A stretch of 64,000 nucleotides of DNA, taken from NCBI GenBank assembly GCA_017448985.1, contig JAFSKL010000022.1, forward strand, positions 39,621 to 103,620. Direction: 5' to 3'. Below are positions 1-64,000 of this stretch, one piece after another (the first letter of the stretch is position 1; each line of letters starts with the position of its first letter). The position numbers were made by a program, and so were the translations under genes. This stretch comes from Paludibacteraceae bacterium (GTDB lineage: Bacteria; Bacteroidota; Bacteroidia; Bacteroidales; Paludibacteraceae). Below the pieces are notes generated by a model that searched no databases, was not told the origin of the DNA, and saw nothing but the letters and a program-made list of their open reading frames with translations.

Positions 1-412
1 GCAACTGCAGTTCCAACAGGTGGAAATAGGTCTCAAAGAAATCAACGCTCACCTCATTAATCGGGAAAATGGGATTTGCTTTGATGTACTCCTGCTTGGA
101 ATACCAGTTCGGCTCTACGCGAATGTGATCGAACATGATCTGCTCATAAATAGAGGCATTGACCGTGATTTGCTCAAATGCAAAATCCGGGGACATGACG
201 TACGGCCCCAACTGGTGCGTGAAATCCGGGATACGTACAAACAAGTCGCCTTTCTTGATTCGAATCATCTCACCATGGTAAAAAACATCGATGTAACCCT
301 CCTTGCAATATAGGACGGTCATCGCGGTGGCGGAGGTAGTCCGTTTCTCCCGACATTGACGGAAGCCTTCGACATCGTTGGTGAGGAATAGATGTTCAGT
401 GAATAGAGTCAT
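1..412 (-). CDS. AraC-type regulator, N-terminal part (partial)
   Basis: The gene reads leftwards from ATG at 412 and is open to the window edge, so only about 137 N-terminal residues are seen. It begins MTLFTEHLFLTNDVEGFRQC and continues with a cupin-like region (YIDVFYHGEMIRIKKGDLFVR, split here as YIDVFYHGEM then IRIKKGDLFV) that sets up a ligand-binding barrel. The order of elements matches the N-terminal half of the complete AraC protein at 61373-62254. The C-terminal helix-turn-helix domain would lie outside the window. A promoter 80 bases upstream (492-522) faces this gene. Assignment to the AraC family rests on the cupin pattern and on similarity to the second copy; the effector is unknown. 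Confidence 0.6.
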   Translation of the reverse strand, partial: MTLFTEHLFLTNDVEGFRQCREKRTTSATAMTVLYCKEGYIDVFYHGEMIRIKKGDLFVRIPDFTHQLGPYVMSPDFAFEQITVNASIYEQIMFDHIRVEPNWYSKQEYIKANPIFPINEVSVDFFETYFHLLELQL

Positions 413-491
413 AAGTAAGTAGTATTTAAAAAATTAGTATAGAGAGACGTTTGTTTGTTATATTTTTGTGTATATTATTTCAATTTGGTCG

Positions 492-522
492 CAAAATTAC
501 AAATTATTTCGAAAATACGCAA
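492..522 (-). promoter_or_regulatory. Promoter of the AraC-type gene at the left edge
   Basis: On the minus strand the -33 TTG is at 520-522 and the -7 box TAATTTTG at 492-499, with a 20 bp spacer. The extended -33 reads TTGCGTAT. It is divergent from the promoter at 550-580. Confidence 0.7.
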
Positions 523-549
523 ATTTTTTAAGATTTTTTTTGATTTTTT

Positions 550-580
550 TTGCATTTTTCATAAAAAAGTAGTAATTTTG
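550..580 (+). promoter_or_regulatory. Promoter of the DUF4837 gene
   Basis: -33 TTG at 550-552 and -7 TAATTTTG at 573-580, spacer 20 bp, followed by ATG at 602. The position of this promoter rules out start codons upstream of 573. Confidence 0.7.
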
Positions 581-601
581 CAGTCTCAAAATGTAATTAC
601 T

Positions 602-1612
602 ATGAAAAAATCGATTCTTTTTGCGCTTATTGCGCTTCTGTTGACGAGTTGCGGCAAATCGGGTGAACGCTTGTTGACTTCCGCTACGGGTAGCATCTAC
701 GAGTGTCTGGTAGTGACGCCCAAAATGCCGCAAGTGACGCATGAGGTCCGCGAGACCATGGGTGCGGACATGTACGGTTTGCCTCAGATGGAGCCGTATT
801 TCACGGTAACGACTATCACCACGGCGCAGTTCGACGACATGTTCAAATCGACGCGTAACATCCTCATCGTTGATATCAACGAGCAGAAATATACGCATGT
901 CAAGTTGCTCAAATCGCGCGATATGTGGTCCAAGCCGCAGGCGCTGATTCGTATCCAGGCGCCGAATGAGGACGATTTTCTGAGTTATTGGCGGGAGCAC
1001 GGAGAAGCCGTTCGCGAGTGGTTTGTGCGTGAAGAGCTGGCGCGGCAAGTCTATTTCTATCGCGCGAGTACGAACAAGGACGCGCGAGCACGGCTGAACA
1101 AGCAGGGATACGACCTGCTCATTCCCGAAGACTTCATGCTTATCATGGATACGGTGCTCGAAGATGTCCGTGTCCTCTGGACATGCAACAACAAAGGTTC
1201 TATGCGCAAGGACGTGCTCGTCTATAGTTATCCCTATACGGCGCAGGAGCAGTTCGGCAACGAGGCGCTGATTGCCAAGCGGAATGAGGTGCTTGGCCAA
1301 CTCGTCACGGCTCAAGTGCCAGGAAGCCATATGGGTACCGAGTTCAAGCATTTCCCGCCTGTCACACGCAGCGTACAGGCTTTGCGGGACACGGTAGGCG
1401 GATTCTACGCCATGGAGACCAGAGGACTTTGGAAGATGCTGGACGGCGAAGCGATGGGTGGTCCGTTCGTCAGCCTCTCACGTCTTGACCAGGTGAACGG
1501 ACGAGTAGTTACCGCCGAGACTTTCCTCTTTGCGGCAGGCCAGAAGAAACGCAACGCCCTCCGTCAATGCGAAGCCATTCTCTATTCCTTGGAGATGCCC
1601 AATGAAAGGTAA
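602..1612 (+). CDS. DUF4837 family lipoprotein
   Basis: A 336-residue protein of the Bacteroidetes DUF4837 family. It starts MKKSILFALIALLLTSCGKS, a signal peptide ending in a lipobox with Cys17, so it should be a lipoprotein. Family hallmarks are visible: NILIVDI near residue 95, IQAPNEDDF near 120, the VYSYPYT block near 215, and ETRGLWKM with GGPFVS near 280-295. The open frame extends upstream to 455, but that stretch contains the promoter, so ATG 602 is chosen. The molecular function of the family is unknown. It is a single gene between a divergent promoter and dnaE, which has its own promoter. Confidence 0.85.
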   Translation: MKKSILFALIALLLTSCGKSGERLLTSATGSIYECLVVTPKMPQVTHEVRETMGADMYGLPQMEPYFTVTTITTAQFDDMFKSTRNILIVDINEQKYTHVKLLKSRDMWSKPQALIRIQAPNEDDFLSYWREHGEAVREWFVREELARQVYFYRASTNKDARARLNKQGYDLLIPEDFMLIMDTVLEDVRVLWTCNNKGSMRKDVLVYSYPYTAQEQFGNEALIAKRNEVLGQLVTAQVPGSHMGTEFKHFPPVTRSVQALRDTVGGFYAMETRGLWKMLDGEAMGGPFVSLSRLDQVNGRVVTAETFLFAAGQKKRNALRQCEAILYSLEMPNER

Positions 1613-1621
1613 ACGGCGAGC

Positions 1622-1642
1622 TCAAACATACACAGGCGCAAG
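1622..1642. repeat. 21-nt repeat shared with 50787-50807
   Basis: The 21 bases beginning TCAAACATACACAGG occur here on the plus strand and again, exactly, on the minus strand at 50787-50807 inside the structured element beside the DUF2442 gene. The gap 1613-1772 also holds a perfect palindrome CAAAACGTTTTG (1694-1705) and the dnaE promoter; no gene is seen in it. Confidence 0.7.
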
Positions 1643-1723
1643 GGCAAGGACATTATAAAGGCGTTCTGTAACGCAAAAGTACTGTATTTGCTACAAAACG
1701 TTTTGACTTTTTGCAAAAAATCC

Positions 1724-1754
1724 TTGTTTATTTCAAATATTTGTAGTAACTTTG
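1724..1754 (+). promoter_or_regulatory. dnaE promoter
   Basis: -33 TTG at 1724-1726 and -7 TAACTTTG at 1747-1754, spacer 20 bp. The spacer carries the palindrome CAAATATTTG, which is also seen in the promoters at 11171, 43714 and 51655. Confidence 0.75.
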
Positions 1755-1772
1755 CAGCCAAATTGGGAAAGT

Positions 1773-4700
1773 ATGAATTTTACGCATTTACATGTTCACT
1801 CTCACTACTCGCTGTTAGACGGGTTGAGCAAGGTGGAGGAGATAGTGGATAAGTGTTTGGCGACGGGAATGAATGCCGTTGCGCTGACCGATCACGGCAA
1901 TATGTACGGCATCAAAGACCTGTTGGACTATTGCAAAAAGGTCAATAAGAGCCGGAAGGCAAAGGTCGAAAGTCAACGCAAGGAGACGGGTGAGGACATA
2001 CCGTTTGTGCCGTTCAAGCCGATCGTAGGCACGGAGGCTTACTGTGCCCGCCGCGGGCGTCATTCACAGACCGACGAGAAAGCGATCAACGGCGAGGGCA
2101 AGACCTATATCATCGACCGTTCAGGCTGGCACCTCATCCTGCTGGCGAAGAACATGACGGGATACCACAACCTATGCCGGCTGGTGTCGGCAGGTTACAT
2201 GACCGACGCATTCTACCACACGGCGCGTATTGACAAAGAGCTGCTGGAACGCTGGCACGAAGGGATCATCTGCTGTTCCGCGTGTTTGGGAGGAGAATTG
2301 CCGCAGAAGGTGTTGGAAGGAATCGCCAATCATGGTGATTTCAGCGAGGCGGAGGAGACGATCGAGTGGTTCAAGTCCGTGTTCGGGGAGGATTATTACA
2401 TCGAACTGCAACGCCACGAGACGCAGAAACCCGGCGGTGACCAGGAGGTGTATGAACGGCAGAAACAGGTTAATCCGGTGTTAGTGGAATTAGCCCGCAA
2501 GCACGGCGTTAAGATTATCTGTACGAACGACAGCCATTTTGTGAACGAAGAAGACGCGGAGGCGCACGACCGGCTGATATGCCTGAGCACGAACCATTAT
2601 GTGAACGATGTAAATAGGATGCACTACACCAAGCAGGAATGGCTCAAGACTCCGGACGAGATGGCGGCTATCTTCAGCGACCTGCCGGAAGCGCTGGCCA
2701 ATACCCAAGAGATAGCCGACAAAGTGGATATCTACGATATCGACCACGAACCTATCATGCCTAAGTTCGACATCCCCGAGAGTTTCGGTAAGGAGGCTGA
2801 TTATCCCGACCGTCTGGCTTTCGAGAGCGCCTACTTGCGTCACCTGACGATGGAAGGTGCCCTGAAGCGGTACGGCAAAGAGCGGTTGGAGACGGACGAG
2901 GTGCTCAAAGAGCGCATCGAATACGAGCTCAACACCATCATCTCGATGGGTTTCCCCGGATACTTCCTTATTGTGATGGACTTCATCCGTGCAGCGCGTG
3001 AGGAATTGGATGTGTCGGTAGGTCCCGGTCGTGGTAGTGCGGCAGGAAGCGTGGTGGCGTACTGTCTGAAGATAACGGACCTCGACCCGTTGGAGTACGA
3101 CCTGCTGTTCGAACGTTTCCTCAATCCCGACCGTATCTCCCTGCCCGATATAGACACGGACTTTGAGGATTGCGGTCGCGGCAAGGTACTGGACTATGTG
3201 AGCCGCAAGTACGGCGAGACGCATGTGGCGCATATCGTGACCTACGGCAAGATGGCGACAAAGATGGCGCTGTCAGATGTGGGGCGTGTGCAGCAGGTTC
3301 CGCTCCCGCGTGTGAACGAACTGAAAGGGCTCATTCCCGAACGCGAGTTCCCCGATACCGTGCTCAAAGAGTTACCGGCAGGCAGCAAGAAACCGCCTGT
3401 GAACCTGAAGAACTGCTACCAGTTCATCGACGAACTCAAGCGTGAGCACGATAGCGGCGACCCGAACACACGGCAGATGCTGGAATATGCGGCGCGGTTG
3501 GAAGGTACGATCAGGCAAGTGGGTATTCACGCTTGTGGTGTGATCATCGGAGCCGACGACCTGACGAACTTTGCGCCGTTGAGTTCGGTGGAGGACAAGA
3601 ACAGCAAGAAACGAGTGCTCGTGACCGAATACGACGGACATGTGGTGGAGAGCGTGGGTCTGATCAAAATGGACTTCTTAGGCCTCATCACCTTGACGAT
3701 CATCAAAGAGTGTCTGCGCAACATCAAGAAAGCCCGCAACATCGATATCGACATCGACCATATACCGCTGGACGACGAGTTGACATACAAACTGTTCCAG
3801 GAAGGCCGTACGGTAGCTGTATTCCAGTTTGAGTCCGGCGGTATGCAGAAATATCTGCGGGAACTGAAACCGACTGTCATCGGCGACCTGATAGCGATGA
3901 ACGCCCTGTATCGTCCCGGACCGATGGATTACATCCCGCAATTCATCAAGCGCAAACAGGGTATCGAGCCCGTGTCGTACGACATACCCGTGATGGAGCA
4001 ATACCTCAAAGACACCTACGGCGTGACCGTTTATCAGGAACAGGTCATGTTGTTAAGCCGTCTGTTGGCGAACTTCACGCGCGGCGAGAGCGACAAGCTC
4101 CGTAAGGCGATGGGAAAGAAACAGATGGACGTGCTGGCCTCGCTGCAAGACAAGTTCATGGAAGGCGGCAAGGCAAACGGTCACGATCCCAAAGTGCTGA
4201 CGAAGATTTGGGAGGATTGGAAGAAGTTCGCGTCCTATGCGTTCAACAAGTCTCACGCCGCCTGTTACTCGTGGGTGGCCTATCAGACCGGCTATCTGAA
4301 AGCCCATTATCCGGCGGAGTTCATGGCCGCTAACCTGACCGTTCACAAGGACGACATCAAGGAAGTGACCAAGTTGATGGACGAATGCAAAGCGCTGGGT
4401 CTCAGCGTGTTGGAACCCGATGTGAATGAATCGGAACTGTCATTCACGGTAAACGAGAAAGGGTATATTCGTTTTGGTCTGGGCGGTATCAAAGGCGTAG
4501 GCGAAGGCGCGGCGGAAGCCATCATATCCGAGCGCGAGAAGAACGGCAAATACAAAGACATTTACGATTTTCTCGAGCGTGTGAACCTGCAGAGCTGCAA
4601 CAAGAAGACGATTGAGAACCTGGCGCAAGCAGGTGCTTTCGAGTGCTTCGACGGGCTGTACAGGGAGCAGTTCTTCGGAGTGGACAACAACGGTCAGACC

Positions 4701-5633
4701 GGTCTGGAACTGCTGATGAACTATGGCAACAAATGGCAGGCAGACAAAGAGAACAACGCCAATTCGCTATTCGGAGACCTGGATCTGGCGGTTGAAGTGA
4801 AGCATCCCGAGTTGCCGCAAGTACCTCGTTGGGACACGATTGAGCGTCTGAACAAAGAGAAAGACCTGATCGGTATCTACCTCTCGGCGCACCCGCTGGA
4901 CGAGTATGCATACGAAGTGAACGAGCTATGCAACATGACGGCTAATGAGCTGGCTCAGTTTGAGAAATGGCGCAAGCCCGATGTGCGCAAAGAGGCGGAG
5001 AAGACCATTATGCAGGAGCAGATAGAGAGCGAGGAGAAGCTGCAGTTGCCGTCGGAGTTCCTGACTGCTCATAAGAACCAGGCGTGTCTCGTAGGCGGTC
5101 TGATCAAGGAGTCGGAGATGCTGCGCAGCCAGAAAGGCAATCCGTACGGGCGTTATACCATCGAGGACTACACGGGCAGTTACCAGTTCGTGCTCTTCGG
5201 GCAGGCATACAAGGACTTCGGCCATTTGATGCTCAAAGATACCTATGTGTTAGTGACAGGTGTAGTGCAGCAGAAAGGCACGGGACAGCCGTGGTACAAA
5301 GAGCGCAAGGACGAGGAGGCAGAGTTCGAGTTTGCGGTACAACAAGTGAGCATGCTGCACGATGTGCAGGAGAAACGGACGGAAGGTATCGCTATCCGTC
5401 TATCGCTGGACGCTATCTCGCAGGAGACGATCAATGAACTGGCCGACCGGATAAAGGAAAGTCCGGGTCCGGGTCGTCTGCATGTGAGCATTTATAATCC
5501 GCTCAACCGCCAGCAAGTGGCGCTGACCAGCCGCAGCCAAGCCGTGCGTGTCACGCCAACTTTCTACCGCTGGCTATGCAACAAACGGCAAGAGGGAGCG
5601 CTGGCTTTCAACCCCGTTGAGACAATTGGATAA
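1773..5633 (+). CDS. dnaE: DNA polymerase III subunit alpha
   Basis: Replicative polymerase of 1286 residues, the usual length for Bacteroidetes DnaE. The N-terminal PHP domain begins at once with HLHVHSHYSLLDGL (residues 5-18). The C-family polymerase core has GPGRGSAAGS near 415 and the metal-binding pair in PDIDTDFED (Asp461 and Asp463). PYRPGPMDYI-type and FNKSHAACYS motifs follow, then a helix-hairpin-helix region (IKGVGEGAAE) and a C-terminal OB fold with YTIEDYTGSYQFVLFG. A TTG at 1752 is in frame but lies inside the -7 box, so ATG 1773 (preceded by GGGA) is taken. folC follows closely and probably shares the transcript. Confidence 0.97.
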   Translation: MNFTHLHVHSHYSLLDGLSKVEEIVDKCLATGMNAVALTDHGNMYGIKDLLDYCKKVNKSRKAKVESQRKETGEDIPFVPFKPIVGTEAYCARRGRHSQTDEKAINGEGKTYIIDRSGWHLILLAKNMTGYHNLCRLVSAGYMTDAFYHTARIDKELLERWHEGIICCSACLGGELPQKVLEGIANHGDFSEAEETIEWFKSVFGEDYYIELQRHETQKPGGDQEVYERQKQVNPVLVELARKHGVKIICTNDSHFVNEEDAEAHDRLICLSTNHYVNDVNRMHYTKQEWLKTPDEMAAIFSDLPEALANTQEIADKVDIYDIDHEPIMPKFDIPESFGKEADYPDRLAFESAYLRHLTMEGALKRYGKERLETDEVLKERIEYELNTIISMGFPGYFLIVMDFIRAAREELDVSVGPGRGSAAGSVVAYCLKITDLDPLEYDLLFERFLNPDRISLPDIDTDFEDCGRGKVLDYVSRKYGETHVAHIVTYGKMATKMALSDVGRVQQVPLPRVNELKGLIPEREFPDTVLKELPAGSKKPPVNLKNCYQFIDELKREHDSGDPNTRQMLEYAARLEGTIRQVGIHACGVIIGADDLTNFAPLSSVEDKNSKKRVLVTEYDGHVVESVGLIKMDFLGLITLTIIKECLRNIKKARNIDIDIDHIPLDDELTYKLFQEGRTVAVFQFESGGMQKYLRELKPTVIGDLIAMNALYRPGPMDYIPQFIKRKQGIEPVSYDIPVMEQYLKDTYGVTVYQEQVMLLSRLLANFTRGESDKLRKAMGKKQMDVLASLQDKFMEGGKANGHDPKVLTKIWEDWKKFASYAFNKSHAACYSWVAYQTGYLKAHYPAEFMAANLTVHKDDIKEVTKLMDECKALGLSVLEPDVNESELSFTVNEKGYIRFGLGGIKGVGEGAAEAIISEREKNGKYKDIYDFLERVNLQSCNKKTIENLAQAGAFECFDGLYREQFFGVDNNGQTGLELLMNYGNKWQADKENNANSLFGDLDLAVEVKHPELPQVPRWDTIERLNKEKDLIGIYLSAHPLDEYAYEVNELCNMTANELAQFEKWRKPDVRKEAEKTIMQEQIESEEKLQLPSEFLTAHKNQACLVGGLIKESEMLRSQKGNPYGRYTIEDYTGSYQFVLFGQAYKDFGHLMLKDTYVLVTGVVQQKGTGQPWYKERKDEEAEFEFAVQQVSMLHDVQEKRTEGIAIRLSLDAISQETINELADRIKESPGPGRLHVSIYNPLNRQQVALTSRSQAVRVTPTFYRWLCNKRQEGALAFNPVETIG

Positions 5634-5656
5634 TTGAAAATTGAAAATTAAGAATT
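5634..5656. repeat. Short degenerate array between dnaE and folC
   Basis: The gap is filled by repeated A/T words (ttgaaaa, ttgaaaa, ttaagaa, ttacgag) running straight into the folC coding region. It belongs to the array type seen throughout the window. Confidence 0.6.
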
Positions 5657-6976
5657 ACGAGTTACAGCGAAGCTGTCACATATCTGTACAATTCGCGTCC
5701 ACCCTTTCATATAGTGGGCGCGAGTGCTTATAAGCCGGGACTGGAGACGACCTTACGGCTGATGGCGCATGTGGGCAATCCGCACGAGCAACTGCAGGCC
5801 ATTCATGTGGCAGGCACTAACGGCAAGGGTTCGACGAGTCATCTGATAGCTGCTTCTTTGCAGGCTTCGGGTCTCAAAGTAGGGCTGTTCACCAGTCCGC
5901 ATCTGGTCAGTCTGACCGAACGGATTCGTATCAACGGCAAACCGATTGAGGAAGAAGCGGTAGCACGATTCGTAGAGCAGAACAGGGAGTTCCTGGATAC
6001 TTTGCAACCCTCATTTTTTGAGACCATGACGGCCCTCGCTTTTGCGTATTTCGTGCAAGAGGGCGTGGACATAGCCGTTGTGGAGACAGGTCTCGGCGGT
6101 CGTTTAGACAGTACGAACGTACTGACGCCGGTATTGTCAGTCATCACGAATATAGGCCTTGACCATACGGAGTTTCTGGGCGACACGCTCACGAAGATTG
6201 CCCGCGAGAAGGCCGGTATCATCAAGCCGAACGTGCCTTGCGTGATCGGCGAGACGCATCCGCAGACAATGAATGTGTTCCTCGAACGGGCGAAAGAATG
6301 CGGGATTCTGGGAGACGGACCGGAGACGACCGATTGCAGGATTTGGTTTGCGGACCAATGCGGCTATTTGCGCAGATGCCGTTTGCGGGAAGCACCCGAG
6401 TGTGAGTTGAAAGGACTGTGTCAGGAGCAAAACCAACAGACGGCGTATGTGGCGCTGAGGGCTATTTCAAATTTAGGATTTCAAATTTCAAATTCAGATA
6501 TTCGAGAAGGGTTTGCGTATGTGTGCCGTTTGACGGGCTTGCAGGGACGATGGGAAGTACTGCAAGAGCAACCTCTTACGATATGCGACACAGGGCATAA
6601 CAGTCACGGATTGCAGTATGTAGCAAGGCAGTTGAAGGAGCTGACAAATCCGAACATATGGATTGTGTTCGGGCAGGTGAACGACAAAGATACGGAAGTG
6701 GCGTTACGGCTGATGCCACAAGGTGAGAAATACCATTATATCTTCACGCGCCCGAAGACGGAACGAGCCCGAAGTGCAGAGGAGATGTTAAATCTTTGGC
6801 ATTCAGTTATCAGTATTCAGCATTCAGTTATCAGTATTCAGACCTCAGCGGTCGCGATTGAGGATCCGGAAGAGGCTATCCGCTATGCGCAACAACAGGC
6901 CTCAGCGGACGATGCCGTTTTTATCGGAGGCAGCAATTATTTGGTAGGAAATGCGATATCATTGTATTCACATTAA
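5657..6976 (+). CDS. folC: Folylpolyglutamate/dihydrofolate synthase, apparent ACG start
   Basis: Mur-ligase-type enzyme that adds glutamate to folates (and probably makes dihydrofolate). The P-loop is HVAGTNGKGSTSH (about residues 50-62), followed by FTSPHL, TGLGGRLDSTN and the conserved GLDHTEFLGDTL; the C-terminal domain has a DTGHNSHGL block. The first conventional start is GTG 5714, but homology runs 19 codons further up: SYSEAVTYLYNSRPPF matches the family N-terminus (M-x-Y-x-E-x-x-x-Y-L-Y). The codon where Met is expected is ACG at 5657, and a stop lies upstream at 5642. Two low-complexity insertions sit in the C-terminal half (6465-6500 and 6801-6842). A tool restricted to standard starts would call 5714-6976. 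The end overlaps prmA by 26 bases. Confidence 0.93.
   Translation, partial: TSYSEAVTYLYNSRPPFHIVGASAYKPGLETTLRLMAHVGNPHEQLQAIHVAGTNGKGSTSHLIAASLQASGLKVGLFTSPHLVSLTERIRINGKPIEEEAVARFVEQNREFLDTLQPSFFETMTALAFAYFVQEGVDIAVVETGLGGRLDSTNVLTPVLSVITNIGLDHTEFLGDTLTKIAREKAGIIKPNVPCVIGETHPQTMNVFLERAKECGILGDGPETTDCRIWFADQCGYLRRCRLREAPECELKGLCQEQNQQTAYVALRAISNLGFQISNSDIREGFAYVCRLTGLQGRWEVLQEQPLTICDTGHNSHGLQYVARQLKELTNPNIWIVFGQVNDKDTEVALRLMPQGEKYHYIFTRPKTERARSAEEMLNLWHSVISIQHSVISIQTSAVAIEDPEEAIRYAQQQASADDAVFIGGSNYLVGNAISLYSH
6465..6500 (+). repeat. In-frame array inside folC (copy 1)
   Basis: Words of the type ttcaaat are repeated four times and are read as AISNLGFQISNSDI in the protein. The composition differs from the flanking coding sequence. 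Confidence 0.65.
6801..6842 (+). repeat. In-frame 21-nt tandem duplication inside folC
   Basis: A 21-base unit (attcagttatcagtattca plus gc) occurs twice in tandem, the last base differing. It encodes HSVISIQ twice, so the unit keeps the frame. Confidence 0.85.
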
Positions 6977-7748
6977 GACGAGTTTCGCCGATGAATGGCG
7001 GAAAGACATGTTCGACCAGATGCTTTGCGATTTGGGCGTTGACACCATTGACGGGCAGGATTACTATATTCCTTCCGATTTGTGGGCAGAGAAAAACGAG
7101 CTCATTCGTGGCGTGTGTGCGATAGGCAAGGACGATGGGTCCGTAGAGTTGCTTGGCGTGGACGCGTGTCCGGACGAGGACTGGAATGCCGTTTGGGAAG
7201 CGGAACATCCTGTGCAAGAGCTGCCTTTGGGTATACGGATCGTGCCGCATTGTGCTTTCGGCGCCGGGCATCACGAGACAACATCTATGCTGATAGACAG
7301 TCTGTTGGGCGCGGACTTGAAGGGCAAGAAGGTGCTTGACCACGGTACCGGAACAGGTGTGTTGGCTATCTTTGCCAAACGACTTGGAGCTGCACATGTG
7401 GTGGCTGTCGATATAGACGAGAAAAGCGTGCAGAACGCCAAAGAGAATGCGGAACTGAACCATGTGGACATAGAGGTACAACATAGTTCGATTTCTGATT
7501 TCAGATTTCAAATTTTTGATTTGATTCTCGCCAATATACATCGCAATATTCTTATCGAGTATATGCCGAAATATGCAGAAGCGCTTGAAGAAGGCGGCGA
7601 GTTATGGATGAGCGGTTTCTATGAGGCCGACTGTGCGGCACTGAAAGAAGCTGCCGAAGATAATGGGCTGCAGGTTATTGACGTCCTTGCGAACGGCGAA
7701 TGGCGGTTGATGAGATGTCGAAATAAGGAGCTTCCGCCAAAAATCTAA
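6951..7748 (+). CDS. prmA: Ribosomal protein L11 methyltransferase
   Basis: SAM-dependent enzyme that methylates ribosomal protein L11; 265 residues. The conserved substrate loop FGAGHHETTSMLI precedes the SAM motif I, here DHGTGTGVLAIFAKRLGA, then VAVDIDEKSVQNAKEN (motif II) and LILANIHRN in the place of the usual ANI block. An in-frame array (7491-7524) lies between motif II and ANIHRN. The start ATG 6951 is inside the end of folC, so the two are translationally close. The last 74 bases overlap the convergent nadD gene; the natural C-terminus is about at WRLMRCRNKE, leaving a few extra residues read from the nadD antisense. Confidence 0.92.
   Translation: MRYHCIHIKTSFADEWRKDMFDQMLCDLGVDTIDGQDYYIPSDLWAEKNELIRGVCAIGKDDGSVELLGVDACPDEDWNAVWEAEHPVQELPLGIRIVPHCAFGAGHHETTSMLIDSLLGADLKGKKVLDHGTGTGVLAIFAKRLGAAHVVAVDIDEKSVQNAKENAELNHVDIEVQHSSISDFRFQIFDLILANIHRNILIEYMPKYAEALEEGGELWMSGFYEADCAALKEAAEDNGLQVIDVLANGEWRLMRCRNKELPPKI
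7491..7524 (+). repeat. In-frame array inside prmA
   Basis: The words gatttct, gatttca, gatttca and aatttttgattt are read as SISDFRFQIFDL, just before the ANIHRN motif. Similar words lie inside folC at 6465-6500. Confidence 0.6.
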
Positions 7749-8229
7749 TATTTTTGGCATTGGTGATTGGTGATTGGTAATTGAAGCCCTTCTCGGCAGA
7801 GGCCGCTCCTCCCGTTTGTCGGGAGGACGCTCTGGGATAAACAAATACGCGGAAGTTTTCCAGGATATATTCATACTCGCGCCATTGGTTGAAAATGGCG
7901 ATATTGTCTTCTCCGATCACGAGCGTAAACTCGTATTCGGGATAGGTCTGTTGCAGAGCCCGAAGCGTGTTGGCGGTATAAGACGGACGAGGTAACGAGA
8001 ACTCGAAGTCGGAGGCTTTGAGACCTGGGATATCTTTGATGGCCTCGCGAACGGCGGCAAGACGCTCTTGTTCAGGCGCTAACAGACCGACAGGTTTGAG
8101 CGGGTTATTAGGACTGACCAACAGCCATAGTTCATCCAGGTCCGTATTCTCAATGACCCATTTGGCTAATCCGATATGCCCGAAGTGGACCGGATTGAAG
8201 CTACCGCCGTATATACCTACTTTAGCCAT
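7675..8229 (-). CDS. nadD: Nicotinate-nucleotide adenylyltransferase, shortened C-terminus
   Basis: Adenylates nicotinate mononucleotide in NAD synthesis. The nucleotidyltransferase signature GGSFNPVHFGHIGLAKW is at residues 8-24 and the second motif ISSTAIR near the end. The family normally carries 20-25 more residues after ISSTxIR, including a Pro-x-Val-x-x-Tyr-Ile helix; here the frame stops after RSQGRQ. The end overlaps the 3' end of prmA. Residues about 132-157 (RASSRQTGGAASAEKGFNYQ and on) are an insertion encoded by a hairpin plus a tandem array at 7757-7826. It is the last gene of the mnmE-yicC-gmk-nadD operon, 13 bases after gmk. Activity without the C-terminal helix is uncertain. 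Confidence 0.9.
   Translation of the reverse strand: MAKVGIYGGSFNPVHFGHIGLAKWVIENTDLDELWLLVSPNNPLKPVGLLAPEQERLAAVREAIKDIPGLKASDFEFSLPRPSYTANTLRALQQTYPEYEFTLVIGEDNIAIFNQWREYEYILENFRVFVYPRASSRQTGGAASAEKGFNYQSPITNAKNIRFLAEAPYFDISSTAIRRSQGRQ
7757..7826 (-). repeat. Hairpin plus tandem array inserted in nadD
   Basis: The array ttggtgattggtgattgg with one further unit (7757-7783) is followed by a perfect 7-bp stem, CCTCCCG (7808-7814), loop tttgt, CGGGAGG (7820-7826). The whole block is read in frame by nadD as an extra loop. Confidence 0.75.
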
Positions 8230-8242
8230 TGGCTGTTAGCTG

Positions 8243-8797
8243 TTAGCTATTAGTTTCTATTATTGCGTCTAATTGTTTGAAAGCATTTTGGAGGTCGTCG
8301 TTAACGACGACGCGGTCGAAATAGGGCTTGTAGGACAGTTCTTCTTCGGCTTTAGCAAGACGCTTCTCAATCATCTCGGGTGAAGTATCTCCGCGTCCTT
8401 CGAGACGGCGGCGCAGTTCATCAATAGACGGCGGGCAGATGAAGATTGAGACGGCTTTGTCTCCAAGTATGCGTTTGAGGTTGATACCGCCTTTCACATC
8501 CACATCGAAGAGGACCTGTTTGCCTGCCCGTTCGATACGCTCTATCTCTTCTTTGAGCGTGCCGTAATAGAGGCCTTCATAGACCTGCTCGTATTCGATA
8601 AAATCATCGTTTTGAATGCGTTGCCGGAACTCCTCGACGGAGATGAAATAGTACTCTTTGCCATGCACTTCCTTGCCTCGCGGCGGACGCGTGGTACAAG
8701 AGACCGAGAGTTCAAACAGATTCGGATGGTTGGTGAGCAAATGGTTCACCATGGTCGATTTACCGCTTCCCGAGGGAGCACAGAAGATGTATATCAT
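8243..8797 (-). CDS. gmk: Guanylate kinase
   Basis: Phosphorylates GMP to GDP. The 184 residues match the usual length. The P-loop is FCAPSGSGKSTMVNHLL (residues 5-21); the GMP-binding block is SVSCTTRPPRGKEVHGKEYYF; the VLFDVDVKGG and RLEGRGDTSPEMIEKRL motifs follow. The start at 8797 gives MIYIFCAPSG. It lies in the conserved Bacteroidetes order yicC-gmk-nadD; a degenerate array (8799-8825) fills part of the gap from yicC. Confidence 0.96.
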   Translation of the reverse strand: MIYIFCAPSGSGKSTMVNHLLTNHPNLFELSVSCTTRPPRGKEVHGKEYYFISVEEFRQRIQNDDFIEYEQVYEGLYYGTLKEEIERIERAGKQVLFDVDVKGGINLKRILGDKAVSIFICPPSIDELRRRLEGRGDTSPEMIEKRLAKAEEELSYKPYFDRVVVNDDLQNAFKQLDAIIETNS

Positions 8798-8844
8798 TAT
8801 AATGAATAATTAATAATGAATAATGAATATCTTTTAATATCTTT

Positions 8845-9729
8845 TTAAAGGACATTTAGTACCTGTTCTTTGATTTGCTCGAGGATGTCTTTCATCTTGA
8901 CGACGATGATCTGCATCTCGGACTGGTTGGATTTGGAGCCGAGGGTGTTGATCTCACGACCCATCTCCTGAGCGATGAAGCCGAGTTTTTTGCCTACTCC
9001 ACTTCCTTTACCGTCCATGGTCTCGCGGAAGTACTTGATATGGTTGGTGAGACGCACTTTCTCTTCAGTAATATCTAGTTTCTCGAGGTAATAGATCATC
9101 TCCTGTTCGAGCCGATTGCGGTCTATTTGCGCCTGTGTCTCGGCAGAGAGTTGGGCAAGGCTCTGCTCGAGGCGTTCTTTGATTTTGGCTACGCGTCCTT
9201 TCTCGAACGGCTCCACTTGTGCGAGGAGGTCCGCTATACCGTCCAGTTTCTCGTTGAACATAGCCTGTAACGCGGCGCCTTCCTGTGTGCGGAAAGCGAT
9301 GAAGGCATCGATTGCCCGGTTCAAAGCCGTTTGCACGACGGGCCATTCGTCGTCGCTGATGTCCGACAGGTCTTCCTGCGGTTTGCACACATCCGGGAAG
9401 CGGAGGATAGCCGCCATGATCTCTGCGGGTACCGGTTTGCCGAAATGCTCGCTATATTGCTGTGCATAGATCTCAGCAGCCGACCAATTGATGGCAGTAG
9501 GAGCGGTTCCACCCGTTTCTTCCTGGAAATAGATGGCGAGGTCCACTTTGCCGCGTTCGAGCCGTTGCGTGACGAGCGTGCGCAGGTCGAGTTCGTGTGC
9601 ACGGAGTTGCGACGCCAGACGAACGGAGATGTCCATCGATTTGGAGTTGAGTGAACGGATTTCGCAGATCAGCTTGCGACCGCCCAATTGGCTTTCGGAT
9701 TTGCCATAACCTGTCATGGAAAGTATCAT
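8845..9729 (-). CDS. yicC: YicC/YloC family endoribonuclease
   Basis: A 294-residue YicC-family protein, a group described as RNA endonucleases in E. coli and Bacillus. The N-terminal signature SMTGYGKSES leads into CEIRSLNSKSMDI; the C-terminal DUF1732 part has IDRNRLEQEMIYYLEKLDI and the end motif KLGFIAQEMGREINTLGSKS, which holds the conserved acidic residues. The start codon overlaps the mnmE stop (ATGA at 9726-9729), so translation is probably coupled. Confidence 0.93.
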   Translation of the reverse strand: MILSMTGYGKSESQLGGRKLICEIRSLNSKSMDISVRLASQLRAHELDLRTLVTQRLERGKVDLAIYFQEETGGTAPTAINWSAAEIYAQQYSEHFGKPVPAEIMAAILRFPDVCKPQEDLSDISDDEWPVVQTALNRAIDAFIAFRTQEGAALQAMFNEKLDGIADLLAQVEPFEKGRVAKIKERLEQSLAQLSAETQAQIDRNRLEQEMIYYLEKLDITEEKVRLTNHIKYFRETMDGKGSGVGKKLGFIAQEMGREINTLGSKSNQSEMQIIVVKMKDILEQIKEQVLNVL

Positions 9730-11078
9730 TTGCCTATACAGAATTTGCTAAATATGTTGGTAAGTACTTCGGTGTTGGTGATTTGTCCGGTCACTTCTCC
9801 GAGGGCAGAGAGGCAGTCCTGGAGATCGAGCGAGAGGAGTTCGCCGGAGAGACCTTGGGAGAGGCCTTGCTGCACACGGATGATAGCCTCATGTGCACGG
9901 GAAACGGCTTCGTAATGACGGGCGTTGGACAGCATGACGGCAGAGGTTCGGAAGGACTCTTTGGCGACACGAACGAGTGCCTGTTTGAGCGGTGCGATAT
10001 CGCCATTCAAAGCGCAAATTTTGATAAATTTCGGGTCATCGAAATTTGGAGCTAAATCGCTTTTATTCAGAACGTTAAGTACTGTTGCAGTAGGGGTAAA
10101 GTCTAGGATTGGTTCGAGAAGGGTACTATCCGCTACCGAATTAGGGTGATTGGACACGGGAGCGGAGACCGAAATTAGTATTTGCGCGTTGCGGGCGGCT
10201 TGGCGTGAACGGGCAATGCCGAGGTTTTCGAGTGTGTCGTCGGTGGCGCGGAGACCTGCGGTATCGATGAGGCGGAAGAGGATGCCGTCGATGAGGATGG
10301 TGTCTTCGATGGTATCGCGCGTGGTGCCTTGGATGTCGCTGACGATGGCGCGTTGCTCGCCGAGCAGAGCGTTGAGGAGCGTCGATTTGCCCACATTCGG
10401 TGCACCGATGATGGCAACAGGAATACCGTTGCGGATGGCGTTACCGGTTCGGAACGAGGTGAGGAGCGCTTGCAGTTTGCGTTCGATCTCTGCAGCCAAT
10501 TCGTTCAGTTCTGAACGATCGGCAAACTCCAGTTCCTCATGGTCGGCGAAATCGAGTTCGAGTTCAATAAGCGAGGTGAAATGAAGGAGCCTTTCGCGTA
10601 GCGAAGCGAGTTCGTTGGAGACAGAACCGCGGAGTTGGCTGAGCGCCAAGTCTTTCTCGGCTTTGGACTGCGAGGCGATGAGGTCTGCGACGGCCTCCGC
10701 TTGGGTCAAATCCATTTTGCCGTTGAGGAAAGCGCGGCGCGTGAACTCACCGGCTTGTGCCATTCGTGCTCCGGCATCGATAAGCCATAGGAGGAGCGTC
10801 TGCTGGATATAGAGGCTACCGTGACAGGCTATCTCAACGGTATCATCGCCGGTAAAAGAGTGCGGGGCGCGAAAGACGGAACAGAGCACTTGGTCGAGCG
10901 TCTCGCCGTCCCGCTGTATGCGGCCGAAATGAATGGTGTTGGGCTGTGCGTCCGCTAAGGAAGTGCGACCGACAAAGAGGCTATCTACGATAGAGACAGC
11001 TTCGGGACCCGAAACACGGATGACAGCAATTCCGCCTGTTCCATAAGGGGTGGAGATGGCACAAATCGTATTTAGCAT
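9726..11078 (-). CDS. mnmE: tRNA uridine-5-carboxymethylaminomethyl GTPase
   Basis: GTPase that, with MnmG, modifies U34 of several tRNAs. The folate-binding N-terminal domain begins NTICAISTPYGTGGIAVIRV; the G domain is inserted near residues 210-370 with [32 protein letters not shown] and NKSD; the protein ends in the catalytic C-x-G-K motif (FCIGK). The frame opens at 11093, but family alignment begins at MLNTICAIS, so ATG 11078 is preferred (450 residues). The five extra codons come from an array of the tttacca type. It is the first gene of its operon, with its own promoter at 11114-11144. Confidence 0.95.
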   Translation of the reverse strand: MLNTICAISTPYGTGGIAVIRVSGPEAVSIVDSLFVGRTSLADAQPNTIHFGRIQRDGETLDQVLCSVFRAPHSFTGDDTVEIACHGSLYIQQTLLLWLIDAGARMAQAGEFTRRAFLNGKMDLTQAEAVADLIASQSKAEKDLALSQLRGSVSNELASLRERLLHFTSLIELELDFADHEELEFADRSELNELAAEIERKLQALLTSFRTGNAIRNGIPVAIIGAPNVGKSTLLNALLGEQRAIVSDIQGTTRDTIEDTILIDGILFRLIDTAGLRATDDTLENLGIARSRQAARNAQILISVSAPVSNHPNSVADSTLLEPILDFTPTATVLNVLNKSDLAPNFDDPKFIKICALNGDIAPLKQALVRVAKESFRTSAVMLSNARHYEAVSRAHEAIIRVQQGLSQGLSGELLSLDLQDCLSALGEVTGQITNTEVLTNIFSKFCIGK

Positions 11079-11113
11079 TTGTTTATTGACCATTTACCAT
11101 TCAAATTAGCGTG

Positions 11114-11144
11114 CAAAGTTACATTTTTTTTTTGAAATACGCAA
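11114..11144 (-). promoter_or_regulatory. Promoter of the mnmE operon
   Basis: -33 TTG at 11142-11144 and -7 TAACTTTG at 11114-11121 on the minus strand; spacer 20 bp; extended -33 TTGCGTATTTC. Confidence 0.75.
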
Positions 11145-11170
11145 GAATTTGTACTTTTTTTCCAAAAAAT

Positions 11171-11201
11171 TTGGAAATTCCAAATATTTGTAGTACCTTT
11201 G
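11171..11201 (+). promoter_or_regulatory. lptD promoter
   Basis: -33 TTG at 11171-11173 and -7 TACCTTTG at 11194-11201; spacer 20 bp containing CAAATATTTG. Confidence 0.75.
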
Positions 11202-11220
11202 CACGCTAATTTGGTGTATT

Positions 11221-14200
11221 GTGCGCATATGTGAGCGTGTACATATAATGATAGGGGTGCTCCTGCTCTGCTCGACGGCAGTGTGGGGCCAGACGGCGTT
11301 GAAGCCGGCGGCGGTAAGCAAGCCATCGTCCGGGATTAGCAGTCCGGAAAATCCAGACAGACCGAAAAATCCGGAAAGTCCGGAAACTCCGAAGGATAAT
11401 ATGAACAGAGATGCGATAGTGGCGAGAGGAGATACGACCATTGTGCGTGAGGAGACGATAGCGGTAAGCGGGGATTCGACGGAAGTGAGAGGAGATTCGA
11501 CAGAAATGAGTGGACAGCCGCAGGCAGAGCGGGGACAGGTAAAGACGAGTAACAGTCTGGCGGGACCTGTTCATTACCAGTCGAGCGACTCGATGATTAT
11601 GATGGGTAACGGAACTGCTTTCCTGCACGGCAACGGCGACTTGAAGTATCAGACGATGCAACTGACATCCGACTACATCAAGATGAACATGGACAGCAAC
11701 CAGATTTATGCGCGCGGGGTGTGGGACAGTCTGGAGTACGAATGGAAAGGCAAGCCGGTGTTCAAAGAGGGAAGCGAGTCGTACGAGACGAGTGAGATAA
11801 CCTACAACATCAAGACGCAGAAAGGCTATATCCGCCGCGTGGTGACGCAGAACGGCGAAGGGTACATCGTGGCGGACCGGACGAAGAAGATGGAGGGCGA
11901 CGAGATGATGATGGCCGGCGGCGAGTACACGACCTGTGACAATCACGATCATCCGCATTTCTACCTGAAACTGACCAAAGCGAAAGTGAAGCCCGGCGAG
12001 TATATAGCCACGGGTCCGGCGTATCTGGTAGTGGGCGATGTGCCTTTGCCATTGGCCATACCGTTCGGATTCTTCCCGTTCACCAATTCGTATTCAAGCG
12101 GACTCATCATGCCGACTTTCGGCGACGACTACACGCGAGGCATGAATCTGCAAGGCTTGGGATACTATTTTGCGCTATGCGACTACCTCGATTTGGAGGT
12201 GAAAGGTGATATCTACACACGCGGCACATGGGCCATCAATGCCACGAGCAAGTATATATGGCGGTACCATTTTTCGGGCAACCTGAGTGTCAAATACCGC
12301 AACGACGTAACGAGTGAACGGGGTTTGCCGGACTACGCGGTAAATAAGAACTTCAGCGTGACCTGGTCGCACAGTCAGGACTCGAAACTCAATCCGTACA
12401 GTACGTTCTCGGCGAGTGTGAACTTCTCGACCAGCGGTTACGACCGGAGTAACATCAACAACTACTACAACGCGGAGGCCTATTCGACGAACACGAAGAG
12501 CAGTAACATCAGTTACCAGCAGCGTTTTCCGGACAGTCCGTGGAGTTTGAGTATGAGTGCGAGCATGAGTCAAAGTACCCGGGACTCGACTTTGAGTCTG
12601 ACGGCGCCCGAGTTGGCGGTAACGATGAGTAGCGTGTATCCGTTCAAGTTGCTTCGTCAGGCGGTTCTCAAGAAAAACGGCAAGCCGGCAGGCAAGGAAC
12701 GATGGTACGAGAAGATAAAAATCAGTTACAGCGGTAACGGTCGTATCGCCATCAACAACGTGAAAGAGCGGGAGTTTCTGCACACCAATTTCCTACGTGA
12801 CTGGAAGACGGGTCTGCGTCACACGATGCCGATCAACGCGAGCTTCACGCTGTTCAAATACCTGAATGTGACGCCGACGATTAACCTGCGTGACCGCATG
12901 TATTTCCAAAGCGTGGACAGGCGCTGGAACGACGAGACACAGGCGCTGGAGATGGACACGACGAACGGATTCTACAACGTGTTTGATTTTGATGTGGGCC
13001 TGAGCATGAGTACGAAGCTGTACGGCTTCTACACGCCGCTCAAGAAACTGTTCCCGAACAGCAAAGTGGAGAAGTTCCGCCATGTGCTGACACCTACGCT
13101 GAGCGTGAGCTACCACCCGGATTTCCAGAAAGAGATGTGGGGCTATTACGGCAGTTACGACCAACCTATTTATACGAACGAAGTGGATAGCGTGAGCGGG
13201 CGCAAGATACAGAAGACGGACGAGAACGGGCATCTGATGTTCCAGCATCAGACCTATTCCCGCTTCCCGAACGGTATCTACGGCAACGCCTTGACAGGCC
13301 TGTCGGCGACGCTGAGTTTCGGTGTGCAGAACAACTTGGAAGTGAAAGTGGTGAACAAAGAGGACACGACGGGCAAGAATCCATACAAAGTGATCAGTCT
13401 GATCGATAATTTCGGCGTGACGGGCGGTTACAACTTTGCGGCGGATTCGATGAACTGGAGTCAATTCAACGTGAACCTGCGTTTGAAGTTCCCGAAGCTG
13501 AACAATTATAGTCTGAACCTGAATACGACGCTGGACCCGTATATGTACGAACTGGATGCCTCGGGTCGTCCGAGACGTACAAACAAGCAGTACTGGCACA
13601 ACGGCCGTTTCCCACATTGGAGCGGTTTAAGGTGGAGTTTCAACTATACGCTGAACAATCAGACGATCAAGAAATGGAAGGAGAAGATAGAAGGCCGCAA
13701 GCCCAAAGACGAGAGCAGTCAGGAGCCTCCGCCCGAAGAGACTGGCGGTTCGTCCGGCGAGAGCTACAATCTGATGAGCATGGAGCGGGGCGACGACGGC
13801 ACAATGAACAACGCCAAGTTGAGCAGCGGCAACAAGCGCAAAGAGCCGGAATCGGAAGACGGCTACGAGAAAGTGGAGATACCGTGGAGCCTGTCGATCA
13901 GCTATTCGTTAGCTTATGCGCAGGGCAACGAGTTCGACTACGACAAGATGTACTACAAGATGAAGTTCTCGAACTTCCTGACGCTGAACGGCAATATAGG
14001 CCTAGGGCGCGGATGGAAAGTGAGTGCATCGATGACATACAATTTCGACGACATGAAAGTGACGAGCTGTACCTTCAACATCAGCCGTGACCTGCATTGC
14101 TGGAACATGACGGCGAGCATCAACCCGATAGGCGCGTACAAGAGTTATGCATTCCACATAGGCGTGAATGCGTCAATGTTGCGCGACCTCAAATATGACA

Positions 14201-14244
14201 AAAACAGCAATTCATCGACCAATGCGCGGGTGAACTGGTGGTAA
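11221..14244 (+). CDS. lptD: LPS-assembly protein LptD-like outer-membrane barrel
   Basis: A 1007-residue Bacteroidetes-type LptD/OstA homologue that should insert lipopolysaccharide in the outer leaflet. A signal peptide (IMIGVLLLCSTAVWG) is followed by a low-complexity Ser/Pro/Asp linker (residues 25-115), then an OstA-like domain with repeated DLKYQTMQLTSDYIKMN and KGYIRRVVTQNGEGYIVAD blocks (about 130-240). A FGFFPFTNSYSSGLIMPTFG motif leads into the beta-barrel, which ends in the aromatic pattern NARVNWW. Starts: GTG 11221 gives a basic n-region before the hydrophobic core; ATG 11248 is possible. The promoter's predicted start site leaves only about 14 untranslated bases. Assignment is by pattern; a two-gene LptDE partner is not seen here. 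Confidence 0.85.
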   Translation: MRICERVHIMIGVLLLCSTAVWGQTALKPAAVSKPSSGISSPENPDRPKNPESPETPKDNMNRDAIVARGDTTIVREETIAVSGDSTEVRGDSTEMSGQPQAERGQVKTSNSLAGPVHYQSSDSMIMMGNGTAFLHGNGDLKYQTMQLTSDYIKMNMDSNQIYARGVWDSLEYEWKGKPVFKEGSESYETSEITYNIKTQKGYIRRVVTQNGEGYIVADRTKKMEGDEMMMAGGEYTTCDNHDHPHFYLKLTKAKVKPGEYIATGPAYLVVGDVPLPLAIPFGFFPFTNSYSSGLIMPTFGDDYTRGMNLQGLGYYFALCDYLDLEVKGDIYTRGTWAINATSKYIWRYHFSGNLSVKYRNDVTSERGLPDYAVNKNFSVTWSHSQDSKLNPYSTFSASVNFSTSGYDRSNINNYYNAEAYSTNTKSSNISYQQRFPDSPWSLSMSASMSQSTRDSTLSLTAPELAVTMSSVYPFKLLRQAVLKKNGKPAGKERWYEKIKISYSGNGRIAINNVKEREFLHTNFLRDWKTGLRHTMPINASFTLFKYLNVTPTINLRDRMYFQSVDRRWNDETQALEMDTTNGFYNVFDFDVGLSMSTKLYGFYTPLKKLFPNSKVEKFRHVLTPTLSVSYHPDFQKEMWGYYGSYDQPIYTNEVDSVSGRKIQKTDENGHLMFQHQTYSRFPNGIYGNALTGLSATLSFGVQNNLEVKVVNKEDTTGKNPYKVISLIDNFGVTGGYNFAADSMNWSQFNVNLRLKFPKLNNYSLNLNTTLDPYMYELDASGRPRRTNKQYWHNGRFPHWSGLRWSFNYTLNNQTIKKWKEKIEGRKPKDESSQEPPPEETGGSSGESYNLMSMERGDDGTMNNAKLSSGNKRKEPESEDGYEKVEIPWSLSISYSLAYAQGNEFDYDKMYYKMKFSNFLTLNGNIGLGRGWKVSASMTYNFDDMKVTSCTFNISRDLHCWNMTASINPIGAYKSYAFHIGVNASMLRDLKYDKNSNSSTNARVNWW

Positions 14245-14306
14245 AACCATTTACGATTTGGTCATTTACGATGTACGATTTATTTAGTCATTTAATAATT
14301 TAACAT
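14245..14306. repeat. Degenerate array between lptD and slyD
   Basis: Words catttacgattt, gtcatttacgatg, tacgatttattta and gtcatttaataattt fill the gap. The tract ends at the slyD start codon; no promoter is seen, so slyD may be read from lptD. Confidence 0.6.
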
Positions 14307-14864
14307 ATGAAAATTGAGAATCAAAAAGTAGTGAAGGCCACGTACGAGTTGTATATCAACGGCGAGGATGGCAAGGAAATTATGCTGGAACAAACGACGG
14401 AGGCAAGTCCGTTAGTATGGTGTCAGGGCGAAGGAATGATGCTTCCTGCGTTCGAGGCGGCGATGGCAGGCAAGGAGGGGGGCGATGCGTTCGACTTCGT
14501 GCTGAAAGCTGCAGATGCCTACGGCGAGTACATACCCGAAGGGTTGCAGGTGTTGCCGAAAAAGATGTTTTTCAACGGCGACGGCGAGTTCGATGCCGAG
14601 CGTGTGTTTGTAGGGGCCATCGTGCCGATGAACACCGTGGACGGACAAGTGGTGCGGGCACAGGTTTGCGAGGTGACGGACGACAAAGTGACGATCGACC
14701 TCAATCATCCTTATGCCGGCGAGGACCTGCATTTCAAAGGCAAGATTTTAGCAATCCGTGACGTGACGGAAGGCGAGTTGAAAGCAATTCGTCATCCTCG
14801 CGGGTGCGGTAAGTGTCACGGCAAATGTGATGATTGCGATAGCGGGTGCGGAAAATGCGCATAA
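14307..14864 (+). CDS. slyD: SlyD-type FKBP peptidyl-prolyl isomerase
   Basis: FKBP-like isomerase and chaperone of 185 residues. The FKBP fold is interrupted by an insert-in-flap domain as in SlyD: PLVWCQGEGMMLPAFEAAMAG is the pocket strand-helix, AADAYGEYIPEGLQVLPKKMF enters the flap, and LNHPYAGEDLHFKGKILAI is the closing strand set with the conserved NHPLAG-like motif. The tail (residues 163-185) has six Cys and a His (CGKCHGKCDDCDSGCGKC), a metal-binding tail like that which binds nickel in E. coli SlyD. Neighbouring lptD suggests a possible role in outer-membrane protein folding, but the protein has no signal peptide and should be cytoplasmic. Confidence 0.92.
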   Translation: MKIENQKVVKATYELYINGEDGKEIMLEQTTEASPLVWCQGEGMMLPAFEAAMAGKEGGDAFDFVLKAADAYGEYIPEGLQVLPKKMFFNGDGEFDAERVFVGAIVPMNTVDGQVVRAQVCEVTDDKVTIDLNHPYAGEDLHFKGKILAIRDVTEGELKAIRHPRGCGKCHGKCDDCDSGCGKCA

Positions 14865-14912
14865 CTCGCTTGCTACTCATTAGAAAGAAACAATTTAATA
14901 AAATAAAAAACT

Positions 14913-16229
14913 ATGGCAAATATTGTAGCGATAGTGGGTCGTCCCAATGTTGGGAAATCGACTCTTTTTAACCGCTTGACGGGTACTCGTCGGGCGATAG
15001 TGATGAACACGGCAGGTACTACCCGCGACAGGCAGTACGGCAAGGCCGAATGGTGCGGCCGTGAGTTCAGCGTGATTGATACCGGAGGATGGGTACTGAA
15101 CAGCGACGACACATTCGAGAGCGAGATCAACCGTCAAGTGGACTTGGCGATTCGTGAAGCGGATGTGGTGATGCTCGTTGTCGATGTGAACGAAGGCGTG
15201 ACGCAGTTCGACATGGAGGTGGCGCATCTGTTGCGTCAAGCGAACAAGCCGACGCTGCTCTGCGTGAACAAGGTGGATACCTTCGAGAACCAGTACGGCG
15301 CGGCAGAATTCTACAAGTTGGGGCTCGGCGAGCCGTTTATCCTGTCGGCAGAGAACGGACTTGGTACCGGCGATCTGTTGGACGAAGTGGTGAGCCGTTT
15401 CCGCAAGGAAGACAACAGCGACGAAGAGCTGGAAGATCTGCCGCGTTTTGCTATCGTGGGTCGTCCGAATGCCGGAAAATCGAGTATCCTCAACGCGTTC
15501 ATCGGCGAGGAGAGGACGATTGTGACGGATATTCCCGGCACGACGCGGGACTCCATTTATACGCGGTACAACAAGTTCGGAAAGGATTTTTACCTGGTCG
15601 ATACGGCCGGCATCCGCAAGAAAGCGAAAGTGACGGAGGATCAGGAGTACTATTCGGTGGTTCGTTCGATTCGCGCGATAGAGAACAGCGATGTATGCAT
15701 TCTGATGATCGATGCCACACGCGGTATCGAGGCGCAGGACCTGAATATCTATTCGCTCATCCAGAAGAACAAGAAAGGTCTGGTCGTTTGCGTGAACAAA
15801 TGGGATCTGGTGGAAAGCAAGACCAATGCGGATATCAAAGGGTACGAGAACGCCATTCGTGAGCGTATCGCGCCGTTTACTGATTTTCCCATCATCTTCA
15901 CGAGTGCGTTGACCAAACAGCGGATCTTCAAAGTGGTGGAAACGGCGCTGCATGTGTACGAGAACAAGAACAAGAAGATACCGACGGCACAGTTGAACGA
16001 CAAGTTCCTGCCGCTGATTGAGAACTATCCCCCACCCGCTTGGAAGGGCAAGTACATCAAGATCAAATACTGCACCCAACTGCCGAACACGCAGATACCG
16101 ACCTTCGTCTTCTTTGCGAACCTGCCACAGTATGTCAAAGAGCCGTATCGGCGGTTCATGGAGAACAAGTTGCGCGAGTGGTGGGACTTTACGGGCACTC
16201 CGGTACAGCTTTTTATAAGGGCTAAATAG
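14913..16229 (+). CDS. der: Ribosome biogenesis GTPase Der
   Basis: Tandem-GTPase protein (438 residues) needed for 50S subunit maturation. First G domain: [14 protein letters not shown] (residues 8-21), [20 protein letters not shown]. Second G domain: [16 protein letters not shown] (near 180), [20 protein letters not shown]. The C-terminal KH-like domain holds [14 protein letters not shown] and [12 protein letters not shown]. The start ATG 14913 is supported by the immediate [12 protein letters not shown]. Length is normal. It lies 48 bases after slyD with no promoter visible between. Confidence 0.97.
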
Positions 16230-16266
16230 CAATTTTTAAGAAAAAGTTTACTTTTTACTTAAATAT

Positions 16267-16297
16267 TTGCATATGTCAAAAAAAAGTTGTAACTTTG
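16267..16297 (+). promoter_or_regulatory. Promoter upstream of the FAH-like gene and porU
   Basis: -33 TTG at 16267-16269 and -7 TAACTTTG at 16290-16297; spacer 20 bp; extended -33 TTGCATATGTC. It probably drives 16317-22329. Confidence 0.75.
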
Positions 16298-16316
16298 CGC
16301 GCTTTTTGTGGTGTGT

Positions 16317-16835
16317 ATGAAAATAATAGGCTTCGTATATAACGACGGCGAGGCACAAATGGTGCTTAAAGGGGACAGTTGTCTTCTGAATAACCGCAAG
16401 CCTATGTTCGTACCCGATTGGACGCAGGAGTTGGGAGTGACAGAGTGTATGATACTGCGTGTTAGCCGTTTGGGCAAGGGGATAGCGAGGAAGTTTGCGA
16501 GCCGATATTACGATGCCGTTGCTCCGGGAGCAGACTTTACGGCGATGGACATGCTACGGGAAGCAAAGGCGAAAGGCGAGCCGTGGACTGAGGCGATAGC
16601 GTTTGACTATTCGTTGGCGGTAGGGAAATGGATAATGGACAATGGACAATGGACAATGGACAATTTGGTTCTACATCCCGACGAGGCGATAGTGGAGGCG
16701 AGCAAAGTGATGACCATCCGGCAAGGCGATTTGATTTATATCCAGAAGCGTTGTGCGCCGAGGCCGGTACAAAAAGAAGAAGTGATTCGCATCGAGACAG
16801 AAGGCGAGGAACAATTATACTGCAAGATTAAATGA
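16317..16835 (+). CDS. Degenerate fumarylacetoacetate-hydrolase-like protein
   Basis: A 172-residue protein whose middle (RVSRLGKGIARKFASRYYDAV, near residues 45-65, then FTAMDMLREAKAKGEPW) matches the FAH superfamily as found next to porU in Bacteroidetes. Family members use a Glu pair in an ExE motif just before R-x-x-RLGK to bind the metal; aligned here is VTECMILRV, so both Glu positions appear lost. The protein is also shorter than usual (about 205) and carries an in-frame tandem array (16631-16665) encoding MDNGQWTMDN. ATG 16317 is chosen over GTG 16308. The stop overlaps the porU start (ATGA). It may be a non-catalytic remnant kept for porU translation. Confidence 0.6.
   Translation: MKIIGFVYNDGEAQMVLKGDSCLLNNRKPMFVPDWTQELGVTECMILRVSRLGKGIARKFASRYYDAVAPGADFTAMDMLREAKAKGEPWTEAIAFDYSLAVGKWIMDNGQWTMDNLVLHPDEAIVEASKVMTIRQGDLIYIQKRCAPRPVQKEEVIRIETEGEEQLYCKIK
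16631..16665 (+). repeat. In-frame array inside the FAH-like gene
   Basis: Seven-base words ggacaat/ggataat are repeated five times and are read as MDNGQWTMDN. Confidence 0.8.
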
Positions 16836-19800
16836 AAAAACTGCTACTGTTCATAGCGACATTGCTACTCAGTCTGCCGATGCTGGCAGGCCTTCATTCG
16901 TATGCCGAGCATTCGGTATTGGCGAACGGGCACTGGGTAAAGATTCGTGTCAGCGAGTCGGGTGTATGCCGTATGAGTTTCAGCGAGCTTCGTTCCGCCG
17001 GTATCGAGCCGCAACAGGTTCGTGTCTTCGGATATGGAGGAGGCCAGTTGGAGCAAGATTTCAAGCAACCTAAAATAGACGACCTGCCGCAAGTACCGGT
17101 ATTTATGGGCGAGGATTATATCCTCTTCTGGGTGCAAGGTCCGATCAGTTGGGCTTATGATGGCAACCGTTTTGTACACACGCGCAATACCTATTCGGAT
17201 TTCGGGCACTACCTGTTGACCGACGATGCAGGCAGCATGCTGGCTCCGACGGAAGGCGAGGCGATAAGCGGTACGGCGACGGATGTAACGAATTATATCT
17301 TCTACGACGTACACGACAAAGACTCGCTAAACCTGATAGACCGAAGCGGTGTGGCCGGAGGCGGTCGCACATTCTACGGCGAGCAGTTCAACGCCAATCA
17401 AAGCCGTTCGTTCACTTTCTCAACGCCGAATGCGATAGTCGGCGAGACGAGTAGTGTGTATGCCGAAGTGGCGGCCTTCTCTACCAATGCTTCGTATTTC
17501 CACATGAACCTGAACGGGACAGCCGATCAGAACGTGTACATTCGTCCCTACCCTGATTTCTACACCTTTGGTGTTCCCGGCGCTATTTCCACCAAGAGTG
17601 GAAGTACAGCGAACCAGCAAATGGTCCAACTGACGCTTGAGAACAGCGCATCGGGTGCTTTGGGTTGGCTCAACTTCGTGGAGATCATGACGCCAAGCGA
17701 GCTGAAGATGACGGGCAGTTGGATGCCTGTACGCACGAATGTCAACTATAAGACCGGAACGCCTGTGCGCTTCCACATGCAGGGTGCGGACGCGAACACG
17801 CAAATTTGGGATATAACGAACCTGGCGTCCATTCAACGAGTGCCGACAAGTCTGAGCGGCAGCGAGATTCAATGGACAGGTACGCAAGCCGATGGTGTAC
17901 ATGAGTATGTGGCGGTGAATGTGAAAGGTTCGTCGTTCGTCAAAGCAAGTGTGGTGGGCGAAGTGAAGAACCAAGACCTGCACACATTGAAGAACATAGA
18001 CCTGGTGATCATATGTCCGGAAGGCTACGAGTCCGTTTCTGAAGACCTGGCCAAGGCGCACGAAGAGCGAGAAGGTATCACCTGGGCGGTGGTAACGGAC
18101 CAAGAAGTGTATAACGAGTTCTCTTCCGGCACGCCTGATGCGACGGCTTACCGCTGGCTGATGAAGATGCTGTACGACCGAGCTGATGGCAATGCGATAC
18201 AGAAACCCCGCTGGTTGCTGCTGATGGGACATGGTACATTTGACAACCGCAAACTGCTGCTCAACTCGGGTAACAGCCTGCTGCTGACTTATCAGGCCAA
18301 AGACTCGGAGAACGAGGTAAACGCTTATGCGACAGAGGACTATTTCGGATTTTTGGACGACGACGAGGGCGTTGAAGACACGCGAGGTGTAATGGACATC
18401 GGCGTCGGACGACTGCCGGTGAATAGCGTTGAGGAAGCACGGGCTATAGTGGACAAGCTGGTACGCTACATCCGCAATGAGCAAACAGGCAAATGGAAAA
18501 ACCAGTTGGTATTTGTAGCCGACGACGGCGAGCACGGTACGCATACGGAAACAGCCGAAGGCAGTTCGGAGCGTGTGCGGGTGAAGAATCCCGATTTCGT
18601 GGTCAACAAGATTTATCTGGACGCTTATCCGCAGGAAGTGAATGCGAGCGGTGAGAGTTATCCGTTAGCCAAGAACAGGCTGACGAATCTGCTCAAAAGC
18701 GGCGTACTGTTCTTCGATTATTCGGGTCACGGCGGCTATAACGCCATCACCAATGAATCGATTCTCAACCTCAAGGATATCGACAACATGAGTAACAAGA
18801 ACCAGGCGTTCTGGCTGTTCGCCACCTGTAACTTTGCGCAGTACGACAGTGGTAAGCGTTGTGCGGCAGAGGCGGCGGTAATGAATCCGAACGGCGGTGC
18901 CATAGGTATCTTAGCGGCGACGCGAACTGTATATGCTACGCCAAACACGGAACTCAACCGAAGCGTTTGCGACACGCTCTTCGGGCATAAGAATGCTTAT
19001 CACTACGACATGACGCTGGGCGAGGCAATCGCTATCGGCAAGAACCGGTTGGGCAACGACATGAACAAGATGGCGTATGTGCTGTTGGGCGATCCGGCTA
19101 TGCGGCTGAACTACCCGACGGACTATCAGGTAAAGACTGTGACGAAGATCGACACCCTCAATGCGCTGAGCGTACAACAGGTGGAAGGACAGATCATCGA
19201 CGAGGATAAGAAGGTAGTGGACGATTTCAACGGCAAAGTGGATATCACCATTTACGACAAGTTGCAAGTGATCAAAACACGCGACAACGACGATAAGTCC
19301 GACGAGGCCAAGGAACTGGAATACAACGACTATCCGAGCACTATCTTCTCCGGCGCCACGGAAGTGAAGGACGGTAAGTTTGCGTACACCTTCATGGTGC
19401 CCAAAGATATCCGTTATAACTTCGGTAACGGGCGCATTGTCTATTATGCCGTGACGAACGATTCGTTGGAAACGGCTGAAGCCGTTGGCCATTTCGAGGA
19501 TTTCATCATAGGCGGAACGGGGTCTATTATGGCAGCCGATACCGTCGGTCCTGAGATGCATATCTACCTGAACACCAAGACCTTCGTCAACGGCGACAAG
19601 ACATACGCTACACCTCGTTTCTTTGCCGACCTATACGACGAGAACGGCATCAATACTGCGGGTGCGGGTATAGGACATGACCTGATGATGGTGGTGGACG
19701 ACGATCCCAAACAGATCTATTCGCTCAACGAGTACTTCACGGCAGCAAACAGCAGTTATCAGGCCGGACAGGTCAGTTACCTGATGGACGAACTGCCGGA

Positions 19801-20179
19801 TGGACCGCATAGTCTGACCTTCCGGACTTGGGACTTGCTCAACAACAGTACGACGCAGAGCCTGAACTTCGTAGTAGAAGCAGGTCTCGATCCGTCTATC
19901 TACTCCGTGACCACCTACCCCAACCCGGCTCAGCAGTCGAGTGTGGTGAAGCTGGTAGTCAATTACGACCAGCCGGATGAGCTGCTGCAAACGGAGATTT
20001 GTCTGTATAACATCAACGGACAAATGGTGTATAGCCATTTGCAGAACAACCCGGACGAGGTGGCGATTAACCTCGGGCAGTTGAGACTCAATCCGGGCGT
20101 GTATGTATATAACGTGAAAATCAAATCCGCTTCAAGCCGGTACAGTACGGCAGCGGGAAAAATAATTGTTACCAAATAA
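16832..20179 (+). CDS. porU: Type IX secretion system sortase PorU
   Basis: Cell-surface gingipain-like (C25) protease that removes the C-terminal signal of T9SS cargo and links cargo to anionic LPS. The 1115 residues begin with a signal peptide (MKKLLLFIATLLLSLPMLAG). The C25 domain spans about residues 390-760, with RWLLLMGHGTFDNR, the catalytic His633 in DYSGHGGYNA and Cys666 in FATCNFAQYD, then an Ig-like region. The C-terminus (from YPNPAQQSSV, near 1029) is a full-length type A sorting domain with YNINGQMVYS and PGVYVYNVK, as known for PorU itself. porV and ispF follow, the order found in Porphyromonas. Translation overlaps the gene before by 4 bases. Confidence 0.94.
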   Translation: MKKLLLFIATLLLSLPMLAGLHSYAEHSVLANGHWVKIRVSESGVCRMSFSELRSAGIEPQQVRVFGYGGGQLEQDFKQPKIDDLPQVPVFMGEDYILFWVQGPISWAYDGNRFVHTRNTYSDFGHYLLTDDAGSMLAPTEGEAISGTATDVTNYIFYDVHDKDSLNLIDRSGVAGGGRTFYGEQFNANQSRSFTFSTPNAIVGETSSVYAEVAAFSTNASYFHMNLNGTADQNVYIRPYPDFYTFGVPGAISTKSGSTANQQMVQLTLENSASGALGWLNFVEIMTPSELKMTGSWMPVRTNVNYKTGTPVRFHMQGADANTQIWDITNLASIQRVPTSLSGSEIQWTGTQADGVHEYVAVNVKGSSFVKASVVGEVKNQDLHTLKNIDLVIICPEGYESVSEDLAKAHEEREGITWAVVTDQEVYNEFSSGTPDATAYRWLMKMLYDRADGNAIQKPRWLLLMGHGTFDNRKLLLNSGNSLLLTYQAKDSENEVNAYATEDYFGFLDDDEGVEDTRGVMDIGVGRLPVNSVEEARAIVDKLVRYIRNEQTGKWKNQLVFVADDGEHGTHTETAEGSSERVRVKNPDFVVNKIYLDAYPQEVNASGESYPLAKNRLTNLLKSGVLFFDYSGHGGYNAITNESILNLKDIDNMSNKNQAFWLFATCNFAQYDSGKRCAAEAAVMNPNGGAIGILAATRTVYATPNTELNRSVCDTLFGHKNAYHYDMTLGEAIAIGKNRLGNDMNKMAYVLLGDPAMRLNYPTDYQVKTVTKIDTLNALSVQQVEGQIIDEDKKVVDDFNGKVDITIYDKLQVIKTRDNDDKSDEAKELEYNDYPSTIFSGATEVKDGKFAYTFMVPKDIRYNFGNGRIVYYAVTNDSLETAEAVGHFEDFIIGGTGSIMAADTVGPEMHIYLNTKTFVNGDKTYATPRFFADLYDENGINTAGAGIGHDLMMVVDDDPKQIYSLNEYFTAANSSYQAGQVSYLMDELPDGPHSLTFRTWDLLNNSTTQSLNFVVEAGLDPSIYSVTTYPNPAQQSSVVKLVVNYDQPDELLQTEICLYNINGQMVYSHLQNNPDEVAINLGQLRLNPGVYVYNVKIKSASSRYSTAAGKIIVTK

Positions 20180-20286
20180 TGGTAAATGGAAAATATAAAA
20201 TGAAAAATTGAAAATGGAAGAATGCCTATGAAGCAAATCGCTCAATAACAACGAATTAACAATAACAAAAACAATAACTAAAACAA
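20180..20286. repeat. Degenerate array between porU and porV
   Basis: Words ggtaaat, ggaaaat, ataaaat and gaaaaattgaaaat (20181-20216), then an A-rich leader of the Bacteroidetes type before porV. No terminator or promoter box is seen. Confidence 0.5.
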
Positions 20287-21495
20287 ATGAAAAAAATTCT
20301 TATTTCTCTCGCTGGCGTGTTGTGCGCGACGATGATGTATGCACAAGCGACAGTCGATGACACGATGAATCCGCTGATCACAGCGATGCCTTCCCTTTCG
20401 ATTGCGCCGGATGCCCGTGCAGCAGGTTTGGGTGACGTAGGTGTGGCCACGGATGCCGATTTTAACGCACAGTACTGGAACCCTGCCAAGTACGCGTACA
20501 TGTACTCGAAGGGTGGTATCACCGCTAACTACACGCCTTGGTTGCGCAAACTGGTGGGTGACATCGATCTGGCTTACCTCGCCGGTTTCTATAACTTCGG
20601 TGAGCTGGCCGGAGGTATCGGTGCGAGCTTCACGTATTTCTCGATGGGTGACGTAACGCTTTCGACGGAGAGCAATCCCGATTTGGGGACAGTTCGGCCG
20701 AATGAGTGGGCGTTGGACCTCAGTTATTTCCGCAAACTGCACGAGTATGTATCGATGAGTGTGGCTATTCGTCTGCTCTACTCCGACCTGAACAATGGTC
20801 AGAGCCAAAACTCGACGACGGGTAATGACCAGAACATGCACCCGGCTGTAACGGCTGCTGCTGATGTGTCGATCTTCTACCGTCAGCCCTTGGAGTTGCC
20901 GATGGGAACAAGTTATCTGAATGTAGGTTTCAGCCTCAAGAACCTCGGTGGTAAGATGGAATACACCGACGACCGCAGCAACTTTATCCCTGCCAGCATG
21001 AACATAGGTGCCAGCTATGAACTGCCGCTCAACAAATACAACTCGTTGACATTCAACTTGGAGGCCAACAAGATGCTGGTTCCGAGCCGCAAATCGAAGT
21101 TCGCAGTTGACGAGAATGGCAACCCGCTGGAAGGCGAGCCGTTGAGCACATGGTATTCGGGCATCAACTCGGCCAGAGGCTGGTTCATGTCGTTTGCTGA
21201 CGCTCCGGGCGGTGCAGCCGAGGAGTTCAACGAGGTTCGTTGGGGTGCCGGTCTTGAATACTCGTACAACAAGCAGTTCTTTGCCCGCTTGGGTTATAGC
21301 TACGAGAACTACTACAAAGGTAACCGTAACTATATCACCATCGGTGCCGGTTTCCACCTCTCTATCGTAACCTTGGATGTATCGTACTGCGTTGGTTTGG
21401 CTCCGTCCAACCCCTTGGACCAGACCATGCGTTTCACGCTGGGCTTCGACCTCTACGGCATCAAGGACCTGGTGGACAACAAGAAGAACAAATAA
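20287..21495 (+). CDS. porV: T9SS outer-membrane protein PorV
   Basis: FadL-like beta-barrel of 402 residues that shuttles T9SS cargo from the translocon to PorU (also called LptO). Signal peptide MKKILISLAGVLCATMMYAQ. Family features: SLSIAPDARAAGLGDVGVAT at residues 38-57, then QYWNPAKYAYM, GGIGASFTYFSMGD, VGFSLKNLGGKMEY, and the C-terminal strand RFTLGFDLYGI. Position directly after porU supports the call. Confidence 0.94.
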   Translation: MKKILISLAGVLCATMMYAQATVDDTMNPLITAMPSLSIAPDARAAGLGDVGVATDADFNAQYWNPAKYAYMYSKGGITANYTPWLRKLVGDIDLAYLAGFYNFGELAGGIGASFTYFSMGDVTLSTESNPDLGTVRPNEWALDLSYFRKLHEYVSMSVAIRLLYSDLNNGQSQNSTTGNDQNMHPAVTAAADVSIFYRQPLELPMGTSYLNVGFSLKNLGGKMEYTDDRSNFIPASMNIGASYELPLNKYNSLTFNLEANKMLVPSRKSKFAVDENGNPLEGEPLSTWYSGINSARGWFMSFADAPGGAAEEFNEVRWGAGLEYSYNKQFFARLGYSYENYYKGNRNYITIGAGFHLSIVTLDVSYCVGLAPSNPLDQTMRFTLGFDLYGIKDLVDNKKNK

Positions 21496-21526
21496 GGAGT
21501 TAACGAGTTAAAGAATTAACGAGTTA
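21496..21526. repeat. Degenerate array between porV and ispF
   Basis: Words gagttaac, gagttaaa, gaattaac and gagttaat lead straight into the ispF start codon (ATGAGAATA). Confidence 0.6.
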
Positions 21527-22003
21527 ATGAGAATAGGTTTTGGATATGACGTACATCAATTCTCCCCTGACCGCAAACTGTGGTTAGGGGGAATTGAGGT
21601 GCCGTACGAGAAGGGCTTGTTGGGTCACTCGGACGCAGATGTCGTTATCCACGCGCTGTGCGATGCGCTGTTAGGTGCAGCCGCGATGCGGGACATCGGG
21701 TATCATTTTCCGGACACCAAAGGTAACGAATACGAGGGTATTGATTCGAAAGTACTGCTTCGCAAGGTGATGAGCCTGCTGCATGAAGCCGGATATGAGT
21801 TGGGCAACTGCGATATTACCGTTTGTGCACAAGCACCCAAACTCAGTCCGTACATAGAGGCCATGCAGCATTGTCTGGCCCAAGTGATGGAGGTGGAGCC
21901 GAATCAGGTGAGCCTCAAAGCCACAACCACGGAGCATTTAGGTTTCGTAGGCCGTGAAGAAGGAATAGCCGCATACGCGGTTGCGTTGATAAAGAAAAGA
22001 TGA
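21527..22003 (+). CDS. ispF: 2-C-methyl-D-erythritol 2,4-cyclodiphosphate synthase
   Basis: Fifth step of the non-mevalonate isoprenoid pathway; 158 residues as usual. The metal ligands Asp8 and His10 lie in GYDVHQF and His42 in GHSDADVVIHALCDALLGA; the C-terminal ATTTEHLGFVGREEGI closes the active site of the trimer. It sits after porV, as in Porphyromonas. The stop overlaps the next start (ATGA at 22000). Confidence 0.97.
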   Translation: MRIGFGYDVHQFSPDRKLWLGGIEVPYEKGLLGHSDADVVIHALCDALLGAAAMRDIGYHFPDTKGNEYEGIDSKVLLRKVMSLLHEAGYELGNCDITVCAQAPKLSPYIEAMQHCLAQVMEVEPNQVSLKATTTEHLGFVGREEGIAAYAVALIKKR

Positions 22004-22329
22004 AAGGATTTTTTCTGACCATATCGATAGCCTTGGTGACGAACTTGTTTCGCTTGGGCGGGTCACCTCAAGTGGTGGAAGAGGATGGCGCCTATACACG
22101 GATGGCGTTGACCGACAGCATGACGCTTGAGGTATTTGAAGCCGACTCGGTAGTGGTCGTAATGACTGCCTGCGCACCACAGTGTTCCTCTTACGCGCGC
22201 GTATATAATAAGGAGTGGACGCAATTTCGTAACATAGCGCCTACTGTCACTTCTATTTTCCCGTTAGCGACCATGGACAAGACGACCGGTCTCATTGTCT
22301 GGACAGACAACGATACATGGGAATACTAA
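22000..22329 (+). CDS. DUF3256-like periplasmic protein, short
   Basis: A 109-residue protein with an N-terminal hydrophobic segment (MKGFFLTISIALVTNLF). The stretch MTACAPQCSSYARVYNKEWTQ resembles the cysteine-containing core of Bacteroidetes DUF3256 proteins, which are nearly twice as long, so this copy may be a shortened form. Function unknown. It overlaps ispF by 4 bases and ends 21 bases before the convergent aroK. Confidence 0.55.
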   Translation: MKGFFLTISIALVTNLFRLGGSPQVVEEDGAYTRMALTDSMTLEVFEADSVVVVMTACAPQCSSYARVYNKEWTQFRNIAPTVTSIFPLATMDKTTGLIVWTDNDTWEY

Positions 22330-22350
22330 GACCATTGGGTCATTTGACAT

Positions 22351-22890
22351 TTACGATTTTAGGAACTGGAATAACTCTTCGGCGATGCGTTCGTCGGAGT
22401 CTTCGTCACATATCTCTACGTCGAGGATATGGTTCGCGCGGGCATAGAAAGGCTCGCGTGCTTCGAGTTGCGGAGCGATGAATGCAAGGAGTTCTTCTTC
22501 CGTTTTGCCTTGAAGCACGGGCCGTTCGCTCAGGTCGGTCAGACTCAGACGCCTGGCCAAATGCTCGGGTTTCCAACGGATATAAATACTGGTACCCAAT
22601 TCGCGCAGGCACTCCATGTTATCTTCCCAACACGGATAACCTCCGCCGGTGGCATAGATGATTTTGTCGAAAGGAATCTGATCGGCCAAGTCCTCAAGCA
22701 CATATTTCTCCTTCTTGCGGAAATCTTCAATTCCGAACTCGCGTATATACTCCGCTGTGGAATAGCCGTGAATCTCTTTGAACGCCTCGTCCAGATCCAC
22801 AAAATGCCAGCCGAGTTTATCGGCAAGAAGTCGCCCAGCCGTGGTCTTGCCGGCCCCCATATAGCCAACTAAATAAATAGGAAGGGTCAT
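22351..22890 (-). CDS. aroK: Shikimate kinase
   Basis: Phosphorylates shikimate in chorismate synthesis; 179 residues. Walker A is GYMGAGKTTAGRLLA (9-23), the shikimate-binding Asp is in FVDLDEAF, Arg in IREFGIEDFRKKE, the ATGGGYPC loop near 80, and the lid contains SERPVLQ. It starts inside the end of sufE (4-base overlap), so the two are cotranscribed. Confidence 0.96.
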   Translation of the reverse strand: MTLPIYLVGYMGAGKTTAGRLLADKLGWHFVDLDEAFKEIHGYSTAEYIREFGIEDFRKKEKYVLEDLADQIPFDKIIYATGGGYPCWEDNMECLRELGTSIYIRWKPEHLARRLSLTDLSERPVLQGKTEEELLAFIAPQLEAREPFYARANHILDVEICDEDSDERIAEELFQFLKS

Positions 22891-23297
22891 TGCAGCGCGA
22901 GGGCATAGAGTTTCATTTGTTTGAGCATAGCGGCCACACCGTTGGAGCGCGTGGGGCTGAGGTGCTCGCGGAGGCCTATACGATCGATGAAATAGAGATC
23001 GGCGGATAGTATATCCTTCGGTGTATGGTCATTGAGAACCTGCAGCATAAGTGCCACTATACCTTTGACGAGAACGGCATCCGAGTCGCCGGTGAAATGA
23101 ATAACTCCGCCTTGGAGTTGAGCCGTTAACCATACTTTGGACTGACAGCCATCAATGAGGTTTTGGTCCGTCTTGTCGCTCTCCGGCATGGGTTTCAGTT
23201 TCTTGCCGTATTCGATAAGCAACTCATAACGTCCAATCCAATCATCGAAGAACTCAAACTCCTCAATTATCTCGTCTTGTGCTTCGTTAATGGTCAT
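22887..23297 (-). CDS. sufE: SufE family cysteine desulfuration protein
   Basis: Sulfur acceptor that takes persulfide from SufS for Fe-S cluster assembly. The 136 residues are the normal size; the active Cys51 is in LIDGCQSKVWL, and the C-terminal RSNGVAAMLKQMK helix is conserved. No other suf gene lies beside it. It follows ftsE with 5 bases between. Confidence 0.95.
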   Translation of the reverse strand: MTINEAQDEIIEEFEFFDDWIGRYELLIEYGKKLKPMPESDKTDQNLIDGCQSKVWLTAQLQGGVIHFTGDSDAVLVKGIVALMLQVLNDHTPKDILSADLYFIDRIGLREHLSPTRSNGVAAMLKQMKLYALALQ

Positions 23298-23302
23298 AGT
23301 TT

Positions 23303-23977
23303 TCAGCCTTCAGCAGTCAGTTTAATCTCCCCGTTTTCAAACAGCCATTTCTTTCCGGGGAAAAGTTCGGGCCAGCGGAGGTTGTGCGTGGACATAATAA
23401 CGGTGATACCGGCCTGACTGATAGAATAGAGCAACTCCATGATCTCGCGTCCGGTCTCCACATCGAGGTTTCCGGTCGGTTCATCGGCCAGGATGATCTC
23501 GGGCGAGTTGAGCAGCGAACGGGCAATAACTACACGCTGTTGCTCACCGCCGGACAGTTCATAGGGTTTCTTGTAGGCTTTGGTGGCCATTCCCACTTGC
23601 TCAAGCACCTCGTGCACATGGTTGCGCATCAGTTTCTTATCGCGCCAGCCTGTAGCAGAGAGCACGAAAAGCAGGTTGTCTTCCACAGAACGGTCAGTCA
23701 GCAGTTTATAGTCTTGAAATATGATGCCGAGCCGTCTGCGCAAGTACGGCAGTTTGCTTCGGCGGATGCGCGTCATGTCGTAGTCGAGCACACGTGCCTG
23801 ACCAAAAGCAATCGGCAGCGCGCCGTAGATCGTTTTCATGAACGACGACTTGCCGCTACCCACCTTGCCCAACAGATAAATCATCTCGCCGCTTTGCACG
23901 GTCAGGTTGACATCATGGAGCACAATCTGGTCGGCCTGATGAATCTCAACGCTCTTATATTCAATGAGTTCCGCCAT
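23303..23977 (-). CDS. ftsE: Cell-division ABC transporter ATPase FtsE
   Basis: ATPase that works with FtsX at the divisome to control cell-wall hydrolases. The 224 residues contain Walker [10 protein letters not shown], the Q-loop in IIFQDYKLL, signature LSGGEQQR, Walker B ILADEP and the H-loop in STHN. The [10 protein letters not shown] form and the divergent C-terminus are typical of Bacteroidetes FtsE. A GTG at 23986 is in frame, but ATG 23977 is chosen because the extra codons come from the cctttcac array (23988-24032). ftsX is not in the window. Confidence 0.88.
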
Positions 23978-23984
23978 CCCTTCC

Positions 23985-24029
23985 ACCTTTCACTTTTCAC
24001 CTTACACTTTTCACTTTTCACCTTTCACC
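23985..24029. repeat. Degenerate array between the DUF349 gene and ftsE
   Basis: Six copies of words cctttcac, cttttcac and cttacac form the whole gap. Confidence 0.7.
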
Positions 24030-25502
24030 TTACTCCTCGTCGTAGGCAGCATCTAACTGCTCCTGCACTTTGGCTAACTGCTTCTTGAGTTCGTCTATTT
24101 TCTTCTGCATGCTGTCCACGAGCTTGTTGGCCGTCTTGGACTTGGCGGTAAAGAAGAGGATGTTGTTCTCCGCCACCTTGACTTCTTGCTGCAGTCTGTC
24201 GCGCATACGACGGAGTCCTTCCACGCCCTGATTAGCAGCAGCACGGGCAGCACGGGCTGCTTTCTCGCCTTTCGCTTTCAGCCGTTCGCCTTTAAGGGCC
24301 TCACGTTTGGTATTGAAGAACTCATCGCAAGCCTCGGAGAACTGTTTCCACAAATCGTCGGAGTACTTGCGTGCCACGATACCGGCCTGCTTCCATTCGG
24401 ATTGCAGCTGTTGTACTTTGGCTGTCATCTCGTCCCATTGTTCACGGGTCACTTCGCTGTCCGTGAGCTGCTGTTTGATGTTAGCCGCCAATTCTTTGGC
24501 CTGATCCACGAGCGAGCGTTTGCGTTTGAGGTTCGCGGAGAAGGTATCGCGCATCTCTTTGAAATACTCGGTCTTCGTATGGAAGAACCGGTCGCACTCC
24601 GCGCGATACGCATCGTAGATGGACTGATTGAATTTCTTGGGAGCAAAACCTATCTTGCGCCATTCGTCCTGCAAAGCCTGCACTTGAGCCGATTTCTCTT
24701 CCCACTGCTTGGCCGAGAACGGTTCGCCGTTAACGATAGGCTCGTTGATCTGCTTGAGCTGCTCGATGATAGCCTGCTTACGGGCGAGGTTCTCCTGCTC
24801 TTTGGCGTGCAGTTCGTCGAAATATGCCTGATGCTTCTTGTTGATCAGCGTGGAAGCAGCCTTGAAGCGGTTCCAGAGGTCCTCACGCAACTCGCGAGCC
24901 ACAGGACCTATCTCAGCCCATTCATCATGGAGTTGCTGCAAAGCACGGCTGGCCTCCACGATATTCTCGTTGTTCTGCAAGCGTTCAGCGGCTTCGCAGA
25001 GCAGCGTTTTGAGTTCGAGATTCTTCTTGAAATCGAGGTCACGCAGTTCGATGTTGATCTTGACCAGGTCGTAGAACTGCTCCTGATAGCGTTGGTAGTC
25101 CTTGCGCAGTTCCTGCACTTTGTCGGGCGCTACGGCTCCGATGGACTTCCACTCAGCCTGCAGTTCACGCATCCGCTGGAGGTTAGCCATCACACCGTCG
25201 GTCTCACCTTCGGCCAAGGTCTTCATCTCCTCGAGAATAGCTTTCTTGCGCGCTAAGTTCTCCGCCTGCTCTTTGGCCTGCGCAGCAGCTATCTCAGCCC
25301 TTTTGGCCTTGTACTGCGACAGCAGCTCCTTGAACTCAGCCTCCAATGCTTTTTCGGCTTCTGCGGCCTCTTCTGTCAACTCTTCCGACTCTTCCGATGC
25401 AGCACTATAGAACTGCGTCTTGAGACGATCCACTTGCTCTTTGATGTCCGTGACATCGTGCTCAAGCAACTGCTTGAGTTCATCAATAATCTCTTGCTTC
25501 AT
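24030..25502 (-). CDS. DUF349 domain coiled-coil protein
   Basis: A 490-residue, highly charged protein. The DUF349 module (about 70 residues, with a LQ-x-EW-K-x-IG core) is repeated roughly five times: LQAEWKSIGAV, LHDEWAEIGPV, LQDEWRKIGFA and LQSEWKQAGIV mark four. Long Glu/Lys/Ala helices flank them and the C-terminus is coiled coil (KIDELKKQLAKVQEQL). No signal peptide, so cytoplasmic. Function of the family is unsettled. The Ala-rich acidic N-terminus (residues 25-60) is low complexity. It lies between lemA and ftsE on the same strand. Confidence 0.85.
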   Translation of the reverse strand: MKQEIIDELKQLLEHDVTDIKEQVDRLKTQFYSAASEESEELTEEAAEAEKALEAEFKELLSQYKAKRAEIAAAQAKEQAENLARKKAILEEMKTLAEGETDGVMANLQRMRELQAEWKSIGAVAPDKVQELRKDYQRYQEQFYDLVKINIELRDLDFKKNLELKTLLCEAAERLQNNENIVEASRALQQLHDEWAEIGPVARELREDLWNRFKAASTLINKKHQAYFDELHAKEQENLARKQAIIEQLKQINEPIVNGEPFSAKQWEEKSAQVQALQDEWRKIGFAPKKFNQSIYDAYRAECDRFFHTKTEYFKEMRDTFSANLKRKRSLVDQAKELAANIKQQLTDSEVTREQWDEMTAKVQQLQSEWKQAGIVARKYSDDLWKQFSEACDEFFNTKREALKGERLKAKGEKAARAARAAANQGVEGLRRMRDRLQQEVKVAENNILFFTAKSKTANKLVDSMQKKIDELKKQLAKVQEQLDAAYDEE

Positions 25503-25546
25503 AAAGCTTCCGGCTTTTCAGCTTTCAGTAATCTATATTAAGTTTG

Positions 25547-26134
25547 TCAGAACTGCACTTTGGGTGCTTTCTTGGCCTCTTCGTCTGCCTCGAAGTACGG
25601 CTTCTTCTCAAATCCGAACATAGAAGCCACTATGTTACCCGGAAAACGACGAACGATCTTGTTGAATTTATTGGCCTCCTCGTTGAACTGCTGACGTGCG
25701 ATAGTACAACGGTTCTCGGTTCCTTCGTATTGGTCCATCAACTTCGTAAACTCCTCGCTGGCCTTCAGTTCCGGATAACGTTCCGCCACAGCCATCAGTC
25801 GTCCGAGAGCCTGACTCAGTTCGCCTTGTGCAGCTTGGAATTGCGCCAATTGTTCCGGCGTAACTGTGGACGGGTCAATGGTAATCTGCGTAGCTCTGGC
25901 ACGTGCCTCCATCGTCCGCGTATAGGTCTCTTGCTCGTGCTTGGCATAGCCTTTAACCATTTCGACGAGGTTCGGAACGAGGTCTGCACGACGCTGATAT
26001 TGGTTCTCCACTTGAGACCAAGCGCTCTCCACATTCTCTTCCTGTTCTACCAACGCATTGTACACGTTGACTACCCAAAGGGCGACGATTGCGATCACTC
26101 CAAGTACCACAATCAAAGACAAAGATTTTTTCAT
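25547..26134 (-). CDS. lemA: LemA family protein
   Basis: A 195-residue LemA protein: one N-terminal membrane helix (SLIVVLGVIAIVALWVVNVY) followed by a helical bundle with the signature YNALVEQEENVESAWSQVENQYQRRADLVPNLV given in parts: NVESAWSQVENQYQRRADL and VPNLVEMVKGYAKHE. The LKASEEFTKLMDQYEGTENR block and FPGNIVASMFGF close the family pattern. Cellular role is not established. It has its own promoter fused to the terminator of the yjjG-type gene. Confidence 0.93.
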   Translation of the reverse strand: MKKSLSLIVVLGVIAIVALWVVNVYNALVEQEENVESAWSQVENQYQRRADLVPNLVEMVKGYAKHEQETYTRTMEARARATQITIDPSTVTPEQLAQFQAAQGELSQALGRLMAVAERYPELKASEEFTKLMDQYEGTENRCTIARQQFNEEANKFNKIVRRFPGNIVASMFGFEKKPYFEADEEAKKAPKVQF

Positions 26135-26174
26135 ATCAATTTTGTTTTGTTGAGTAATTCACATAAATTGCGCT

Positions 26175-26205
26175 GCAAAAGTACAAAAAAAAAATGACAT
26201 ACGCA
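26175..26205 (-). promoter_or_regulatory. lemA promoter
   Basis: -33 TTG at 26203-26205 and -7 TACTTTTG at 26175-26182 on the minus strand; spacer 20 bp; extended -33 TTGCGTATGTC. The -33 region doubles as the right arm of the terminator hairpin. Confidence 0.75.
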
Positions 26206-26216
26206 AGAGGTACGTC
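26184..26216 (-). terminator. Terminator of the YjjG-type gene, overlapping the lemA promoter
   Basis: On the minus strand TGACGTAC pairs with GTATGTCA (one G-T pair), followed by ten T. The T tract is also the promoter spacer. Confidence 0.7.
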
Positions 26217-26247
26217 ATATTTTTTGAATTTTTCGTACAAAAAGTGC

Positions 26248-26952
26248 TTAAACGAAGTTTAATAAGTCGCGCAAATCGTCAATTTGGAAGGTAGCAGGGC
26301 TCTTTTCGTCGGAAGGACGGCGAGCAAAGAAACAGGTGTCGAGTCCGGCTTGCTGTGCGCCTATAATGTCAGTCGTCATACTGTCGCCCACCATAAGCAC
26401 TTCGTGTGGCGGCAACCCGCAACGACGCAAGGCTTCTTCGTAGAAACGGATATCGGGTTTGTCGTAGCCTATATCCATAGATATATAGGTGTCTTCGAAC
26501 AGATGCAAAACACCGGCGTGCTCTAACCTACTCCGCTGCAAATATCCGAAACTGTTGCTGGCCGCAAAAAGACGATACCCTTTTTCGCGCAAGGCCTCGA
26601 GCAAGTCTTTGGCACCCGGGACAAGCGTGTGCGTCGTGCCCCATGCCGCACGGAAAGCATGTTTGAAAGGCTCAACCGCTGCCGGACCATACCCCGCTTT
26701 CTCGCAGAATTCAGCCGGATAGAGTTCCATCACTTCCGCTACCGAGTGCAGCCCGTGCTTGGCTTCCGAGAACAACCGCCCCGAGATAGAGAAGAACAAC
26801 TCAAAAAGCTCATCTGAATTCAATTCTGTATTCTGTACTCTGTCAGTGAAACGGTCTGTAATCTTTTCTATCGCCGCATCAAACGCCTCCCGACAACATG
26901 GGATGTAGTCGAGTATCGTGTCGTCTATGTCAATAAAGATGGCTTTGTACAT
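26248..26952 (-). CDS. yjjG: YjjG-type HAD nucleotidase
   Basis: HAD-superfamily phosphatase of the YjjG group (non-canonical pyrimidine nucleotide house-cleaning); 234 residues. HAD motif I is FIDIDDTILDY (residues 6-16), motif II is the SNS in FAASNSFGYLQ, and motifs III/IV are KPD and GDSMTTDI. The cap domain (about 20-95) holds an in-frame array (26817-26848) read as RVQNTELNSDEL. Substrate is inferred from family. It is followed by a terminator. Confidence 0.88.
   Translation of the reverse strand: MYKAIFIDIDDTILDYIPCCREAFDAAIEKITDRFTDRVQNTELNSDELFELFFSISGRLFSEAKHGLHSVAEVMELYPAEFCEKAGYGPAAVEPFKHAFRAAWGTTHTLVPGAKDLLEALREKGYRLFAASNSFGYLQRSRLEHAGVLHLFEDTYISMDIGYDKPDIRFYEEALRRCGLPPHEVLMVGDSMTTDIIGAQQAGLDTCFFARRPSDEKSPATFQIDDLRDLLNFV
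26817..26848 (-). repeat. In-frame array inside the YjjG-type gene
   Basis: Words attctgt/actctgt/aattctg are repeated four times within the cap-domain coding region. Confidence 0.5.
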
Positions 26953-26954
26953 TG

Positions 26955-26993
26955 CCTTTCACTTTCCACTTTCCACTTTCACTTTTCACCCTT
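26955..26993. repeat. Degenerate array between the YjjG-type gene and tRNA-Pro
   Basis: Words ctttcac, tttccac, tttccac, tttcac and ttttcac. The words match those of the array at 23985-24029, 3 kb away. Confidence 0.7.
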
Positions 26994-26994
26994 C

Positions 26995-27020
26995 AAAAAA
27001 GGGGAGCCGTGCGGCTCCCT
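26995..27020 (-). terminator. Rho-independent terminator after tRNA-Pro
   Basis: On the minus strand GGGAGCC, loop GCAC, GGCTCCC (27002-27019) is followed by six T (26995-27000). Confidence 0.85.
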
Positions 27021-27021
27021 G

Positions 27022-27096
27022 TCGGGTAGGCGAGATTCGAACTCACGACCTCCTGCTCCCAAAGCAGGCATTCTAACCGGGCTGAACTACTACCCG
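27022..27096 (-). tRNA. tRNA-Pro (anticodon TGG)
   Basis: Reading leftwards from 27096: acceptor arm CGGGTAG pairs with CTACCCG (27023-27029), D stem GTTC/GAAT, anticodon stem CCTGC/GCAGG around the loop TTTGGGA (anticodon TGG), variable AGGTC, T stem GTGAG/CTCGC with loop TTCGAAT. Discriminator A at 27022. The 3' CCA is not encoded. It has its own promoter and terminator. Confidence 0.96.
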
Positions 27097-27112
27097 CTTT
27101 CAATTTGGCCTG

Positions 27113-27143
27113 CAAAAGTACTGCTTTTTTTTGACATGACCAA
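27113..27143 (-). promoter_or_regulatory. tRNA-Pro promoter
   Basis: -33 TTG at 27141-27143 and -7 TACTTTTG at 27113-27120 on the minus strand, spacer 20 bp; transcription starts about 12 bases before the mature tRNA. Confidence 0.75.
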
Positions 27144-27205
27144 ATATTTTCGCAAAAAAATGCAAAAATGTGCTCTTTTCGCTGGGATTAGAGGAAATGT
27201 CAAAG

Positions 27206-27248
27206 ACTGCCATTTTGTCAGTCGAAAGAACTTGGGCACGGAAATTGA
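27206..27248 (+). promoter_or_regulatory. Candidate stress operator and -24/-12-type promoter of the ClpB-like gene
   Basis: An imperfect inverted repeat ACTGCCA (27206-27212), ttt, TGTCAGT (27216-27222) has one mismatch. Twelve bases later GGGCACG, gaaa, TTGA (27234-27248) resembles the sigma-54 consensus TGGCACG-N4-TTGC. No TAnnTTTG box is present in 27144-27326. The assignment is inference. Confidence 0.4.
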
Positions 27249-27326
27249 GCAATAAAAGTAGAAAAGCCGATTGCCGTGAGTTAAAGGCCGACAAAAAACG
27301 AATATTAACTAAAAACACGAATAACT

Positions 27327-29405
27327 ATGAATCCGAATTACAACAATGCAAACAACGCGAACGGGCAAGAGAACCTCAAAAAGTTCGCGATTAACCTCTG
27401 CGAGCGGGCTCGCGAAGGTAAACTGGACCCTGTGATAGGCAGGGACGACGAGATCCGTCGTGTGCTGCAAATCCTGAGTCGTAGAACGAAAAACAATCCT
27501 ATCCTCATCGGTGAACCGGGTGTAGGAAAGACGGCCATCGCCGAAGGTCTGGCGCATCGTATCATACGCGGTGATGTGCCGGAGAACCTGAAAAAGAAAC
27601 AGATCTACTCGCTGGATATGGGCGCGCTCATTGCCGGTGCCAAGTACCAAGGCGAGTTCGAAGAGCGGCTCAAAGGCGTAGTGAACGAAGTGGTAGCCGC
27701 CGCGGGCGAGATCATCCTCTTTATTGACGAGATACACACGCTGGTAGGCGCAGGCAAGTCGAGCGGCGCCATGGATGCGGCGAACATACTCAAACCGGCG
27801 CTGGCTCGAGGTGACTTGCGCGCCATCGGTGCCACCACGCTGGACGAGTATCAGAAATACTTCGAGACCGACAAAGCGCTGGAACGCCGGTTCCAGAAAG
27901 TGATGGTGGATGAACCCGACGAGGCGGCGACGATCTCTATCCTCCGTGGCCTCAAAGAGCGCTACGAGACGCATCACAAAGTGCGTATCAAGGACGATGC
28001 CATCATTGCGGCCGTCACACTCTCAGCACGCTACATCACCGACCGATACTTGCCGGACAAGGCCATTGACTTGGTAGATGAAGCAGCGGCGAAACTGCGT
28101 TTGGAGGTGGATTCGAAACCCGAAGAGATCGACACCTTGGACCGTCAAATCAAGCAACTGGAGATAGAGCGCGAGGCCATCAAGCGCGATAAGGACGATG
28201 CCAAACTCAGCGAGATAGAGAAACAACTCGCCACCCTCAAAAAGCAGTCCGACGAACTGAACGCCCGCTGGAACAAAGAGAAAGGGTACGTAGCCACCAT
28301 TCAGAACGAGAAAGCGCGTATCGAAGGTTTGAAGCATCAGGCGGAAGTGGCTGAACGCGAAGGCGACTACGGCAAGGTAGCGGAGATACGCTACAGCCAG
28401 ATTCCTGCCGCCGAGGCGAACATCAAGAACGCACAGGACGCCCTGCACGCCATCAGCGACGAGACGCTGATCAAAGAAGAGGTCGATGAAGACGATATAG
28501 CCGAAGTGGTAGCTCGTTGGACAGGTATTCCGGTAGCCAAAATGATGCAATCGGAGCGCGACAAACTGCTGCATCTCGAAGAAGAGCTGCACAAGCGTGT
28601 CATCGGTCAAGACGCTGCTATAGAGGCGGTTAGCGATGCTATCCGGCGTAGCCGTGCGGGCCTGCAAGACCCCAAACGACCCATCGGTTCGTTCATCTTC
28701 CTCGGCACGACAGGTGTCGGCAAGACGGAACTCGCCAAAGCGTTGGCGGACTACCTCTTCGACGACGAGAACATGATGACGCGTATCGACATGAGCGAGT
28801 ACCAGGAGAAATTCTCAGCCACCCGACTCATCGGTGCGCCTCCGGGATACGTGGGCTACGACGAGGGCGGTCAGTTGACCGAGGCCATCCGACGCAAACC
28901 CTACTCCGTCGTGCTGTTCGATGAGATCGAGAAAGCACATCCGGATGTGTTCAATGTGCTGCTGCAAGTGCTCGACGACGGCCGTCTGACCGACAACAAA
29001 GGCCGAGTGGTGAACTTCAAAAACACGCTTATCATCATGACCTCCAACCTGACGGAGGAGCAGTTACGCGCCAGCGTCCGGCCGGAGTTCATCAACCGTA
29101 TCGATGAAATCATCCATTTCAGCGAACTGAGCGAAGAGGACATCAAAGCCGTCGTAGGCTTGCAGATCAGCCGCATTCACAAGATGCTCGAAGGCCAGGG
29201 AATCGAGTTGCGCGTCACCGACGATGCCATCAACTATATCGCCAAGGAAGGCTACGACCCGCAGTTCGGTGCACGACCCGTCAAACGAGCGCTGCAACGA
29301 CTCGTCCTCAACGAACTGAGCAAGCAGATCATCGGAGGAAAGGTCGATTCGAGCAAACCTGTCATCGTCGAACTTAGGGACGGCGAACTCAAGTTCAGGA
29401 ACTAA
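27327..29405 (+). CDS. clpB: ClpB-like AAA+ disaggregase lacking the N domain
   Basis: Two AAA+ modules of the ClpB type in 692 residues, against about 860 usually. The protein starts at the first nucleotide-binding domain: [20 protein letters not shown], Walker [14 protein letters not shown], Walker [10 protein letters not shown] coiled middle domain of about 110 residues ([20 protein letters not shown] and on) identifies ClpB rather than ClpA. The second module has [24 protein letters not shown], and [10 protein letters not shown]. Two losses: the whole Clp_N domain (about 150 residues, replaced by an Asn-rich lead [14 protein letters not shown]) and 25-30 residues between IIMTSNL and RPEFINRID. 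The catalytic motifs are intact. Upstream DNA carries a possible stress operator. Confidence 0.9.
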
Positions 29406-29439
29406 TCGAAATTTCGAGATGTCGAAAATTTATAAAAAG

Positions 29440-29474
29440 TGACATACGTACTTGCGTATGTCATTTATTTTTTG
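29440..29474 (+). terminator. Terminator of the ClpB-like gene, overlapping the next promoter
   Basis: Perfect stem TGACATACG (29440-29448), loop TACTTG, CGTATGTCA (29455-29463), then a T-rich tract to 29473. The right arm is also part of the -33 region of the next promoter. Confidence 0.7.
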
Positions 29475-29482
29475 TAATTTTG
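29452..29482 (+). promoter_or_regulatory. Promoter of the FecCD-type permease gene
   Basis: -33 TTG at 29452-29454 and -7 TAATTTTG at 29475-29482; spacer 20 bp; extended -33 TTGCGTATGTC, identical to that of lemA. Confidence 0.75.
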
Positions 29483-29499
29483 CGGCGTTTTTCGAAAAG

Positions 29500-30474
29500 A
29501 TGAAGCGGAACGCATTCATATTTATCGTGCTGAGTGCCATTTTGGTGCTTTTCTGCTGCTTGGATATATGCAGCGGCAGCCTTTGGTTATGGCCGTGGGG
29601 CGACTTATCGCCGATGGAGCACAATATCCTGCACGCCATCCGTTTACCGAAGGCTTTTACCGCCATCTTAGCCGGTGCGGCATTGTCCGTTTCGGGCCTT
29701 ATCATGCAAACGCTCTTCCGCAACCCCTTGGCCGGACCGTACACGCTCGGCGTCAGTTCGGGTGCGAGTCTCGGCGTAGCGCTGCTGACAATGCTTGGAG
29801 GAATCCTTTCAACTTTCAACTTTCAACTTTCATCTTTAGGTCTGCCTATTGCCGCTTGCATCGGCGCTACTTTGGTGTTGCTGCTCGTGCTGGCGGTCAG
29901 CCGTCGCGTAACGAGTAATGTCAGCCTGCTCATCGTGGGTATGATGTTCGGTTCGATAGCCGGCGCCTTGGTCAGCCTGCTGCAGAACTTCGCGAATCCC
30001 GATGCCCTCAAACTGTTCATCGTCTGGACCTTAGGCAGCCTCAGTAGTGTCAGTTGGAACGATATGCAGTTGTTAGTCCCCATCCTGCTCTTGGGCACGC
30101 TCTTTGTCCTGCTGGCCCTCAAACCGCTGAACGGCTTGCTCTTAGGTGAAGACTACGCGCGCGGCCTGGGTATCCGCGTCGAGCGTACACGACTGTACAT
30201 CGTGCTGGCAACAGGCCTCCTGGCGGGCGGCGTGACTGCTTTCTGCGGACCGATAGCGTTCATCGGAGTCGCCGTGCCCCATATTGCGCGAGGCCTCTTC
30301 CGCACTTCCAACCACCGCATCACGGTCCCCGCTTCCGCGCTGATCGGCGCTTGCCTGCTGCTCGTCTGCGATGTACTCTGCTCACTCTTCACCTACCCGC
30401 TGCCGATTTCGACCGTCTCAGCACTCTTCGGAGCACCTGTCATCATTTGGATCATCTTGCGTAGCAAATCGTAA
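29500..30474 (+). CDS. FecCD-type iron-chelate or cobalamin ABC permease
   Basis: Inner-membrane permease of the FecCD/BtuC family, 324 residues with about ten membrane helices. Hallmarks: RLPKAFTAILAGAALSVSGLIMQ (given in parts: RLPKAFTAILAGAAL, SVSGLIMQTLFRNPLAGP), LGVSSGASLG, and the coupling-helix region GEDYARGLGI. The end has FCGPIAFIGVAVPHIARGLF. ATG 29500 is used; the frame opens at 29452, inside the promoter. An array (29807-29838) is read in frame as STFNFQLSS in a loop. No ATPase or binding protein gene is next to it, so the substrate cannot be fixed. Confidence 0.88.
   Translation: MKRNAFIFIVLSAILVLFCCLDICSGSLWLWPWGDLSPMEHNILHAIRLPKAFTAILAGAALSVSGLIMQTLFRNPLAGPYTLGVSSGASLGVALLTMLGGILSTFNFQLSSLGLPIAACIGATLVLLLVLAVSRRVTSNVSLLIVGMMFGSIAGALVSLLQNFANPDALKLFIVWTLGSLSSVSWNDMQLLVPILLLGTLFVLLALKPLNGLLLGEDYARGLGIRVERTRLYIVLATGLLAGGVTAFCGPIAFIGVAVPHIARGLFRTSNHRITVPASALIGACLLLVCDVLCSLFTYPLPISTVSALFGAPVIIWIILRSKS
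29807..29838 (+). repeat. In-frame array inside the FecCD-type gene
   Basis: The word tttcaac is repeated three times, then tttcatc; it is read as STFNFQLSS between two membrane helices. Confidence 0.8.
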
Positions 30475-30519
30475 ATCGTAAATCAATAAATCGTAAATGA
30501 TTAAATCGTAAATAGTTTT
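30475..30519. repeat. Degenerate array between the permease gene and panB
   Basis: Words cgtaaat, cgtaaatcaataaat, cgtaaatgattaaat and cgtaaat. The array begins at the permease stop codon. Confidence 0.7.
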
Positions 30520-31335
30520 ATGTCTGTACACGTTCAGAACACGCGGATGACGACCGCTAAATTGCGTCAAATGAAGGCCAATGGCGAGAAAATAGCCATG
30601 CTGACGAGTTATGATTTCACCTTGGCACGCCTGTTGGACGAGGCGGGTATTGACCTGCTGCTCGTCGGCGACAGCGCCAGCAACGTCGTTTGCGGCAACG
30701 CCACCACCCTGCCCGTCACCGTGGACGAAATGATTTTCCTCACCAAAGGTGTCGTTCGTGCCGCTCAACACGCACTCGTCATCTGCGATATGCCTTTCGG
30801 CAGTTACCAGGTCAGCGAACAGGAGGCTGTACGCAACGCCATGAGGATACTCAAAGAGAGCGGTTGCGACGCCGTCAAACTCGAAGGCGGCGAAGAGATC
30901 CTGCCCGCTATTCGCCATATGATCCAAGCCGGTGTACCGGTGATGGGCCACCTGGGACTGACGCCTCAGAGCGTGAATCAGTTCGGCGGCTACGGCCTCC
31001 GAGCCAAGGAAGAAGCCGAGGCGGAAAAACTGCTCCACGACGCCAAACTGCTGGACCAAGCCGGCTGTTTCTCCATCGTATTGGAGAAGATCCCTGCCGC
31101 CTTGGCGGAACGGGTCACCAAAGCTGTCAGTTGTCCTGTCATCGGCATCGGAGCAGGCAATAAATGCGACGGCCAAGTACTTGTCCTGCACGACATGCTG
31201 GGCCTCAACCAAGGCTTCAAACCCAAGTTCCTCCGCTATTTTGCGAGTCTGGCAGAGCCAATAAAAACGGCCGTCGATACATATATCGAGGCCGTTAAAG
31301 AGGGCAGTTTCCCCAATGAGGAAGAGAGCTATTAA
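30520..31335 (+). CDS. panB: 3-methyl-2-oxobutanoate hydroxymethyltransferase
   Basis: Makes ketopantoate for pantothenate and CoA. The TIM-barrel protein has 271 residues. Active-site blocks: MLTSYDFTLARLLDEAGID, LLVGDSASNVVCGNATTLPV, DMPFGSYQVS, VKLEGGEE, MGHLGLTPQSVNQFGGY, and VIGIGAGNKCDGQVLVLHD. The catalytic Glu181-type residue is in IVLEKIPA. Other pantothenate genes are not nearby. The stop shares TTAA with the convergent gene at 31332. Confidence 0.96.
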   Translation: MSVHVQNTRMTTAKLRQMKANGEKIAMLTSYDFTLARLLDEAGIDLLLVGDSASNVVCGNATTLPVTVDEMIFLTKGVVRAAQHALVICDMPFGSYQVSEQEAVRNAMRILKESGCDAVKLEGGEEILPAIRHMIQAGVPVMGHLGLTPQSVNQFGGYGLRAKEEAEAEKLLHDAKLLDQAGCFSIVLEKIPAALAERVTKAVSCPVIGIGAGNKCDGQVLVLHDMLGLNQGFKPKFLRYFASLAEPIKTAVDTYIEAVKEGSFPNEEESY

Positions 31336-32081
31336 GGGATGAGCTTCTGAATCTCAGCCGCTATCTCATCTTTGTATTTGTTACCCGTCTCGGGATTGAT
31401 AGGCAGTGCGCCGAAATCAATCGTGATGAACGGGTACGTACTGTTGCTTGTCACCAGTTTGAGGTCCTTGCGTCCGTGACGAACCTCCATGATCTCGTTG
31501 AACGGAATAACGATGCCCTGCACATACAGCAGCCCCGCTTCCCTGTTTGCCAGCACACAACGACCTAAGAGAATATCGTGCTGATACCATGTCTCATAGT
31601 TATCGCCGAGCGTCTCATGGATATAAGCCTTCGCCTGCGGGTTCAGCGTATCAGCCTCGCGACGCCACTGCTCACGCTGCTGTTCACGCTGCGCTGCCGC
31701 CTCACGCACATGTTCCTCGTTCTCGTTCACATAGTCATCGATGCTCTTCAGATATTTGTTCGCCTTCGTCCGCAGACCGATCAGCATCAGCAAATCGACC
31801 ACAATCACCAGCCCTGCATAAATGAGCACGCTGTAGTTCTCGCCTAATAGGAAAGGCAGCGGAATGAACGCCAAGGCCAAAAAGAGGCTGATGTACAGCA
31901 GCACACGACACTTGTTATGCGAATGATGAATAGCGTGAATCGTCTGTTCACGGGTCACCTCACGCACTACTTTGAGCCGGTCGCGAGCATCGAACCAGGT
32001 GTACACCAAAAAGAGCGATACCAACATCAGTCCGATTAGGACGAACAGAAGGGCATACAACAGAATTTCTAATGGTTTCAT
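31332..32081 (-). CDS. Membrane protein of unknown function
   Basis: A 249-residue protein I do not recognise. The first 95 residues hold three hydrophobic segments (LLYALLFVLIGLMLVSLFLV; VLLYISLFLALAFIPLPFLL; VLIYAGLVIVVDLLMLIGL). A charged Gln/Arg/Glu coiled region follows (about 110-145) and then a soluble C-terminal domain with ANREAGLLYVQGIVIPFNEI and TYPFITIDFGAL, which looks like a small PH-like beta domain. It is transcribed from a promoter interlocked with that of the GH2 gene. Confidence 0.7.
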   Translation of the reverse strand: MKPLEILLYALLFVLIGLMLVSLFLVYTWFDARDRLKVVREVTREQTIHAIHHSHNKCRVLLYISLFLALAFIPLPFLLGENYSVLIYAGLVIVVDLLMLIGLRTKANKYLKSIDDYVNENEEHVREAAAQREQQREQWRREADTLNPQAKAYIHETLGDNYETWYQHDILLGRCVLANREAGLLYVQGIVIPFNEIMEVRHGRKDLKLVTSNSTYPFITIDFGALPINPETGNKYKDEIAAEIQKLIP

Positions 32082-32128
32082 AGTACCAAAGATTAGAGAT
32101 TGTTACACATTTATTCAAATTTGGGTGC

Positions 32129-32159
32129 AAAGATACGAATTTATTTGCATATATCCAAA
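32129..32159 (-). promoter_or_regulatory. Promoter of the membrane protein gene
   Basis: -33 TTG at 32157-32159 and -7 TATCTTTG at 32129-32136 on the minus strand; spacer 20 bp. It overlaps the GH2 promoter. Confidence 0.65.
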
Positions 32160-32175
32160 TTTTTTTGTAATTTTG
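32146..32175 (+). promoter_or_regulatory. GH2 gene promoter
   Basis: -33 TTG at 32146-32148 and -7 TAATTTTG at 32168-32175; spacer 19 bp, the only 19 among the sixteen found; extended -33 TTGCATATATC. Confidence 0.7.
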
Positions 32176-32202
32176 CAGCAAATTTTATGATTTTCTTGAT
32201 TT

Positions 32203-34623
32203 ATGTTACACATTTTACTGGCAATTAGCACCTTATTGACCACATGGCAGTTCCGTCAAGAGCCTTCTGAACAGATGCCGAATGTGGACACGACATGGCA
32301 GGAAGTGCGTGTTCCGCACGACTGGTCTATCTGTGGGCCTTTCGATCGCGCCAACGACTTGCAGGAAGTGATCGTAGTGCAGAACGGCGAGAGTGAACCG
32401 ACCTGGAAAACAGGCCGTAGCGGAGGCCTGCCTTGGATGGGCAAAGGCCATTACCGCACCCGCGTCAAAGTGAACAAGGACCGGTTCTACACACTCGTCT
32501 TCGACGGTGCGATGAGTCACGCCGATGTTTATGTTAACGGCGAGGAGATGGTCTATTGGCCCTACGGATATAATACCTTCGACTGCTACATCCTGCCCCA
32601 CCTCATCAACGGCGACAGCGTGGATATCGATGTCTTTCTGGAGAACAAACCGCAGCAGAGCCGTTGGTATCCGGGCGCAGGTCTCTACAGAAATGTACAT
32701 CTCGTAGAGTCCGAACCCATACATATTCCCACTTTCGGCGTGTGGATCCAGACGCCTGACGTCCAAAAGGACCAAGCCACGGTACGCATCGCCGTCGATT
32801 TGCAGAACGGTGTGGACCCGACTACAGCCGAAACGGAACAGACAATCGTTCATACAGACATCCTGTTTGACGGCAAGGTGGTGGCTACCATCAACGGTCA
32901 GAACGGCGAAACCGTTGTCCCCAACCCGCAACTCTGGAGCCCTGAGACTCCTAATCTATATACCGCGCGCACACGCGTAATGAGGCCAACAGCCAACGGC
33001 CAAGAGCCGACAGCCGTCCTCGACGAAGTCAATACCCGCTTCGGTATCCGCACGATCTCTTTCACGCCCGAACGCGGTTTTCAGTTGAACGGCGTGACCC
33101 GTAAGTTCAAAGGCGTGTGCAACCACCACGACTTGGGTCCTCTCGGCGCTGCGGTACACAAAGACGCTCTGCGCCACCAACTGACCATGCTCAAAGACAT
33201 GGGCTGCGACGCCATCCGAACCAGCCATAATATGCCCGCACCCGAACTGGTCGAACTATGCGACGAAATGGGCTTGATGATGATGATCGAGCCTTTCGAC
33301 GTCTGGAATCACGGCAAAACGGACAATGACTACAACAAAGAGTTCAACGACTGGTGGCGCGCCGACATCACCAACATGGTCAAGCACTACCGCAACAACG
33401 CTTGCGTCATGCTATGGTCCAGCGGCAACGAGGTCTGGAACCAAGTGTTGCCAGACGGCATTGAGATCGTGACCAAGTTGCAGGACCTCTTCCATCAACT
33501 CGACCCCACACGGCCCGTCACCAACGGTATGGACCAAGCCATGCATGTCATCCACAACGGCTTCGGCGCAGCGGTCGAACTGCCCGGATTCAACTACCGA
33601 ACCGGCCGGTACATCGAGGGATACGAAAACCTCCCACAGAAAATGATCTTGGGTTCCGAAACGGCCTCCACCGTCTCCAGCCGCGGCGTGTATAAGTTGC
33701 CGGCTATACTCAAAGACTTCGCCACCTACGACGACCACCAGTCCAGCGGTTATGACCTCGAGTACTGCCCATGGTCTGGACTGCCCGAACAGGACTTCCA
33801 GTTGCAGGACGACTATCCCTGGACGCTCGGTCAGTTCGTCTGGACCGGCTTCGACTATCTCGGCGAGCCGTCTCCCTACGACACCGACGCTTGGCCCAGC
33901 CACAGCAGCTATTTCGGCATCATCGACCTCGCGTCCCTGCCCAAGGACCGCTTCTGGCTCTACCGAAGCCAATGGAACGAACAACAACCCACGCTGCACC
34001 TCTTGCCCCACTGGAACTGGCAGAAAAAGGACAAAGTAGCCGTCTTCTGCTACACCAATTATCCGAAAGCCGAGCTGCTGGTCAACGGCAAGAGTTATGG
34101 TACGCTCCGTTTTGCCACGCCCCAAGAGACCGAACGGCTGGCCAAAGGCGAGACCATAGAATGCGTCAGTCCGATGCCCAAAGTAGGCGAGTTCGAAGTA
34201 CCCGAATGGGGTTCTGCGCCCAGACCCGAACTGCTGCCGCGCTACCGCCTCATGTGGTTCGATGTGCCCTACAAGAAAGGCAAGATAGAAGTCGTAGCCT
34301 ACGATGCCAACGGCCGTGAGGCTGCACGCGAGACGGTTCGTACTGCCGGCAAGCCCCACCACTTGGAAGTCATCTGGGCCAACCAGGACGAGCATCCCGA
34401 AGAACTGTGCTACATGACGGTGCGCGTGGTGGACAAGAAAGGCAACCTCTGTCCCTTCGCCGACAATCTCATCGTCTATGAGGGCGACGGCTTCGTGGCA
34501 GCTGCCAACGGCGACGCCGCTTGTCTCGACTCATTCATTCAGCCGCAGATGCACGCCTTCGCCGGACAATGCACCTTCATCGTCAAAAAAGGCTCCAAAG
34601 GCACCCTCAAACTAATCAAATAG
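32203..34623 (+). CDS. Glycoside hydrolase family 2 (beta-galactosidase-type)
   Basis: An 806-residue secreted or periplasmic GH2 enzyme. A short signal (MLHILLAISTLLTT) precedes a sugar-binding domain with RVPHDWSI and GGLPWMGKGHYRTRV (residues 35-90), an Ig-like domain, and the TIM barrel from about 285. The acid/base Glu410 is in SSGNEVWNQ and the nucleophile Glu486 in LGSETAS; HH in CNHHDLGPLGAA and TSHNMPAPEL are family marks. The C-terminus contains a DUF4982-like domain (HWNWQKKDKVAVFCYTNYP) and a final Ig-like domain. A repeat-rich stretch (32984-33015) lies in the coding region. It faces the PUL across a terminator; beta-galactosidase is the likely but not proven activity. Confidence 0.9.
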   Translation: MLHILLAISTLLTTWQFRQEPSEQMPNVDTTWQEVRVPHDWSICGPFDRANDLQEVIVVQNGESEPTWKTGRSGGLPWMGKGHYRTRVKVNKDRFYTLVFDGAMSHADVYVNGEEMVYWPYGYNTFDCYILPHLINGDSVDIDVFLENKPQQSRWYPGAGLYRNVHLVESEPIHIPTFGVWIQTPDVQKDQATVRIAVDLQNGVDPTTAETEQTIVHTDILFDGKVVATINGQNGETVVPNPQLWSPETPNLYTARTRVMRPTANGQEPTAVLDEVNTRFGIRTISFTPERGFQLNGVTRKFKGVCNHHDLGPLGAAVHKDALRHQLTMLKDMGCDAIRTSHNMPAPELVELCDEMGLMMMIEPFDVWNHGKTDNDYNKEFNDWWRADITNMVKHYRNNACVMLWSSGNEVWNQVLPDGIEIVTKLQDLFHQLDPTRPVTNGMDQAMHVIHNGFGAAVELPGFNYRTGRYIEGYENLPQKMILGSETASTVSSRGVYKLPAILKDFATYDDHQSSGYDLEYCPWSGLPEQDFQLQDDYPWTLGQFVWTGFDYLGEPSPYDTDAWPSHSSYFGIIDLASLPKDRFWLYRSQWNEQQPTLHLLPHWNWQKKDKVAVFCYTNYPKAELLVNGKSYGTLRFATPQETERLAKGETIECVSPMPKVGEFEVPEWGSAPRPELLPRYRLMWFDVPYKKGKIEVVAYDANGREAARETVRTAGKPHHLEVIWANQDEHPEELCYMTVRVVDKKGNLCPFADNLIVYEGDGFVAAANGDAACLDSFIQPQMHAFAGQCTFIVKKGSKGTLKLIK
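32984..33015 (+). repeat. In-frame array inside the GH2 gene
   Basis: Words ggccaac, agccaac, ggccaag, agccgac and agcc are read as RPTANGQEPTAV. Related words occur in the endonuclease gene at 58759-58792. Confidence 0.6.
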
Positions 34624-34700
34624 CAACCAGCCCCACCTCCAACGCTAACCACAAACGCCTCCCAAACTAATCAAAAAATAATCCCTTGATAGTACCAATA

Positions 34701-34755
34701 CCGACGGTCAACCGACGGTCAACCGACAGTCGAACGACAGTCGAACGACAGTCAA
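34701..34755. repeat. Five tandem 11-bp repeats with GACNGTC palindromes
   Basis: Units ccgacggtcaa (twice), ccgacagtcga, acgacagtcga and acgacagtcaa follow without gaps. Each contains GAC-N-GTC, so five palindromes lie on one face of the helix. They sit between GH2 and the PUL terminator. Confidence 0.85.
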
Positions 34756-34791
34756 AGCCAAAGTCATTACTCTGTCGGTCCCCTGTACTCA

Positions 34792-34824
34792 TCAAAAATA
34801 GCCCGAGCGAATGCCCGGGCTATT
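34792..34824 (-). terminator. Terminator at the end of the PUL
   Basis: On the minus strand AATAGCCCGGGC, loop ATTC, GCTCGGGCTATT (one mismatch) is followed by a T run at 34792-34797. A second perfect hairpin, ATCAGCCA-agtt-TGGCTGAT, lies at 34831-34850, just after the last PUL gene. Confidence 0.85.
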
Positions 34825-34862
34825 CCATGTATCAGCCAAGTTTGGCTGATCTGTGTGTTCTA

Positions 34863-36182
34863 TTAACGAACTTGTGCACCGTGTACGTTGTACATCTTGT
34901 TGTCACGAACGATGTACATAACGCCGTCAACAACAACCTTCTGAGCACTCTCGGTCAGAACAACGTTCTCAATGCCCTCTTCGCATGCTGCAAAGTGAGT
35001 TCCAGCCAAGTCAATGGCAATAACGCCATCCTCTGCACCGTCTGCCAAGTCAGCATTGCGGAATGTAGTTTGAGCAAAGCCAATTACTTCGTTACTCCAA
35101 TCACCTGTTGACTTATCCAAAAGCTTGAACTCGTCGGTATTCTTAGCATGAAGAGTAGCAGCACCATCTACGACTGCAACTGCATCTGCAACGGTCCAAC
35201 CGCAAGCCTCAAAACCACCTACGATAGCCAAAACCGCCTCGCCACACTCAGGAGCATTTGCTACGGTAATGCTGTAGTCAAACTCTTTCTCCTCAAATTC
35301 AACGGGTTTCTCGCAGTTGTTCCAGGAATACTTCTCAGGATCGCCAAGGTCATAGAAGAGAGTAGTTTCTTCTCCAAGTACAATGTTTGCACCATCGTTG
35401 AAAGCTTTCCATGCGTCGTTCTCAGCGTCATATTCTTTCAGCTCATTGCTCCAGTCCTTACCCCACTCTTCAGCGGAACGGAATTTGAACTCAGAACCCT
35501 CAGCAGCCTTGAAGCTAACTTCGAATACAGCGCCCGGGAGATTAGCATTCTGACGCTCAGCGGTCTTCAGCTCATTCATCTCCATAGCTTGTTGTGCCCA
35601 GCCGTTGAAACCACCGGAGATGGCAGGAGTGATATAGTCCTCATCGTTGCAATCCGGAGAAACAAGCGAAACGTTGTACACGTGATATACAGCGGTACAA
35701 GGATTGTTCTTCCAACTCTTTACATCAATAACCACGATACCCGGTTGGATATTCTTGATATCCACCTCAGTACCATTATTACCGGGGAGCAAGTCAGCAG
35801 TACCGCGGATCAGTTCTGCATCCGGGCCAAGTTGGTAATCCCAGTTGAACAAATTACTACCGTCCAATTGAATCGGCTTAGCTTGTACACCACCATCTTT
35901 TGTTTCAGCACCGGTCGTATCGTTCCAAGAAACGACATACCAACCTTCGAAACCTGCTACTTCTACGAAGTCAAGCAATTTAGCGTGATCTGCGTCATTA
36001 GGCCATCCTGCATAAGTACCATTAAGAACGATACCATTACATACGCCTTCATTGTAGATACACATCGTGTAAGTGCCGGTTGCATACGATGCCAGATCAG
36101 CATCAGAAGGAACCACCTCACGACTTGCGAACATAGCAACGCTAATAAGAGCAGCTGCTACAAAAGAGAATAATTTTTTCAT
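34863..36182 (-). CDS. Secreted SusE/F-position protein with short C-terminal tag
   Basis: A 439-residue protein with a signal peptide (MKKLFSFVAAALISVAMFAS) but no lipobox. Repeated starch-binding-like modules are suggested by SGGFNGWAQQAMEMN (about 190) and VGGFEACGW (about 325), each followed by a strand pattern ending FKFRSAEEWG and FKLLDKSTGDW. It takes the last place in the PUL, where SusE or SusF glycan-binding proteins usually lie, so a surface glycan-binding role is inferred. Unlike SusE/F it ends in the tag KVVVDGVMYIVRDNKMYNVH plus GAQVR, shared with four other proteins here. I cannot assign a defined family. Confidence 0.6.
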   Translation of the reverse strand: MKKLFSFVAAALISVAMFASREVVPSDADLASYATGTYTMCIYNEGVCNGIVLNGTYAGWPNDADHAKLLDFVEVAGFEGWYVVSWNDTTGAETKDGGVQAKPIQLDGSNLFNWDYQLGPDAELIRGTADLLPGNNGTEVDIKNIQPGIVVIDVKSWKNNPCTAVYHVYNVSLVSPDCNDEDYITPAISGGFNGWAQQAMEMNELKTAERQNANLPGAVFEVSFKAAEGSEFKFRSAEEWGKDWSNELKEYDAENDAWKAFNDGANIVLGEETTLFYDLGDPEKYSWNNCEKPVEFEEKEFDYSITVANAPECGEAVLAIVGGFEACGWTVADAVAVVDGAATLHAKNTDEFKLLDKSTGDWSNEVIGFAQTTFRNADLADGAEDGVIAIDLAGTHFAACEEGIENVVLTESAQKVVVDGVMYIVRDNKMYNVHGAQVR

Positions 36183-36234
36183 AATGATTTTGTTAATAAA
36201 ATTGGTTAATAAATTTAGTTAATAAGTTACCTTA

Positions 36235-37956
36235 TTAGTAGCCTATTTCTTCGTTAATTCCTTTTAAGTTTTCATTTGCAGTGACATCTTTTTCAGGAAT
36301 CGGATACACATTATATTTCGCATCCTTACCAGCCTTATGTCCTTCCCATGTCTTGGAAGCCATAGGACCTGCAAATTGTCCATATCGAATCAAGTCGGTA
36401 CGACGACGTCCCTCGCACCAGAACTCTTTTGACCACTCAACCAATAACGTTTCGTCGTCCAAAGTTGTAATCTCAGGAGCATTGGCACGACGGCGGAGGC
36501 AGTTGACAGCCTCTACAGCGGGAGCCATTTCGCCAGTACGGTAGCAAGCCTCGGCATACGTCAAATAAGCCTCTGCAAGACGGAACAATGGAATATCCGT
36601 ATCCGGCCATTTCGGCTCGCCAACGGGCGAAGCCCAGTTCCACGGAGCTTCTACGATTGAATCATTACCCTGGGTGTCTTTCATTGTTGTCGTCTCAGAG
36701 GTAGAGTAAATACCATTGAACTTAAGCACAGACCAAGAAGCATAGAAATCGGCAGCTTCATTACCCGTCAGTGACATCTTCTTTCCTGCGGTTGTCTTTG
36801 AGGCCATGATAGCACGGTCGTCTCCTAAAGCAACCGGCATTTGATACTCATTCAGAGCGATGGAAGATGCTTTGGATTGGTCCACCCAATAAAATACAAA
36901 CTCCGGTGAAGAGCGGAAGCACGACCATGTATCCGTCGATCCGAAAGGAACATAGTTGGCATCACGCATTGCGCTGAGAAGGAAGCGTGAACCACCCCAG
37001 TTCAGGCAATGGATTGCATCTTGGTAGATAAGGAAGATAGCCTCATTTTGCGCTCCATTATTATCATTATCTCCCATAAACAACTGTTGGTATGCAGAGA
37101 AATAAACGTGGTCTTCGGTACGCTCTTTGGCTAAATCAATGGCCGTCTTTGAAGATTTGTCAAAGCCATGCAGGCTGTATGGACTATCTATCAATTTCTT
37201 CGCATACTGTTTAGCATCTGCATATCGCGGTTCTCCGTCTCGAGCCCCGAGTGAGGATTCATTATATACTTCGGCATTGAGGTAAAGACGCATCAGAAGG
37301 AACCAAGCGCAAGCCTGATCGACACGGTATTTATTGGTTCGCTGTCCTGCTTGGATAATATACGGATCGGAAGCCAATTCCAAACACTCTTCCTCCAACC
37401 ATTTAAACAACTCCGGACGAGTAGTCGGCAGCGGTTTGTTTGGCGAAACAGTCAGTGAGAACGGCACGCGATAGAACATATCCAACAGATAGTAGAAGTT
37501 AATCGCACGCAGCATACGTACTTCTGCACGCTGAGCCAATGTCTCTGCATCCGTATATTCGGAAGTCTTATCCAAGAACGAATTGCACAGCGTAATATCG
37601 AAGTTCAGACGTGAATACAAGCCATAAACCAAGTCATTGCTCGAGCTCCAAGTCTGTGTACGGATATCCGCCAATCCTACATCGTTCCATATCCACCAAC
37701 CTTCGTCTGTACAGAACTCATTCAGTTCCCAGAACATACGATAGAAGGAAGATGTACCCTCGTCAATACCATCCACATCTCCGCTACCATCCGGACCTTT
37801 TTGGCCGGTGGTACCGAAAGTAGCGTAGCATTTAGCGAACACGGCATCTTTATTGAAATTAGTGTCCGTATTAGGATCCAGAGGCGTTCTGTCAAGCGAA
37901 CACGCTGTCATACCCATACCTAATAAGGTAGCTAAGAATATTTTTGTGTATTTCAT
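36235..37956 (-). CDS. susD: SusD/RagB family nutrient-binding lipoprotein
   Basis: Surface lipoprotein (573 residues) that caps the SusC transporter and captures oligosaccharides. The signal ends in a lipobox with Cys19 (GMGMTACSLDRTPLD). TPR-like helices contain ARVEMLRAINFYYLLDMFYRVPF-type sequence (here AEVRMLRAINFYYLLDMFYR) and the C-terminal RADLIRYG-like element (EGRRRTDLIRYGQF) typical of SusD. The conserved end YPIPEKDVTANENL is present. It follows susC by 49 bases. Confidence 0.95.
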   Translation of the reverse strand: MKYTKIFLATLLGMGMTACSLDRTPLDPNTDTNFNKDAVFAKCYATFGTTGQKGPDGSGDVDGIDEGTSSFYRMFWELNEFCTDEGWWIWNDVGLADIRTQTWSSSNDLVYGLYSRLNFDITLCNSFLDKTSEYTDAETLAQRAEVRMLRAINFYYLLDMFYRVPFSLTVSPNKPLPTTRPELFKWLEEECLELASDPYIIQAGQRTNKYRVDQACAWFLLMRLYLNAEVYNESSLGARDGEPRYADAKQYAKKLIDSPYSLHGFDKSSKTAIDLAKERTEDHVYFSAYQQLFMGDNDNNGAQNEAIFLIYQDAIHCLNWGGSRFLLSAMRDANYVPFGSTDTWSCFRSSPEFVFYWVDQSKASSIALNEYQMPVALGDDRAIMASKTTAGKKMSLTGNEAADFYASWSVLKFNGIYSTSETTTMKDTQGNDSIVEAPWNWASPVGEPKWPDTDIPLFRLAEAYLTYAEACYRTGEMAPAVEAVNCLRRRANAPEITTLDDETLLVEWSKEFWCEGRRRTDLIRYGQFAGPMASKTWEGHKAGKDAKYNVYPIPEKDVTANENLKGINEEIGY

Positions 37957-38005
37957 AACGCTATTTAATTTTTAAGTTACTTTATTCTATTAATCCTCTT
38001 GCTTA

Positions 38006-41000
38006 TTAGAATTGGAGGCTGATACCCATCACTGTAGTCATGCTACGGGGATAGATATTATTGTCGATACCACCTCCCACCTCCGGGTCAAGTCCCTTGT
38101 ACGAAGAGAACACGCAGGGGTTAGAAACGGTAATGTAAGCACGTCCTTGTACCTTCTTATTGAAACTATAGCCCAATGTGATATTGTCTATACGCAAGAA
38201 AGATGCACGCTCTACAAAGAAGTCAGAAGCATACCAGTTGGAGTTCTTTACCAGTGCACCTTTGGAATCCACACCTACTTCGTATGTTTGTTCCCGTTCA
38301 TTCCAAACATAGGTACGAATATCATCGCTACGCATATTGTCTCCATAATAGCACGTGAAAGCAGATTTCAAGACAGAGTGGTAGCCGCCGTTCTGGTTCT
38401 GGTAAACCTTATCAGCCTCTACCCATTGCAAGTTGCCTGCCAAAACATCGTTGTACACATAGTTACCGATATTAGCACGGAGCGTTATGCCCAAGTCAAA
38501 TCCATAGAATTGGAACTTCGTTTGCAGACCCATTGTAACAGGAGCTGCGGGGCTGTGGTAAATATACTTATCTTTATCGTTGATTTGACCATCCTTATTA
38601 CGATCTATGAAATAATGACGCACCACACCATCTTCATCGGCCATCGCTTTCGTCTCATAAACGAGGAAGGAGTATGCAGCTTCGCCTACTTTATGTGCTT
38701 GGATGGTATTTCCCGTACCCGAGCTGATACCACCTGTCGGCACAAAGTAGTCGGGATCGTCAGACAACAATTGGGTAATCCTGTTTTGATTCCAAGCCAC
38801 ATTGTATCCTAAATCCCACTTGAAGTTCTTCTTATCAATAAGCACCGCATTGATAGCAAACTCAACACCTTGGTTGTAGAGGCTACCGATGTTACCCAGC
38901 ATCTGGTTCTTGAAATTGGAGCCTGCTGAAACATTGACTGTACTGAGCAGGTCTTTGGTACGACGATGATAGTAGTCAATATTACCATTGATACGGTTGT
39001 TGAGGAATGCGAAGTCAATACCGATATTGCTGGTAAATGTTTTCTCCCAAGTCAAGTCCGTATTATACACGCCCGGACGGCTGGTATAATACACCGCGTT
39101 ACCATTGGCATCCTTACCCGCGTAAAGAGGATTGTTTTCTCCTCCGTCCAAAACGGGGTAATAAGCGTGGTCCTGAGCTGTGGTGTAGGTAGGCAGGTAA
39201 TAATAGTCAACACCTAAGTTTTGCTGACCTGTGATACCATAACCGACACGAAGTTTCAAATCATTGACTGAATTAACATCCTTGAGGAAGGTCTCTTTCA
39301 TCTTCCATCCGAGAGCCAAAGAGGGGAAGAGGCCCCAACGCGCATTCTCTCCTTTGGAATTATACTTAGCGAATCGAGATGATGCATCTGCACGGAAAGT
39401 AGCCGTAACCAGGATCTGATCCCAACCATTCCAATTGATACGACCATAAACTGACTGCAGTGCATTATCCGTGATATAAATCGACTGATATCTGTTATAG
39501 GGCTGGCCTGCCAATGTCTCGTCATTATTCGTTTCCTGGTAGAAGCCGGAACCATCGCTTTGGGTATGACGGTAGAAATATTGGTTCTCGTAACCCACCA
39601 TCACATCAAAATGCTGATTAGCCTGCTCCCAATCATGTCCGTATTGGGCATAGGCAGAGAACTGAAGATTGTACTTACTCATATCACTCCAGCCATTCCA
39701 TCCGAAATAGTGATTGTCATATCCATAATAATTCATTATGGTTTTTTGCTTACCATAGGAATAGTCTGCGCCGAAATTAGCGTGAATATGCAGATCTTCG
39801 AAACCGTGGATCTTGTAGTCCGCCTCAATATTACCCACAAACGAACCTGCATTTGCGCGGTCGTTCTTATGTGCTAATGCGGCAGCAGGGTTGCCTGTTG
39901 TCTGCGCATTAGTAGTATAAGGCCACTCTTCATCGTTATATCCGGACGGTGTAACTACGCGTTGGTAGTAACCGTCAAACCAATGATCGAGAACGTCTTG
40001 GGGAACCAGCACATCTCCGTTGGCGTTTACGGCCTCACCTCTAACGGGCATCGTAGGATCCATCGAAAGAGCTGACCCCACAACACCGGCAGGATAGCGG
40101 TTGTAGATATACATTCCCTTGGTATTGATGTTGAATGCCAGGTGATTATCCAAGAACGACGGGCTGAGGTTCATCGAAACGGTAACACGCTGCATTTGTG
40201 ATGTCTTAATCGCACCATTCTGCAATGTATAGCCCAGCGAAGCACGATATGGCATATCAACGGTATTGTTCTTCACACCGCCCATAATAGAGATGTTATG
40301 GTCGGTCGAAACGGTCGTACGATAGACTTGATCTTGCCAATCGGTGCTGGCAGTACCTAATGCATTCGTCTTATCTTCGTTGTGGCCTAAGGCTGTGGCA
40401 TATCCGCGAAGTTCGTTGGCAGTAAGCACTTGCGTCCGATTGGTAAGAGTACCGATAGACATGTTACCTGCGTAACTTACTTTGGGTTTGCTACCTTTAG
40501 AACCTTTCTTGGTAGTGATGAGGATGACACCGTTCGAAGCACGGCTACCGTAGATAGCGGTGGCCGAAGCGTCTTTAAGAACGGTAAAACTCTCGATATC
40601 ATTAGGATTGACCATAGAGAGAGGGTTCGCAACACCTTGGATACCATTCTCATCCATTGCCAGACCATCGATGACGATCAGCGGGTTGTTAGAGGCGTTC
40701 AGCGAAGCACCACCACGAATAGTGATTGAACCGGCACCACCCGGGGTACCATCTGCTGCCACCACATTCACACCGGCAATCTTACCTTGGAGCATGTCCT
40801 GGGCAGTGGTCGTGAGACCTTTGTTCATCTCATCAGGTTTGATAGCGGTAACAGAACCGGTAGCATCACCTTTCTTCACAACACCATATCCGACTACCAC
40901 CACTTCCTCCAACAACTCGGAGTCCTCACCCAAATGAACACGCATGGTAGGCTGTGCGGCCAGTTCCTGAGTTTTATAACCCATATAGGAAATGGAGAGT

Positions 41001-41218
41001 TTAGCTCCGGGTTGCACTTTGAGCTCGAAATTACCGTCAAAATCGGTAATTGTACCATTAGTAGTCCCCATTTCGAGGATAGAAGCACCGATAACCGGTT
41101 CTCCGTTTGCAGCGTCCAAGACAGTACCCTGCACCAAGACTTGTGCGAATGCTGATAGTCCCACTAACAGGAAACACGACATCAGCAGAGCGCGAAGATT
41201 GAATATATCGTTTTTCAT
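38006..41218 (-). CDS. susC: SusC/RagA TonB-dependent outer-membrane transporter
   Basis: TonB-linked importer of 1070 residues working with the SusD protein. Signal peptide to about residue 25, then a carboxypeptidase-like domain (VQGTVLDAANGEPVIGASIL), a TonB-box-like LEEVVVVGYGV near 108, the plug domain with DMLQGKIAGVNV, IRGGASLNASNNPLIVIDG and DASATAIYGSRASNGVILIT, then a 22-strand barrel. It ends in a Phe (MGISLQF) as barrel proteins do. The substrate is not visible from the sequence. Confidence 0.96.
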   Translation of the reverse strand: MKNDIFNLRALLMSCFLLVGLSAFAQVLVQGTVLDAANGEPVIGASILEMGTTNGTITDFDGNFELKVQPGAKLSISYMGYKTQELAAQPTMRVHLGEDSELLEEVVVVGYGVVKKGDATGSVTAIKPDEMNKGLTTTAQDMLQGKIAGVNVVAADGTPGGAGSITIRGGASLNASNNPLIVIDGLAMDENGIQGVANPLSMVNPNDIESFTVLKDASATAIYGSRASNGVILITTKKGSKGSKPKVSYAGNMSIGTLTNRTQVLTANELRGYATALGHNEDKTNALGTASTDWQDQVYRTTVSTDHNISIMGGVKNNTVDMPYRASLGYTLQNGAIKTSQMQRVTVSMNLSPSFLDNHLAFNINTKGMYIYNRYPAGVVGSALSMDPTMPVRGEAVNANGDVLVPQDVLDHWFDGYYQRVVTPSGYNDEEWPYTTNAQTTGNPAAALAHKNDRANAGSFVGNIEADYKIHGFEDLHIHANFGADYSYGKQKTIMNYYGYDNHYFGWNGWSDMSKYNLQFSAYAQYGHDWEQANQHFDVMVGYENQYFYRHTQSDGSGFYQETNNDETLAGQPYNRYQSIYITDNALQSVYGRINWNGWDQILVTATFRADASSRFAKYNSKGENARWGLFPSLALGWKMKETFLKDVNSVNDLKLRVGYGITGQQNLGVDYYYLPTYTTAQDHAYYPVLDGGENNPLYAGKDANGNAVYYTSRPGVYNTDLTWEKTFTSNIGIDFAFLNNRINGNIDYYHRRTKDLLSTVNVSAGSNFKNQMLGNIGSLYNQGVEFAINAVLIDKKNFKWDLGYNVAWNQNRITQLLSDDPDYFVPTGGISSGTGNTIQAHKVGEAAYSFLVYETKAMADEDGVVRHYFIDRNKDGQINDKDKYIYHSPAAPVTMGLQTKFQFYGFDLGITLRANIGNYVYNDVLAGNLQWVEADKVYQNQNGGYHSVLKSAFTCYYGDNMRSDDIRTYVWNEREQTYEVGVDSKGALVKNSNWYASDFFVERASFLRIDNITLGYSFNKKVQGRAYITVSNPCVFSSYKGLDPEVGGGIDNNIYPRSMTTVMGISLQF

Positions 41219-41224
41219 ACTCTA

Positions 41225-42190
41225 TTATTTTTTCAGGTTATGATAAATCGCGTTATCCAGTGTAAATATACTATCCGAATAAGCGGACATTTGCAGCACC
41301 TCGTCTGAGCTTGAATCGGTATGTTTAAAGACCACATCAAATGCGCCAGCCTTAACCGCTGCAAGACTCCAATGACTCGCTGAGTCCACAAAAATACGTG
41401 AAGCCGGACTTTCTTCGATAGAGAAGGTAATGATGGTATCATTCTTTGACGGATTCTGTACTTGCGGTAAAATAGCTGTATCCGGTGTAACTATATTAAC
41501 CTGCTCACCTTTTGCCCATGCCAATGTCTTTTTGTGAGAAGCCGCATCGTCATAGAAGCGGAGATACGAAATCTGCTGCGAAGCAACGCCTACCGGGATT
41601 TTTTCCTCATGTTTGAAGCGTCCTGTAATCGTATCAACAATGATCTTCTTTCCTTCACGATGAGTTTCATACCATGTGGTATCCATTGTCCAGCGGTCCT
41701 GCATCACATAAATGGGATCATAGGCTGCCCAATCCGAGTTGGCTATATTCGAAGCTATGGAAGCAGCAATATCTGCAAGAGGATCCTTCTCTTTCATCTG
41801 CACTTTGTCTGACAGCGTAAAGACATTATTCAGATAGAGCAGAGAAACCACATCTTCACCTGCTACGAGTCGTGCTTTTCTGCCTAACATGGATTCCGTA
41901 AAATCCTCCCACTCAAACGAATAGTTCTTCGACTCATACGCAGCAGGAATGCCATCTCCGAACGAGAATGTTGCCTTCTCTACAGTATTGTCTGAATGAT
42001 TAAAATGGAATTGAATGACATCCATATTGTAGCCATTTACATTTATATGGCTGCAATACTCAAGACTTTTGAAAGTCTCTTCCGAGAGTTCCTTCAGTTC
42101 ATCTTCAATGTCAATCTCATTCTTTTTACAGCCCACAAAGGCTGTAATTATGGCCAAGGCCATGATTAGAAATGTAGATTTGTTTTTCAT
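41225..42190 (-). CDS. PUL-associated lipoprotein of unknown function
   Basis: A 321-residue protein between the MFS transporter and SusC, 6 bases before susC. ATG 42190 gives a signal with lipobox LAIITAFVGC (Cys20); the frame opens earlier at 42262 inside the transporter's 3' end. The mature part begins KKNEIDIEDELKELSEETFK, then shows mixed beta-strand pattern and a repeated SLLYLNNVF/TLDNAIYHNL type. I recognise no domain. Position suggests a surface or periplasmic accessory protein of the glycan-uptake system. Confidence 0.7.
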   Translation of the reverse strand: MKNKSTFLIMALAIITAFVGCKKNEIDIEDELKELSEETFKSLEYCSHINVNGYNMDVIQFHFNHSDNTVEKATFSFGDGIPAAYESKNYSFEWEDFTESMLGRKARLVAGEDVVSLLYLNNVFTLSDKVQMKEKDPLADIAASIASNIANSDWAAYDPIYVMQDRWTMDTTWYETHREGKKIIVDTITGRFKHEEKIPVGVASQQISYLRFYDDAASHKKTLAWAKGEQVNIVTPDTAILPQVQNPSKNDTIITFSIEESPASRIFVDSASHWSLAAVKAGAFDVVFKHTDSSSDEVLQMSAYSDSIFTLDNAIYHNLKK

Positions 42191-42224
42191 AATGTTATTG
42201 ATTAAATTTGTTTTTGTTTGTCTG

Positions 42225-43622
42225 TCATTTCGAGGGTTTGAGGTCCTCCAGTCCCGAAACATTGAGTTCTTTGGGGTTCTCGTCTTCCTTCTCTTTAATC
42301 AGGAACACCGCTCCTGCTCCGAGCACGAGCAGCACACCGGCTACGACTAGCATACCAGCTTGCACGTGCGCGCATATATATTTAAGGAGTAAACCTCCGC
42401 ACAAGGCTGCCACTATCTGCGGGATACAGATCGTGCAGTTGAAAAGGCCGAGGTAGTATCCCATGTTTCCGCCCTTGATAGCGTTGGTCACGATGGTGAA
42501 CGGCAACGCCAGCATAGCAGCCCAAGCCGCACCGATCAGCGCATAACTGAGCCACAGCACATATTGGTCATGCACGAAAAAGACGGAGATGAATCCGGCC
42601 GCACCTACGAGCAGCGAGATGGCATAAGCACCTTTGTTGCCGAACCAATGCTCCAACTTCGGCAGGAACGCAGCCCAGAGCAACGAGCCCACAGCCTGGA
42701 TGCAGAACACCACGCCTACCCAGTTACCCGCATTCTGGAATGCCAGGTCTTTGGCATCACCGGATACCCAACCGAAGCAGTTGGTGGCTATGGCGCCGTT
42801 TGAATAGGTCCACATATACATGAACGCGGCCCAGCAGAAGAACTGCACCAGACCCACCGTCCAGAAAGCCGACGGGGCCTCTTTGAGCAACGCGATGAAG
42901 CCTTTGTCCTCCGAAGCATCCTCTTTCTTTTGCGGGTCAATATTGTGGAACTCCGCATACTCCTGCGGGTTCAGCTCTTTCACAGTCATGAAGGTATAGA
43001 GGCAGCAAAGAATCAATATGGCTGCGCCGATATAGAACGACCATTTGACGCTGTCAGGAATCACGCCTTCGGGAGCCGTATTGGCGATACCTATCCAGGT
43101 GAAGAAGATCGGGAACAGGTAGCCCACTACCGATCCGGCGTTGCACAGCGCAGACTGAATAGCGTACGCCGTACCTTTCTGCTCCTCGTTCACCATGTCG
43201 CCCACCATCATCTTGAACGGTTGCATGGCGATGTTGATACTCGTATCGAGGAACATGAGGCTGAACAGACCGAACCACATCGCCGCGTTCAGACCTAAGA
43301 ATGCCGACTGAGCAAAGGTGAAGTTACCCGCATTGGGCAGCAGTACCATCACAGCCACCGCGATCAATGCACCGACCAACAGGTACGGCTTGCGACGACC
43401 CAGACGGTTCCACGTCTTATCCGAATACTTGCCCACCAACGGCTGAACGATCATACCCATCAACGGCGGAAGGATCCAGAAGAAACTGAGCGTGTGAGGG
43501 TCGGCACCCAAGGTTGCAAAAATACGGGAGATATTCGCGCTTTGAAGAGCGTACGCGATCTGTACTCCGAAGAAACCAAAACTCAAATTAAAGAGTTGTG
43601 CAAACGATAAATTCCGTTTCAT
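42225..43622 (-). CDS. MFS sugar transporter (GPH/SLC45-like)
   Basis: Inner-membrane sugar importer of 465 residues with 12 predicted helices. The family pattern is clear: NLSFGFFGVQIAYALQSANI, PLVGKYSDKTWNRLGRRKPYLL (given as PLVGKYSDKT, WNRLGRRKPYLL), SINIAMQPFKMMVGDM, and a sixth-to-seventh loop with Asp/Glu/Lys-rich sequence. Similar transporters of maltose and related disaccharides occur in Bacteroidetes PULs. ATG 43622 is chosen; the frame opens at 43664. It is the first gene of the PUL transcript, directly behind promoter 43714-43744, so import across the inner membrane is made with the outer-membrane SusCD pair. Confidence 0.9.
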   Translation of the reverse strand: MKRNLSFAQLFNLSFGFFGVQIAYALQSANISRIFATLGADPHTLSFFWILPPLMGMIVQPLVGKYSDKTWNRLGRRKPYLLVGALIAVAVMVLLPNAGNFTFAQSAFLGLNAAMWFGLFSLMFLDTSINIAMQPFKMMVGDMVNEEQKGTAYAIQSALCNAGSVVGYLFPIFFTWIGIANTAPEGVIPDSVKWSFYIGAAILILCCLYTFMTVKELNPQEYAEFHNIDPQKKEDASEDKGFIALLKEAPSAFWTVGLVQFFCWAAFMYMWTYSNGAIATNCFGWVSGDAKDLAFQNAGNWVGVVFCIQAVGSLLWAAFLPKLEHWFGNKGAYAISLLVGAAGFISVFFVHDQYVLWLSYALIGAAWAAMLALPFTIVTNAIKGGNMGYYLGLFNCTICIPQIVAALCGGLLLKYICAHVQAGMLVVAGVLLVLGAGAVFLIKEKEDENPKELNVSGLEDLKPSK

Positions 43623-43693
43623 TGCTTTTATCTTTCGACATTTTATCGCAGTGCTCGGAAGCACCTTTCGACTTTTACTTTTACGTACTACAG

Positions 43694-43709
43694 CGATTTT
43701 ATAAAATCG
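43694..43709. promoter_or_regulatory. 16-bp perfect palindrome downstream of the PUL promoter
   Basis: CGATTTTATAAAATCG lies 5 bases past the -7 box of the PUL promoter, inside the early transcribed region, a typical position for a repressor operator. Confidence 0.55.
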
Positions 43710-43713
43710 GCCG

Positions 43714-43744
43714 CAAAGTTACAACAAATATTTGGAATACACAA
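43714..43744 (-). promoter_or_regulatory. PUL promoter
   Basis: -33 TTG at 43742-43744 and -7 TAACTTTG at 43714-43721 on the minus strand; spacer 20 bp with CAAATATTTG. The -33 and spacer are identical to those of the promoter at 51655-51685. Confidence 0.75.
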
Positions 43745-44418
43745 GAGTTTTTTTGTTTTTTTTGCATTTTTTTAAAAAATGCCCGCCTCTTTCCCTATTT
43801 TCGTCATTCTCTTTCCGATTTGCATAACAATTTGCGCGAATATTTGCATAACAATTTGCTCCCGAAAGAACAAAAATAAAGGAAGATGTCGCTATGTCGC
43901 TATTGTCGTTTTTGGAACTTTGATACTTTCAAAGACACATAAAAAGAGTGTAACAAACTGAAAGACAGGAAGTTAAACCAAAGTACCAAAATTTCAAAGT
44001 TTCACGACAGAAATTTCGAAAGCGACAAAGCGACACGGAAAAAAGTGTCTCAGAGTCTCATGTAAAAATGCAAATGGACAATATGGACAAAATGGACAAG
44101 GAGCTTTAACGGTGTAAGGTGTATGGCGGGGTGCGATTAGGTAATTATCAGGGTAATGGTCTAGGATTACCACGGTAAAGGAAGGTAATAACCAGGGAAA
44201 TATAATGATGGAATGATGGAGTGATTTAGTTAGGATAACGACTAACGAAAGGCTAAGTAACAACGAACGAACAACTAACGATTGGAAGCACAGCGGGAGG
44301 CAAAAATCTCAAAAAAAAAATGCGAAAAGACGGTATCCCGGAATAGCGGTACATCGGAATTCCGAAGGGAGGCTATGCAGACACAGGGAACTCGCGCCTA
44401 ATGTCGCGAGCACGGGAC
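43745..44418. other. Long non-coding gap between the PUL and the cohesin-like gene
   Basis: About 670 bases without a supported gene. It holds a perfect A/T stem GCATTTTTT/AAAAAATGC (43764-43782), repeated words around gtcgctat (43885-43910), aatggac (44070-44100) and gaatgatg (44205-44225), and no promoter box that I can pair with a reading frame. It looks like decayed sequence plus degenerate arrays. Confidence 0.5.
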
Positions 44419-44452
44419 AAAAAAAATCCGAGGCGCGATGAGCGTCTCGGAT
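44419..44452 (-). terminator. Terminator of the subtilase/cohesin-like operon
   Basis: On the minus strand ATCCGAGACGC, loop TCATC, GCGCCTCGGAT (one mismatch) is followed by eight T (44419-44426). A second hairpin GGGCAAT-cag-ATTGCCC lies at 44464-44480, before it. Confidence 0.85.
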
Positions 44453-44497
44453 GAAGAGAGAGCGGGCAATCAGATTGCCCCACTAATGAACAAAGGA

Positions 44498-46501
44498 CTA
44501 TTTCACCTCTTGGCCAGTGAGGGTATAGAGTTTGTCGCCGCGTTGGATGAGAACCTGGCCATCTATCATCACTTTTTGAACCGATGGAGCTGAAGTTTGA
44601 ACAAGATCAATGTCTGTTGGTTCTTCCGGTTCTCCATTTGGGACATAATTGATTTTGATAGGCGAAGCTCCCTCTACATCACGTGTACCTTTTGAAGGAT
44701 GAACAAGAACGGCATTGCCCATTTTGATGGTTTTACCATTAATTGCTTCGACGAGCGAAGCATCCCAGACCCATTTCAGAACGATACCTTCATGATCGGT
44801 TAGCAGAGTATTATCCAATGAATAAATGACAATTCTATGGTGGTTCTCATCAATCGGTTGGATAGCCAACTGATGGTTGACTGCACGAGAAACAAGGCCA
44901 CATGATGTCCACGGTGTTAATCCCTCTATATCAAACTGCAAACCGGTAATATCCGAATAATTGGTCAGATTCACACATAGATAGTATTTCGTACCCTTTG
45001 TGTAACCTATGAATTGGAGATAATTCGGCTCATAAATGTCCGCTGTGACAGCGACCGAATACATACGGCATGCAGGGTCGTTGGAATAAACCTGCATGGT
45101 AGTGGCGTATTCACCTTCCTGTTGAGGTACCAGTTCTACATCTATGTACTCTGCCCCATTAACCGGTATTTGCATCGGCAGTGAAGTGAGGATTTTTAAT
45201 CCTTCGGATAGAAAAGCGACGCGCTCAATTGTCAATGGCACTTGACCTTTATTTTGCACATTAATAGAAGCCTCTTGTGTTTCTCCCATTGGTACATATC
45301 CGAAATTCATAGTTGCATCGGCACTTATCTTCGGGCTCTTGATACTTACATTGGCAGGATAGACAGCCGATACCATATTCTGCTGCTTGTCATTTATTAG
45401 AAGCGTTTGTATTGGTTGGAGCGCATAATTACCACTAATCCCGTTAAGGCGCACACGGAAAGAAAGCAAGTCGCCGTCATCGCCACTCACTGCCTCGTTT
45501 TGCGTATGGTAGAGCAGAAGCGTCAATGTGTCGCCAGACAAAGTGCTTAATACGCTGTGTCCTTTAGCACGTTCCAAAGGTGATGCACTGCCTTCAACGA
45601 ATTCCAAGGCTTTTGGTAATTTTAGAGAAAACTGCGCCCCAACAATAGATTCCATGTTGTTCATACGTGCAATGATAGTCACAGCTTCGTCCGATATACC
45701 AGAAGCGGGTTGCATACGCAGTTCGTTCACCGAGAACGGATCGGCGATAAGTTGACACTCATTCGCACCATACACATCAGGATTGTTGATAGCATCGGAA
45801 CGAAGGCGGACTTGTTCACTTATTGCTCCGTGCAGCAGCGGTGCAAAAGAGACATCAATAGTCCGCATCTGTCCTGCCTCTATGGTATAGTTCTTTTGCG
45901 TTACGCTGAACTCTTCCGCAGAAAACAGCACATCATTGATATGCAGTGCCTCATTGCCCGTGTTCTTTACTTGAAGCGTCTGCGTATAAGTATCGCGAAT
46001 AGGTATATGCCCGTAATCCAGCGTGCCTGTCACCACTTGTATTTTCGGAGAAAGAAGTGTCAGTGCACCTTCCGAGATAGTAATATCGGCCGGTTTACCG
46101 TCGCTATCGCTCATCACCGCCTTAGCCGTCAGCGTGTAGGTAGCGGGCTCGTTCCCAAGAACCACTTTAAATGTCAGCAGTTCGCCGTTGTTGCCCTTTA
46201 GCGGTGTCATCGTCAGCGAATATATCGCTATGTGCAAGGTATCTTGTACAGCCGAAGCCACGAGACTATGTCCGTCACTACGCGTGGGGTTCAAAGCCGC
46301 CGACCCTTCCACATAATGCAGGTTTGCGCCCAAAGGAACAGACGCTTGCATGGCAGTCACCGCTTCGCTGTTGCTCAGCGACACGCTCACCGTCAGCGTC
46401 TCGCCCGGATGCCCCGAGATAGTTGACAGCGACAATGTGTTGGCAGCATAAGCAATCATCCACGCGTATGCACTCAATATTATAAAAACTAAGCGTCGCA
46501 T
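44498..46501 (-). CDS. Cohesin-like repeat protein with short C-terminal tag
   Basis: A 667-residue secreted protein (signal MRRLVFIILSAYAWMIAYAA). Two modules resemble cohesins: SGHPGETLTVSVSLSNSEAV with ASVPLGANLHYVEGSA and GNNGELLTFKVVL (about residues 25-145), and a second copy with DEAVTIIARMNNMESIVGAQ, FSLKLPKALEFVEGSA and SGDDGDLLSFRVRL (about 255-380). A third, weaker copy spans 485-620. Between them are ASH/HYDIN-like Ig domains (LDYGHIPIRDTYTQTLQVKN; MNFGYVPMGETQEASINVQN). The end is the tag KVMIDGQVLIQRGDKLYTLT plus GQEVK. It follows the dockerin-bearing subtilase by 3 bases, which suggests a binding pair. The cohesin call is by pattern only. Confidence 0.65.
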   Translation of the reverse strand: MRRLVFIILSAYAWMIAYAANTLSLSTISGHPGETLTVSVSLSNSEAVTAMQASVPLGANLHYVEGSAALNPTRSDGHSLVASAVQDTLHIAIYSLTMTPLKGNNGELLTFKVVLGNEPATYTLTAKAVMSDSDGKPADITISEGALTLLSPKIQVVTGTLDYGHIPIRDTYTQTLQVKNTGNEALHINDVLFSAEEFSVTQKNYTIEAGQMRTIDVSFAPLLHGAISEQVRLRSDAINNPDVYGANECQLIADPFSVNELRMQPASGISDEAVTIIARMNNMESIVGAQFSLKLPKALEFVEGSASPLERAKGHSVLSTLSGDTLTLLLYHTQNEAVSGDDGDLLSFRVRLNGISGNYALQPIQTLLINDKQQNMVSAVYPANVSIKSPKISADATMNFGYVPMGETQEASINVQNKGQVPLTIERVAFLSEGLKILTSLPMQIPVNGAEYIDVELVPQQEGEYATTMQVYSNDPACRMYSVAVTADIYEPNYLQFIGYTKGTKYYLCVNLTNYSDITGLQFDIEGLTPWTSCGLVSRAVNHQLAIQPIDENHHRIVIYSLDNTLLTDHEGIVLKWVWDASLVEAINGKTIKMGNAVLVHPSKGTRDVEGASPIKINYVPNGEPEEPTDIDLVQTSAPSVQKVMIDGQVLIQRGDKLYTLTGQEVK

Positions 46502-46504
46502 AAC

Positions 46505-49500
46505 TTACTTGATTAGAGTTCCAAGTGCGTTATATATACGGTCGCCTATCTTGATGAACAGGCTACCGTTTTGGATATACTTCGTCGAGCACGGCATAAA
46601 ACGCGTGCCGTCCAAAGCCGTCGATGCCTGCGGCACAGCGCGAACATTATGTCCCAATGCGTCACTGAGCACGATATCCGTCATCTCTGCATCGCCTATC
46701 TGTAGCAAAGCGTTCTTGCCTACACCGATGGTTTTGCCACTCATCGAATATGCCATGAATAAGTACTGTCCCTCATTTTGCCATGTACCAACATTTTCAA
46801 AGCCGTCAAGAGCCTCAAGTGCTGTAAACATGTGTCCTTGCTCTGCCTCAAATGTACATTGCACTCCACCGAGTACCACATCGCTCTCTACATATAGGAT
46901 GCCATTCTCAATATAATAGTATGCCTGCAATTCATTCAACGCATCCGTATGAGCCTCTGGGTGTATAATCAAGTCAATCGTAGCCACAACGTCGATGATG
47001 TTCACCTGATCATCAGAGTTTACATCGGCAGCCTCAAAGATAAACGGCTGTGGGTTTTGGCGCGTGATATAGTTCACCTCGGTAATCACATCTGCCACAT
47101 CGACCGTCATAGAGCCGTTTGCATCACCCTTGACTGCAGTCAGCGGACGAGCCACTACGGCGTTCGAGAGGTCATACGAATTAAGCGAAGTAGTCACTTG
47201 ACGGATTACATAGTAATAATCCTTACCCGGCACTACGTCAAAATCAACAAACTCTGTATCTTGCGAGTCAATGAGCGAGGAGTTAACAGAGATGGTGTCA
47301 AAATGATATTCAGTCTTATTCTTATTCCAGAGAGTATCAGTTGTCCAACGGTATATATTGTAGCCGAGCAAGTCAGCAAAATCTTCCTCGTCGGTCTCCC
47401 ATGTAAGCGTTACCTTACCTAATCCGGCTTCTGCCATCAGACCCGTACTCATCGAACCGGCAGCTGCTACCTCCATATGGAAGCGGTAATTCTCTTCCGG
47501 TATCTCAAAATGCTCATTGTCCTCTGCGCCATATACCTTGAAGGTATTCAATCCATCGGTCACGGACTTACCATCAATGGTAAAGTATGCAGTATAAATG
47601 GTGCTATCGGCTGACCAAGAACCGTTCTCTGCTACTTGGTGTTGCGTGTATGGTTGACGCACACCGAACGAAACGGTCGGTGCAATACTTACATCCATCG
47701 GGCGGTTGAAATAAACCTTGCATTCATGTTGCCCCACACCAATAGGCGGCAACTGCTCAAACTCATCTTGCGCATCAATGCCATCTACCAATATCTTCCA
47801 TACTATACCATGAGCTTCTGCCGATGGACGGGTTAACATGTTAGAGAGGTCTAAGGCAGCAAAACCTTTTGACATAACAGACCAATTAATATCTACAATA
47901 CGGTCATGAGCCAAATCAGTTCTACCTGTTCCATAATAGTTATTTTTACTCAATTTCACAATTTTAGGAACATCTGAAATACAGAAAGCACTTAAATCTT
48001 TATATTGAGCTAAATCAAAATCATAAATATTGCAGTTCGCGTATTGAGAGATTATAAAAAAATCTGATTTCTGTAATATAGCGTTGCAAAAGTTACCAAT
48101 GAAATTACAATCGGTGTAGCGTATGTTATAGTGGGAATTTGCAGGTGCTTCCCAGCCGCTGCTGGTCTGGGTAGAGTATAAACAACTTTTGATTTGTTGA
48201 ATGTTGCGACCAAATATTCCTGAATTGCTAGAAATAGAATTTTGACATATACTATGTACCAATACAGCATTACCTTCTACTACATATGTACCATTGTAGG
48301 AAGATAAATCTTTAATCTTAATATATCGTAGAGTATCTCTATTGGAAATATACAAACGATTTATTTCGTTTCGCTGTCCACTTGCATATTCTTCTCTTGA
48401 AAATTCAATCAGACTATCTGGTGTTCCTATTGCGTTAATATGTCCCGATATGGAAATTCCATATCCATCGCGAATTTTAACTGTAGTTCCGGGTTTAAGA
48501 GTTAAGGTAACTCCTTGTGGTACGGCTAAATTATCAGATACAATGTAATGCACATTTGGGTAAAGCGTTAAATCTTCTGATATCAATCCCTTTATCTCCA
48601 CACCATTCTCTACCGTTACGCTGATTGTCTGACGCAAGGTATCTGCGGCATTATCACAAATAGCAAAGAAGGTCATATTGATCTTCCGACCATCTGCACA
48701 TTCGGGACTAATGGTCATGCGGTAAGGATTGAGCGAAGTCGCTTTCGCATAGCTGCTTAATGGTTTGCCGAAATAAACGGTGTCTTGGAGCGAGTGAATA
48801 AGGGTAGTATCATCCCACACCCAATCTTCTCCACTATAATAACCGGCTTTAATCCAGAAACGCACATTCTCTGCTTGTCCCCACGCATTCTTGAAAATAG
48901 GATAGAACTCAATCGTTTCTCCTGCATCCGCACGGTTGTCACCGTCACCGCTCGCGGTGTCGGTTAAGTTAGCAGTCACTAATGCCAATTCCGGATGACG
49001 GTCAGCATCGGTGATGTTATAGGTCGCCAATAGATCTATATTGCCGTTGCGGGTATGAATCAAATCACCAAAGAGCAGTTCCCAACTGAGCGTTTCTTTC
49101 GTTTGCAACAAACGAGAGATAGCACCTGCTGCTAACGGGCACGCCATAGAAGTGCCATTCAGGTTTTTATAACGACCGCCGGGAAAGGTACTCATGATAT
49201 TCACACCCGGTGCACGCAGTTCATAGTTATAGAGTTTATCCTCGCCAAAAATGGAGTATATTGGACCGGTAATATCATAGTTACTAAAGCCTGCTAATGT
49301 TCCTTGTGCATTAGCAGATGCCTCGACACCCAATACAAATGTAAAACCGGCTGGAAATGAAGGCAATGGAGGACACTCCTTGCATTGCTCAAAGCAACAA
49401 GCATCATTACCCGCTGCAGCTACCAATACTGCATCTGCATAGGCGCGACCGAGGGCTTGCTCCTCTGCCATGGAATACTGATACCCACCAATAGACATTG

Positions 49501-50476
49501 AGATTACATCTGCGCCGTTGGCAGCAGCGTAGTCGATACCTTTGACGATAGTAGCTACATCGCCCGTTCCGTTGCTCTGCATGACTGTAACCGGCATAAT
49601 AAGTGCGTCGGGGTTGGCGCCCGTGATACCGATACCGTTATTACCCACAGCGGCTGCAATACCGGCGCAGTGAGTGCCATGACCGTTGAAATCGTTGGTT
49701 ACACTATGGTTATTGATAAAATCCCAACCATGAATATCATCCTTAAAGCCGTTGGCGTCGTCGTCCTGTCCGCTGATACCGTTTGCTTCGGTAGCATTCG
49801 TCCAGATATTCGCTGCCAAGTCGGGGTGCTCAATATCCACACCGGTATCCAGAATAGCAATCACCGGACGCTTGGTGCTTTTCTTGGGTTTGTCCCAGAG
49901 TGCAGGCAGATTGATTGCCTGCAAGCCCCACTGCTGGCTATAGAGCGGCTCGGCGGTATAGGTCTGTTGGTCTGCCGTCGGAATATCTTCCTCTTGGTAC
50001 GGCAGCGCCATCGTGTAAACGATATAGTTCGGTTCGGCGAACTCCACCTCGTCTATTGCTTTGAGGCGGTCGATGGCTTCGTGCATCGTTTGCGCTTTCT
50101 CTGCTTTCAGCGTTAGGCGGTAGAGTTTGGACAAGTCTTTTACTTCAACTTCTGTTCCATTATACGCTTTCATGCGGCGACCGACATTCTTATGCCCTGT
50201 GCGCGGCATGAGCTGCTCTACGGAGTCCACACCTAATTCCTCAAAAAGGGCATCTACGGCATTGACATGAGAGGTTTGAAACTTTGCCTTTCTCGGTGCA
50301 CGCATCTGTACGGCACCATCGGCTTTGAACTTGACGAGGATCTCGCCCTCGCGATAGGCTTGTTGATTCCAACGATTAATCTTGATAACCTCGTCTTCGT
50401 TATCCGCGGATTGTGCGAATAACATTCCTGTCGCAGCAACCATTATTGCTGCCAAAAGAAGAAATTTGTGTTTCAT
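46505..50476 (-). CDS. Subtilisin-family (S8) protease with dockerin and C-terminal tag
   Basis: A 1323-residue secreted protease; signal MKHKFLLLAAIMVAATGMLF. A pro-region (about 25-200) precedes the S8 domain with Asp210 (AILDTGVDIEHPDL), His266 (NGHGTHCAG), Asn357 (AAAGND) and Ser443 (NGTSMACPLAAG), so the triad is complete. Beta-rich domains follow, then a fibronectin-like region (LTWETDEEDFADLLGYNIYR), and a type I dockerin at about 1117-1175 with two calcium-loop repeats: GDANGSMTVDVADV and ADVNSDDQVNIIDV. It ends with a beta domain and the tag KYIQNGSLFIKIGDRIYNAL plus GTLIK. The frame opens at 50587, but ATG 50476 begins the signal peptide. Four 10-bp repeats lie in its leader. Confidence 0.92.
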   Translation of the reverse strand: MKHKFLLLAAIMVAATGMLFAQSADNEDEVIKINRWNQQAYREGEILVKFKADGAVQMRAPRKAKFQTSHVNAVDALFEELGVDSVEQLMPRTGHKNVGRRMKAYNGTEVEVKDLSKLYRLTLKAEKAQTMHEAIDRLKAIDEVEFAEPNYIVYTMALPYQEEDIPTADQQTYTAEPLYSQQWGLQAINLPALWDKPKKSTKRPVIAILDTGVDIEHPDLAANIWTNATEANGISGQDDDANGFKDDIHGWDFINNHSVTNDFNGHGTHCAGIAAAVGNNGIGITGANPDALIMPVTVMQSNGTGDVATIVKGIDYAAANGADVISMSIGGYQYSMAEEQALGRAYADAVLVAAAGNDACCFEQCKECPPLPSFPAGFTFVLGVEASANAQGTLAGFSNYDITGPIYSIFGEDKLYNYELRAPGVNIMSTFPGGRYKNLNGTSMACPLAAGAISRLLQTKETLSWELLFGDLIHTRNGNIDLLATYNITDADRHPELALVTANLTDTASGDGDNRADAGETIEFYPIFKNAWGQAENVRFWIKAGYYSGEDWVWDDTTLIHSLQDTVYFGKPLSSYAKATSLNPYRMTISPECADGRKINMTFFAICDNAADTLRQTISVTVENGVEIKGLISEDLTLYPNVHYIVSDNLAVPQGVTLTLKPGTTVKIRDGYGISISGHINAIGTPDSLIEFSREEYASGQRNEINRLYISNRDTLRYIKIKDLSSYNGTYVVEGNAVLVHSICQNSISSNSGIFGRNIQQIKSCLYSTQTSSGWEAPANSHYNIRYTDCNFIGNFCNAILQKSDFFIISQYANCNIYDFDLAQYKDLSAFCISDVPKIVKLSKNNYYGTGRTDLAHDRIVDINWSVMSKGFAALDLSNMLTRPSAEAHGIVWKILVDGIDAQDEFEQLPPIGVGQHECKVYFNRPMDVSIAPTVSFGVRQPYTQHQVAENGSWSADSTIYTAYFTIDGKSVTDGLNTFKVYGAEDNEHFEIPEENYRFHMEVAAAGSMSTGLMAEAGLGKVTLTWETDEEDFADLLGYNIYRWTTDTLWNKNKTEYHFDTISVNSSLIDSQDTEFVDFDVVPGKDYYYVIRQVTTSLNSYDLSNAVVARPLTAVKGDANGSMTVDVADVITEVNYITRQNPQPFIFEAADVNSDDQVNIIDVVATIDLIIHPEAHTDALNELQAYYYIENGILYVESDVVLGGVQCTFEAEQGHMFTALEALDGFENVGTWQNEGQYLFMAYSMSGKTIGVGKNALLQIGDAEMTDIVLSDALGHNVRAVPQASTALDGTRFMPCSTKYIQNGSLFIKIGDRIYNALGTLIK

Positions 50477-50540
50477 TGTATTTGTTTTTGTGTGCCTACT
50501 CTTTATCGGATTTTCGGCATACTCCGTTATATATTTTTTT

Positions 50541-50580
50541 ATAGGTTGCAATAGGTAGGCATAGGTCTCAATAGGACTGA
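50541..50580. repeat. Four 10-bp direct repeats upstream of the subtilase
   Basis: ATAGGTTGCA, ATAGGTAGGC, ATAGGTCTCA and ATAGGACTGA follow in tandem, a constant ATAGG with variable ends, one helical turn each, 65 bases before the start codon. Confidence 0.8.
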
Positions 50581-50587
50581 TATGCAC

Positions 50588-50610
50588 AATAAAAGCGTGG
50601 GCTTTACGCT
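50588..50610 (-). terminator. Terminator of the DUF4160/DUF2442 unit
   Basis: On the minus strand AGCGT (50606-50610), loop aaagccc, ACGCT (50594-50598), followed by TTTTATT. Confidence 0.55.
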
Positions 50611-50618
50611 CGCTTCAT

Positions 50619-50755
50619 TTGATTGTTTGAGGTTCTGGACTACCTTAGTAATTCAAATTTACGCACGGAAAACTCACGCTGCTGCATGAGCGTGCATAAA
50701 CCGCGCTTGAATTACTAATTGATTTGTTGAAAGTGTCCAGTTTTCAAACAATCAA
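50619..50755. repeat. 137-nt nested inverted repeat
   Basis: Arms pair as TTGATTGTTTGA/TCAAACAATCAA (12 bp, 50619-50630 with 50744-50755), CTGGAC/GTCCAG (50635-50640 with 50735-50740), TTAGTAATTCAA/TTGAATTACTAA (12 bp, 50645-50656 with 50707-50718), GCACGG/CCGCGC with one mismatch (50663-50668 with 50701-50706), and tip CACGCT/AGCGTG (50675-50680 with 50689-50694). It is flanked by near-direct repeats gggctttacgct (50599-50610) and gggcttattacgct (50759-50772). Confidence 0.85.
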
Positions 50756-50868
50756 GTCGGGCTTATTACGCTATCTTTGGCGCTCACTTGCGCCTGTGTA
50801 TGTTTGATCGGTCAGGCTTGGCCGATATATTATTGCTCCGGGTTTAGCGTCGTGGAGCGGGGACGATG

Positions 50869-51117
50869 TTAAGCAGCAATGCCATACTCGTAGATGACAT
50901 CACTCGGCAAGTCGATACGATCATTCCAATAGATACAAGTTCTACTGATATCTAACTGCGCATTCTCAAACAATCCTTGCTCTGTTTCCAAGTCGCGGAA
51001 TGCGGGCAGGGTTTTTATGTCATCTGCCACATCATATCGCACTCGCCGCCCATCATCAAACGAGACGAGCATCTGAAAATTCGGTAACAGTTGATAACTT
51101 TTAATGCGTGGAATCAT
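50869..51117 (-). CDS. DUF2442 domain protein
   Basis: An 82-residue DUF2442 protein: YQLLPNFQMLVSFDDGRRVRYD followed by a FRDLETEQGLFENAQLD block and the W-x-x-x-I-DL-P end (YWNDRIDLPSDVIYE). The family often pairs with DUF4160 in two-gene modules with toxin-antitoxin-like distribution; biochemical function is unproved. It starts 30 bases after the DUF4160 gene on the same strand. Confidence 0.9.
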   Translation of the reverse strand: MIPRIKSYQLLPNFQMLVSFDDGRRVRYDVADDIKTLPAFRDLETEQGLFENAQLDISRTCIYWNDRIDLPSDVIYEYGIAA

Positions 51118-51147
51118 AACATGCTTTATTTAATCAATATTCACCTA

Positions 51148-51405
51148 TTAGTCCTTTAGAGGCGGCAGTTTCACGATCTTCTGTGTTTGCCACATCTCCT
51201 GCAACTCGCTTTTGTGCTCTGTGAGCCACTCCTTAATCATCCTCTGCGCACGGTTGGGCAAATCACCTTCTGTCATCTCAAATGTGTTGATGTCAAACAC
51301 ACCCACATATTCATCGTATATCGCGTGAATATGGGCTGGTTCATGCTCTTTAGGCTTAAAGAACATCTTTATTACAATTCCATAAAAACGACTAACTTCC
51401 GGCAT
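51148..51405 (-). CDS. DUF4160 domain protein
   Basis: An 85-residue DUF4160 protein: MPEVSRFYGIVIKMFFKPKE then HEPAHIHAIYDEYVGVFDIN, with the conserved HxPxHxHA signature, and a C-terminal helix RMIKEWLTEHKSELQEMW. It is the first gene of a two-gene unit with DUF2442 and has its own promoter. Confidence 0.92.
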   Translation of the reverse strand: MPEVSRFYGIVIKMFFKPKEHEPAHIHAIYDEYVGVFDINTFEMTEGDLPNRAQRMIKEWLTEHKSELQEMWQTQKIVKLPPLKD

Positions 51406-51431
51406 AATTACATTATTTTACATTTCCGGTG

Positions 51432-51462
51432 CAAAATTACAACAAAAAAATGATATATGCAA
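51432..51462 (-). promoter_or_regulatory. Promoter of the DUF4160/DUF2442 unit
   Basis: -33 TTG at 51460-51462 and -7 TAATTTTG at 51432-51439 on the minus strand; spacer 20 bp; extended -33 TTGCATATATC. Confidence 0.75.
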
Positions 51463-51654
51463 ATAAATTTAAATTTTTCCGCGAAAAAATGCACTCACCG
51501 GCAAAATGGACATAGAAAAAATAGAAAAGCACCGCAGGTAACAGCCCAATAGAGCGGATATAATCCGCAAGCAAAAAACGAACACTCCGCAGAGCCCACA
51601 TAACAGCAAAAATGAAGAAAAAAACAAATATATTTGATTTTTACCGTCAAATCC

Positions 51655-51685
51655 TTGTGTATTCCAAATATTTGTTGTACCTTTG
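51655..51685 (+). promoter_or_regulatory. Promoter of the C_GCAxxG_C_C/cysteine synthesis genes
   Basis: -33 TTG at 51655-51657 and -7 TACCTTTG at 51678-51685; spacer 20 bp with CAAATATTTG. The gap 51463-51654 between the two divergent promoters shows nothing else. Confidence 0.75.
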
Positions 51686-51727
51686 CACCCGCAAATTAAA
51701 AATAATCGTTCCCGCAAGGAATAAGAA

Positions 51728-52225
51728 ATGGAAAAAGAAGAAATAGAGGCTCGGGCTCAACGGGCTGTGGAACTATTCAAACAGGGATTTAACTGCTCGC
51801 AGGCGGTGTTTGCGTCGTGTGCGGATTTGTACGGGATAGACGACGAGGCTTTGGCGTTGCGTTTGTCGGCATCGTTCGGCGGCGGGATGGGTCGTATGCG
51901 ATTAGTATGCGGTGCAGCCAGCGGGATGTTCCTGTTGGCGGGTCTGCACAACGGTTCCTGTACGCCTCACGACAATGAAGGCAAGATGGCCAACTATGCG
52001 TTGGTGCAAGAGTTGGCAGGCGAGTTCAAGGGTAAGTACGGCTCGCTCATTTGTGCGGAGTTGTTGGGACTGGCGCCGAAGGGTGCGGTTACGGGTTACG
52101 GGTTACCGGTTATGGGAGAGGATCCGAAACCGGCAGAGCGAACTCCCGAATATTACGAGAAACGGCCTTGCCCGGAGATGATTGCAGAGGCGGTACGTAT
52201 TTACCTGGGGAAAATTAAAAATTAA
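51728..52225 (+). CDS. C_GCAxxG_C_C family protein
   Basis: A 165-residue member of the C_GCAxxG_C_C family, probably a redox or metal-binding protein. The naming residues are present: Cys in FNCSQAVFASC, then the GCAxxG-type VCGAASGMFLLAG, Cys in NGSCTP, and later cysteines in LICAELL and KRPCPEM. A short array (52088-52117) is read in frame as VTGYGLPVMGED. Function is not established. It heads a run of genes through cysK and cysE. Confidence 0.85.
   Translation: MEKEEIEARAQRAVELFKQGFNCSQAVFASCADLYGIDDEALALRLSASFGGGMGRMRLVCGAASGMFLLAGLHNGSCTPHDNEGKMANYALVQELAGEFKGKYGSLICAELLGLAPKGAVTGYGLPVMGEDPKPAERTPEYYEKRPCPEMIAEAVRIYLGKIKN
52088..52117 (+). repeat. In-frame array inside the C_GCAxxG_C_C gene
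   Basis: Words gttacgg, gttacgg, gttaccg and gttatgg. The same word gttacgg recurs in the lpd gene at 54599-54629. Confidence 0.7.
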
Positions 52226-52246
52226 AAATTAAGAATTAAGAATTAT

Positions 52247-53152
52247 ATGATTGTTAAAAACTTACTTGAATTGATCGGCAAAACGCCGATGTTAGAAATT
52301 AAAGAGGGCAACACTCGTTTGCTGCTTAAGTTAGAGCGTTTTAACCCGGGCGGTTCGGTCAAAGACCGTATCGCGCTTGCGATGATAGAAGATGCGGAAC
52401 GTAGCGGTAAACTGCACCCCGGAGCAACCATCATCGAACCTACGAGCGGAAACACAGGCGTAGGTCTGGCGTGGGTAGGTCGCATCAAAGGATACAAAGT
52501 GATCCTCACGATGCCTGAGACGATGTCCGTAGAGCGCAGAAACCTGCTTGCTAACTATGGCGCTGAACTCGTTCTCACACCCGGTTCAGAAGGCATGAAA
52601 GGTGCGATTGCCAAGGCTGAAGAGTTACGTGACGCAACTCCCGGCAGTATCATCCTCGGTCAGTTCACCAATCCTGCTAACCCGGCTATTCACTATGCTA
52701 CGACGGGTCAGGAGATATGGGAAGATTCCGCAGGACAAGTGGATGTGTTCGTTGGCGGTGTAGGTACCGGAGGAACGGTCAGCGGAGTAGGACGGGCGCT
52801 CAAAGAGAAGAACATGCTGGTCGAAGTTATCGCCGTAGAACCCGCTTCGTCACCTGTTCTTTCGGGCGGTAATCCCGGTCCGCACAAGATACAAGGTATC
52901 GGCGCAGGATTCAAACCTCAGACCTTCCAGGAGCAGTTTGTGGATCGCGTGATGACCATCAGCAATGAAGATGCTTTTGACGCTGCACGCAGACTGGCCA
53001 AAGAGTTCGGATTGCTTGTCGGCATCTCTTCCGGCGCGGCCTTTGCGGCGGCTTGCCAACTGACGCGGGACAAAGCCTACGAAGGCAAGACGATTGTGGT
53101 ACTTTTGCCGGATACGGGAGAGAGGTACCTTAGTGTAATGAATAATGAATAA
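52247..53152 (+). CDS. cysK: Cysteine synthase A
   Basis: PLP enzyme that makes cysteine from O-acetylserine and sulfide; 301 residues. The PLP Lys is in NPGGSVKDRIAL (near residue 40); PTSGNTGVGLAWVG binds substrate; GVGTGGTVSGVGR holds the phosphate; GISSGAAFAAA is the C-terminal PLP contact. The family end GERYLST is present as GERYLS, after which the protein reads VMNNE from the aataatg array (53133-53192), so the original C-terminus appears replaced. Next to serine acetyltransferase, its usual partner. Confidence 0.96.
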   Translation: MIVKNLLELIGKTPMLEIKEGNTRLLLKLERFNPGGSVKDRIALAMIEDAERSGKLHPGATIIEPTSGNTGVGLAWVGRIKGYKVILTMPETMSVERRNLLANYGAELVLTPGSEGMKGAIAKAEELRDATPGSIILGQFTNPANPAIHYATTGQEIWEDSAGQVDVFVGGVGTGGTVSGVGRALKEKNMLVEVIAVEPASSPVLSGGNPGPHKIQGIGAGFKPQTFQEQFVDRVMTISNEDAFDAARRLAKEFGLLVGISSGAAFAAACQLTRDKAYEGKTIVVLLPDTGERYLSVMNNE

Positions 53153-53192
53153 TGAATAATGAATAAAGAATAATGAATAAAGAATAATGAAT
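53133..53192. repeat. Array at the end of cysK and before cysE
   Basis: The word aataatg/aataaag is repeated eight times. The first units code for the last residues of CysK (VMNNE). Confidence 0.8.
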
Positions 53193-53203
53193 ATTTTTTA
53201 TAA

Positions 53204-53887
53204 ATGCTAAATATTCCGACCATAGGGCAGTTGAAACAGTTGGTGGCACATTTGCAGGGTGTGATTTTTCCGGAGTATTTTCCGGCAGTAGAAGCACCTG
53301 CGGACTTATGCCTGCCGGAGGCGTTCTGGGCAGAGATACCCTCCATCGTGAGGCTGGTGAACACGGATGTCGATGCGGTATTGCATAATGATCCGGCAGT
53401 AACCGACCGCGGCGAAGTGATCCTCTCCTACCCGCTGACATACGAGATGGTACATTTTCGTCCTGCGCACGTGTTGTACCAATTGGGTGTTCCGCGTATT
53501 CCGCGTATGCTGACCGAGTTGGCGCATGCCCGTACGGGTATCGACATCCATCCTGCGGCAACCATCGGTGACTATTTCTGCATCGACCACGGGACAGGTG
53601 TGGTGATCGGCGAAACGGCTATCATCGGCAGTCATGTGGTGCTGTACCAGGGTGTAACCTTGGGTGCGAGGAACTTCGAGTACGATGCACAAGGACGGCC
53701 TATGGATAAACCTCGTCACCCGATTTTGGAAGACCGTGTGACCGTCTATTCGAACACATCCATCCTGGGTCGCGTGACCATAGGTCACGACACAGTGATA
53801 GGCGGTAACGTCTGGCTCACGCAAGATGTGCCGGCGAACTCCGTGGTACTGCAAACAACTCCTGAAATACGAATCAAAAATAAATAA
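53204..53887 (+). CDS. cysE: Serine O-acetyltransferase, compact form
   Basis: Acetylates serine for CysK. The C-terminal left-handed beta-helix is intact: MLTELAHARTGIDIHPAATIG, DHGTGVVIGETAIIG, LYQGVTLGARNF, RHPILEDRVTVYSNTSILG, IGGNVWLTQDVP. The N-terminal helical region is short (227 residues in all against about 300 in Bacteroides homologues), going directly from VIFPEYF to IPSIVRLVNTDVDAV. The catalytic His in IDHGTGVVIG is present. Other start codons further up would run into the array. Confidence 0.93.
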   Translation: MLNIPTIGQLKQLVAHLQGVIFPEYFPAVEAPADLCLPEAFWAEIPSIVRLVNTDVDAVLHNDPAVTDRGEVILSYPLTYEMVHFRPAHVLYQLGVPRIPRMLTELAHARTGIDIHPAATIGDYFCIDHGTGVVIGETAIIGSHVVLYQGVTLGARNFEYDAQGRPMDKPRHPILEDRVTVYSNTSILGRVTIGHDTVIGGNVWLTQDVPANSVVLQTTPEIRIKNK

Positions 53888-53888
53888 C

Positions 53889-55238
53889 ATGCGATATTTT
53901 TTAGCCATCATAGGCGGCGGCCCGGCAGGATATACAGCTGCAGAGAAAGCCTCGAAAGCCGGTAAGGATGTGGTGCTGTTTGAGCAGAACGCGGTAGGCG
54001 GGACTTGCCTCAATGTGGGATGTATCCCGACCAAATCCCTACTCTACGGCGCCAAGCAGTATTACAACGCCACGCACGCACAGAAATACGGCGTGACGGC
54101 GAGCGAGGTGAGTTTTGATTTTACGGCGATGCAGAAGCGCAAGACCATCGTTGTGCGCAAATTGGTAGCGGGCATCAAGCAACGCCTCAACAACGAACAC
54201 TGCACATTGGTCAGCGGTTTGGCCAAGGTGGTCAGTTATCAGCCGTCAGCCGTCAACATTGAGTGTAACGGCGAGACCTACGAAGCGGAGAACCTGATGA
54301 TCTGCACCGGCTCGACGAACTTCGTACCACCTATTCCGGGCATCAAAGACAACGAACATGTATGGGACAGTACCGATGCGTTGGCTGCCACGGAACTGCC
54401 CAAGTCGATCATCATCGTCGGCGGCGGTGTGATAGGTATGGAGTTTGCGACGCTGTACCACGAACTCGGTGTGCCGGTGACGGTGATCGAAGCGTTGCCG
54501 ACGATTCTGCCGAACCTCGATGCGGAAGTGGTGGCGGTGCTGGCGGACAAATACAAGAAAGCCGGTATCAATATTTTGACCTCGACTAAAGTCGAAACGG
54601 TTACGGGTAACGGGTTACAGGTTACGGGAGAAGCCGGAGTACAGACTTTCGAAGCAGAGCGGATTCTTGTTTCGGTAGGCCGACGCGCGAACTTGAACGG
54701 ATTGGAGGCGCTGAACGAACTCGAACTGAATCGAGGAGCCATCGTCATAGACGATTTCTGCAAGACCAATCTGCCGAATGTCTATGCCTGCGGAGATGTG
54801 ACGGGCAAGATCATGTTGGCGCATGTGGCCAGCCGCCAGGCCGAAGTAGCGGTTGGGCGTCTGCTGAAACAGATACCGCTGCAACGCATCGCCTACAACG
54901 CGATTCCGTCGGTCGTTTATACGAATCCGGAGATAGCGTCAGTGGGCATCACGGAGAAGCAAGCGGACGAAATGGGTATTGCCGCAGAGGTGCGTCGTCT
55001 GCCCATGACATTCTCCGGCCGTTTCATGGCAGAGAACGAAGGCGAGACAGGACTCTGCAAGATGGTGATTGACACCAAGAAACAGTCGGTGCTCGGCGTC
55101 CATATGATCGGAAACCCGTGTTCGGAATTCATTGCCGCAGCCTCATTCGCAGTACGAATGGGTTACACCACGTCCGAGTTCGAGCAGGTCGTCTTCCCCC
55201 ACCCCACGGTGAGCGAGATTTTGCACGAAATTTTGTGA
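53889..55238 (+). CDS. lpdA: Dihydrolipoamide dehydrogenase-type flavoprotein
   Basis: Class I pyridine-nucleotide disulfide oxidoreductase of 449 residues. FAD-binding IIGGGPAGYTAAEKASKAG is at the N-terminus, the redox pair in GGTCLNVGCIPTK (near residue 36-41), the NAD-binding GGGVIGMEFATLYHELG near 178, and the second FAD motif VYACGDVTG near 300. The C-terminal catalytic HPT-x-SE is VFPHPTVSEIL. Two low-complexity arrays lie in it (54231-54257 read YQPSAVN; 54599-54629 read VTGNGLQVTGE). No 2-oxo acid dehydrogenase genes are nearby, so the partner complex is unknown. ATG 53889 is preferred to the frame opening at 53826, which lies inside cysE. Confidence 0.94.
   Translation: MRYFLAIIGGGPAGYTAAEKASKAGKDVVLFEQNAVGGTCLNVGCIPTKSLLYGAKQYYNATHAQKYGVTASEVSFDFTAMQKRKTIVVRKLVAGIKQRLNNEHCTLVSGLAKVVSYQPSAVNIECNGETYEAENLMICTGSTNFVPPIPGIKDNEHVWDSTDALAATELPKSIIIVGGGVIGMEFATLYHELGVPVTVIEALPTILPNLDAEVVAVLADKYKKAGINILTSTKVETVTGNGLQVTGEAGVQTFEAERILVSVGRRANLNGLEALNELELNRGAIVIDDFCKTNLPNVYACGDVTGKIMLAHVASRQAEVAVGRLLKQIPLQRIAYNAIPSVVYTNPEIASVGITEKQADEMGIAAEVRRLPMTFSGRFMAENEGETGLCKMVIDTKKQSVLGVHMIGNPCSEFIAAASFAVRMGYTTSEFEQVVFPHPTVSEILHEIL
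54231..54257 (+). repeat. In-frame array inside lpdA (copy 1)
   Basis: Words gtcagttatcagcc, gtcagcc and gtcaac are read as SYQPSAVN in an FAD-domain loop. Confidence 0.55.
54599..54629 (+). repeat. In-frame array inside lpdA (copy 2)
   Basis: Words ggttacg, ggtaacg, ggttaca and ggttacg, read as VTGNGLQVTG; the word family is that of 52088-52117. Confidence 0.7.
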
Positions 55239-55293
55239 TGTCGTTGGTCGTTAGTCGTTAGTCGTTAGAAAATAATAAAATACAATCTATACC
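55239..55293. repeat. Degenerate array between lpdA and the first endonuclease gene
   Basis: Words tcgttgg, tcgttag, tcgttag and tcgttag (55241-55270), directly after the lpdA stop, then an A-rich leader. Confidence 0.7.
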
Positions 55294-57093
55294 ATGAAAA
55301 AAAGTTTAACATCTTTGCTGGTGCTCGTGTTGGTAGCACCGATGATGTGGGCAGCCGCTATCACGGATCCTGCTGACATTCCTGCTTATTATGCCGGTGC
55401 AGACGGTAAGTCCGGCAAGTCGCTCTACAATGCGTTGAACGGCATCACGAATGTGGGGTTCAAGTCCTTGGGCTATGACGGAGCCCTCACGGCTTATCAG
55501 TCGTCTGATGTCTATCCTACCGACCCGAATCACCCCGATTATGATGCCTCCAAAGCCGGCAAGCTGTGGGATATGTACGGTGCTTGTTCGTTCACGGCCG
55601 GTGACGAGTGCGGCAGTTACAAGAAAGAGTGCGACTGCTACAACCGCGAGCACTCCATTCCCAAGAGCTGGTGGGGCGGCGGCAAGAACAACATGTATTC
55701 CGACATTTTCCACCTGGTGCCTACCGACGGCTATGTGAACAATCGTCGCAGCGCTTATGCTTTCGGCGAAGTGAGTAGTGTGACCTACACCTACAACGGT
55801 TGCAAGTTGGGTAGCAGCAAGTCTGTTTCTACCGACAAAGAGACGCTGGCGGGCACATCGGCATCGTGTAGTGCTACCGTCTTCGAGCCCAAGGATGAGT
55901 ACAAAGGCGATTTTGCCCGCGGGTACTTAGGCATGATCGCCAAATACAGCAATTCGTCCTATTCGATCACCAGCGGCAGCGGTGCGCTTATCTTCGAATC
56001 GTTCACTTCCAACCGTTTCGGTTTGACCAAATACGGCATCGTGCTCCTGATGAAATGGCACCGTGAGGACCCCGTTTCGCGTAAGGAGATCGACCGCAAC
56101 AACGGCATTCAGAAGACGCAAGGTAACCGCAATCCGTTCATCGACTATCCGTACCTGGCGGAGTATATATGGGGCGAGAAAGCCGGAGAGTCGGTCGATT
56201 TGAGCCAACTGATGCCTTCTACCGATCCGGATTTCATACCGGGTGTGAGCAACGGCTGGCGTGAAGGTGGTGTTACTCCGCCGCCTGCAGCCAAGAGATA
56301 CGGTGTGTCATGGTCCGTCAACGGTACAATCGTTGCGGTGGATTCGATTGTAGAGAACAAGAAACCCGCCTCGTTACCTGCTACGCCTATCTCCTGTTCC
56401 GCTGAGTCTAACCTGTTCGTAGGTTGGACCGATGCGCCTATCAATGGTATAGCCGCCAAAGCACCGACGCCTCTGTATGTGGCGTTAGCCGACTTCCCGT
56501 CTATCACGGCTGATATCACCTTCTATGCCGTCTTTGCACAAGAGACCATTGAGCAAGGTTCGGCACCGGCTGTCTATACCTACGACGCGAACGACAGCGA
56601 AGGCTGGACCAACACCGCATCGAAGACCAACAGCTACTGGCTGCTCGATGAAGGCAAGCAACTTATCTCGCCGGAAGTTGATCTCGCCGGTTTGAGTTCG
56701 GTTAAGGCTAACTTACGCACATACGGCGGCAGCCAATATGACCAGTTCGCCATCATCGCCGATTCGAAGACCATCGGCACCATCGAAGTGACCGGCGGCA
56801 GTACGCTGAAGGACTACGAATGGAAGAACACCAAATCGCTGTCCGGCAAGTCGGCGCTGACGTTCATCTGTGGGAACGGAGCCACGAACAAGGGTATCGG
56901 CTTCACGTCTGTCACGGTGAACGCTACCGGCGCAGGAGCCACCTACAGCCGTTTCATCACGACCTGTCAGGATACCGACGAAGTGGAACCGGTAGGCGCT
57001 GAATACCAAGCGCGCAAGATCATCGTCGGCGGACAGATCTATATCCAACTCGGCGAACGACTGTACACCATCACCGGACAACGCGTAAAATAA
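55294..57093 (+). CDS. Secreted endonuclease I family nuclease, copy 1
   Basis: A 599-residue secreted nuclease; signal MKKSLTSLLVLVLVAPMMWA. The endonuclease I (EndA/Bsn) domain spans about residues 25-310, with the active-site block NREHSIPKSWWGGGKNNMYS, DIFHLVPTDGYVNNRRSAYA, and a final NRNPFIDYPYLAEYIWG. Next comes an Ig/InlB-repeat-like domain (YGVSWSVNGTIVAVDSI to FYAVFAQE) and a jelly-roll-like domain (SYWLLDEGKQLISPEVDLAG). The protein ends in the tag KIIVGGQIYIQLGERLYTIT plus GQRVK. Copy 2 follows by 7 bases and shares a 37-base identical block. Confidence 0.92.
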   Translation: MKKSLTSLLVLVLVAPMMWAAAITDPADIPAYYAGADGKSGKSLYNALNGITNVGFKSLGYDGALTAYQSSDVYPTDPNHPDYDASKAGKLWDMYGACSFTAGDECGSYKKECDCYNREHSIPKSWWGGGKNNMYSDIFHLVPTDGYVNNRRSAYAFGEVSSVTYTYNGCKLGSSKSVSTDKETLAGTSASCSATVFEPKDEYKGDFARGYLGMIAKYSNSSYSITSGSGALIFESFTSNRFGLTKYGIVLLMKWHREDPVSRKEIDRNNGIQKTQGNRNPFIDYPYLAEYIWGEKAGESVDLSQLMPSTDPDFIPGVSNGWREGGVTPPPAAKRYGVSWSVNGTIVAVDSIVENKKPASLPATPISCSAESNLFVGWTDAPINGIAAKAPTPLYVALADFPSITADITFYAVFAQETIEQGSAPAVYTYDANDSEGWTNTASKTNSYWLLDEGKQLISPEVDLAGLSSVKANLRTYGGSQYDQFAIIADSKTIGTIEVTGGSTLKDYEWKNTKSLSGKSALTFICGNGATNKGIGFTSVTVNATGAGATYSRFITTCQDTDEVEPVGAEYQARKIIVGGQIYIQLGERLYTITGQRVK

Positions 57094-57100
57094 ATCTCCA

Positions 57101-58867
57101 ATGGCACACATCAAACATTATACATCCTACATCCTGTTTGCGCTGCTTATCGTAGCGCAGACAGGCTTGTGCGAGGAGCTGCCAGAAGGTTTCTACAACG
57201 AGGCTGACGGCAAACAAGACGGAGCGCTCAAAGACCAGCTCAAGACCCTCATTCGGGACCATAAAGCGATCCCGTACGGAACGGGAGCCACCTCGACATG
57301 GGGCGTGTTCTACTATTCCGACCGCGATGAGGAAGGCTACTGCATGGATATGTACTGCGACGATTGGTACAAGTTCACCACTCCTGGTGCAGCGGTCACG
57401 GGGTGTAACATCGAGCATAGTTTTGCCAAGAGCTGGTGGGGAGGTTCGAACAACGATGCCTACAAAGATTGTTACCATCTCAACCCCTCCAATTCACAGG
57501 CCAACAGTGCCCGAAGCAACTACCCGCTTGGTGTGCCGGAGAAGGACATCAAAACAGCCGGTTCGTTGCGTGTAGGGAAGAAACATCACCCGACCTTGGA
57601 TGTCGATTTCTCGGTGTTTGAGCCCAAGGATGAGTACAAAGGCGATTTTGCCCGCGCGTACTTCTATATGGCTACCTGTTACGGCCATTGGTCGAACGGA
57701 GAGATCGATCCTGTGCTGTCGTCCTATAACGGATGGCGGCTCGACAACAAAGATGTGGGGTCCAAGTTTGCCATGCAGAATGACAACTACCTCGAATTTC
57801 AGCCTTGGGAACAGGAAGTGCTCATTCAATGGCATCGTCAGGATCCCGTGTCGATCAAGGAGATTCGCCGTATGGATGCCGTTTCGGATTTCCAGCACAA
57901 CCGCAATCCGTTCATCGACTATCCTTATCTGGCGGAGTATATTTGGGGAGAACATATGGGCGAGCCGGTCGATATGTCGCTGTTAGTGGCTTCTTCGGAC
58001 GAGGCCTTTATTCCGGGCGTGAGCAACGGCTGGCGTGAAGGCGGGGCACCGACTGTCAAACCCAAATACGGTGTGTCATGGTCGGTAAACGATGAGATCA
58101 TTCAAGTCGATTCGATCACGCAGAACAAGAAGATCCCTGCTCTGCCGGAGACACCGCTGTCGTGCTCCGTGACCAGCGATTGTTTCATGGGCTGGACCAC
58201 TGCGCCAATCCAAGGCACGACAGACGAAGCGCCCGACAAACTGTATCTGTCCGCAACCGATATCCCGTCCGTTACGGCAGACATCACCTATTATGCCGTG
58301 TTTGCACAAAAGACGGTGATTGATGGCGGAGACCCCGCCACCTATGTCTTTGACGAAGACCATCAGGCCGGCTGGACGACAGATGCGGAGAACAAGAGCG
58401 GGTATTGGCTGCTTGATGAAGGTAAGACGCTCGTCTCGCCCGAAGTGAACCTGTCCGGTTTATCCGCTATCTCCGTGCGGATTCGTACTTACGGAGGTAA
58501 GGAATACAACCAATTGGACGTTCATGCCGGCGACCAGCTCATCACCTCTTTCGTCACGACTACCGGTTCGACGCTGACCGACTATACATGGACCAATACC
58601 GGCACGCTGAGCGGCAAAGCATCGCTGACATTCTCTTGCCCCGTTGGAGGTTCAAAGAAAGGTATCGGCATCTCAAATGCTACCATCGAAGCGACGGGTA
58701 TCCGTGTTCTGTACACCGACTACCTCACATCGTGTAACCAGTCCGGTATCGATGAGGTCAATAGCCAAGAGTCAAGAGCCAAGAGCCATAAGTTCATCCG
58801 AGACGGCCGCCTGCTCATCCGCATAGGTGAACAGGTCTATACCATCACCGGACAACGAGTACGATAA
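57101..58867 (+). CDS. Secreted endonuclease I family nuclease, copy 2
   Basis: A 588-residue paralogue of the preceding nuclease with the same domain order. Signal near residues 8-25 (YTSYILFALLIVAQTGLCEE). Active-site region NIEHSFAKSWWGGSNNDAYK, then DCYHLNPSNSQANSARSNYP, and NRNPFIDYPYLAEYIWG. The accessory domains (YGVSWSVNDEIIQVDSITQN; GYWLLDEGKTLVSPEVNLSG) match copy 1. It ends with the tag KFIRDGRLLIRIGEQVYTIT plus GQRVR, just after an in-frame array (58759-58792). It is the last gene of its run and ends 15 bases before the convergent gene. Confidence 0.92.
   Translation: MAHIKHYTSYILFALLIVAQTGLCEELPEGFYNEADGKQDGALKDQLKTLIRDHKAIPYGTGATSTWGVFYYSDRDEEGYCMDMYCDDWYKFTTPGAAVTGCNIEHSFAKSWWGGSNNDAYKDCYHLNPSNSQANSARSNYPLGVPEKDIKTAGSLRVGKKHHPTLDVDFSVFEPKDEYKGDFARAYFYMATCYGHWSNGEIDPVLSSYNGWRLDNKDVGSKFAMQNDNYLEFQPWEQEVLIQWHRQDPVSIKEIRRMDAVSDFQHNRNPFIDYPYLAEYIWGEHMGEPVDMSLLVASSDEAFIPGVSNGWREGGAPTVKPKYGVSWSVNDEIIQVDSITQNKKIPALPETPLSCSVTSDCFMGWTTAPIQGTTDEAPDKLYLSATDIPSVTADITYYAVFAQKTVIDGGDPATYVFDEDHQAGWTTDAENKSGYWLLDEGKTLVSPEVNLSGLSAISVRIRTYGGKEYNQLDVHAGDQLITSFVTTTGSTLTDYTWTNTGTLSGKASLTFSCPVGGSKKGIGISNATIEATGIRVLYTDYLTSCNQSGIDEVNSQESRAKSHKFIRDGRLLIRIGEQVYTITGQRVR
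58759..58792 (+). repeat. In-frame array inside endonuclease copy 2
   Basis: Words caatagc, caagagt, caagagc, caagagc and cataag are read as NSQESRAKSHK between the last domain and the C-terminal tag. Confidence 0.75.
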
Positions 58868-58882
58868 AGCAAAAGTAAGGCA

Positions 58883-59425
58883 TCAACGGGACTTGCGTCC
58901 GAAGTTATAACCAACTCGGACTGCAGGTTCCAGCACGGCTGTCTCATGAGCGAGCGAGATATGATAGGTCAGTTCGCCCATGATGTACCATCGGTCGGTG
59001 ATGAAGCGGCCAAAACGCACTTCCATCGGCAGGACCATATCCAGATCGTATAACCCGAAGCCCATACACGGCGCTACGCCAAGCAAAAACGGACGTTGGG
59101 TACGGTCACCGATAGACATCATCAGACCCGCGGCAAGACGGAAAGTGACGTGTGTATGGTCCTCGGTACTATACTGCTTGAACTCACTCCAATACCCGAA
59201 ACCGCCGGTGAGGTAGAAACCTAACGCAAAACGGTCATTGACAGGATACGCACAGTCATAACCAATGTTAAGGGCATCACCCATACCGGGCAAGTCACGC
59301 ATTTCAATCGGCAGACCTAATCCCCAACTGAGCCCTTTGAGGACATTATAATCGCGATCAGCCTTCTGCGCAAAAGTCATTGCGCTGACCAGTAAAGTAA
59401 CGGCTATAATAATGGATTTTCTCAT
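58883..59425 (-). CDS. Small outer-membrane beta-barrel protein
   Basis: A 180-residue protein with signal peptide MRKSIIIAVTLLVSAMTFAQ. The mature part shows alternating strands (FALGFYLTGGFGYWSEF; VTFRLAAGLMMSIGD; WYIMGELTYHISLAH) and ends VRVGYNFGRKSR, in line with an eight-strand barrel. I do not recognise a named family. It follows the GH53-like gene on the same strand, 30 bases away, so the two are probably cotranscribed. Confidence 0.7.
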   Translation of the reverse strand: MRKSIIIAVTLLVSAMTFAQKADRDYNVLKGLSWGLGLPIEMRDLPGMGDALNIGYDCAYPVNDRFALGFYLTGGFGYWSEFKQYSTEDHTHVTFRLAAGLMMSIGDRTQRPFLLGVAPCMGFGLYDLDMVLPMEVRFGRFITDRWYIMGELTYHISLAHETAVLEPAVRVGYNFGRKSR

Positions 59426-59455
59426 AATTCTCTCCTTTCAATTTTCAATTTTCAA
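59426..59455. repeat. Degenerate array between the GH53-like and barrel genes
   Basis: Words tttcaattttcaattttcaatt at 59438-59459 run into the stop codon of the GH53-like gene. Confidence 0.65.
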
Positions 59456-61201
59456 TTACTTCACTATCTCTTTATGGTTGATTAATATATTCTTAGCAGT
59501 ACCCACTTTGTTCTCAAACTCGAACATCGACATGGGATACCACTCGCCTTCATAGTCCGGCGCCCAATAACGGATACCGACGAGCCCGTGAGCCTTGCCC
59601 CATGCAATGACATCGGCATAGATTTCTTGCTGGCCTTTCTGCGACTTCTCATACGGTCCCATCTTTTTGTTCCAGCCCGCAAACGGTCCTACCATGTCTT
59701 GCGACGGATACGAGAACTCACCGATGAACACAGGCATATTGCATTTCTTGTTGATACGCGTCACGGTCTTGGTGTACAGTTTCCATTTATTGAAACTCAT
59801 CGCCGGCGCGGAGGGATAATAACTGATACCGGCTGTTTGCATATCGTAACCATGCTCGGTCATATACGTAAAGAACGAAGCGCAAGCACGAGGCGTAGAA
59901 ACGACCGTAGCGATATGCGTGGAGAACTTAACCTTGGATGCGTCTAAACCGGCTTTTGCGTACGATTTGCGGATACCACGTTGCACTGCCGCCAACGTCT
60001 GTGCCTCATATTTCCACACATGGTTCTTGAGCCAAGCCAAACCGAAGAGCGAAGACATATAGCGCTTCATAGGTCCTGCTTTCGCCAGTTTCTTGTCAAA
60101 TGAGTTAGGCGTTCCGATACCGATACCGGCAAAACCGAAGTTGGCCTCGTTGCCCAAGTTCCAGTTGTTGACCGTAGCGCCGGTAGCTAAGATTGAATCA
60201 CCTACGAACTCACCGTATTTCTCTATCACATAGCATATATCTTCGAGGCTGAGTGTCTCCCAAATCTTCGGGTCTCCGTCCTGCATGATGGCTGCAAACT
60301 TAGCGTCCGCGTAGAGTTCGGGATAGTCCGACTTGTAGAACCGCGGAGCCTGGGTGCCGTCCATATCCATATAGATATACGCGCACATCACTTCGGGATT
60401 AATGGGTATATTCAGCGCAGCAGCTATCTTGCAGGTCTGTATCACTTGATCAAACGTGTGGGCGTTGGCGTTCTCGTCCGGCTTGCCGTCGGTTGTATTG
60501 TCTATCGTGCCGTCAGGATTATAGGTTTTATGCCGCTTGGTAGCCAAACGCACATACATTTCCGTGGCGCCCTGGTTGATAAAGATCTGCTGCAGCTCCA
60601 TAGGAGTCGTCGCCGTCTGGTCACCCACTTTGAAGGTGTATCCTGCTTCAAACTGATTCAACGTAAACGGACTCAACGACAGTGCCACGCGAAAAGGCTC
60701 GTCGGTCGAGGCCACATACTTCGCACTCTGAACGGATGAGTAGCCGATAAAATCTTCCTCTTTGTCTTCATCTACTAATTGGGCAAAGAGCTCCGGCTCA
60801 ATGGTCTCTACCAAACCGACATACTCGATCTTGTTGGTAGCACCGCCTTCACGACACATCATGACGATGGAGGACGCTTTGTCGCCTTGGCGCGCACCTA
60901 ACACGTAGTTACCGCCGGCTTTCAGCGTGATACGAAACTGATGAATACCGCTCTCAAACGAGCCGCAGTACATAGTGGTCATGTGACCATACACATTTGC
61001 CACAGCCAACGTCACCTTCGACGGCTCCATCACCGCCAGATACACGTCCGTAGAACCGCTGAACGAATTGGGTAGGTTCTGCGACAGCATAAAACCTTTG
61101 CTCTCCACCAACTTGTCCATGTCAAAGACATGCTTCAAACTCTGTGCACTCATGGTAAGGCACAGCATCGTCAGCAATAAAAAAGTTAGAATTTTTTTCA
61201 T
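59456..61201 (-). CDS. GH53-like secreted glycosidase
   Basis: A 581-residue secreted protein (signal MKKILTFLLLTMLCLTMSAQ). An N-terminal beta domain (about 30-190) precedes a TIM-barrel with pattern resembling GH53 endo-beta-1,4-galactanases: strand 4 NWNLGNEANFGFAG (acid/base Glu), AGISYYPSAPAMSFNKW, and strand 7 MPVFIGEFSYPSQD (nucleophile Glu). The family call is tentative because the spacing and the long N-terminal domain are unusual. Substrate may be galactan. A divergent AraC regulator gene shares its upstream region, which suggests specific control. Confidence 0.6.
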   Translation of the reverse strand: MKKILTFLLLTMLCLTMSAQSLKHVFDMDKLVESKGFMLSQNLPNSFSGSTDVYLAVMEPSKVTLAVANVYGHMTTMYCGSFESGIHQFRITLKAGGNYVLGARQGDKASSIVMMCREGGATNKIEYVGLVETIEPELFAQLVDEDKEEDFIGYSSVQSAKYVASTDEPFRVALSLSPFTLNQFEAGYTFKVGDQTATTPMELQQIFINQGATEMYVRLATKRHKTYNPDGTIDNTTDGKPDENANAHTFDQVIQTCKIAAALNIPINPEVMCAYIYMDMDGTQAPRFYKSDYPELYADAKFAAIMQDGDPKIWETLSLEDICYVIEKYGEFVGDSILATGATVNNWNLGNEANFGFAGIGIGTPNSFDKKLAKAGPMKRYMSSLFGLAWLKNHVWKYEAQTLAAVQRGIRKSYAKAGLDASKVKFSTHIATVVSTPRACASFFTYMTEHGYDMQTAGISYYPSAPAMSFNKWKLYTKTVTRINKKCNMPVFIGEFSYPSQDMVGPFAGWNKKMGPYEKSQKGQQEIYADVIAWGKAHGLVGIRYWAPDYEGEWYPMSMFEFENKVGTAKNILINHKEIVK

Positions 61202-61238
61202 AAAATCAAATTGTTTGTGTGTTTATCATTTGACGCTG

Positions 61239-61269
61239 CAAAGGTACTGCTTTTTACGCACATACGCAA
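61239..61269 (-). promoter_or_regulatory. Promoter of the GH53-like gene
   Basis: -33 TTG at 61267-61269 and -7 TACCTTTG at 61239-61246 on the minus strand; spacer 20 bp; extended -33 TTGCGTATGTG. Confidence 0.75.
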
Positions 61270-61312
61270 TAGGCTCATTTCACTAAAATTGTTCTCTTTT
61301 TCACATTTTGAC

Positions 61313-61343
61313 TTGCACATGTCAAAAAATTGTTGTACCTTTG
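61313..61343 (+). promoter_or_regulatory. Promoter of the AraC gene
   Basis: -33 TTG at 61313-61315 and -7 TACCTTTG at 61336-61343; spacer 20 bp. TTTTGAC (61306-61312) and GTCAAAA (61321-61327) form a perfect inverted repeat around the -33 box, a possible operator. Confidence 0.75.
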
Positions 61344-61372
61344 CAGGCGGAATTATAATCGGATATGGTTTT

Positions 61373-62254
61373 ATGCAACATTCAACGCAAATACCCGAGA
61401 TTGAAAAACTGGAAAACTTCAATCATTTTGCATGGCATTGTGTCTTGCAAAACGAAGGTCACACCATTTTGACTCTGTCAAAGATAGAAGGCGGTGTTCC
61501 TGCTTTCCCGGAACGTTTTTTACCACCTTCCTATGCGCTGGAATATGTGGTGAAAGGTACGGTGCGAGGTAAGATGAATAACAGGTTCGTGGAACTTACT
61601 GCCAATACCGGTATTCTTGTTATGGCTGATCACGTACTGACAGAAGTGGAAGTCAGTCCCGATTGCGAGTTTTATGTACTGGGCTTCACCACGCAATTTG
61701 CGGATATGCTGAATGTGCGTATTCCGCAGGCTGTTCTAACCAACATGTTCGTGAATCCCACCTGGCACATGACAGAACAGCAAATGCAGGTTATATTGCA
61801 GTATATCAACTTGTTACGGAAGCTTATCGAGGTCAATAAGCCACAAGCCATAACGAGTCTCGTTCGTTCGATGCTTTATAATCAAGCTGCAGATTATCAG
61901 GTAACACCTCAGCAGGCAAATACGATTTCCCGCGCCGAACAGATCTGTGGTCAGTATTTGTCGCTGGTCGAAATGCATTGCCGCACCCAACATACCGTAG
62001 AATGGTATGCCTCGCAGATGTGTCTGGCGCCGAAGTACCTGTCAAATGTGGTCAAGCAGACTTTAGGTTTTTCACCCAACAAGTACATTGACCAAGCTTT
62101 GATGCGTCAAGCCAAGTCCCTTTTGTCCTCTACTTCACTTTCCGTTCAGCAGATATCTGACCGCCTGGGCTTCCAAAACCAGAGCCATTTCGGTACATTC
62201 TTCAAACGCCAAACAGGCCTAAGCCCGAAAGCGTTCAAACAGCAGGTAATGTGA
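61373..62254 (+). CDS. AraC family transcriptional regulator
   Basis: A 293-residue regulator. The N-terminal cupin-like ligand domain (SYALEYVVKGTVRGKMNNRF) covers about residues 1-170; the C-terminal double helix-turn-helix covers about 190-293 with VEWYASQMCLAPKYLSNVVK and the family signature VQQISDRLGFQNQSHFGTFF then KRQTGLSPKAFK. ATG 61373 is chosen because the longer frame (from 61211) would cross the promoter. It is divergent from the GH53-like gene, its likely target. Confidence 0.93.
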   Translation: MQHSTQIPEIEKLENFNHFAWHCVLQNEGHTILTLSKIEGGVPAFPERFLPPSYALEYVVKGTVRGKMNNRFVELTANTGILVMADHVLTEVEVSPDCEFYVLGFTTQFADMLNVRIPQAVLTNMFVNPTWHMTEQQMQVILQYINLLRKLIEVNKPQAITSLVRSMLYNQAADYQVTPQQANTISRAEQICGQYLSLVEMHCRTQHTVEWYASQMCLAPKYLSNVVKQTLGFSPNKYIDQALMRQAKSLLSSTSLSVQQISDRLGFQNQSHFGTFFKRQTGLSPKAFKQQVM

Positions 62255-62295
62255 AGTTTAGAACGGGATCATCACGGGACCATGTCCTGAGGACC

Positions 62296-64000
62296 TTACT
62301 TTGAGAACAGTCGGAAAAGTAATGGTGGAACGGTGACAGCCATAATGAGGACAACGGACATACCGATAAGCGTGACGGTACCGAGGGAGTGCATGGCAGG
62401 ATGTTGGGCAAAGACAAGGATGCCGATGCCGATGAGCATGATGAGTGCGGAGAGGATGATTGACTGCCGGTACTGAGGCAGCATCGGTTTGCCTGTGCGG
62501 TGTTCGTAGAGCAAGCCTTCGACGATGAAGATGGTATAGTCGTCACCTTGTCCGAAGATGAACGTGGCAAGGATGATATTGACGATGTTGAACTGCAAGC
62601 CGAAGAGTTGCATCAGTGCCAAGATCCACACCCAACTAAGAGCCATAGGCACAAAAGCAATCAAGGCAAGCCATATACTGCGGAAACTGAGCCACAAGAA
62701 AGCAAAGACGATGATCGAACAAACCAAGCCGAGGTAGTCAAAATCGTCAGAGAGACGACTTATGACATTTACCATTTGCCCATTTACCATTTTTTCATTT
62801 ATTTGGTCATTGGGCGATTGAGTCATTAGCAACTGATCGTAGAAAGGCTGAAAAGCGTCAGGACGGAAACCAACAGCAACTGCTTCGTTCTGAATAAGGG
62901 AAATGAGTGTCTGCGGGTTGTGGGTTTGCCAATAGGCATGCCATTGGTCATTCGTCGTTTGTCGTTGGTCGTTAGAAAAGAAAGATTCAAAGGCTTCCAT
63001 ATCTGCCCGCTGCTGAGCAGTCATGTAGTTGATATGGGAAGGATTGGGATCAAACCATGTACCATTTGACCATTTACCATTTACCATTAAATATACACCT
63101 GCGACAAGGGTAAGCGCGAGAACAATCCATTTACCATTTGACCATTTACCATTTACCATTTTTATGTCGCGGACCGGTGTAGGTTCGGCGGACATGAGAT
63201 GCGGGAGAACGAAGACACAGAAGAGTATCGTACCGATAAGCATAGCCGCAGCAAAGATCCCAAGATGGCGCATGGCCGTAGCTTGCAACGGGACGAGTGC
63301 CAGAAAAGCGCCGACAGTGGTGATATTGCCCACCACAAGAGGCGAGAGCACTTCGTTAAGCGTCTGCCGGACGGAAGTGGTATAACGCTGATGCACGAGC
63401 AGGTGTAGCGGATAATTGACAGCGATACCGATAAGCACGCTGCCTATGCCGAGCACCACGGCACTGACAGTAGGCGTAACGAGCCGAAGGATAGCCATGC
63501 CGAAGATCCAACCGAAGGTGACAGACAGCAGAATAAGCGCCAAGTCACGACGGCGCGGGAAAGCATAGAGCAGCAAGGCAATGATGAACACCAGCGAGAG
63601 ACTGATACAGAGAATCGTGTCGGTTTTGATACGTCGCGCATTGCCTACCGCAATAACAGGAGCGCCGATCCAACGGATGTTCAAATTAGGAAAAGCCTCA
63701 GCCACCTCATCCGTCACGGCATGAAGCGAGTCTATCAATGCGGCGTTATGCTTCGTCTCCGTGGAGCCGTAAGGACTTTCGATAAAAGCAAAGCTTTTAT
63801 TGCGGGACAGAGCCTGTCGTTGGTCGATAGTCTTTAGATCGACTAAGCCCAACGGATCGGCTTGGATAATCGGAGTTAGGAAAGATGTGCCGGGTGTAGA
63901 GAGGATTGACTTATCGCGAAGCAAGGCTTTATGCACGGCTTCGGGCGTGAAGAGCGAATCGTGAATAGAAAATGGAAAATAGAAAAAGGAAAATGGAAAA
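62296..64000 (-). CDS. RND/MMPL family exporter, C-terminal part (partial)
   Basis: The frame is open through the right edge, so only the last 568 residues or so are seen. Two blocks of membrane helices are visible (about LSLVFIIALLLYAF to VFVLPHLM, and VCSIIVFAFLWLSF to VTVPPLLFRLF), each with the sterol-sensing-type RND pattern. FGQGDDYTIFIVEGLLYEH carries the acidic motif of the second unit and GIGSVLIGIAVNYPLHLLVH the matching one of the first. Arrays lie in its soluble loops at 62764-62829, 62946-62977, 63055-63089, 63127-63163 and 63961-64000. Similar proteins act as lipid or precursor exporters; the substrate is unknown. Confidence 0.85.
   Translation of the reverse strand, partial: FPFSFFYFPFSIHDSLFTPEAVHKALLRDKSILSTPGTSFLTPIIQADPLGLVDLKTIDQRQALSRNKSFAFIESPYGSTETKHNAALIDSLHAVTDEVAEAFPNLNIRWIGAPVIAVGNARRIKTDTILCISLSLVFIIALLLYAFPRRRDLALILLSVTFGWIFGMAILRLVTPTVSAVVLGIGSVLIGIAVNYPLHLLVHQRYTTSVRQTLNEVLSPLVVGNITTVGAFLALVPLQATAMRHLGIFAAAMLIGTILFCVFVLPHLMSAEPTPVRDIKMVNGKWSNGKWIVLALTLVAGVYLMVNGKWSNGTWFDPNPSHINYMTAQQRADMEAFESFFSNDQRQTTNDQWHAYWQTHNPQTLISLIQNEAVAVGFRPDAFQPFYDQLLMTQSPNDQINEKMVNGQMVNVISRLSDDFDYLGLVCSIIVFAFLWLSFRSIWLALIAFVPMALSWVWILALMQLFGLQFNIVNIILATFIFGQGDDYTIFIVEGLLYEHRTGKPMLPQYRQSIILSALIMLIGIGILVFAQHPAMHSLGTVTLIGMSVVLIMAVTVPPLLFRLFSK
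62764..62829 (-). repeat. In-frame array inside the RND gene (copy 1)
   Basis: Words catttac, catttgc, catttac, catttttt and catttatttggtcatt are read as SPNDQINEKMVNGQMVN. Confidence 0.75.
62946..62977 (-). repeat. In-frame array inside the RND gene (copy 2)
   Basis: Words ggtcatt, cgtcgttt, gtcgttg and gtcgtta are read as SNDQRQTTND. Confidence 0.7.
63055..63163 (-). repeat. Two identical in-frame arrays flanking a membrane helix in the RND gene
   Basis: The same 28 bases occur at 63061-63088 and 63133-63160, 72 bases apart (24 codons). Both are read as MVNGKWSNG with T or K next, one on each side of the helix IVLALTLVAGVYL. Confidence 0.85.
63961..64000 (-). repeat. In-frame array at the window edge in the RND gene
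   Basis: Words gaaaatg, gaaaata and gaaaaag are read on the minus strand as FPFSFFYFPFSI just before DSLFTPEAV. The array continues past the window edge. Confidence 0.65.

Follow-up and report, generated by a model that had tools for sequence, protein, structure and literature searches.

Tandem arrays at the locus

The window (the whole stretch of 64,000 nt analysed) comes from the genome of a rumen gut bacterium and contains short tandem arrays both between genes and, in frame, inside them; relatives carry such tracts too. Eight gene names given in an earlier note on this DNA agreed with Pfam at the family level (FAA hydrolase, HAD hydrolase, FecCD, GH2, C_GCAxxG_C_C, Pyr_redox/lpdA, Endonuclease I and MMPL), and the names folC, prmA and nadD fit the alignments of relatives. 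The tracts between genes or at gene edges, in window coordinates, are:

5632..5649, + strand: AATTGAA array between the upstream gene's stop codon and folC
8800..8838, + strand: AATAATG/AATAATT array with AATATCTTTT tail in the gmk/yicC gap, AATAATG-family member
14246..14293, - strand: AAATGRYY/AAATSGT composite element, intergenic, a degenerate 7/8-nt composite
20178..20224, + strand: AATGGAA array beginning at the stop codon of the 16832-20179 gene
21493..21531, + strand: TAACGAGT array, 8-nt unit, at the stop codon of the 20287-21495 gene
23979..24031, - strand: ARGTGAA array filling the gap between two minus-strand genes
26956..26989, - strand: CTTTCCA array immediately upstream of the HAD hydrolase gene
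30466..30513, + strand: AAATCGT array with composite-element features, downstream of the FecCD gene
52211..52245, + strand: AAAATTA array overlapping the C_GCAxxG_C_C gene end
53136..53193, + strand: TAATGAA array, 8.3 copies, overlapping the stop codon of the 52247-53152 gene
55240..55268, + strand: GTCGTTA array downstream of lpdA
59436..59457, - strand: TTTCAAT array in the gap of two minus-strand genes, touching the end of one
63964..64000, + strand: AATRGAA array adjoining the MMPL/RND gene

The tracts in frame inside genes are:

6464..6494, + strand: ATTTCAA array in folC loop 1
6799..6848, + strand: ATTCAGT/TATCAGT array in folC loop 2; several relatives have a GKEG-type loop
7490..7515, + strand: GATTTCA array in prmA
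7759..7783, - strand: ATTGGTG array in nadD (minus-strand gene)
7786..7830, - strand: 45-nt palindromic element in nadD, peptide ASSRQTGGAASAEKG, adjoining the heptad array
16627..16664, + strand: AATGGAC array in the FAA-hydrolase-like gene
26823..26843, - strand: ATTCTGT array in the HAD hydrolase gene
29806..29837, + strand: CTTTCAA array in the FecCD transporter gene
32985..33015, + strand: GCCAACA array in the GH2 gene
52087..52116, + strand: GGTTACG array in the C_GCAxxG_C_C gene
54599..54628, + strand: GGTTACG array in lpdA; several relatives have a short GGKVTANGE-type loop
58759..58788, + strand: CAAGAGC array in an Endonuclease I gene
62764..62827, - strand: AAATGRYY/AAATSGT composite in the MMPL/RND gene, peptide NDQINEKMVNGQMVN
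62944..62973, - strand: TTGGTCG-family array in the MMPL/RND gene
63054..63161, - strand: two AATGGTA arrays in the MMPL/RND gene

Of the 11 gaps named earlier, 10 have a Tandem Repeats Finder array at the stated position or a few bases away. For the gap at 14245 the array reported lies 37 bases downstream, and position 14245 itself holds the degenerate 7/8-nt composite. The Rfam search of the window gave no match to the tracts, and found only a tRNA and DUF805b RNA.

Number, period and position of the arrays

For counting we used 464 kb of the same genome, window included, with contigs chosen among those having AATTGAA matches. Runs at a lag of 7 bases numbered 12 in the window (0.0 per shuffle, 10 shuffles) and 92 in the 464 kb (0.0, 3 shuffles), which confirmed the short tandem runs as real. 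The main period is 7 bases; lags 8 and 11 are secondary (15 and 18 in the 464 kb), and lags 9 and 10 gave 6 and 3. The repeated words of 6-11 nt described earlier thus exist, but mainly as 7-nt words and not evenly spread over that range. One word, AATTGAAAATTGAAAATT, had 42 matches in the genome and its reversed pattern had 0. The array words are AT-rich, with a GC of 0.35 over 112 distinct words. In the lag-7 density estimate for other families, 4 of 21 genomes were dropped, their lag-7 matches being runs of N.

Forty of the 92 arrays lie inside predicted genes. The remaining 52, intergenic or at gene edges, come from a sample that is 87.7% coding by our own ORF caller, indicating enrichment in non-coding DNA. 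Among the 54 arrays not wholly within genes, 28 were located ≤15 nt from a start codon and 39 ≤15 nt from a stop codon, against 11.5% and 11.3% of random intergenic stretches, respectively.

Genome vocabulary

The same array words turn up across the genome, and other genomes use different ones. The words had been described as different between loci; we found instead a limited vocabulary, with 43 distinct words among 92 arrays and the top necklace in 12 of them, and some tracts are copied composites. Compared with draws from intergenic sequence (1000 simulations), the top word occurred 9 times against at most 4, and 27 distinct words were present against at least 44.

Identical words made up 5.2% of within-genome pairs and 0.42% of between-genome pairs, a comparison affected by sampling, with stretches of two genomes (G230 and G360) picked at matches to a TTCA pattern that their top words fit, and own-genome contigs picked by AATTGAA matches. 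For genomes of the same genus the values were 4.25% and 0.88%, free of the TTCA bias and not of the AATTGAA bias. None of 500 permutations was as extreme in either comparison. The pattern WTTCAVN in three copies matched in 147 of 392 Bacteroidota genomes, which is no clean count of spread because the reversed control also matches in many genomes, in some more often. Among the matches listed, its places carry different words in different genomes.

Variation at one position was striking in the hand-picked families TTNGTCG and ARGTGAA, and a first count gave 56 of 317 pairs against a rough expectation of 0.10. As a general rule a single "wild-card" position is weak, with 94 same-column pairs against 80.7 expected (internal units, weighted null). 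A raw list of rare 4-mers had earlier hinted at avoidance of self-complementary words; this was unsupported by the count of palindromic 4-mers (45, shuffled mean 55.6, range 38-71).

Dispersed composites and palindromic elements

The arrays had been thought to share no fixed sequence. At least two array families do have one, and so do the palindromic elements. The AATAATG family, searched as AATAATGAATATCTTT with ≤1 mismatch, gave 26 matches at 23 sites in the genome (control 0), and six of the sites compared have the unit order AATAATG-ATTAATG-AATAATG-AATATCT in common. Its exact 16-mer occurs 6 times here, once each in 3 of 36 other genomes of the genus and 0 times in 24 genomes of other families. 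The AAATGRYY/AAATSGT family, searched as AAATGRYYAAATSGTAAAT, gave 64 matches here, or 56 sites when matches within 50 bases are merged (control 0); the pattern is also found in 24 of the 36 genus genomes and 1 of the 24 from other families. Dispersed array families keep their unit order and one, AATAATG, also keeps a non-repeating tail; no shared tail was found in the listed flanks of the others. By our reading, AATTGAA and AATAATG arrays stand in both orientations relative to genes.

Stretches related to the 45-nt palindromic element of nadD are dispersed in the genus, with SSRQTGG-type peptides in NadD and, in L076, also in FolC. Palindromic elements occupy the same loops as arrays and can sit within arrays.

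The same loops in relatives

At fixed loops of FolC, PrmA, NadD, LpdA and the MMPL transporter, the in-frame insert of a relative can be a different word or a palindromic element, or can be missing. In FolC loop 1, 80 relatives showed many different words, palindromic inserts or none, and at some sites the kind of tract differs even between species 91-95% identical; the same peptides at the same sites, which would have spoken for old conserved sequence, were therefore not what we found. The tracts are exact insertions only in part: some relatives lack the insert, and many sites are replacements.

By eye, some FolC words look like codons found locally in relatives that lack an array: the array-less L101 has AATTACGGAGCC (N-Y-G) in FolC loop 1 where L060, L063, L072, L073, L075 and L076 carry runs of ATTACGGG. 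Also by eye, L084 and L101 (and L056, more repeat-like) have ATTCAG..TCAG near-repeats in this loop, where L065, L069 and L085 have ATTCAG arrays. Both kinds of sequence could be local seeds or, alternatively, decayed arrays. In FolC loop 2 no seed was visible; the array replaces the relatives' GKEG codons and does not extend them. Word pairs taken from one site in distant species agree at ≥6 of 7 positions in 20.1% of cases (477 pairs), against 6.5% of 9652 pairs at different sites; common descent and conservation of the coding sequence contribute to this similarity as well as local seeding. Within species, similar words reached 11.8% of 195 pairs against the same 6.5%, a small excess (80-locus set).

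Comparison of 12 pairs of relatives gave 31 indels within or close to arrays, of which 11 were multiples of 7, and 51 elsewhere, of which 0 were; gaps of flank identity below 0.6 were left out. Nine groups of relatives gave 112 anchored comparisons (15 of 127 were unanchored and excluded), of which 73 had the same word, 5 another word and 34 no heptad array. One gap could be polarised as a gain: L062 alone carries about 57 bases of TAAATCA units, at a site with GTATAGGCAAATGATA in L058 and L059 (91-92% identical to L062) and in the outgroups L054 and L110 (82-83%).

Origin of the tracts

The earlier note supposed that tracts are still being created or copied, and that those keeping the frame survive inside genes. 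This is supported, for creation by the TAAATCA gain and for copying by the array families that are dispersed with unit order intact and, in one case, tail included. On balance we lean towards arrays born by slippage of about 7 nt, some of them copied ectopically, and kept by selection at gene ends and in in-frame loops. Ordinary replication and repair enzymes could carry out the whole turnover in two steps. At birth, strand slippage would expand a near-repeat that happens to recur at a distance of 7 bases (more rarely 8 or 11), and the newborn short array would gain, lose and reshuffle whole units. In dispersal, some arrays would be copied to unlinked sites with unit order and, in one family, the non-repeating tail; the repeated words would supply microhomology for template switching, and a genome-specific vocabulary would follow. 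This copying is deduced from the dispersed families. Selection would purge most insertions, with survivors in frame in variable protein loops or where genes meet, frequently at a stop codon or right ahead of a start codon; most copies that remain are probably neutral.

More tentatively, an enzyme-free "text" may be overwriting the genome: slippage-born heptad words template-switched in trans to unlinked sites, forming species dialects and behaving like selfish DNA with no encoded enzyme or defined ends, while remodelling loops of essential proteins in frame.

Each array could have grown from its own site's sequence by local slippage only, shared words arising where slippage favours certain AT-rich words. 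The unit-step indels, the near-repeats seen by eye in array-less FolC relatives and the same-site similarity in distant species agree with this. We nevertheless consider it unlikely, and for the two composite families already hard to hold: AATAATG composites with order and tail stand at 23 sites and the 8+7 composite pattern matches 64 times, both against an own-genome control of 0, the word frequencies are far from background draws, and dialects differ among genomes of one genus.

A transposase acting in trans could have moved the tracts as miniature, MITE-like palindromic elements with internal heptads. In the copies listed we saw no terminal inverted repeats or target-site duplication by eye, and word and length vary in most arrays. 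Y1_Tnp, the one transposase family searched, matched only at the cut-off, and as the sole match covered 48 of 121 positions at 23.0 bits, a Y1 transposase was rejected as linked gene. The dispersal of ordered composites and the palindromic elements in the same loops, sometimes within arrays, would suit such a mechanism, which we regard as improbable.

It is still less probable that the arrays are functional sites, binding a regulator or serving as translation leaders, and placed beside start and stop codons by selection. Members of these array families also sit in frame within unrelated enzymes, relatives have lost words or exchanged them for others, and AATTGAA and AATAATG arrays take both orientations by our reading. 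The proximity to starts (28/54) and stops (39/54) far above random stretches fits this proposal, as do the start-proximal position and regulator proposed for TAACTGA repeats in the relevant passage of PMC4679880.

A look for a linked gene had also been proposed, and none of the three candidate families tested (RVT_1, Y1_Tnp, IMS) proved linked. A Y-family polymerase was rejected: IMS, present here, has no match in 7 of the other 36 genomes of the genus, and one of these 7, G022 (88% complete), carries an ATTCAGC array at its locus L003. The RVT_1 profile matched nothing in the window's genome or in 28 of the other 36 genomes of the genus, and it matched in 3 of 14 control genomes; because the window's genome is 97% complete, an RVT_1-type reverse transcriptase looks unnecessary and was rejected as linked gene. 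A telomerase-like reverse transcriptase writing heptads from an RNA template is thus hardly credible, despite the fixed period and the one-position variation of some hand-picked families, given 43 distinct words in 92 arrays, the weak one-position concentration over all arrays and RVT_1-type enzymes being largely refuted, though a divergent polymerase overlooked by the profile is possible.

Comparison with known repeats

Heptanucleotide arrays are known from scattered bacteria, and cyanobacterial STRR sequences have degenerate 7-nt units in variable copy number. Porphyromonas gingivalis belongs to the Bacteroidales. Its BrickBuilt element is described in the passages available from PMC4596501 as a MITE minisatellite with a 23-nt unit and inverted-repeat ends, always intergenic; our tracts share the dispersal with a tandem core, but have 7-base units and lie also in genes. 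The following likenesses and differences likewise refer to the relevant passages of the papers cited.

In the LSSR survey (Mrazek 2007), bacterial heptanucleotide repeats were over-represented genome-wide and enriched outside genes, and polymerase slippage was proposed (PMC4679880, PMC4692102). Our 7-nt units likewise exceed chance and are enriched outside coding sequence (52/92 non-genic or edge); unlike those repeats, 40/92 arrays are in genes, words are replaced between relatives and composites are dispersed with unit order. TAACTGA direct repeats occur near start codons in Beggiatoaceae, Cyanobacteria and five Bacteroidetes, and related species can have shorter, repeat-free gaps (PMC4679880). 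Start-codon proximity is common to both, with proximity to stops also seen here, whereas TAACTGA is one main word and we found many, the necklace AACTGAT being in 1 of 92 arrays. In the cyanobacterial tRNA-Leu intron, the repeats are degenerate heptanucleotides belonging to an RNA stem of that single intron (PMC3488679); degenerate units and variable copy number are shared, but the present arrays occupy many loci, proteins included. The G-rich GGGAATC repeats of Xanthomonas and Nostoc are heptamer arrays near genes, variable between relatives (PMC4692102), as here, while our words are AT-rich and not G-quadruplex-like.

Rickettsia palindromic elements are families of about 150 bp with a conserved peptide, in frame in unrelated housekeeping genes (PMC10969869). 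In-frame inserts in FolC, PrmA, NadD, LpdA and MMPL resemble them; simple arrays without fixed sequence and without excess of palindromic 4-mers do not, and the 45-nt element of nadD is the closer analogue.

According to a passage of a 2015 paper (PMC4692102), no detailed literature on heptanucleotide arrays was available. No title or abstract among the matches listed in our search, which covered few subscription journals, concerned in-frame heptad turnover in Bacteroidales. The arrays are of a known kind, and their in-frame turnover, dialect and dispersed composites look new.

Biological meaning

Small in-frame inserts reshape protein loops in ordinary housekeeping genes of this bacterium and its relatives. 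The genus is a natural experiment, with dozens of species carrying different tracts in the same loops. Three questions become testable with it: the reason for a unit of seven bases, the way in which a word spreads in trans, and the frequency with which conserved enzymes are reshaped by in-frame inserts that have no evident function. Such tracts would give selfish DNA another way into proteins, in addition to palindromic elements.

Detection of the arrays

The tandem arrays are real and their main period is seven. The earlier note had reported runs of short words in eleven intergenic gaps; for ten of them, Tandem Repeats Finder listed an array no more than a few bases from the position given, and in the gap at 14245 the array lay 37 bases downstream. 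The arrays described there inside genes were listed by the same program, and eight of the gene names were backed by Pfam at family level. Counting self-matches 7 bases apart (lag 7), we found 12 runs in the window and an average of 0.0 in its shuffled versions. A 464-kb sample (the window and 400 kb of the same genome) contained 92 lag-7 arrays against 0.0 shuffled, with 15 at lag 8 and 18 at lag 11. The sample contigs were chosen among those with AATTGAA matches, and the share of this word may be raised. The genome is a 2.36 Mb draft in 45 contigs, 97% complete.

Relatives found with the window FolC were MAGs and genomes of Bacteroidales, Paludibacteraceae or Bacteroidia, and many titles name the ruminant gut. 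One genome per species was used, mostly drafts or MAGs as judged from titles and contig counts.

Position relative to genes

Genes were called with an ORF caller written for this analysis (353 genes, 87.7% coding). Of the 92 arrays, 40 lay in coding sequence, 33 were intergenic and 19 overlapped gene edges. Among the 54 not wholly genic, 28 had a start codon and 39 a stop codon within 15 nt; random intergenic stretches, with gap length not corrected for, gave 11.5% and 11.3%, respectively.

The Endonuclease I gene at 57101-58867 contains an in-frame CAAGAGC array; the earlier note named a second window copy. A DUF805b cis-regulatory RNA match (RF02914, 46.1 bits) was located at 50493-50527, close to where a large ORF on the minus strand begins.

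Words and density among genomes

The top words (7-nt units) of the window genome were AAAATTG, AAAAATT and AAAATGG. Other genomes had AAACTTG (5 of 9 arrays, G230), AACATCC (9 of 30, G352), AAAGGTG (5 of 7, G360), AAAGGCG (3 of 11, G014) and AAAGTCG (3 of 10, G007), and no word dominated the 11 arrays of G002; the G230 and G360 stretches were chosen at pattern matches that fit their top words. Identical words occurred in 5.2% of within-genome pairs versus 0.42% of between-genome pairs, and in 4.25% versus 0.88% for genomes of the same genus, with 0 of 500 label shuffles as extreme in either case. The 52 non-coding arrays used 27 words, the commonest nine times, and in 1000 draws of intergenic 7-mers the number of words never fell below 44 and the commonest occurred at most 4 times.

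Compared with 92 arrays in 464 kb here, G002, G007 and G014 contained 10-11 per 120 kb, G011 and G017 one and G028 none per 20 kb, making the window genome the richest in arrays among those sampled from the genus. In other families of the order, about 441 kb from 17 genomes contained 3, four genomes with N-run matches alone being excluded.

The same loops in relatives

Across 80 orthologs and the window, FolC loop 1 (the ATTTCAA array at 6464..6494) varied from 11 to 31 residues. It was composed of ATTTCAA, CCAATAT, ATTACGGG, CAAATCT, TCAGCAT or TACACCT words, the 11-mer TTCGTACATCG, palindromic stretches or ordinary codons. Close relatives differ here in the kind of tract, as shown by a palindromic element in L064 and L068 and a ATTACGGG array in L060, L063 and L075, with 91.5-94.0% identity between both sets. 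The FolC loop 2 array (6799..6848) looks like replacement more than extension.

At a third FolC site (81 rows) we found 8 or 10 residues in 70, none in 2 and longer stretches in 9; L065 has 24 residues and its 95% sister L069 has 17, a 21-base difference between their arrays; L066 (89% identity) has 10. One LpdA loop was compared across 29 orthologs in the same way. The window has a GGTTACG array there, L249 and L250 have different arrays, L236 and L245-L248 have palindromic stretches, and the loop is short in several others. The composite element in the MMPL protein of the window was found at that site in 0 of 11 orthologs.

The window (at 7786-7830) and 6 of 35 relatives carry a 45-nt palindromic element inserted in frame in nadD, and an SSRQTGG-type peptide, as in this nadD element, is in frame in FolC of L076. 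Being in frame within unrelated genes, it resembles the Rickettsia palindromic elements, the known case of in-frame inserts (PMC10969869). In L069 (7129-7200) a palindromic element (AAATAATCGTGCCCCTGAGGGGCTAAG) lies within a GAGAATT array that is unbroken in L065, and the nadD array of L069 contains a similar palindromic element.

Turnover between relatives

The literature already covers heptanucleotide repeats, TAACTGA arrays and the idea of slippage (PMC4679880 and PMC4692102), and further comparisons are offered by BrickBuilt (PMC4596501) and intron repeats (PMC3488679). For in-frame heptad turnover in Bacteroidales we found no report in the open-access literature, among the matches listed.

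In 12 pairs, 11 of 31 indels in or near arrays were multiples of 7 versus 0 of 51 elsewhere; the pairs share members and are not independent, and gaps with poor flanks were dropped. We also compared words in 9 groups of relatives (pairs about 80 to 95% identical), again as non-independent pairwise counts. After 15 unanchored cases were set aside from 127 comparisons, 112 remained: the word was kept in 73 and replaced by another in 5, and the heptad array was absent in 34, some of these sites carrying an 8-nt array or a palindromic element.

The cleanest case of turnover is a gap that contains about 57 bases of TAAATCA units in L062 and reads GTATAGGCAAATGATA in L058, L059, L054 and L110 (92.4%, 91.0%, 81.9% and 82.7% identity to L062); by parsimony, the tract is a gain. 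Separately, the gmk-yicC gap holds a long composite tract common to L062 and L089 and a different array in L058 (92% to L062), which suggests allele exchange or parallel insertion.

Dispersed composite families

With at most 1 mismatch, AATAATGAATATCTTT gave 26 matches at 23 sites in the window genome (control 0). Three sites have two matches each; on C36 and on C39 the two matches are 38 bases apart, and these pairs may be copies of a single stretch. Twenty of the matches were examined for unit order: AATAATG-ATTAATG-AATAATG-AATATCT occurred at six of their sites, and further orders also recur. Exact copies were found six times in the window genome, once each in 3 of 36 other genomes of the genus and in 0 of 24 other-family genomes.

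In the second family, AAAT cores and spacers of 4 letters (mostly GRYY) and 3 letters (SGT) surround a central AAATAAAT. Its 19 rows in the sample included 12 intergenic, 6 labelled genic sense, two of them at gene edges (in L031 and at L046 17751), and a single antisense one (window 29471) that is probably spurious. The pattern AAATGRYYAAATSGTAAAT of this second family, whose 15-base repeat equals five codons, had 64 matches in the window genome (control 0), or 56 sites when matches within 50 bases were merged. Of the 36 other genomes of the genus 24 contain it, as does 1 of the 24 from other families; the control matched once in one other-family genome.

When 18-mers repeated within the sample were grouped, the biggest cluster had 92 copies and the following clusters were mostly heptad families. 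The 92-copy cluster (GTAATTTTGCAG; window 563 and elsewhere) resembles a promoter motif. Another dispersed family is formed by GACCG/CGGTC-type 11-mer arrays (ACCGACAGTCA) at 34696-34755.

Possible origin and spread of the arrays

In relatives without an array, FolC loop 1 contains codons resembling, by eye, ATTACGGG and ATTCAG. Local birth of arrays at this loop is thereby suggested; decayed arrays would look alike. Words at least 6/7 alike made up 20.1% of same-site pairs in distant species versus 6.5% of pairs at different sites, which points to local birth, with a contribution from conserved coding sequence.

A profile search of the window genome for RVT_1 gave no match. Copying of arrays is supported by the dispersed composites and by the dialect of words particular to each genome, and the copying step would be microhomology template switching.
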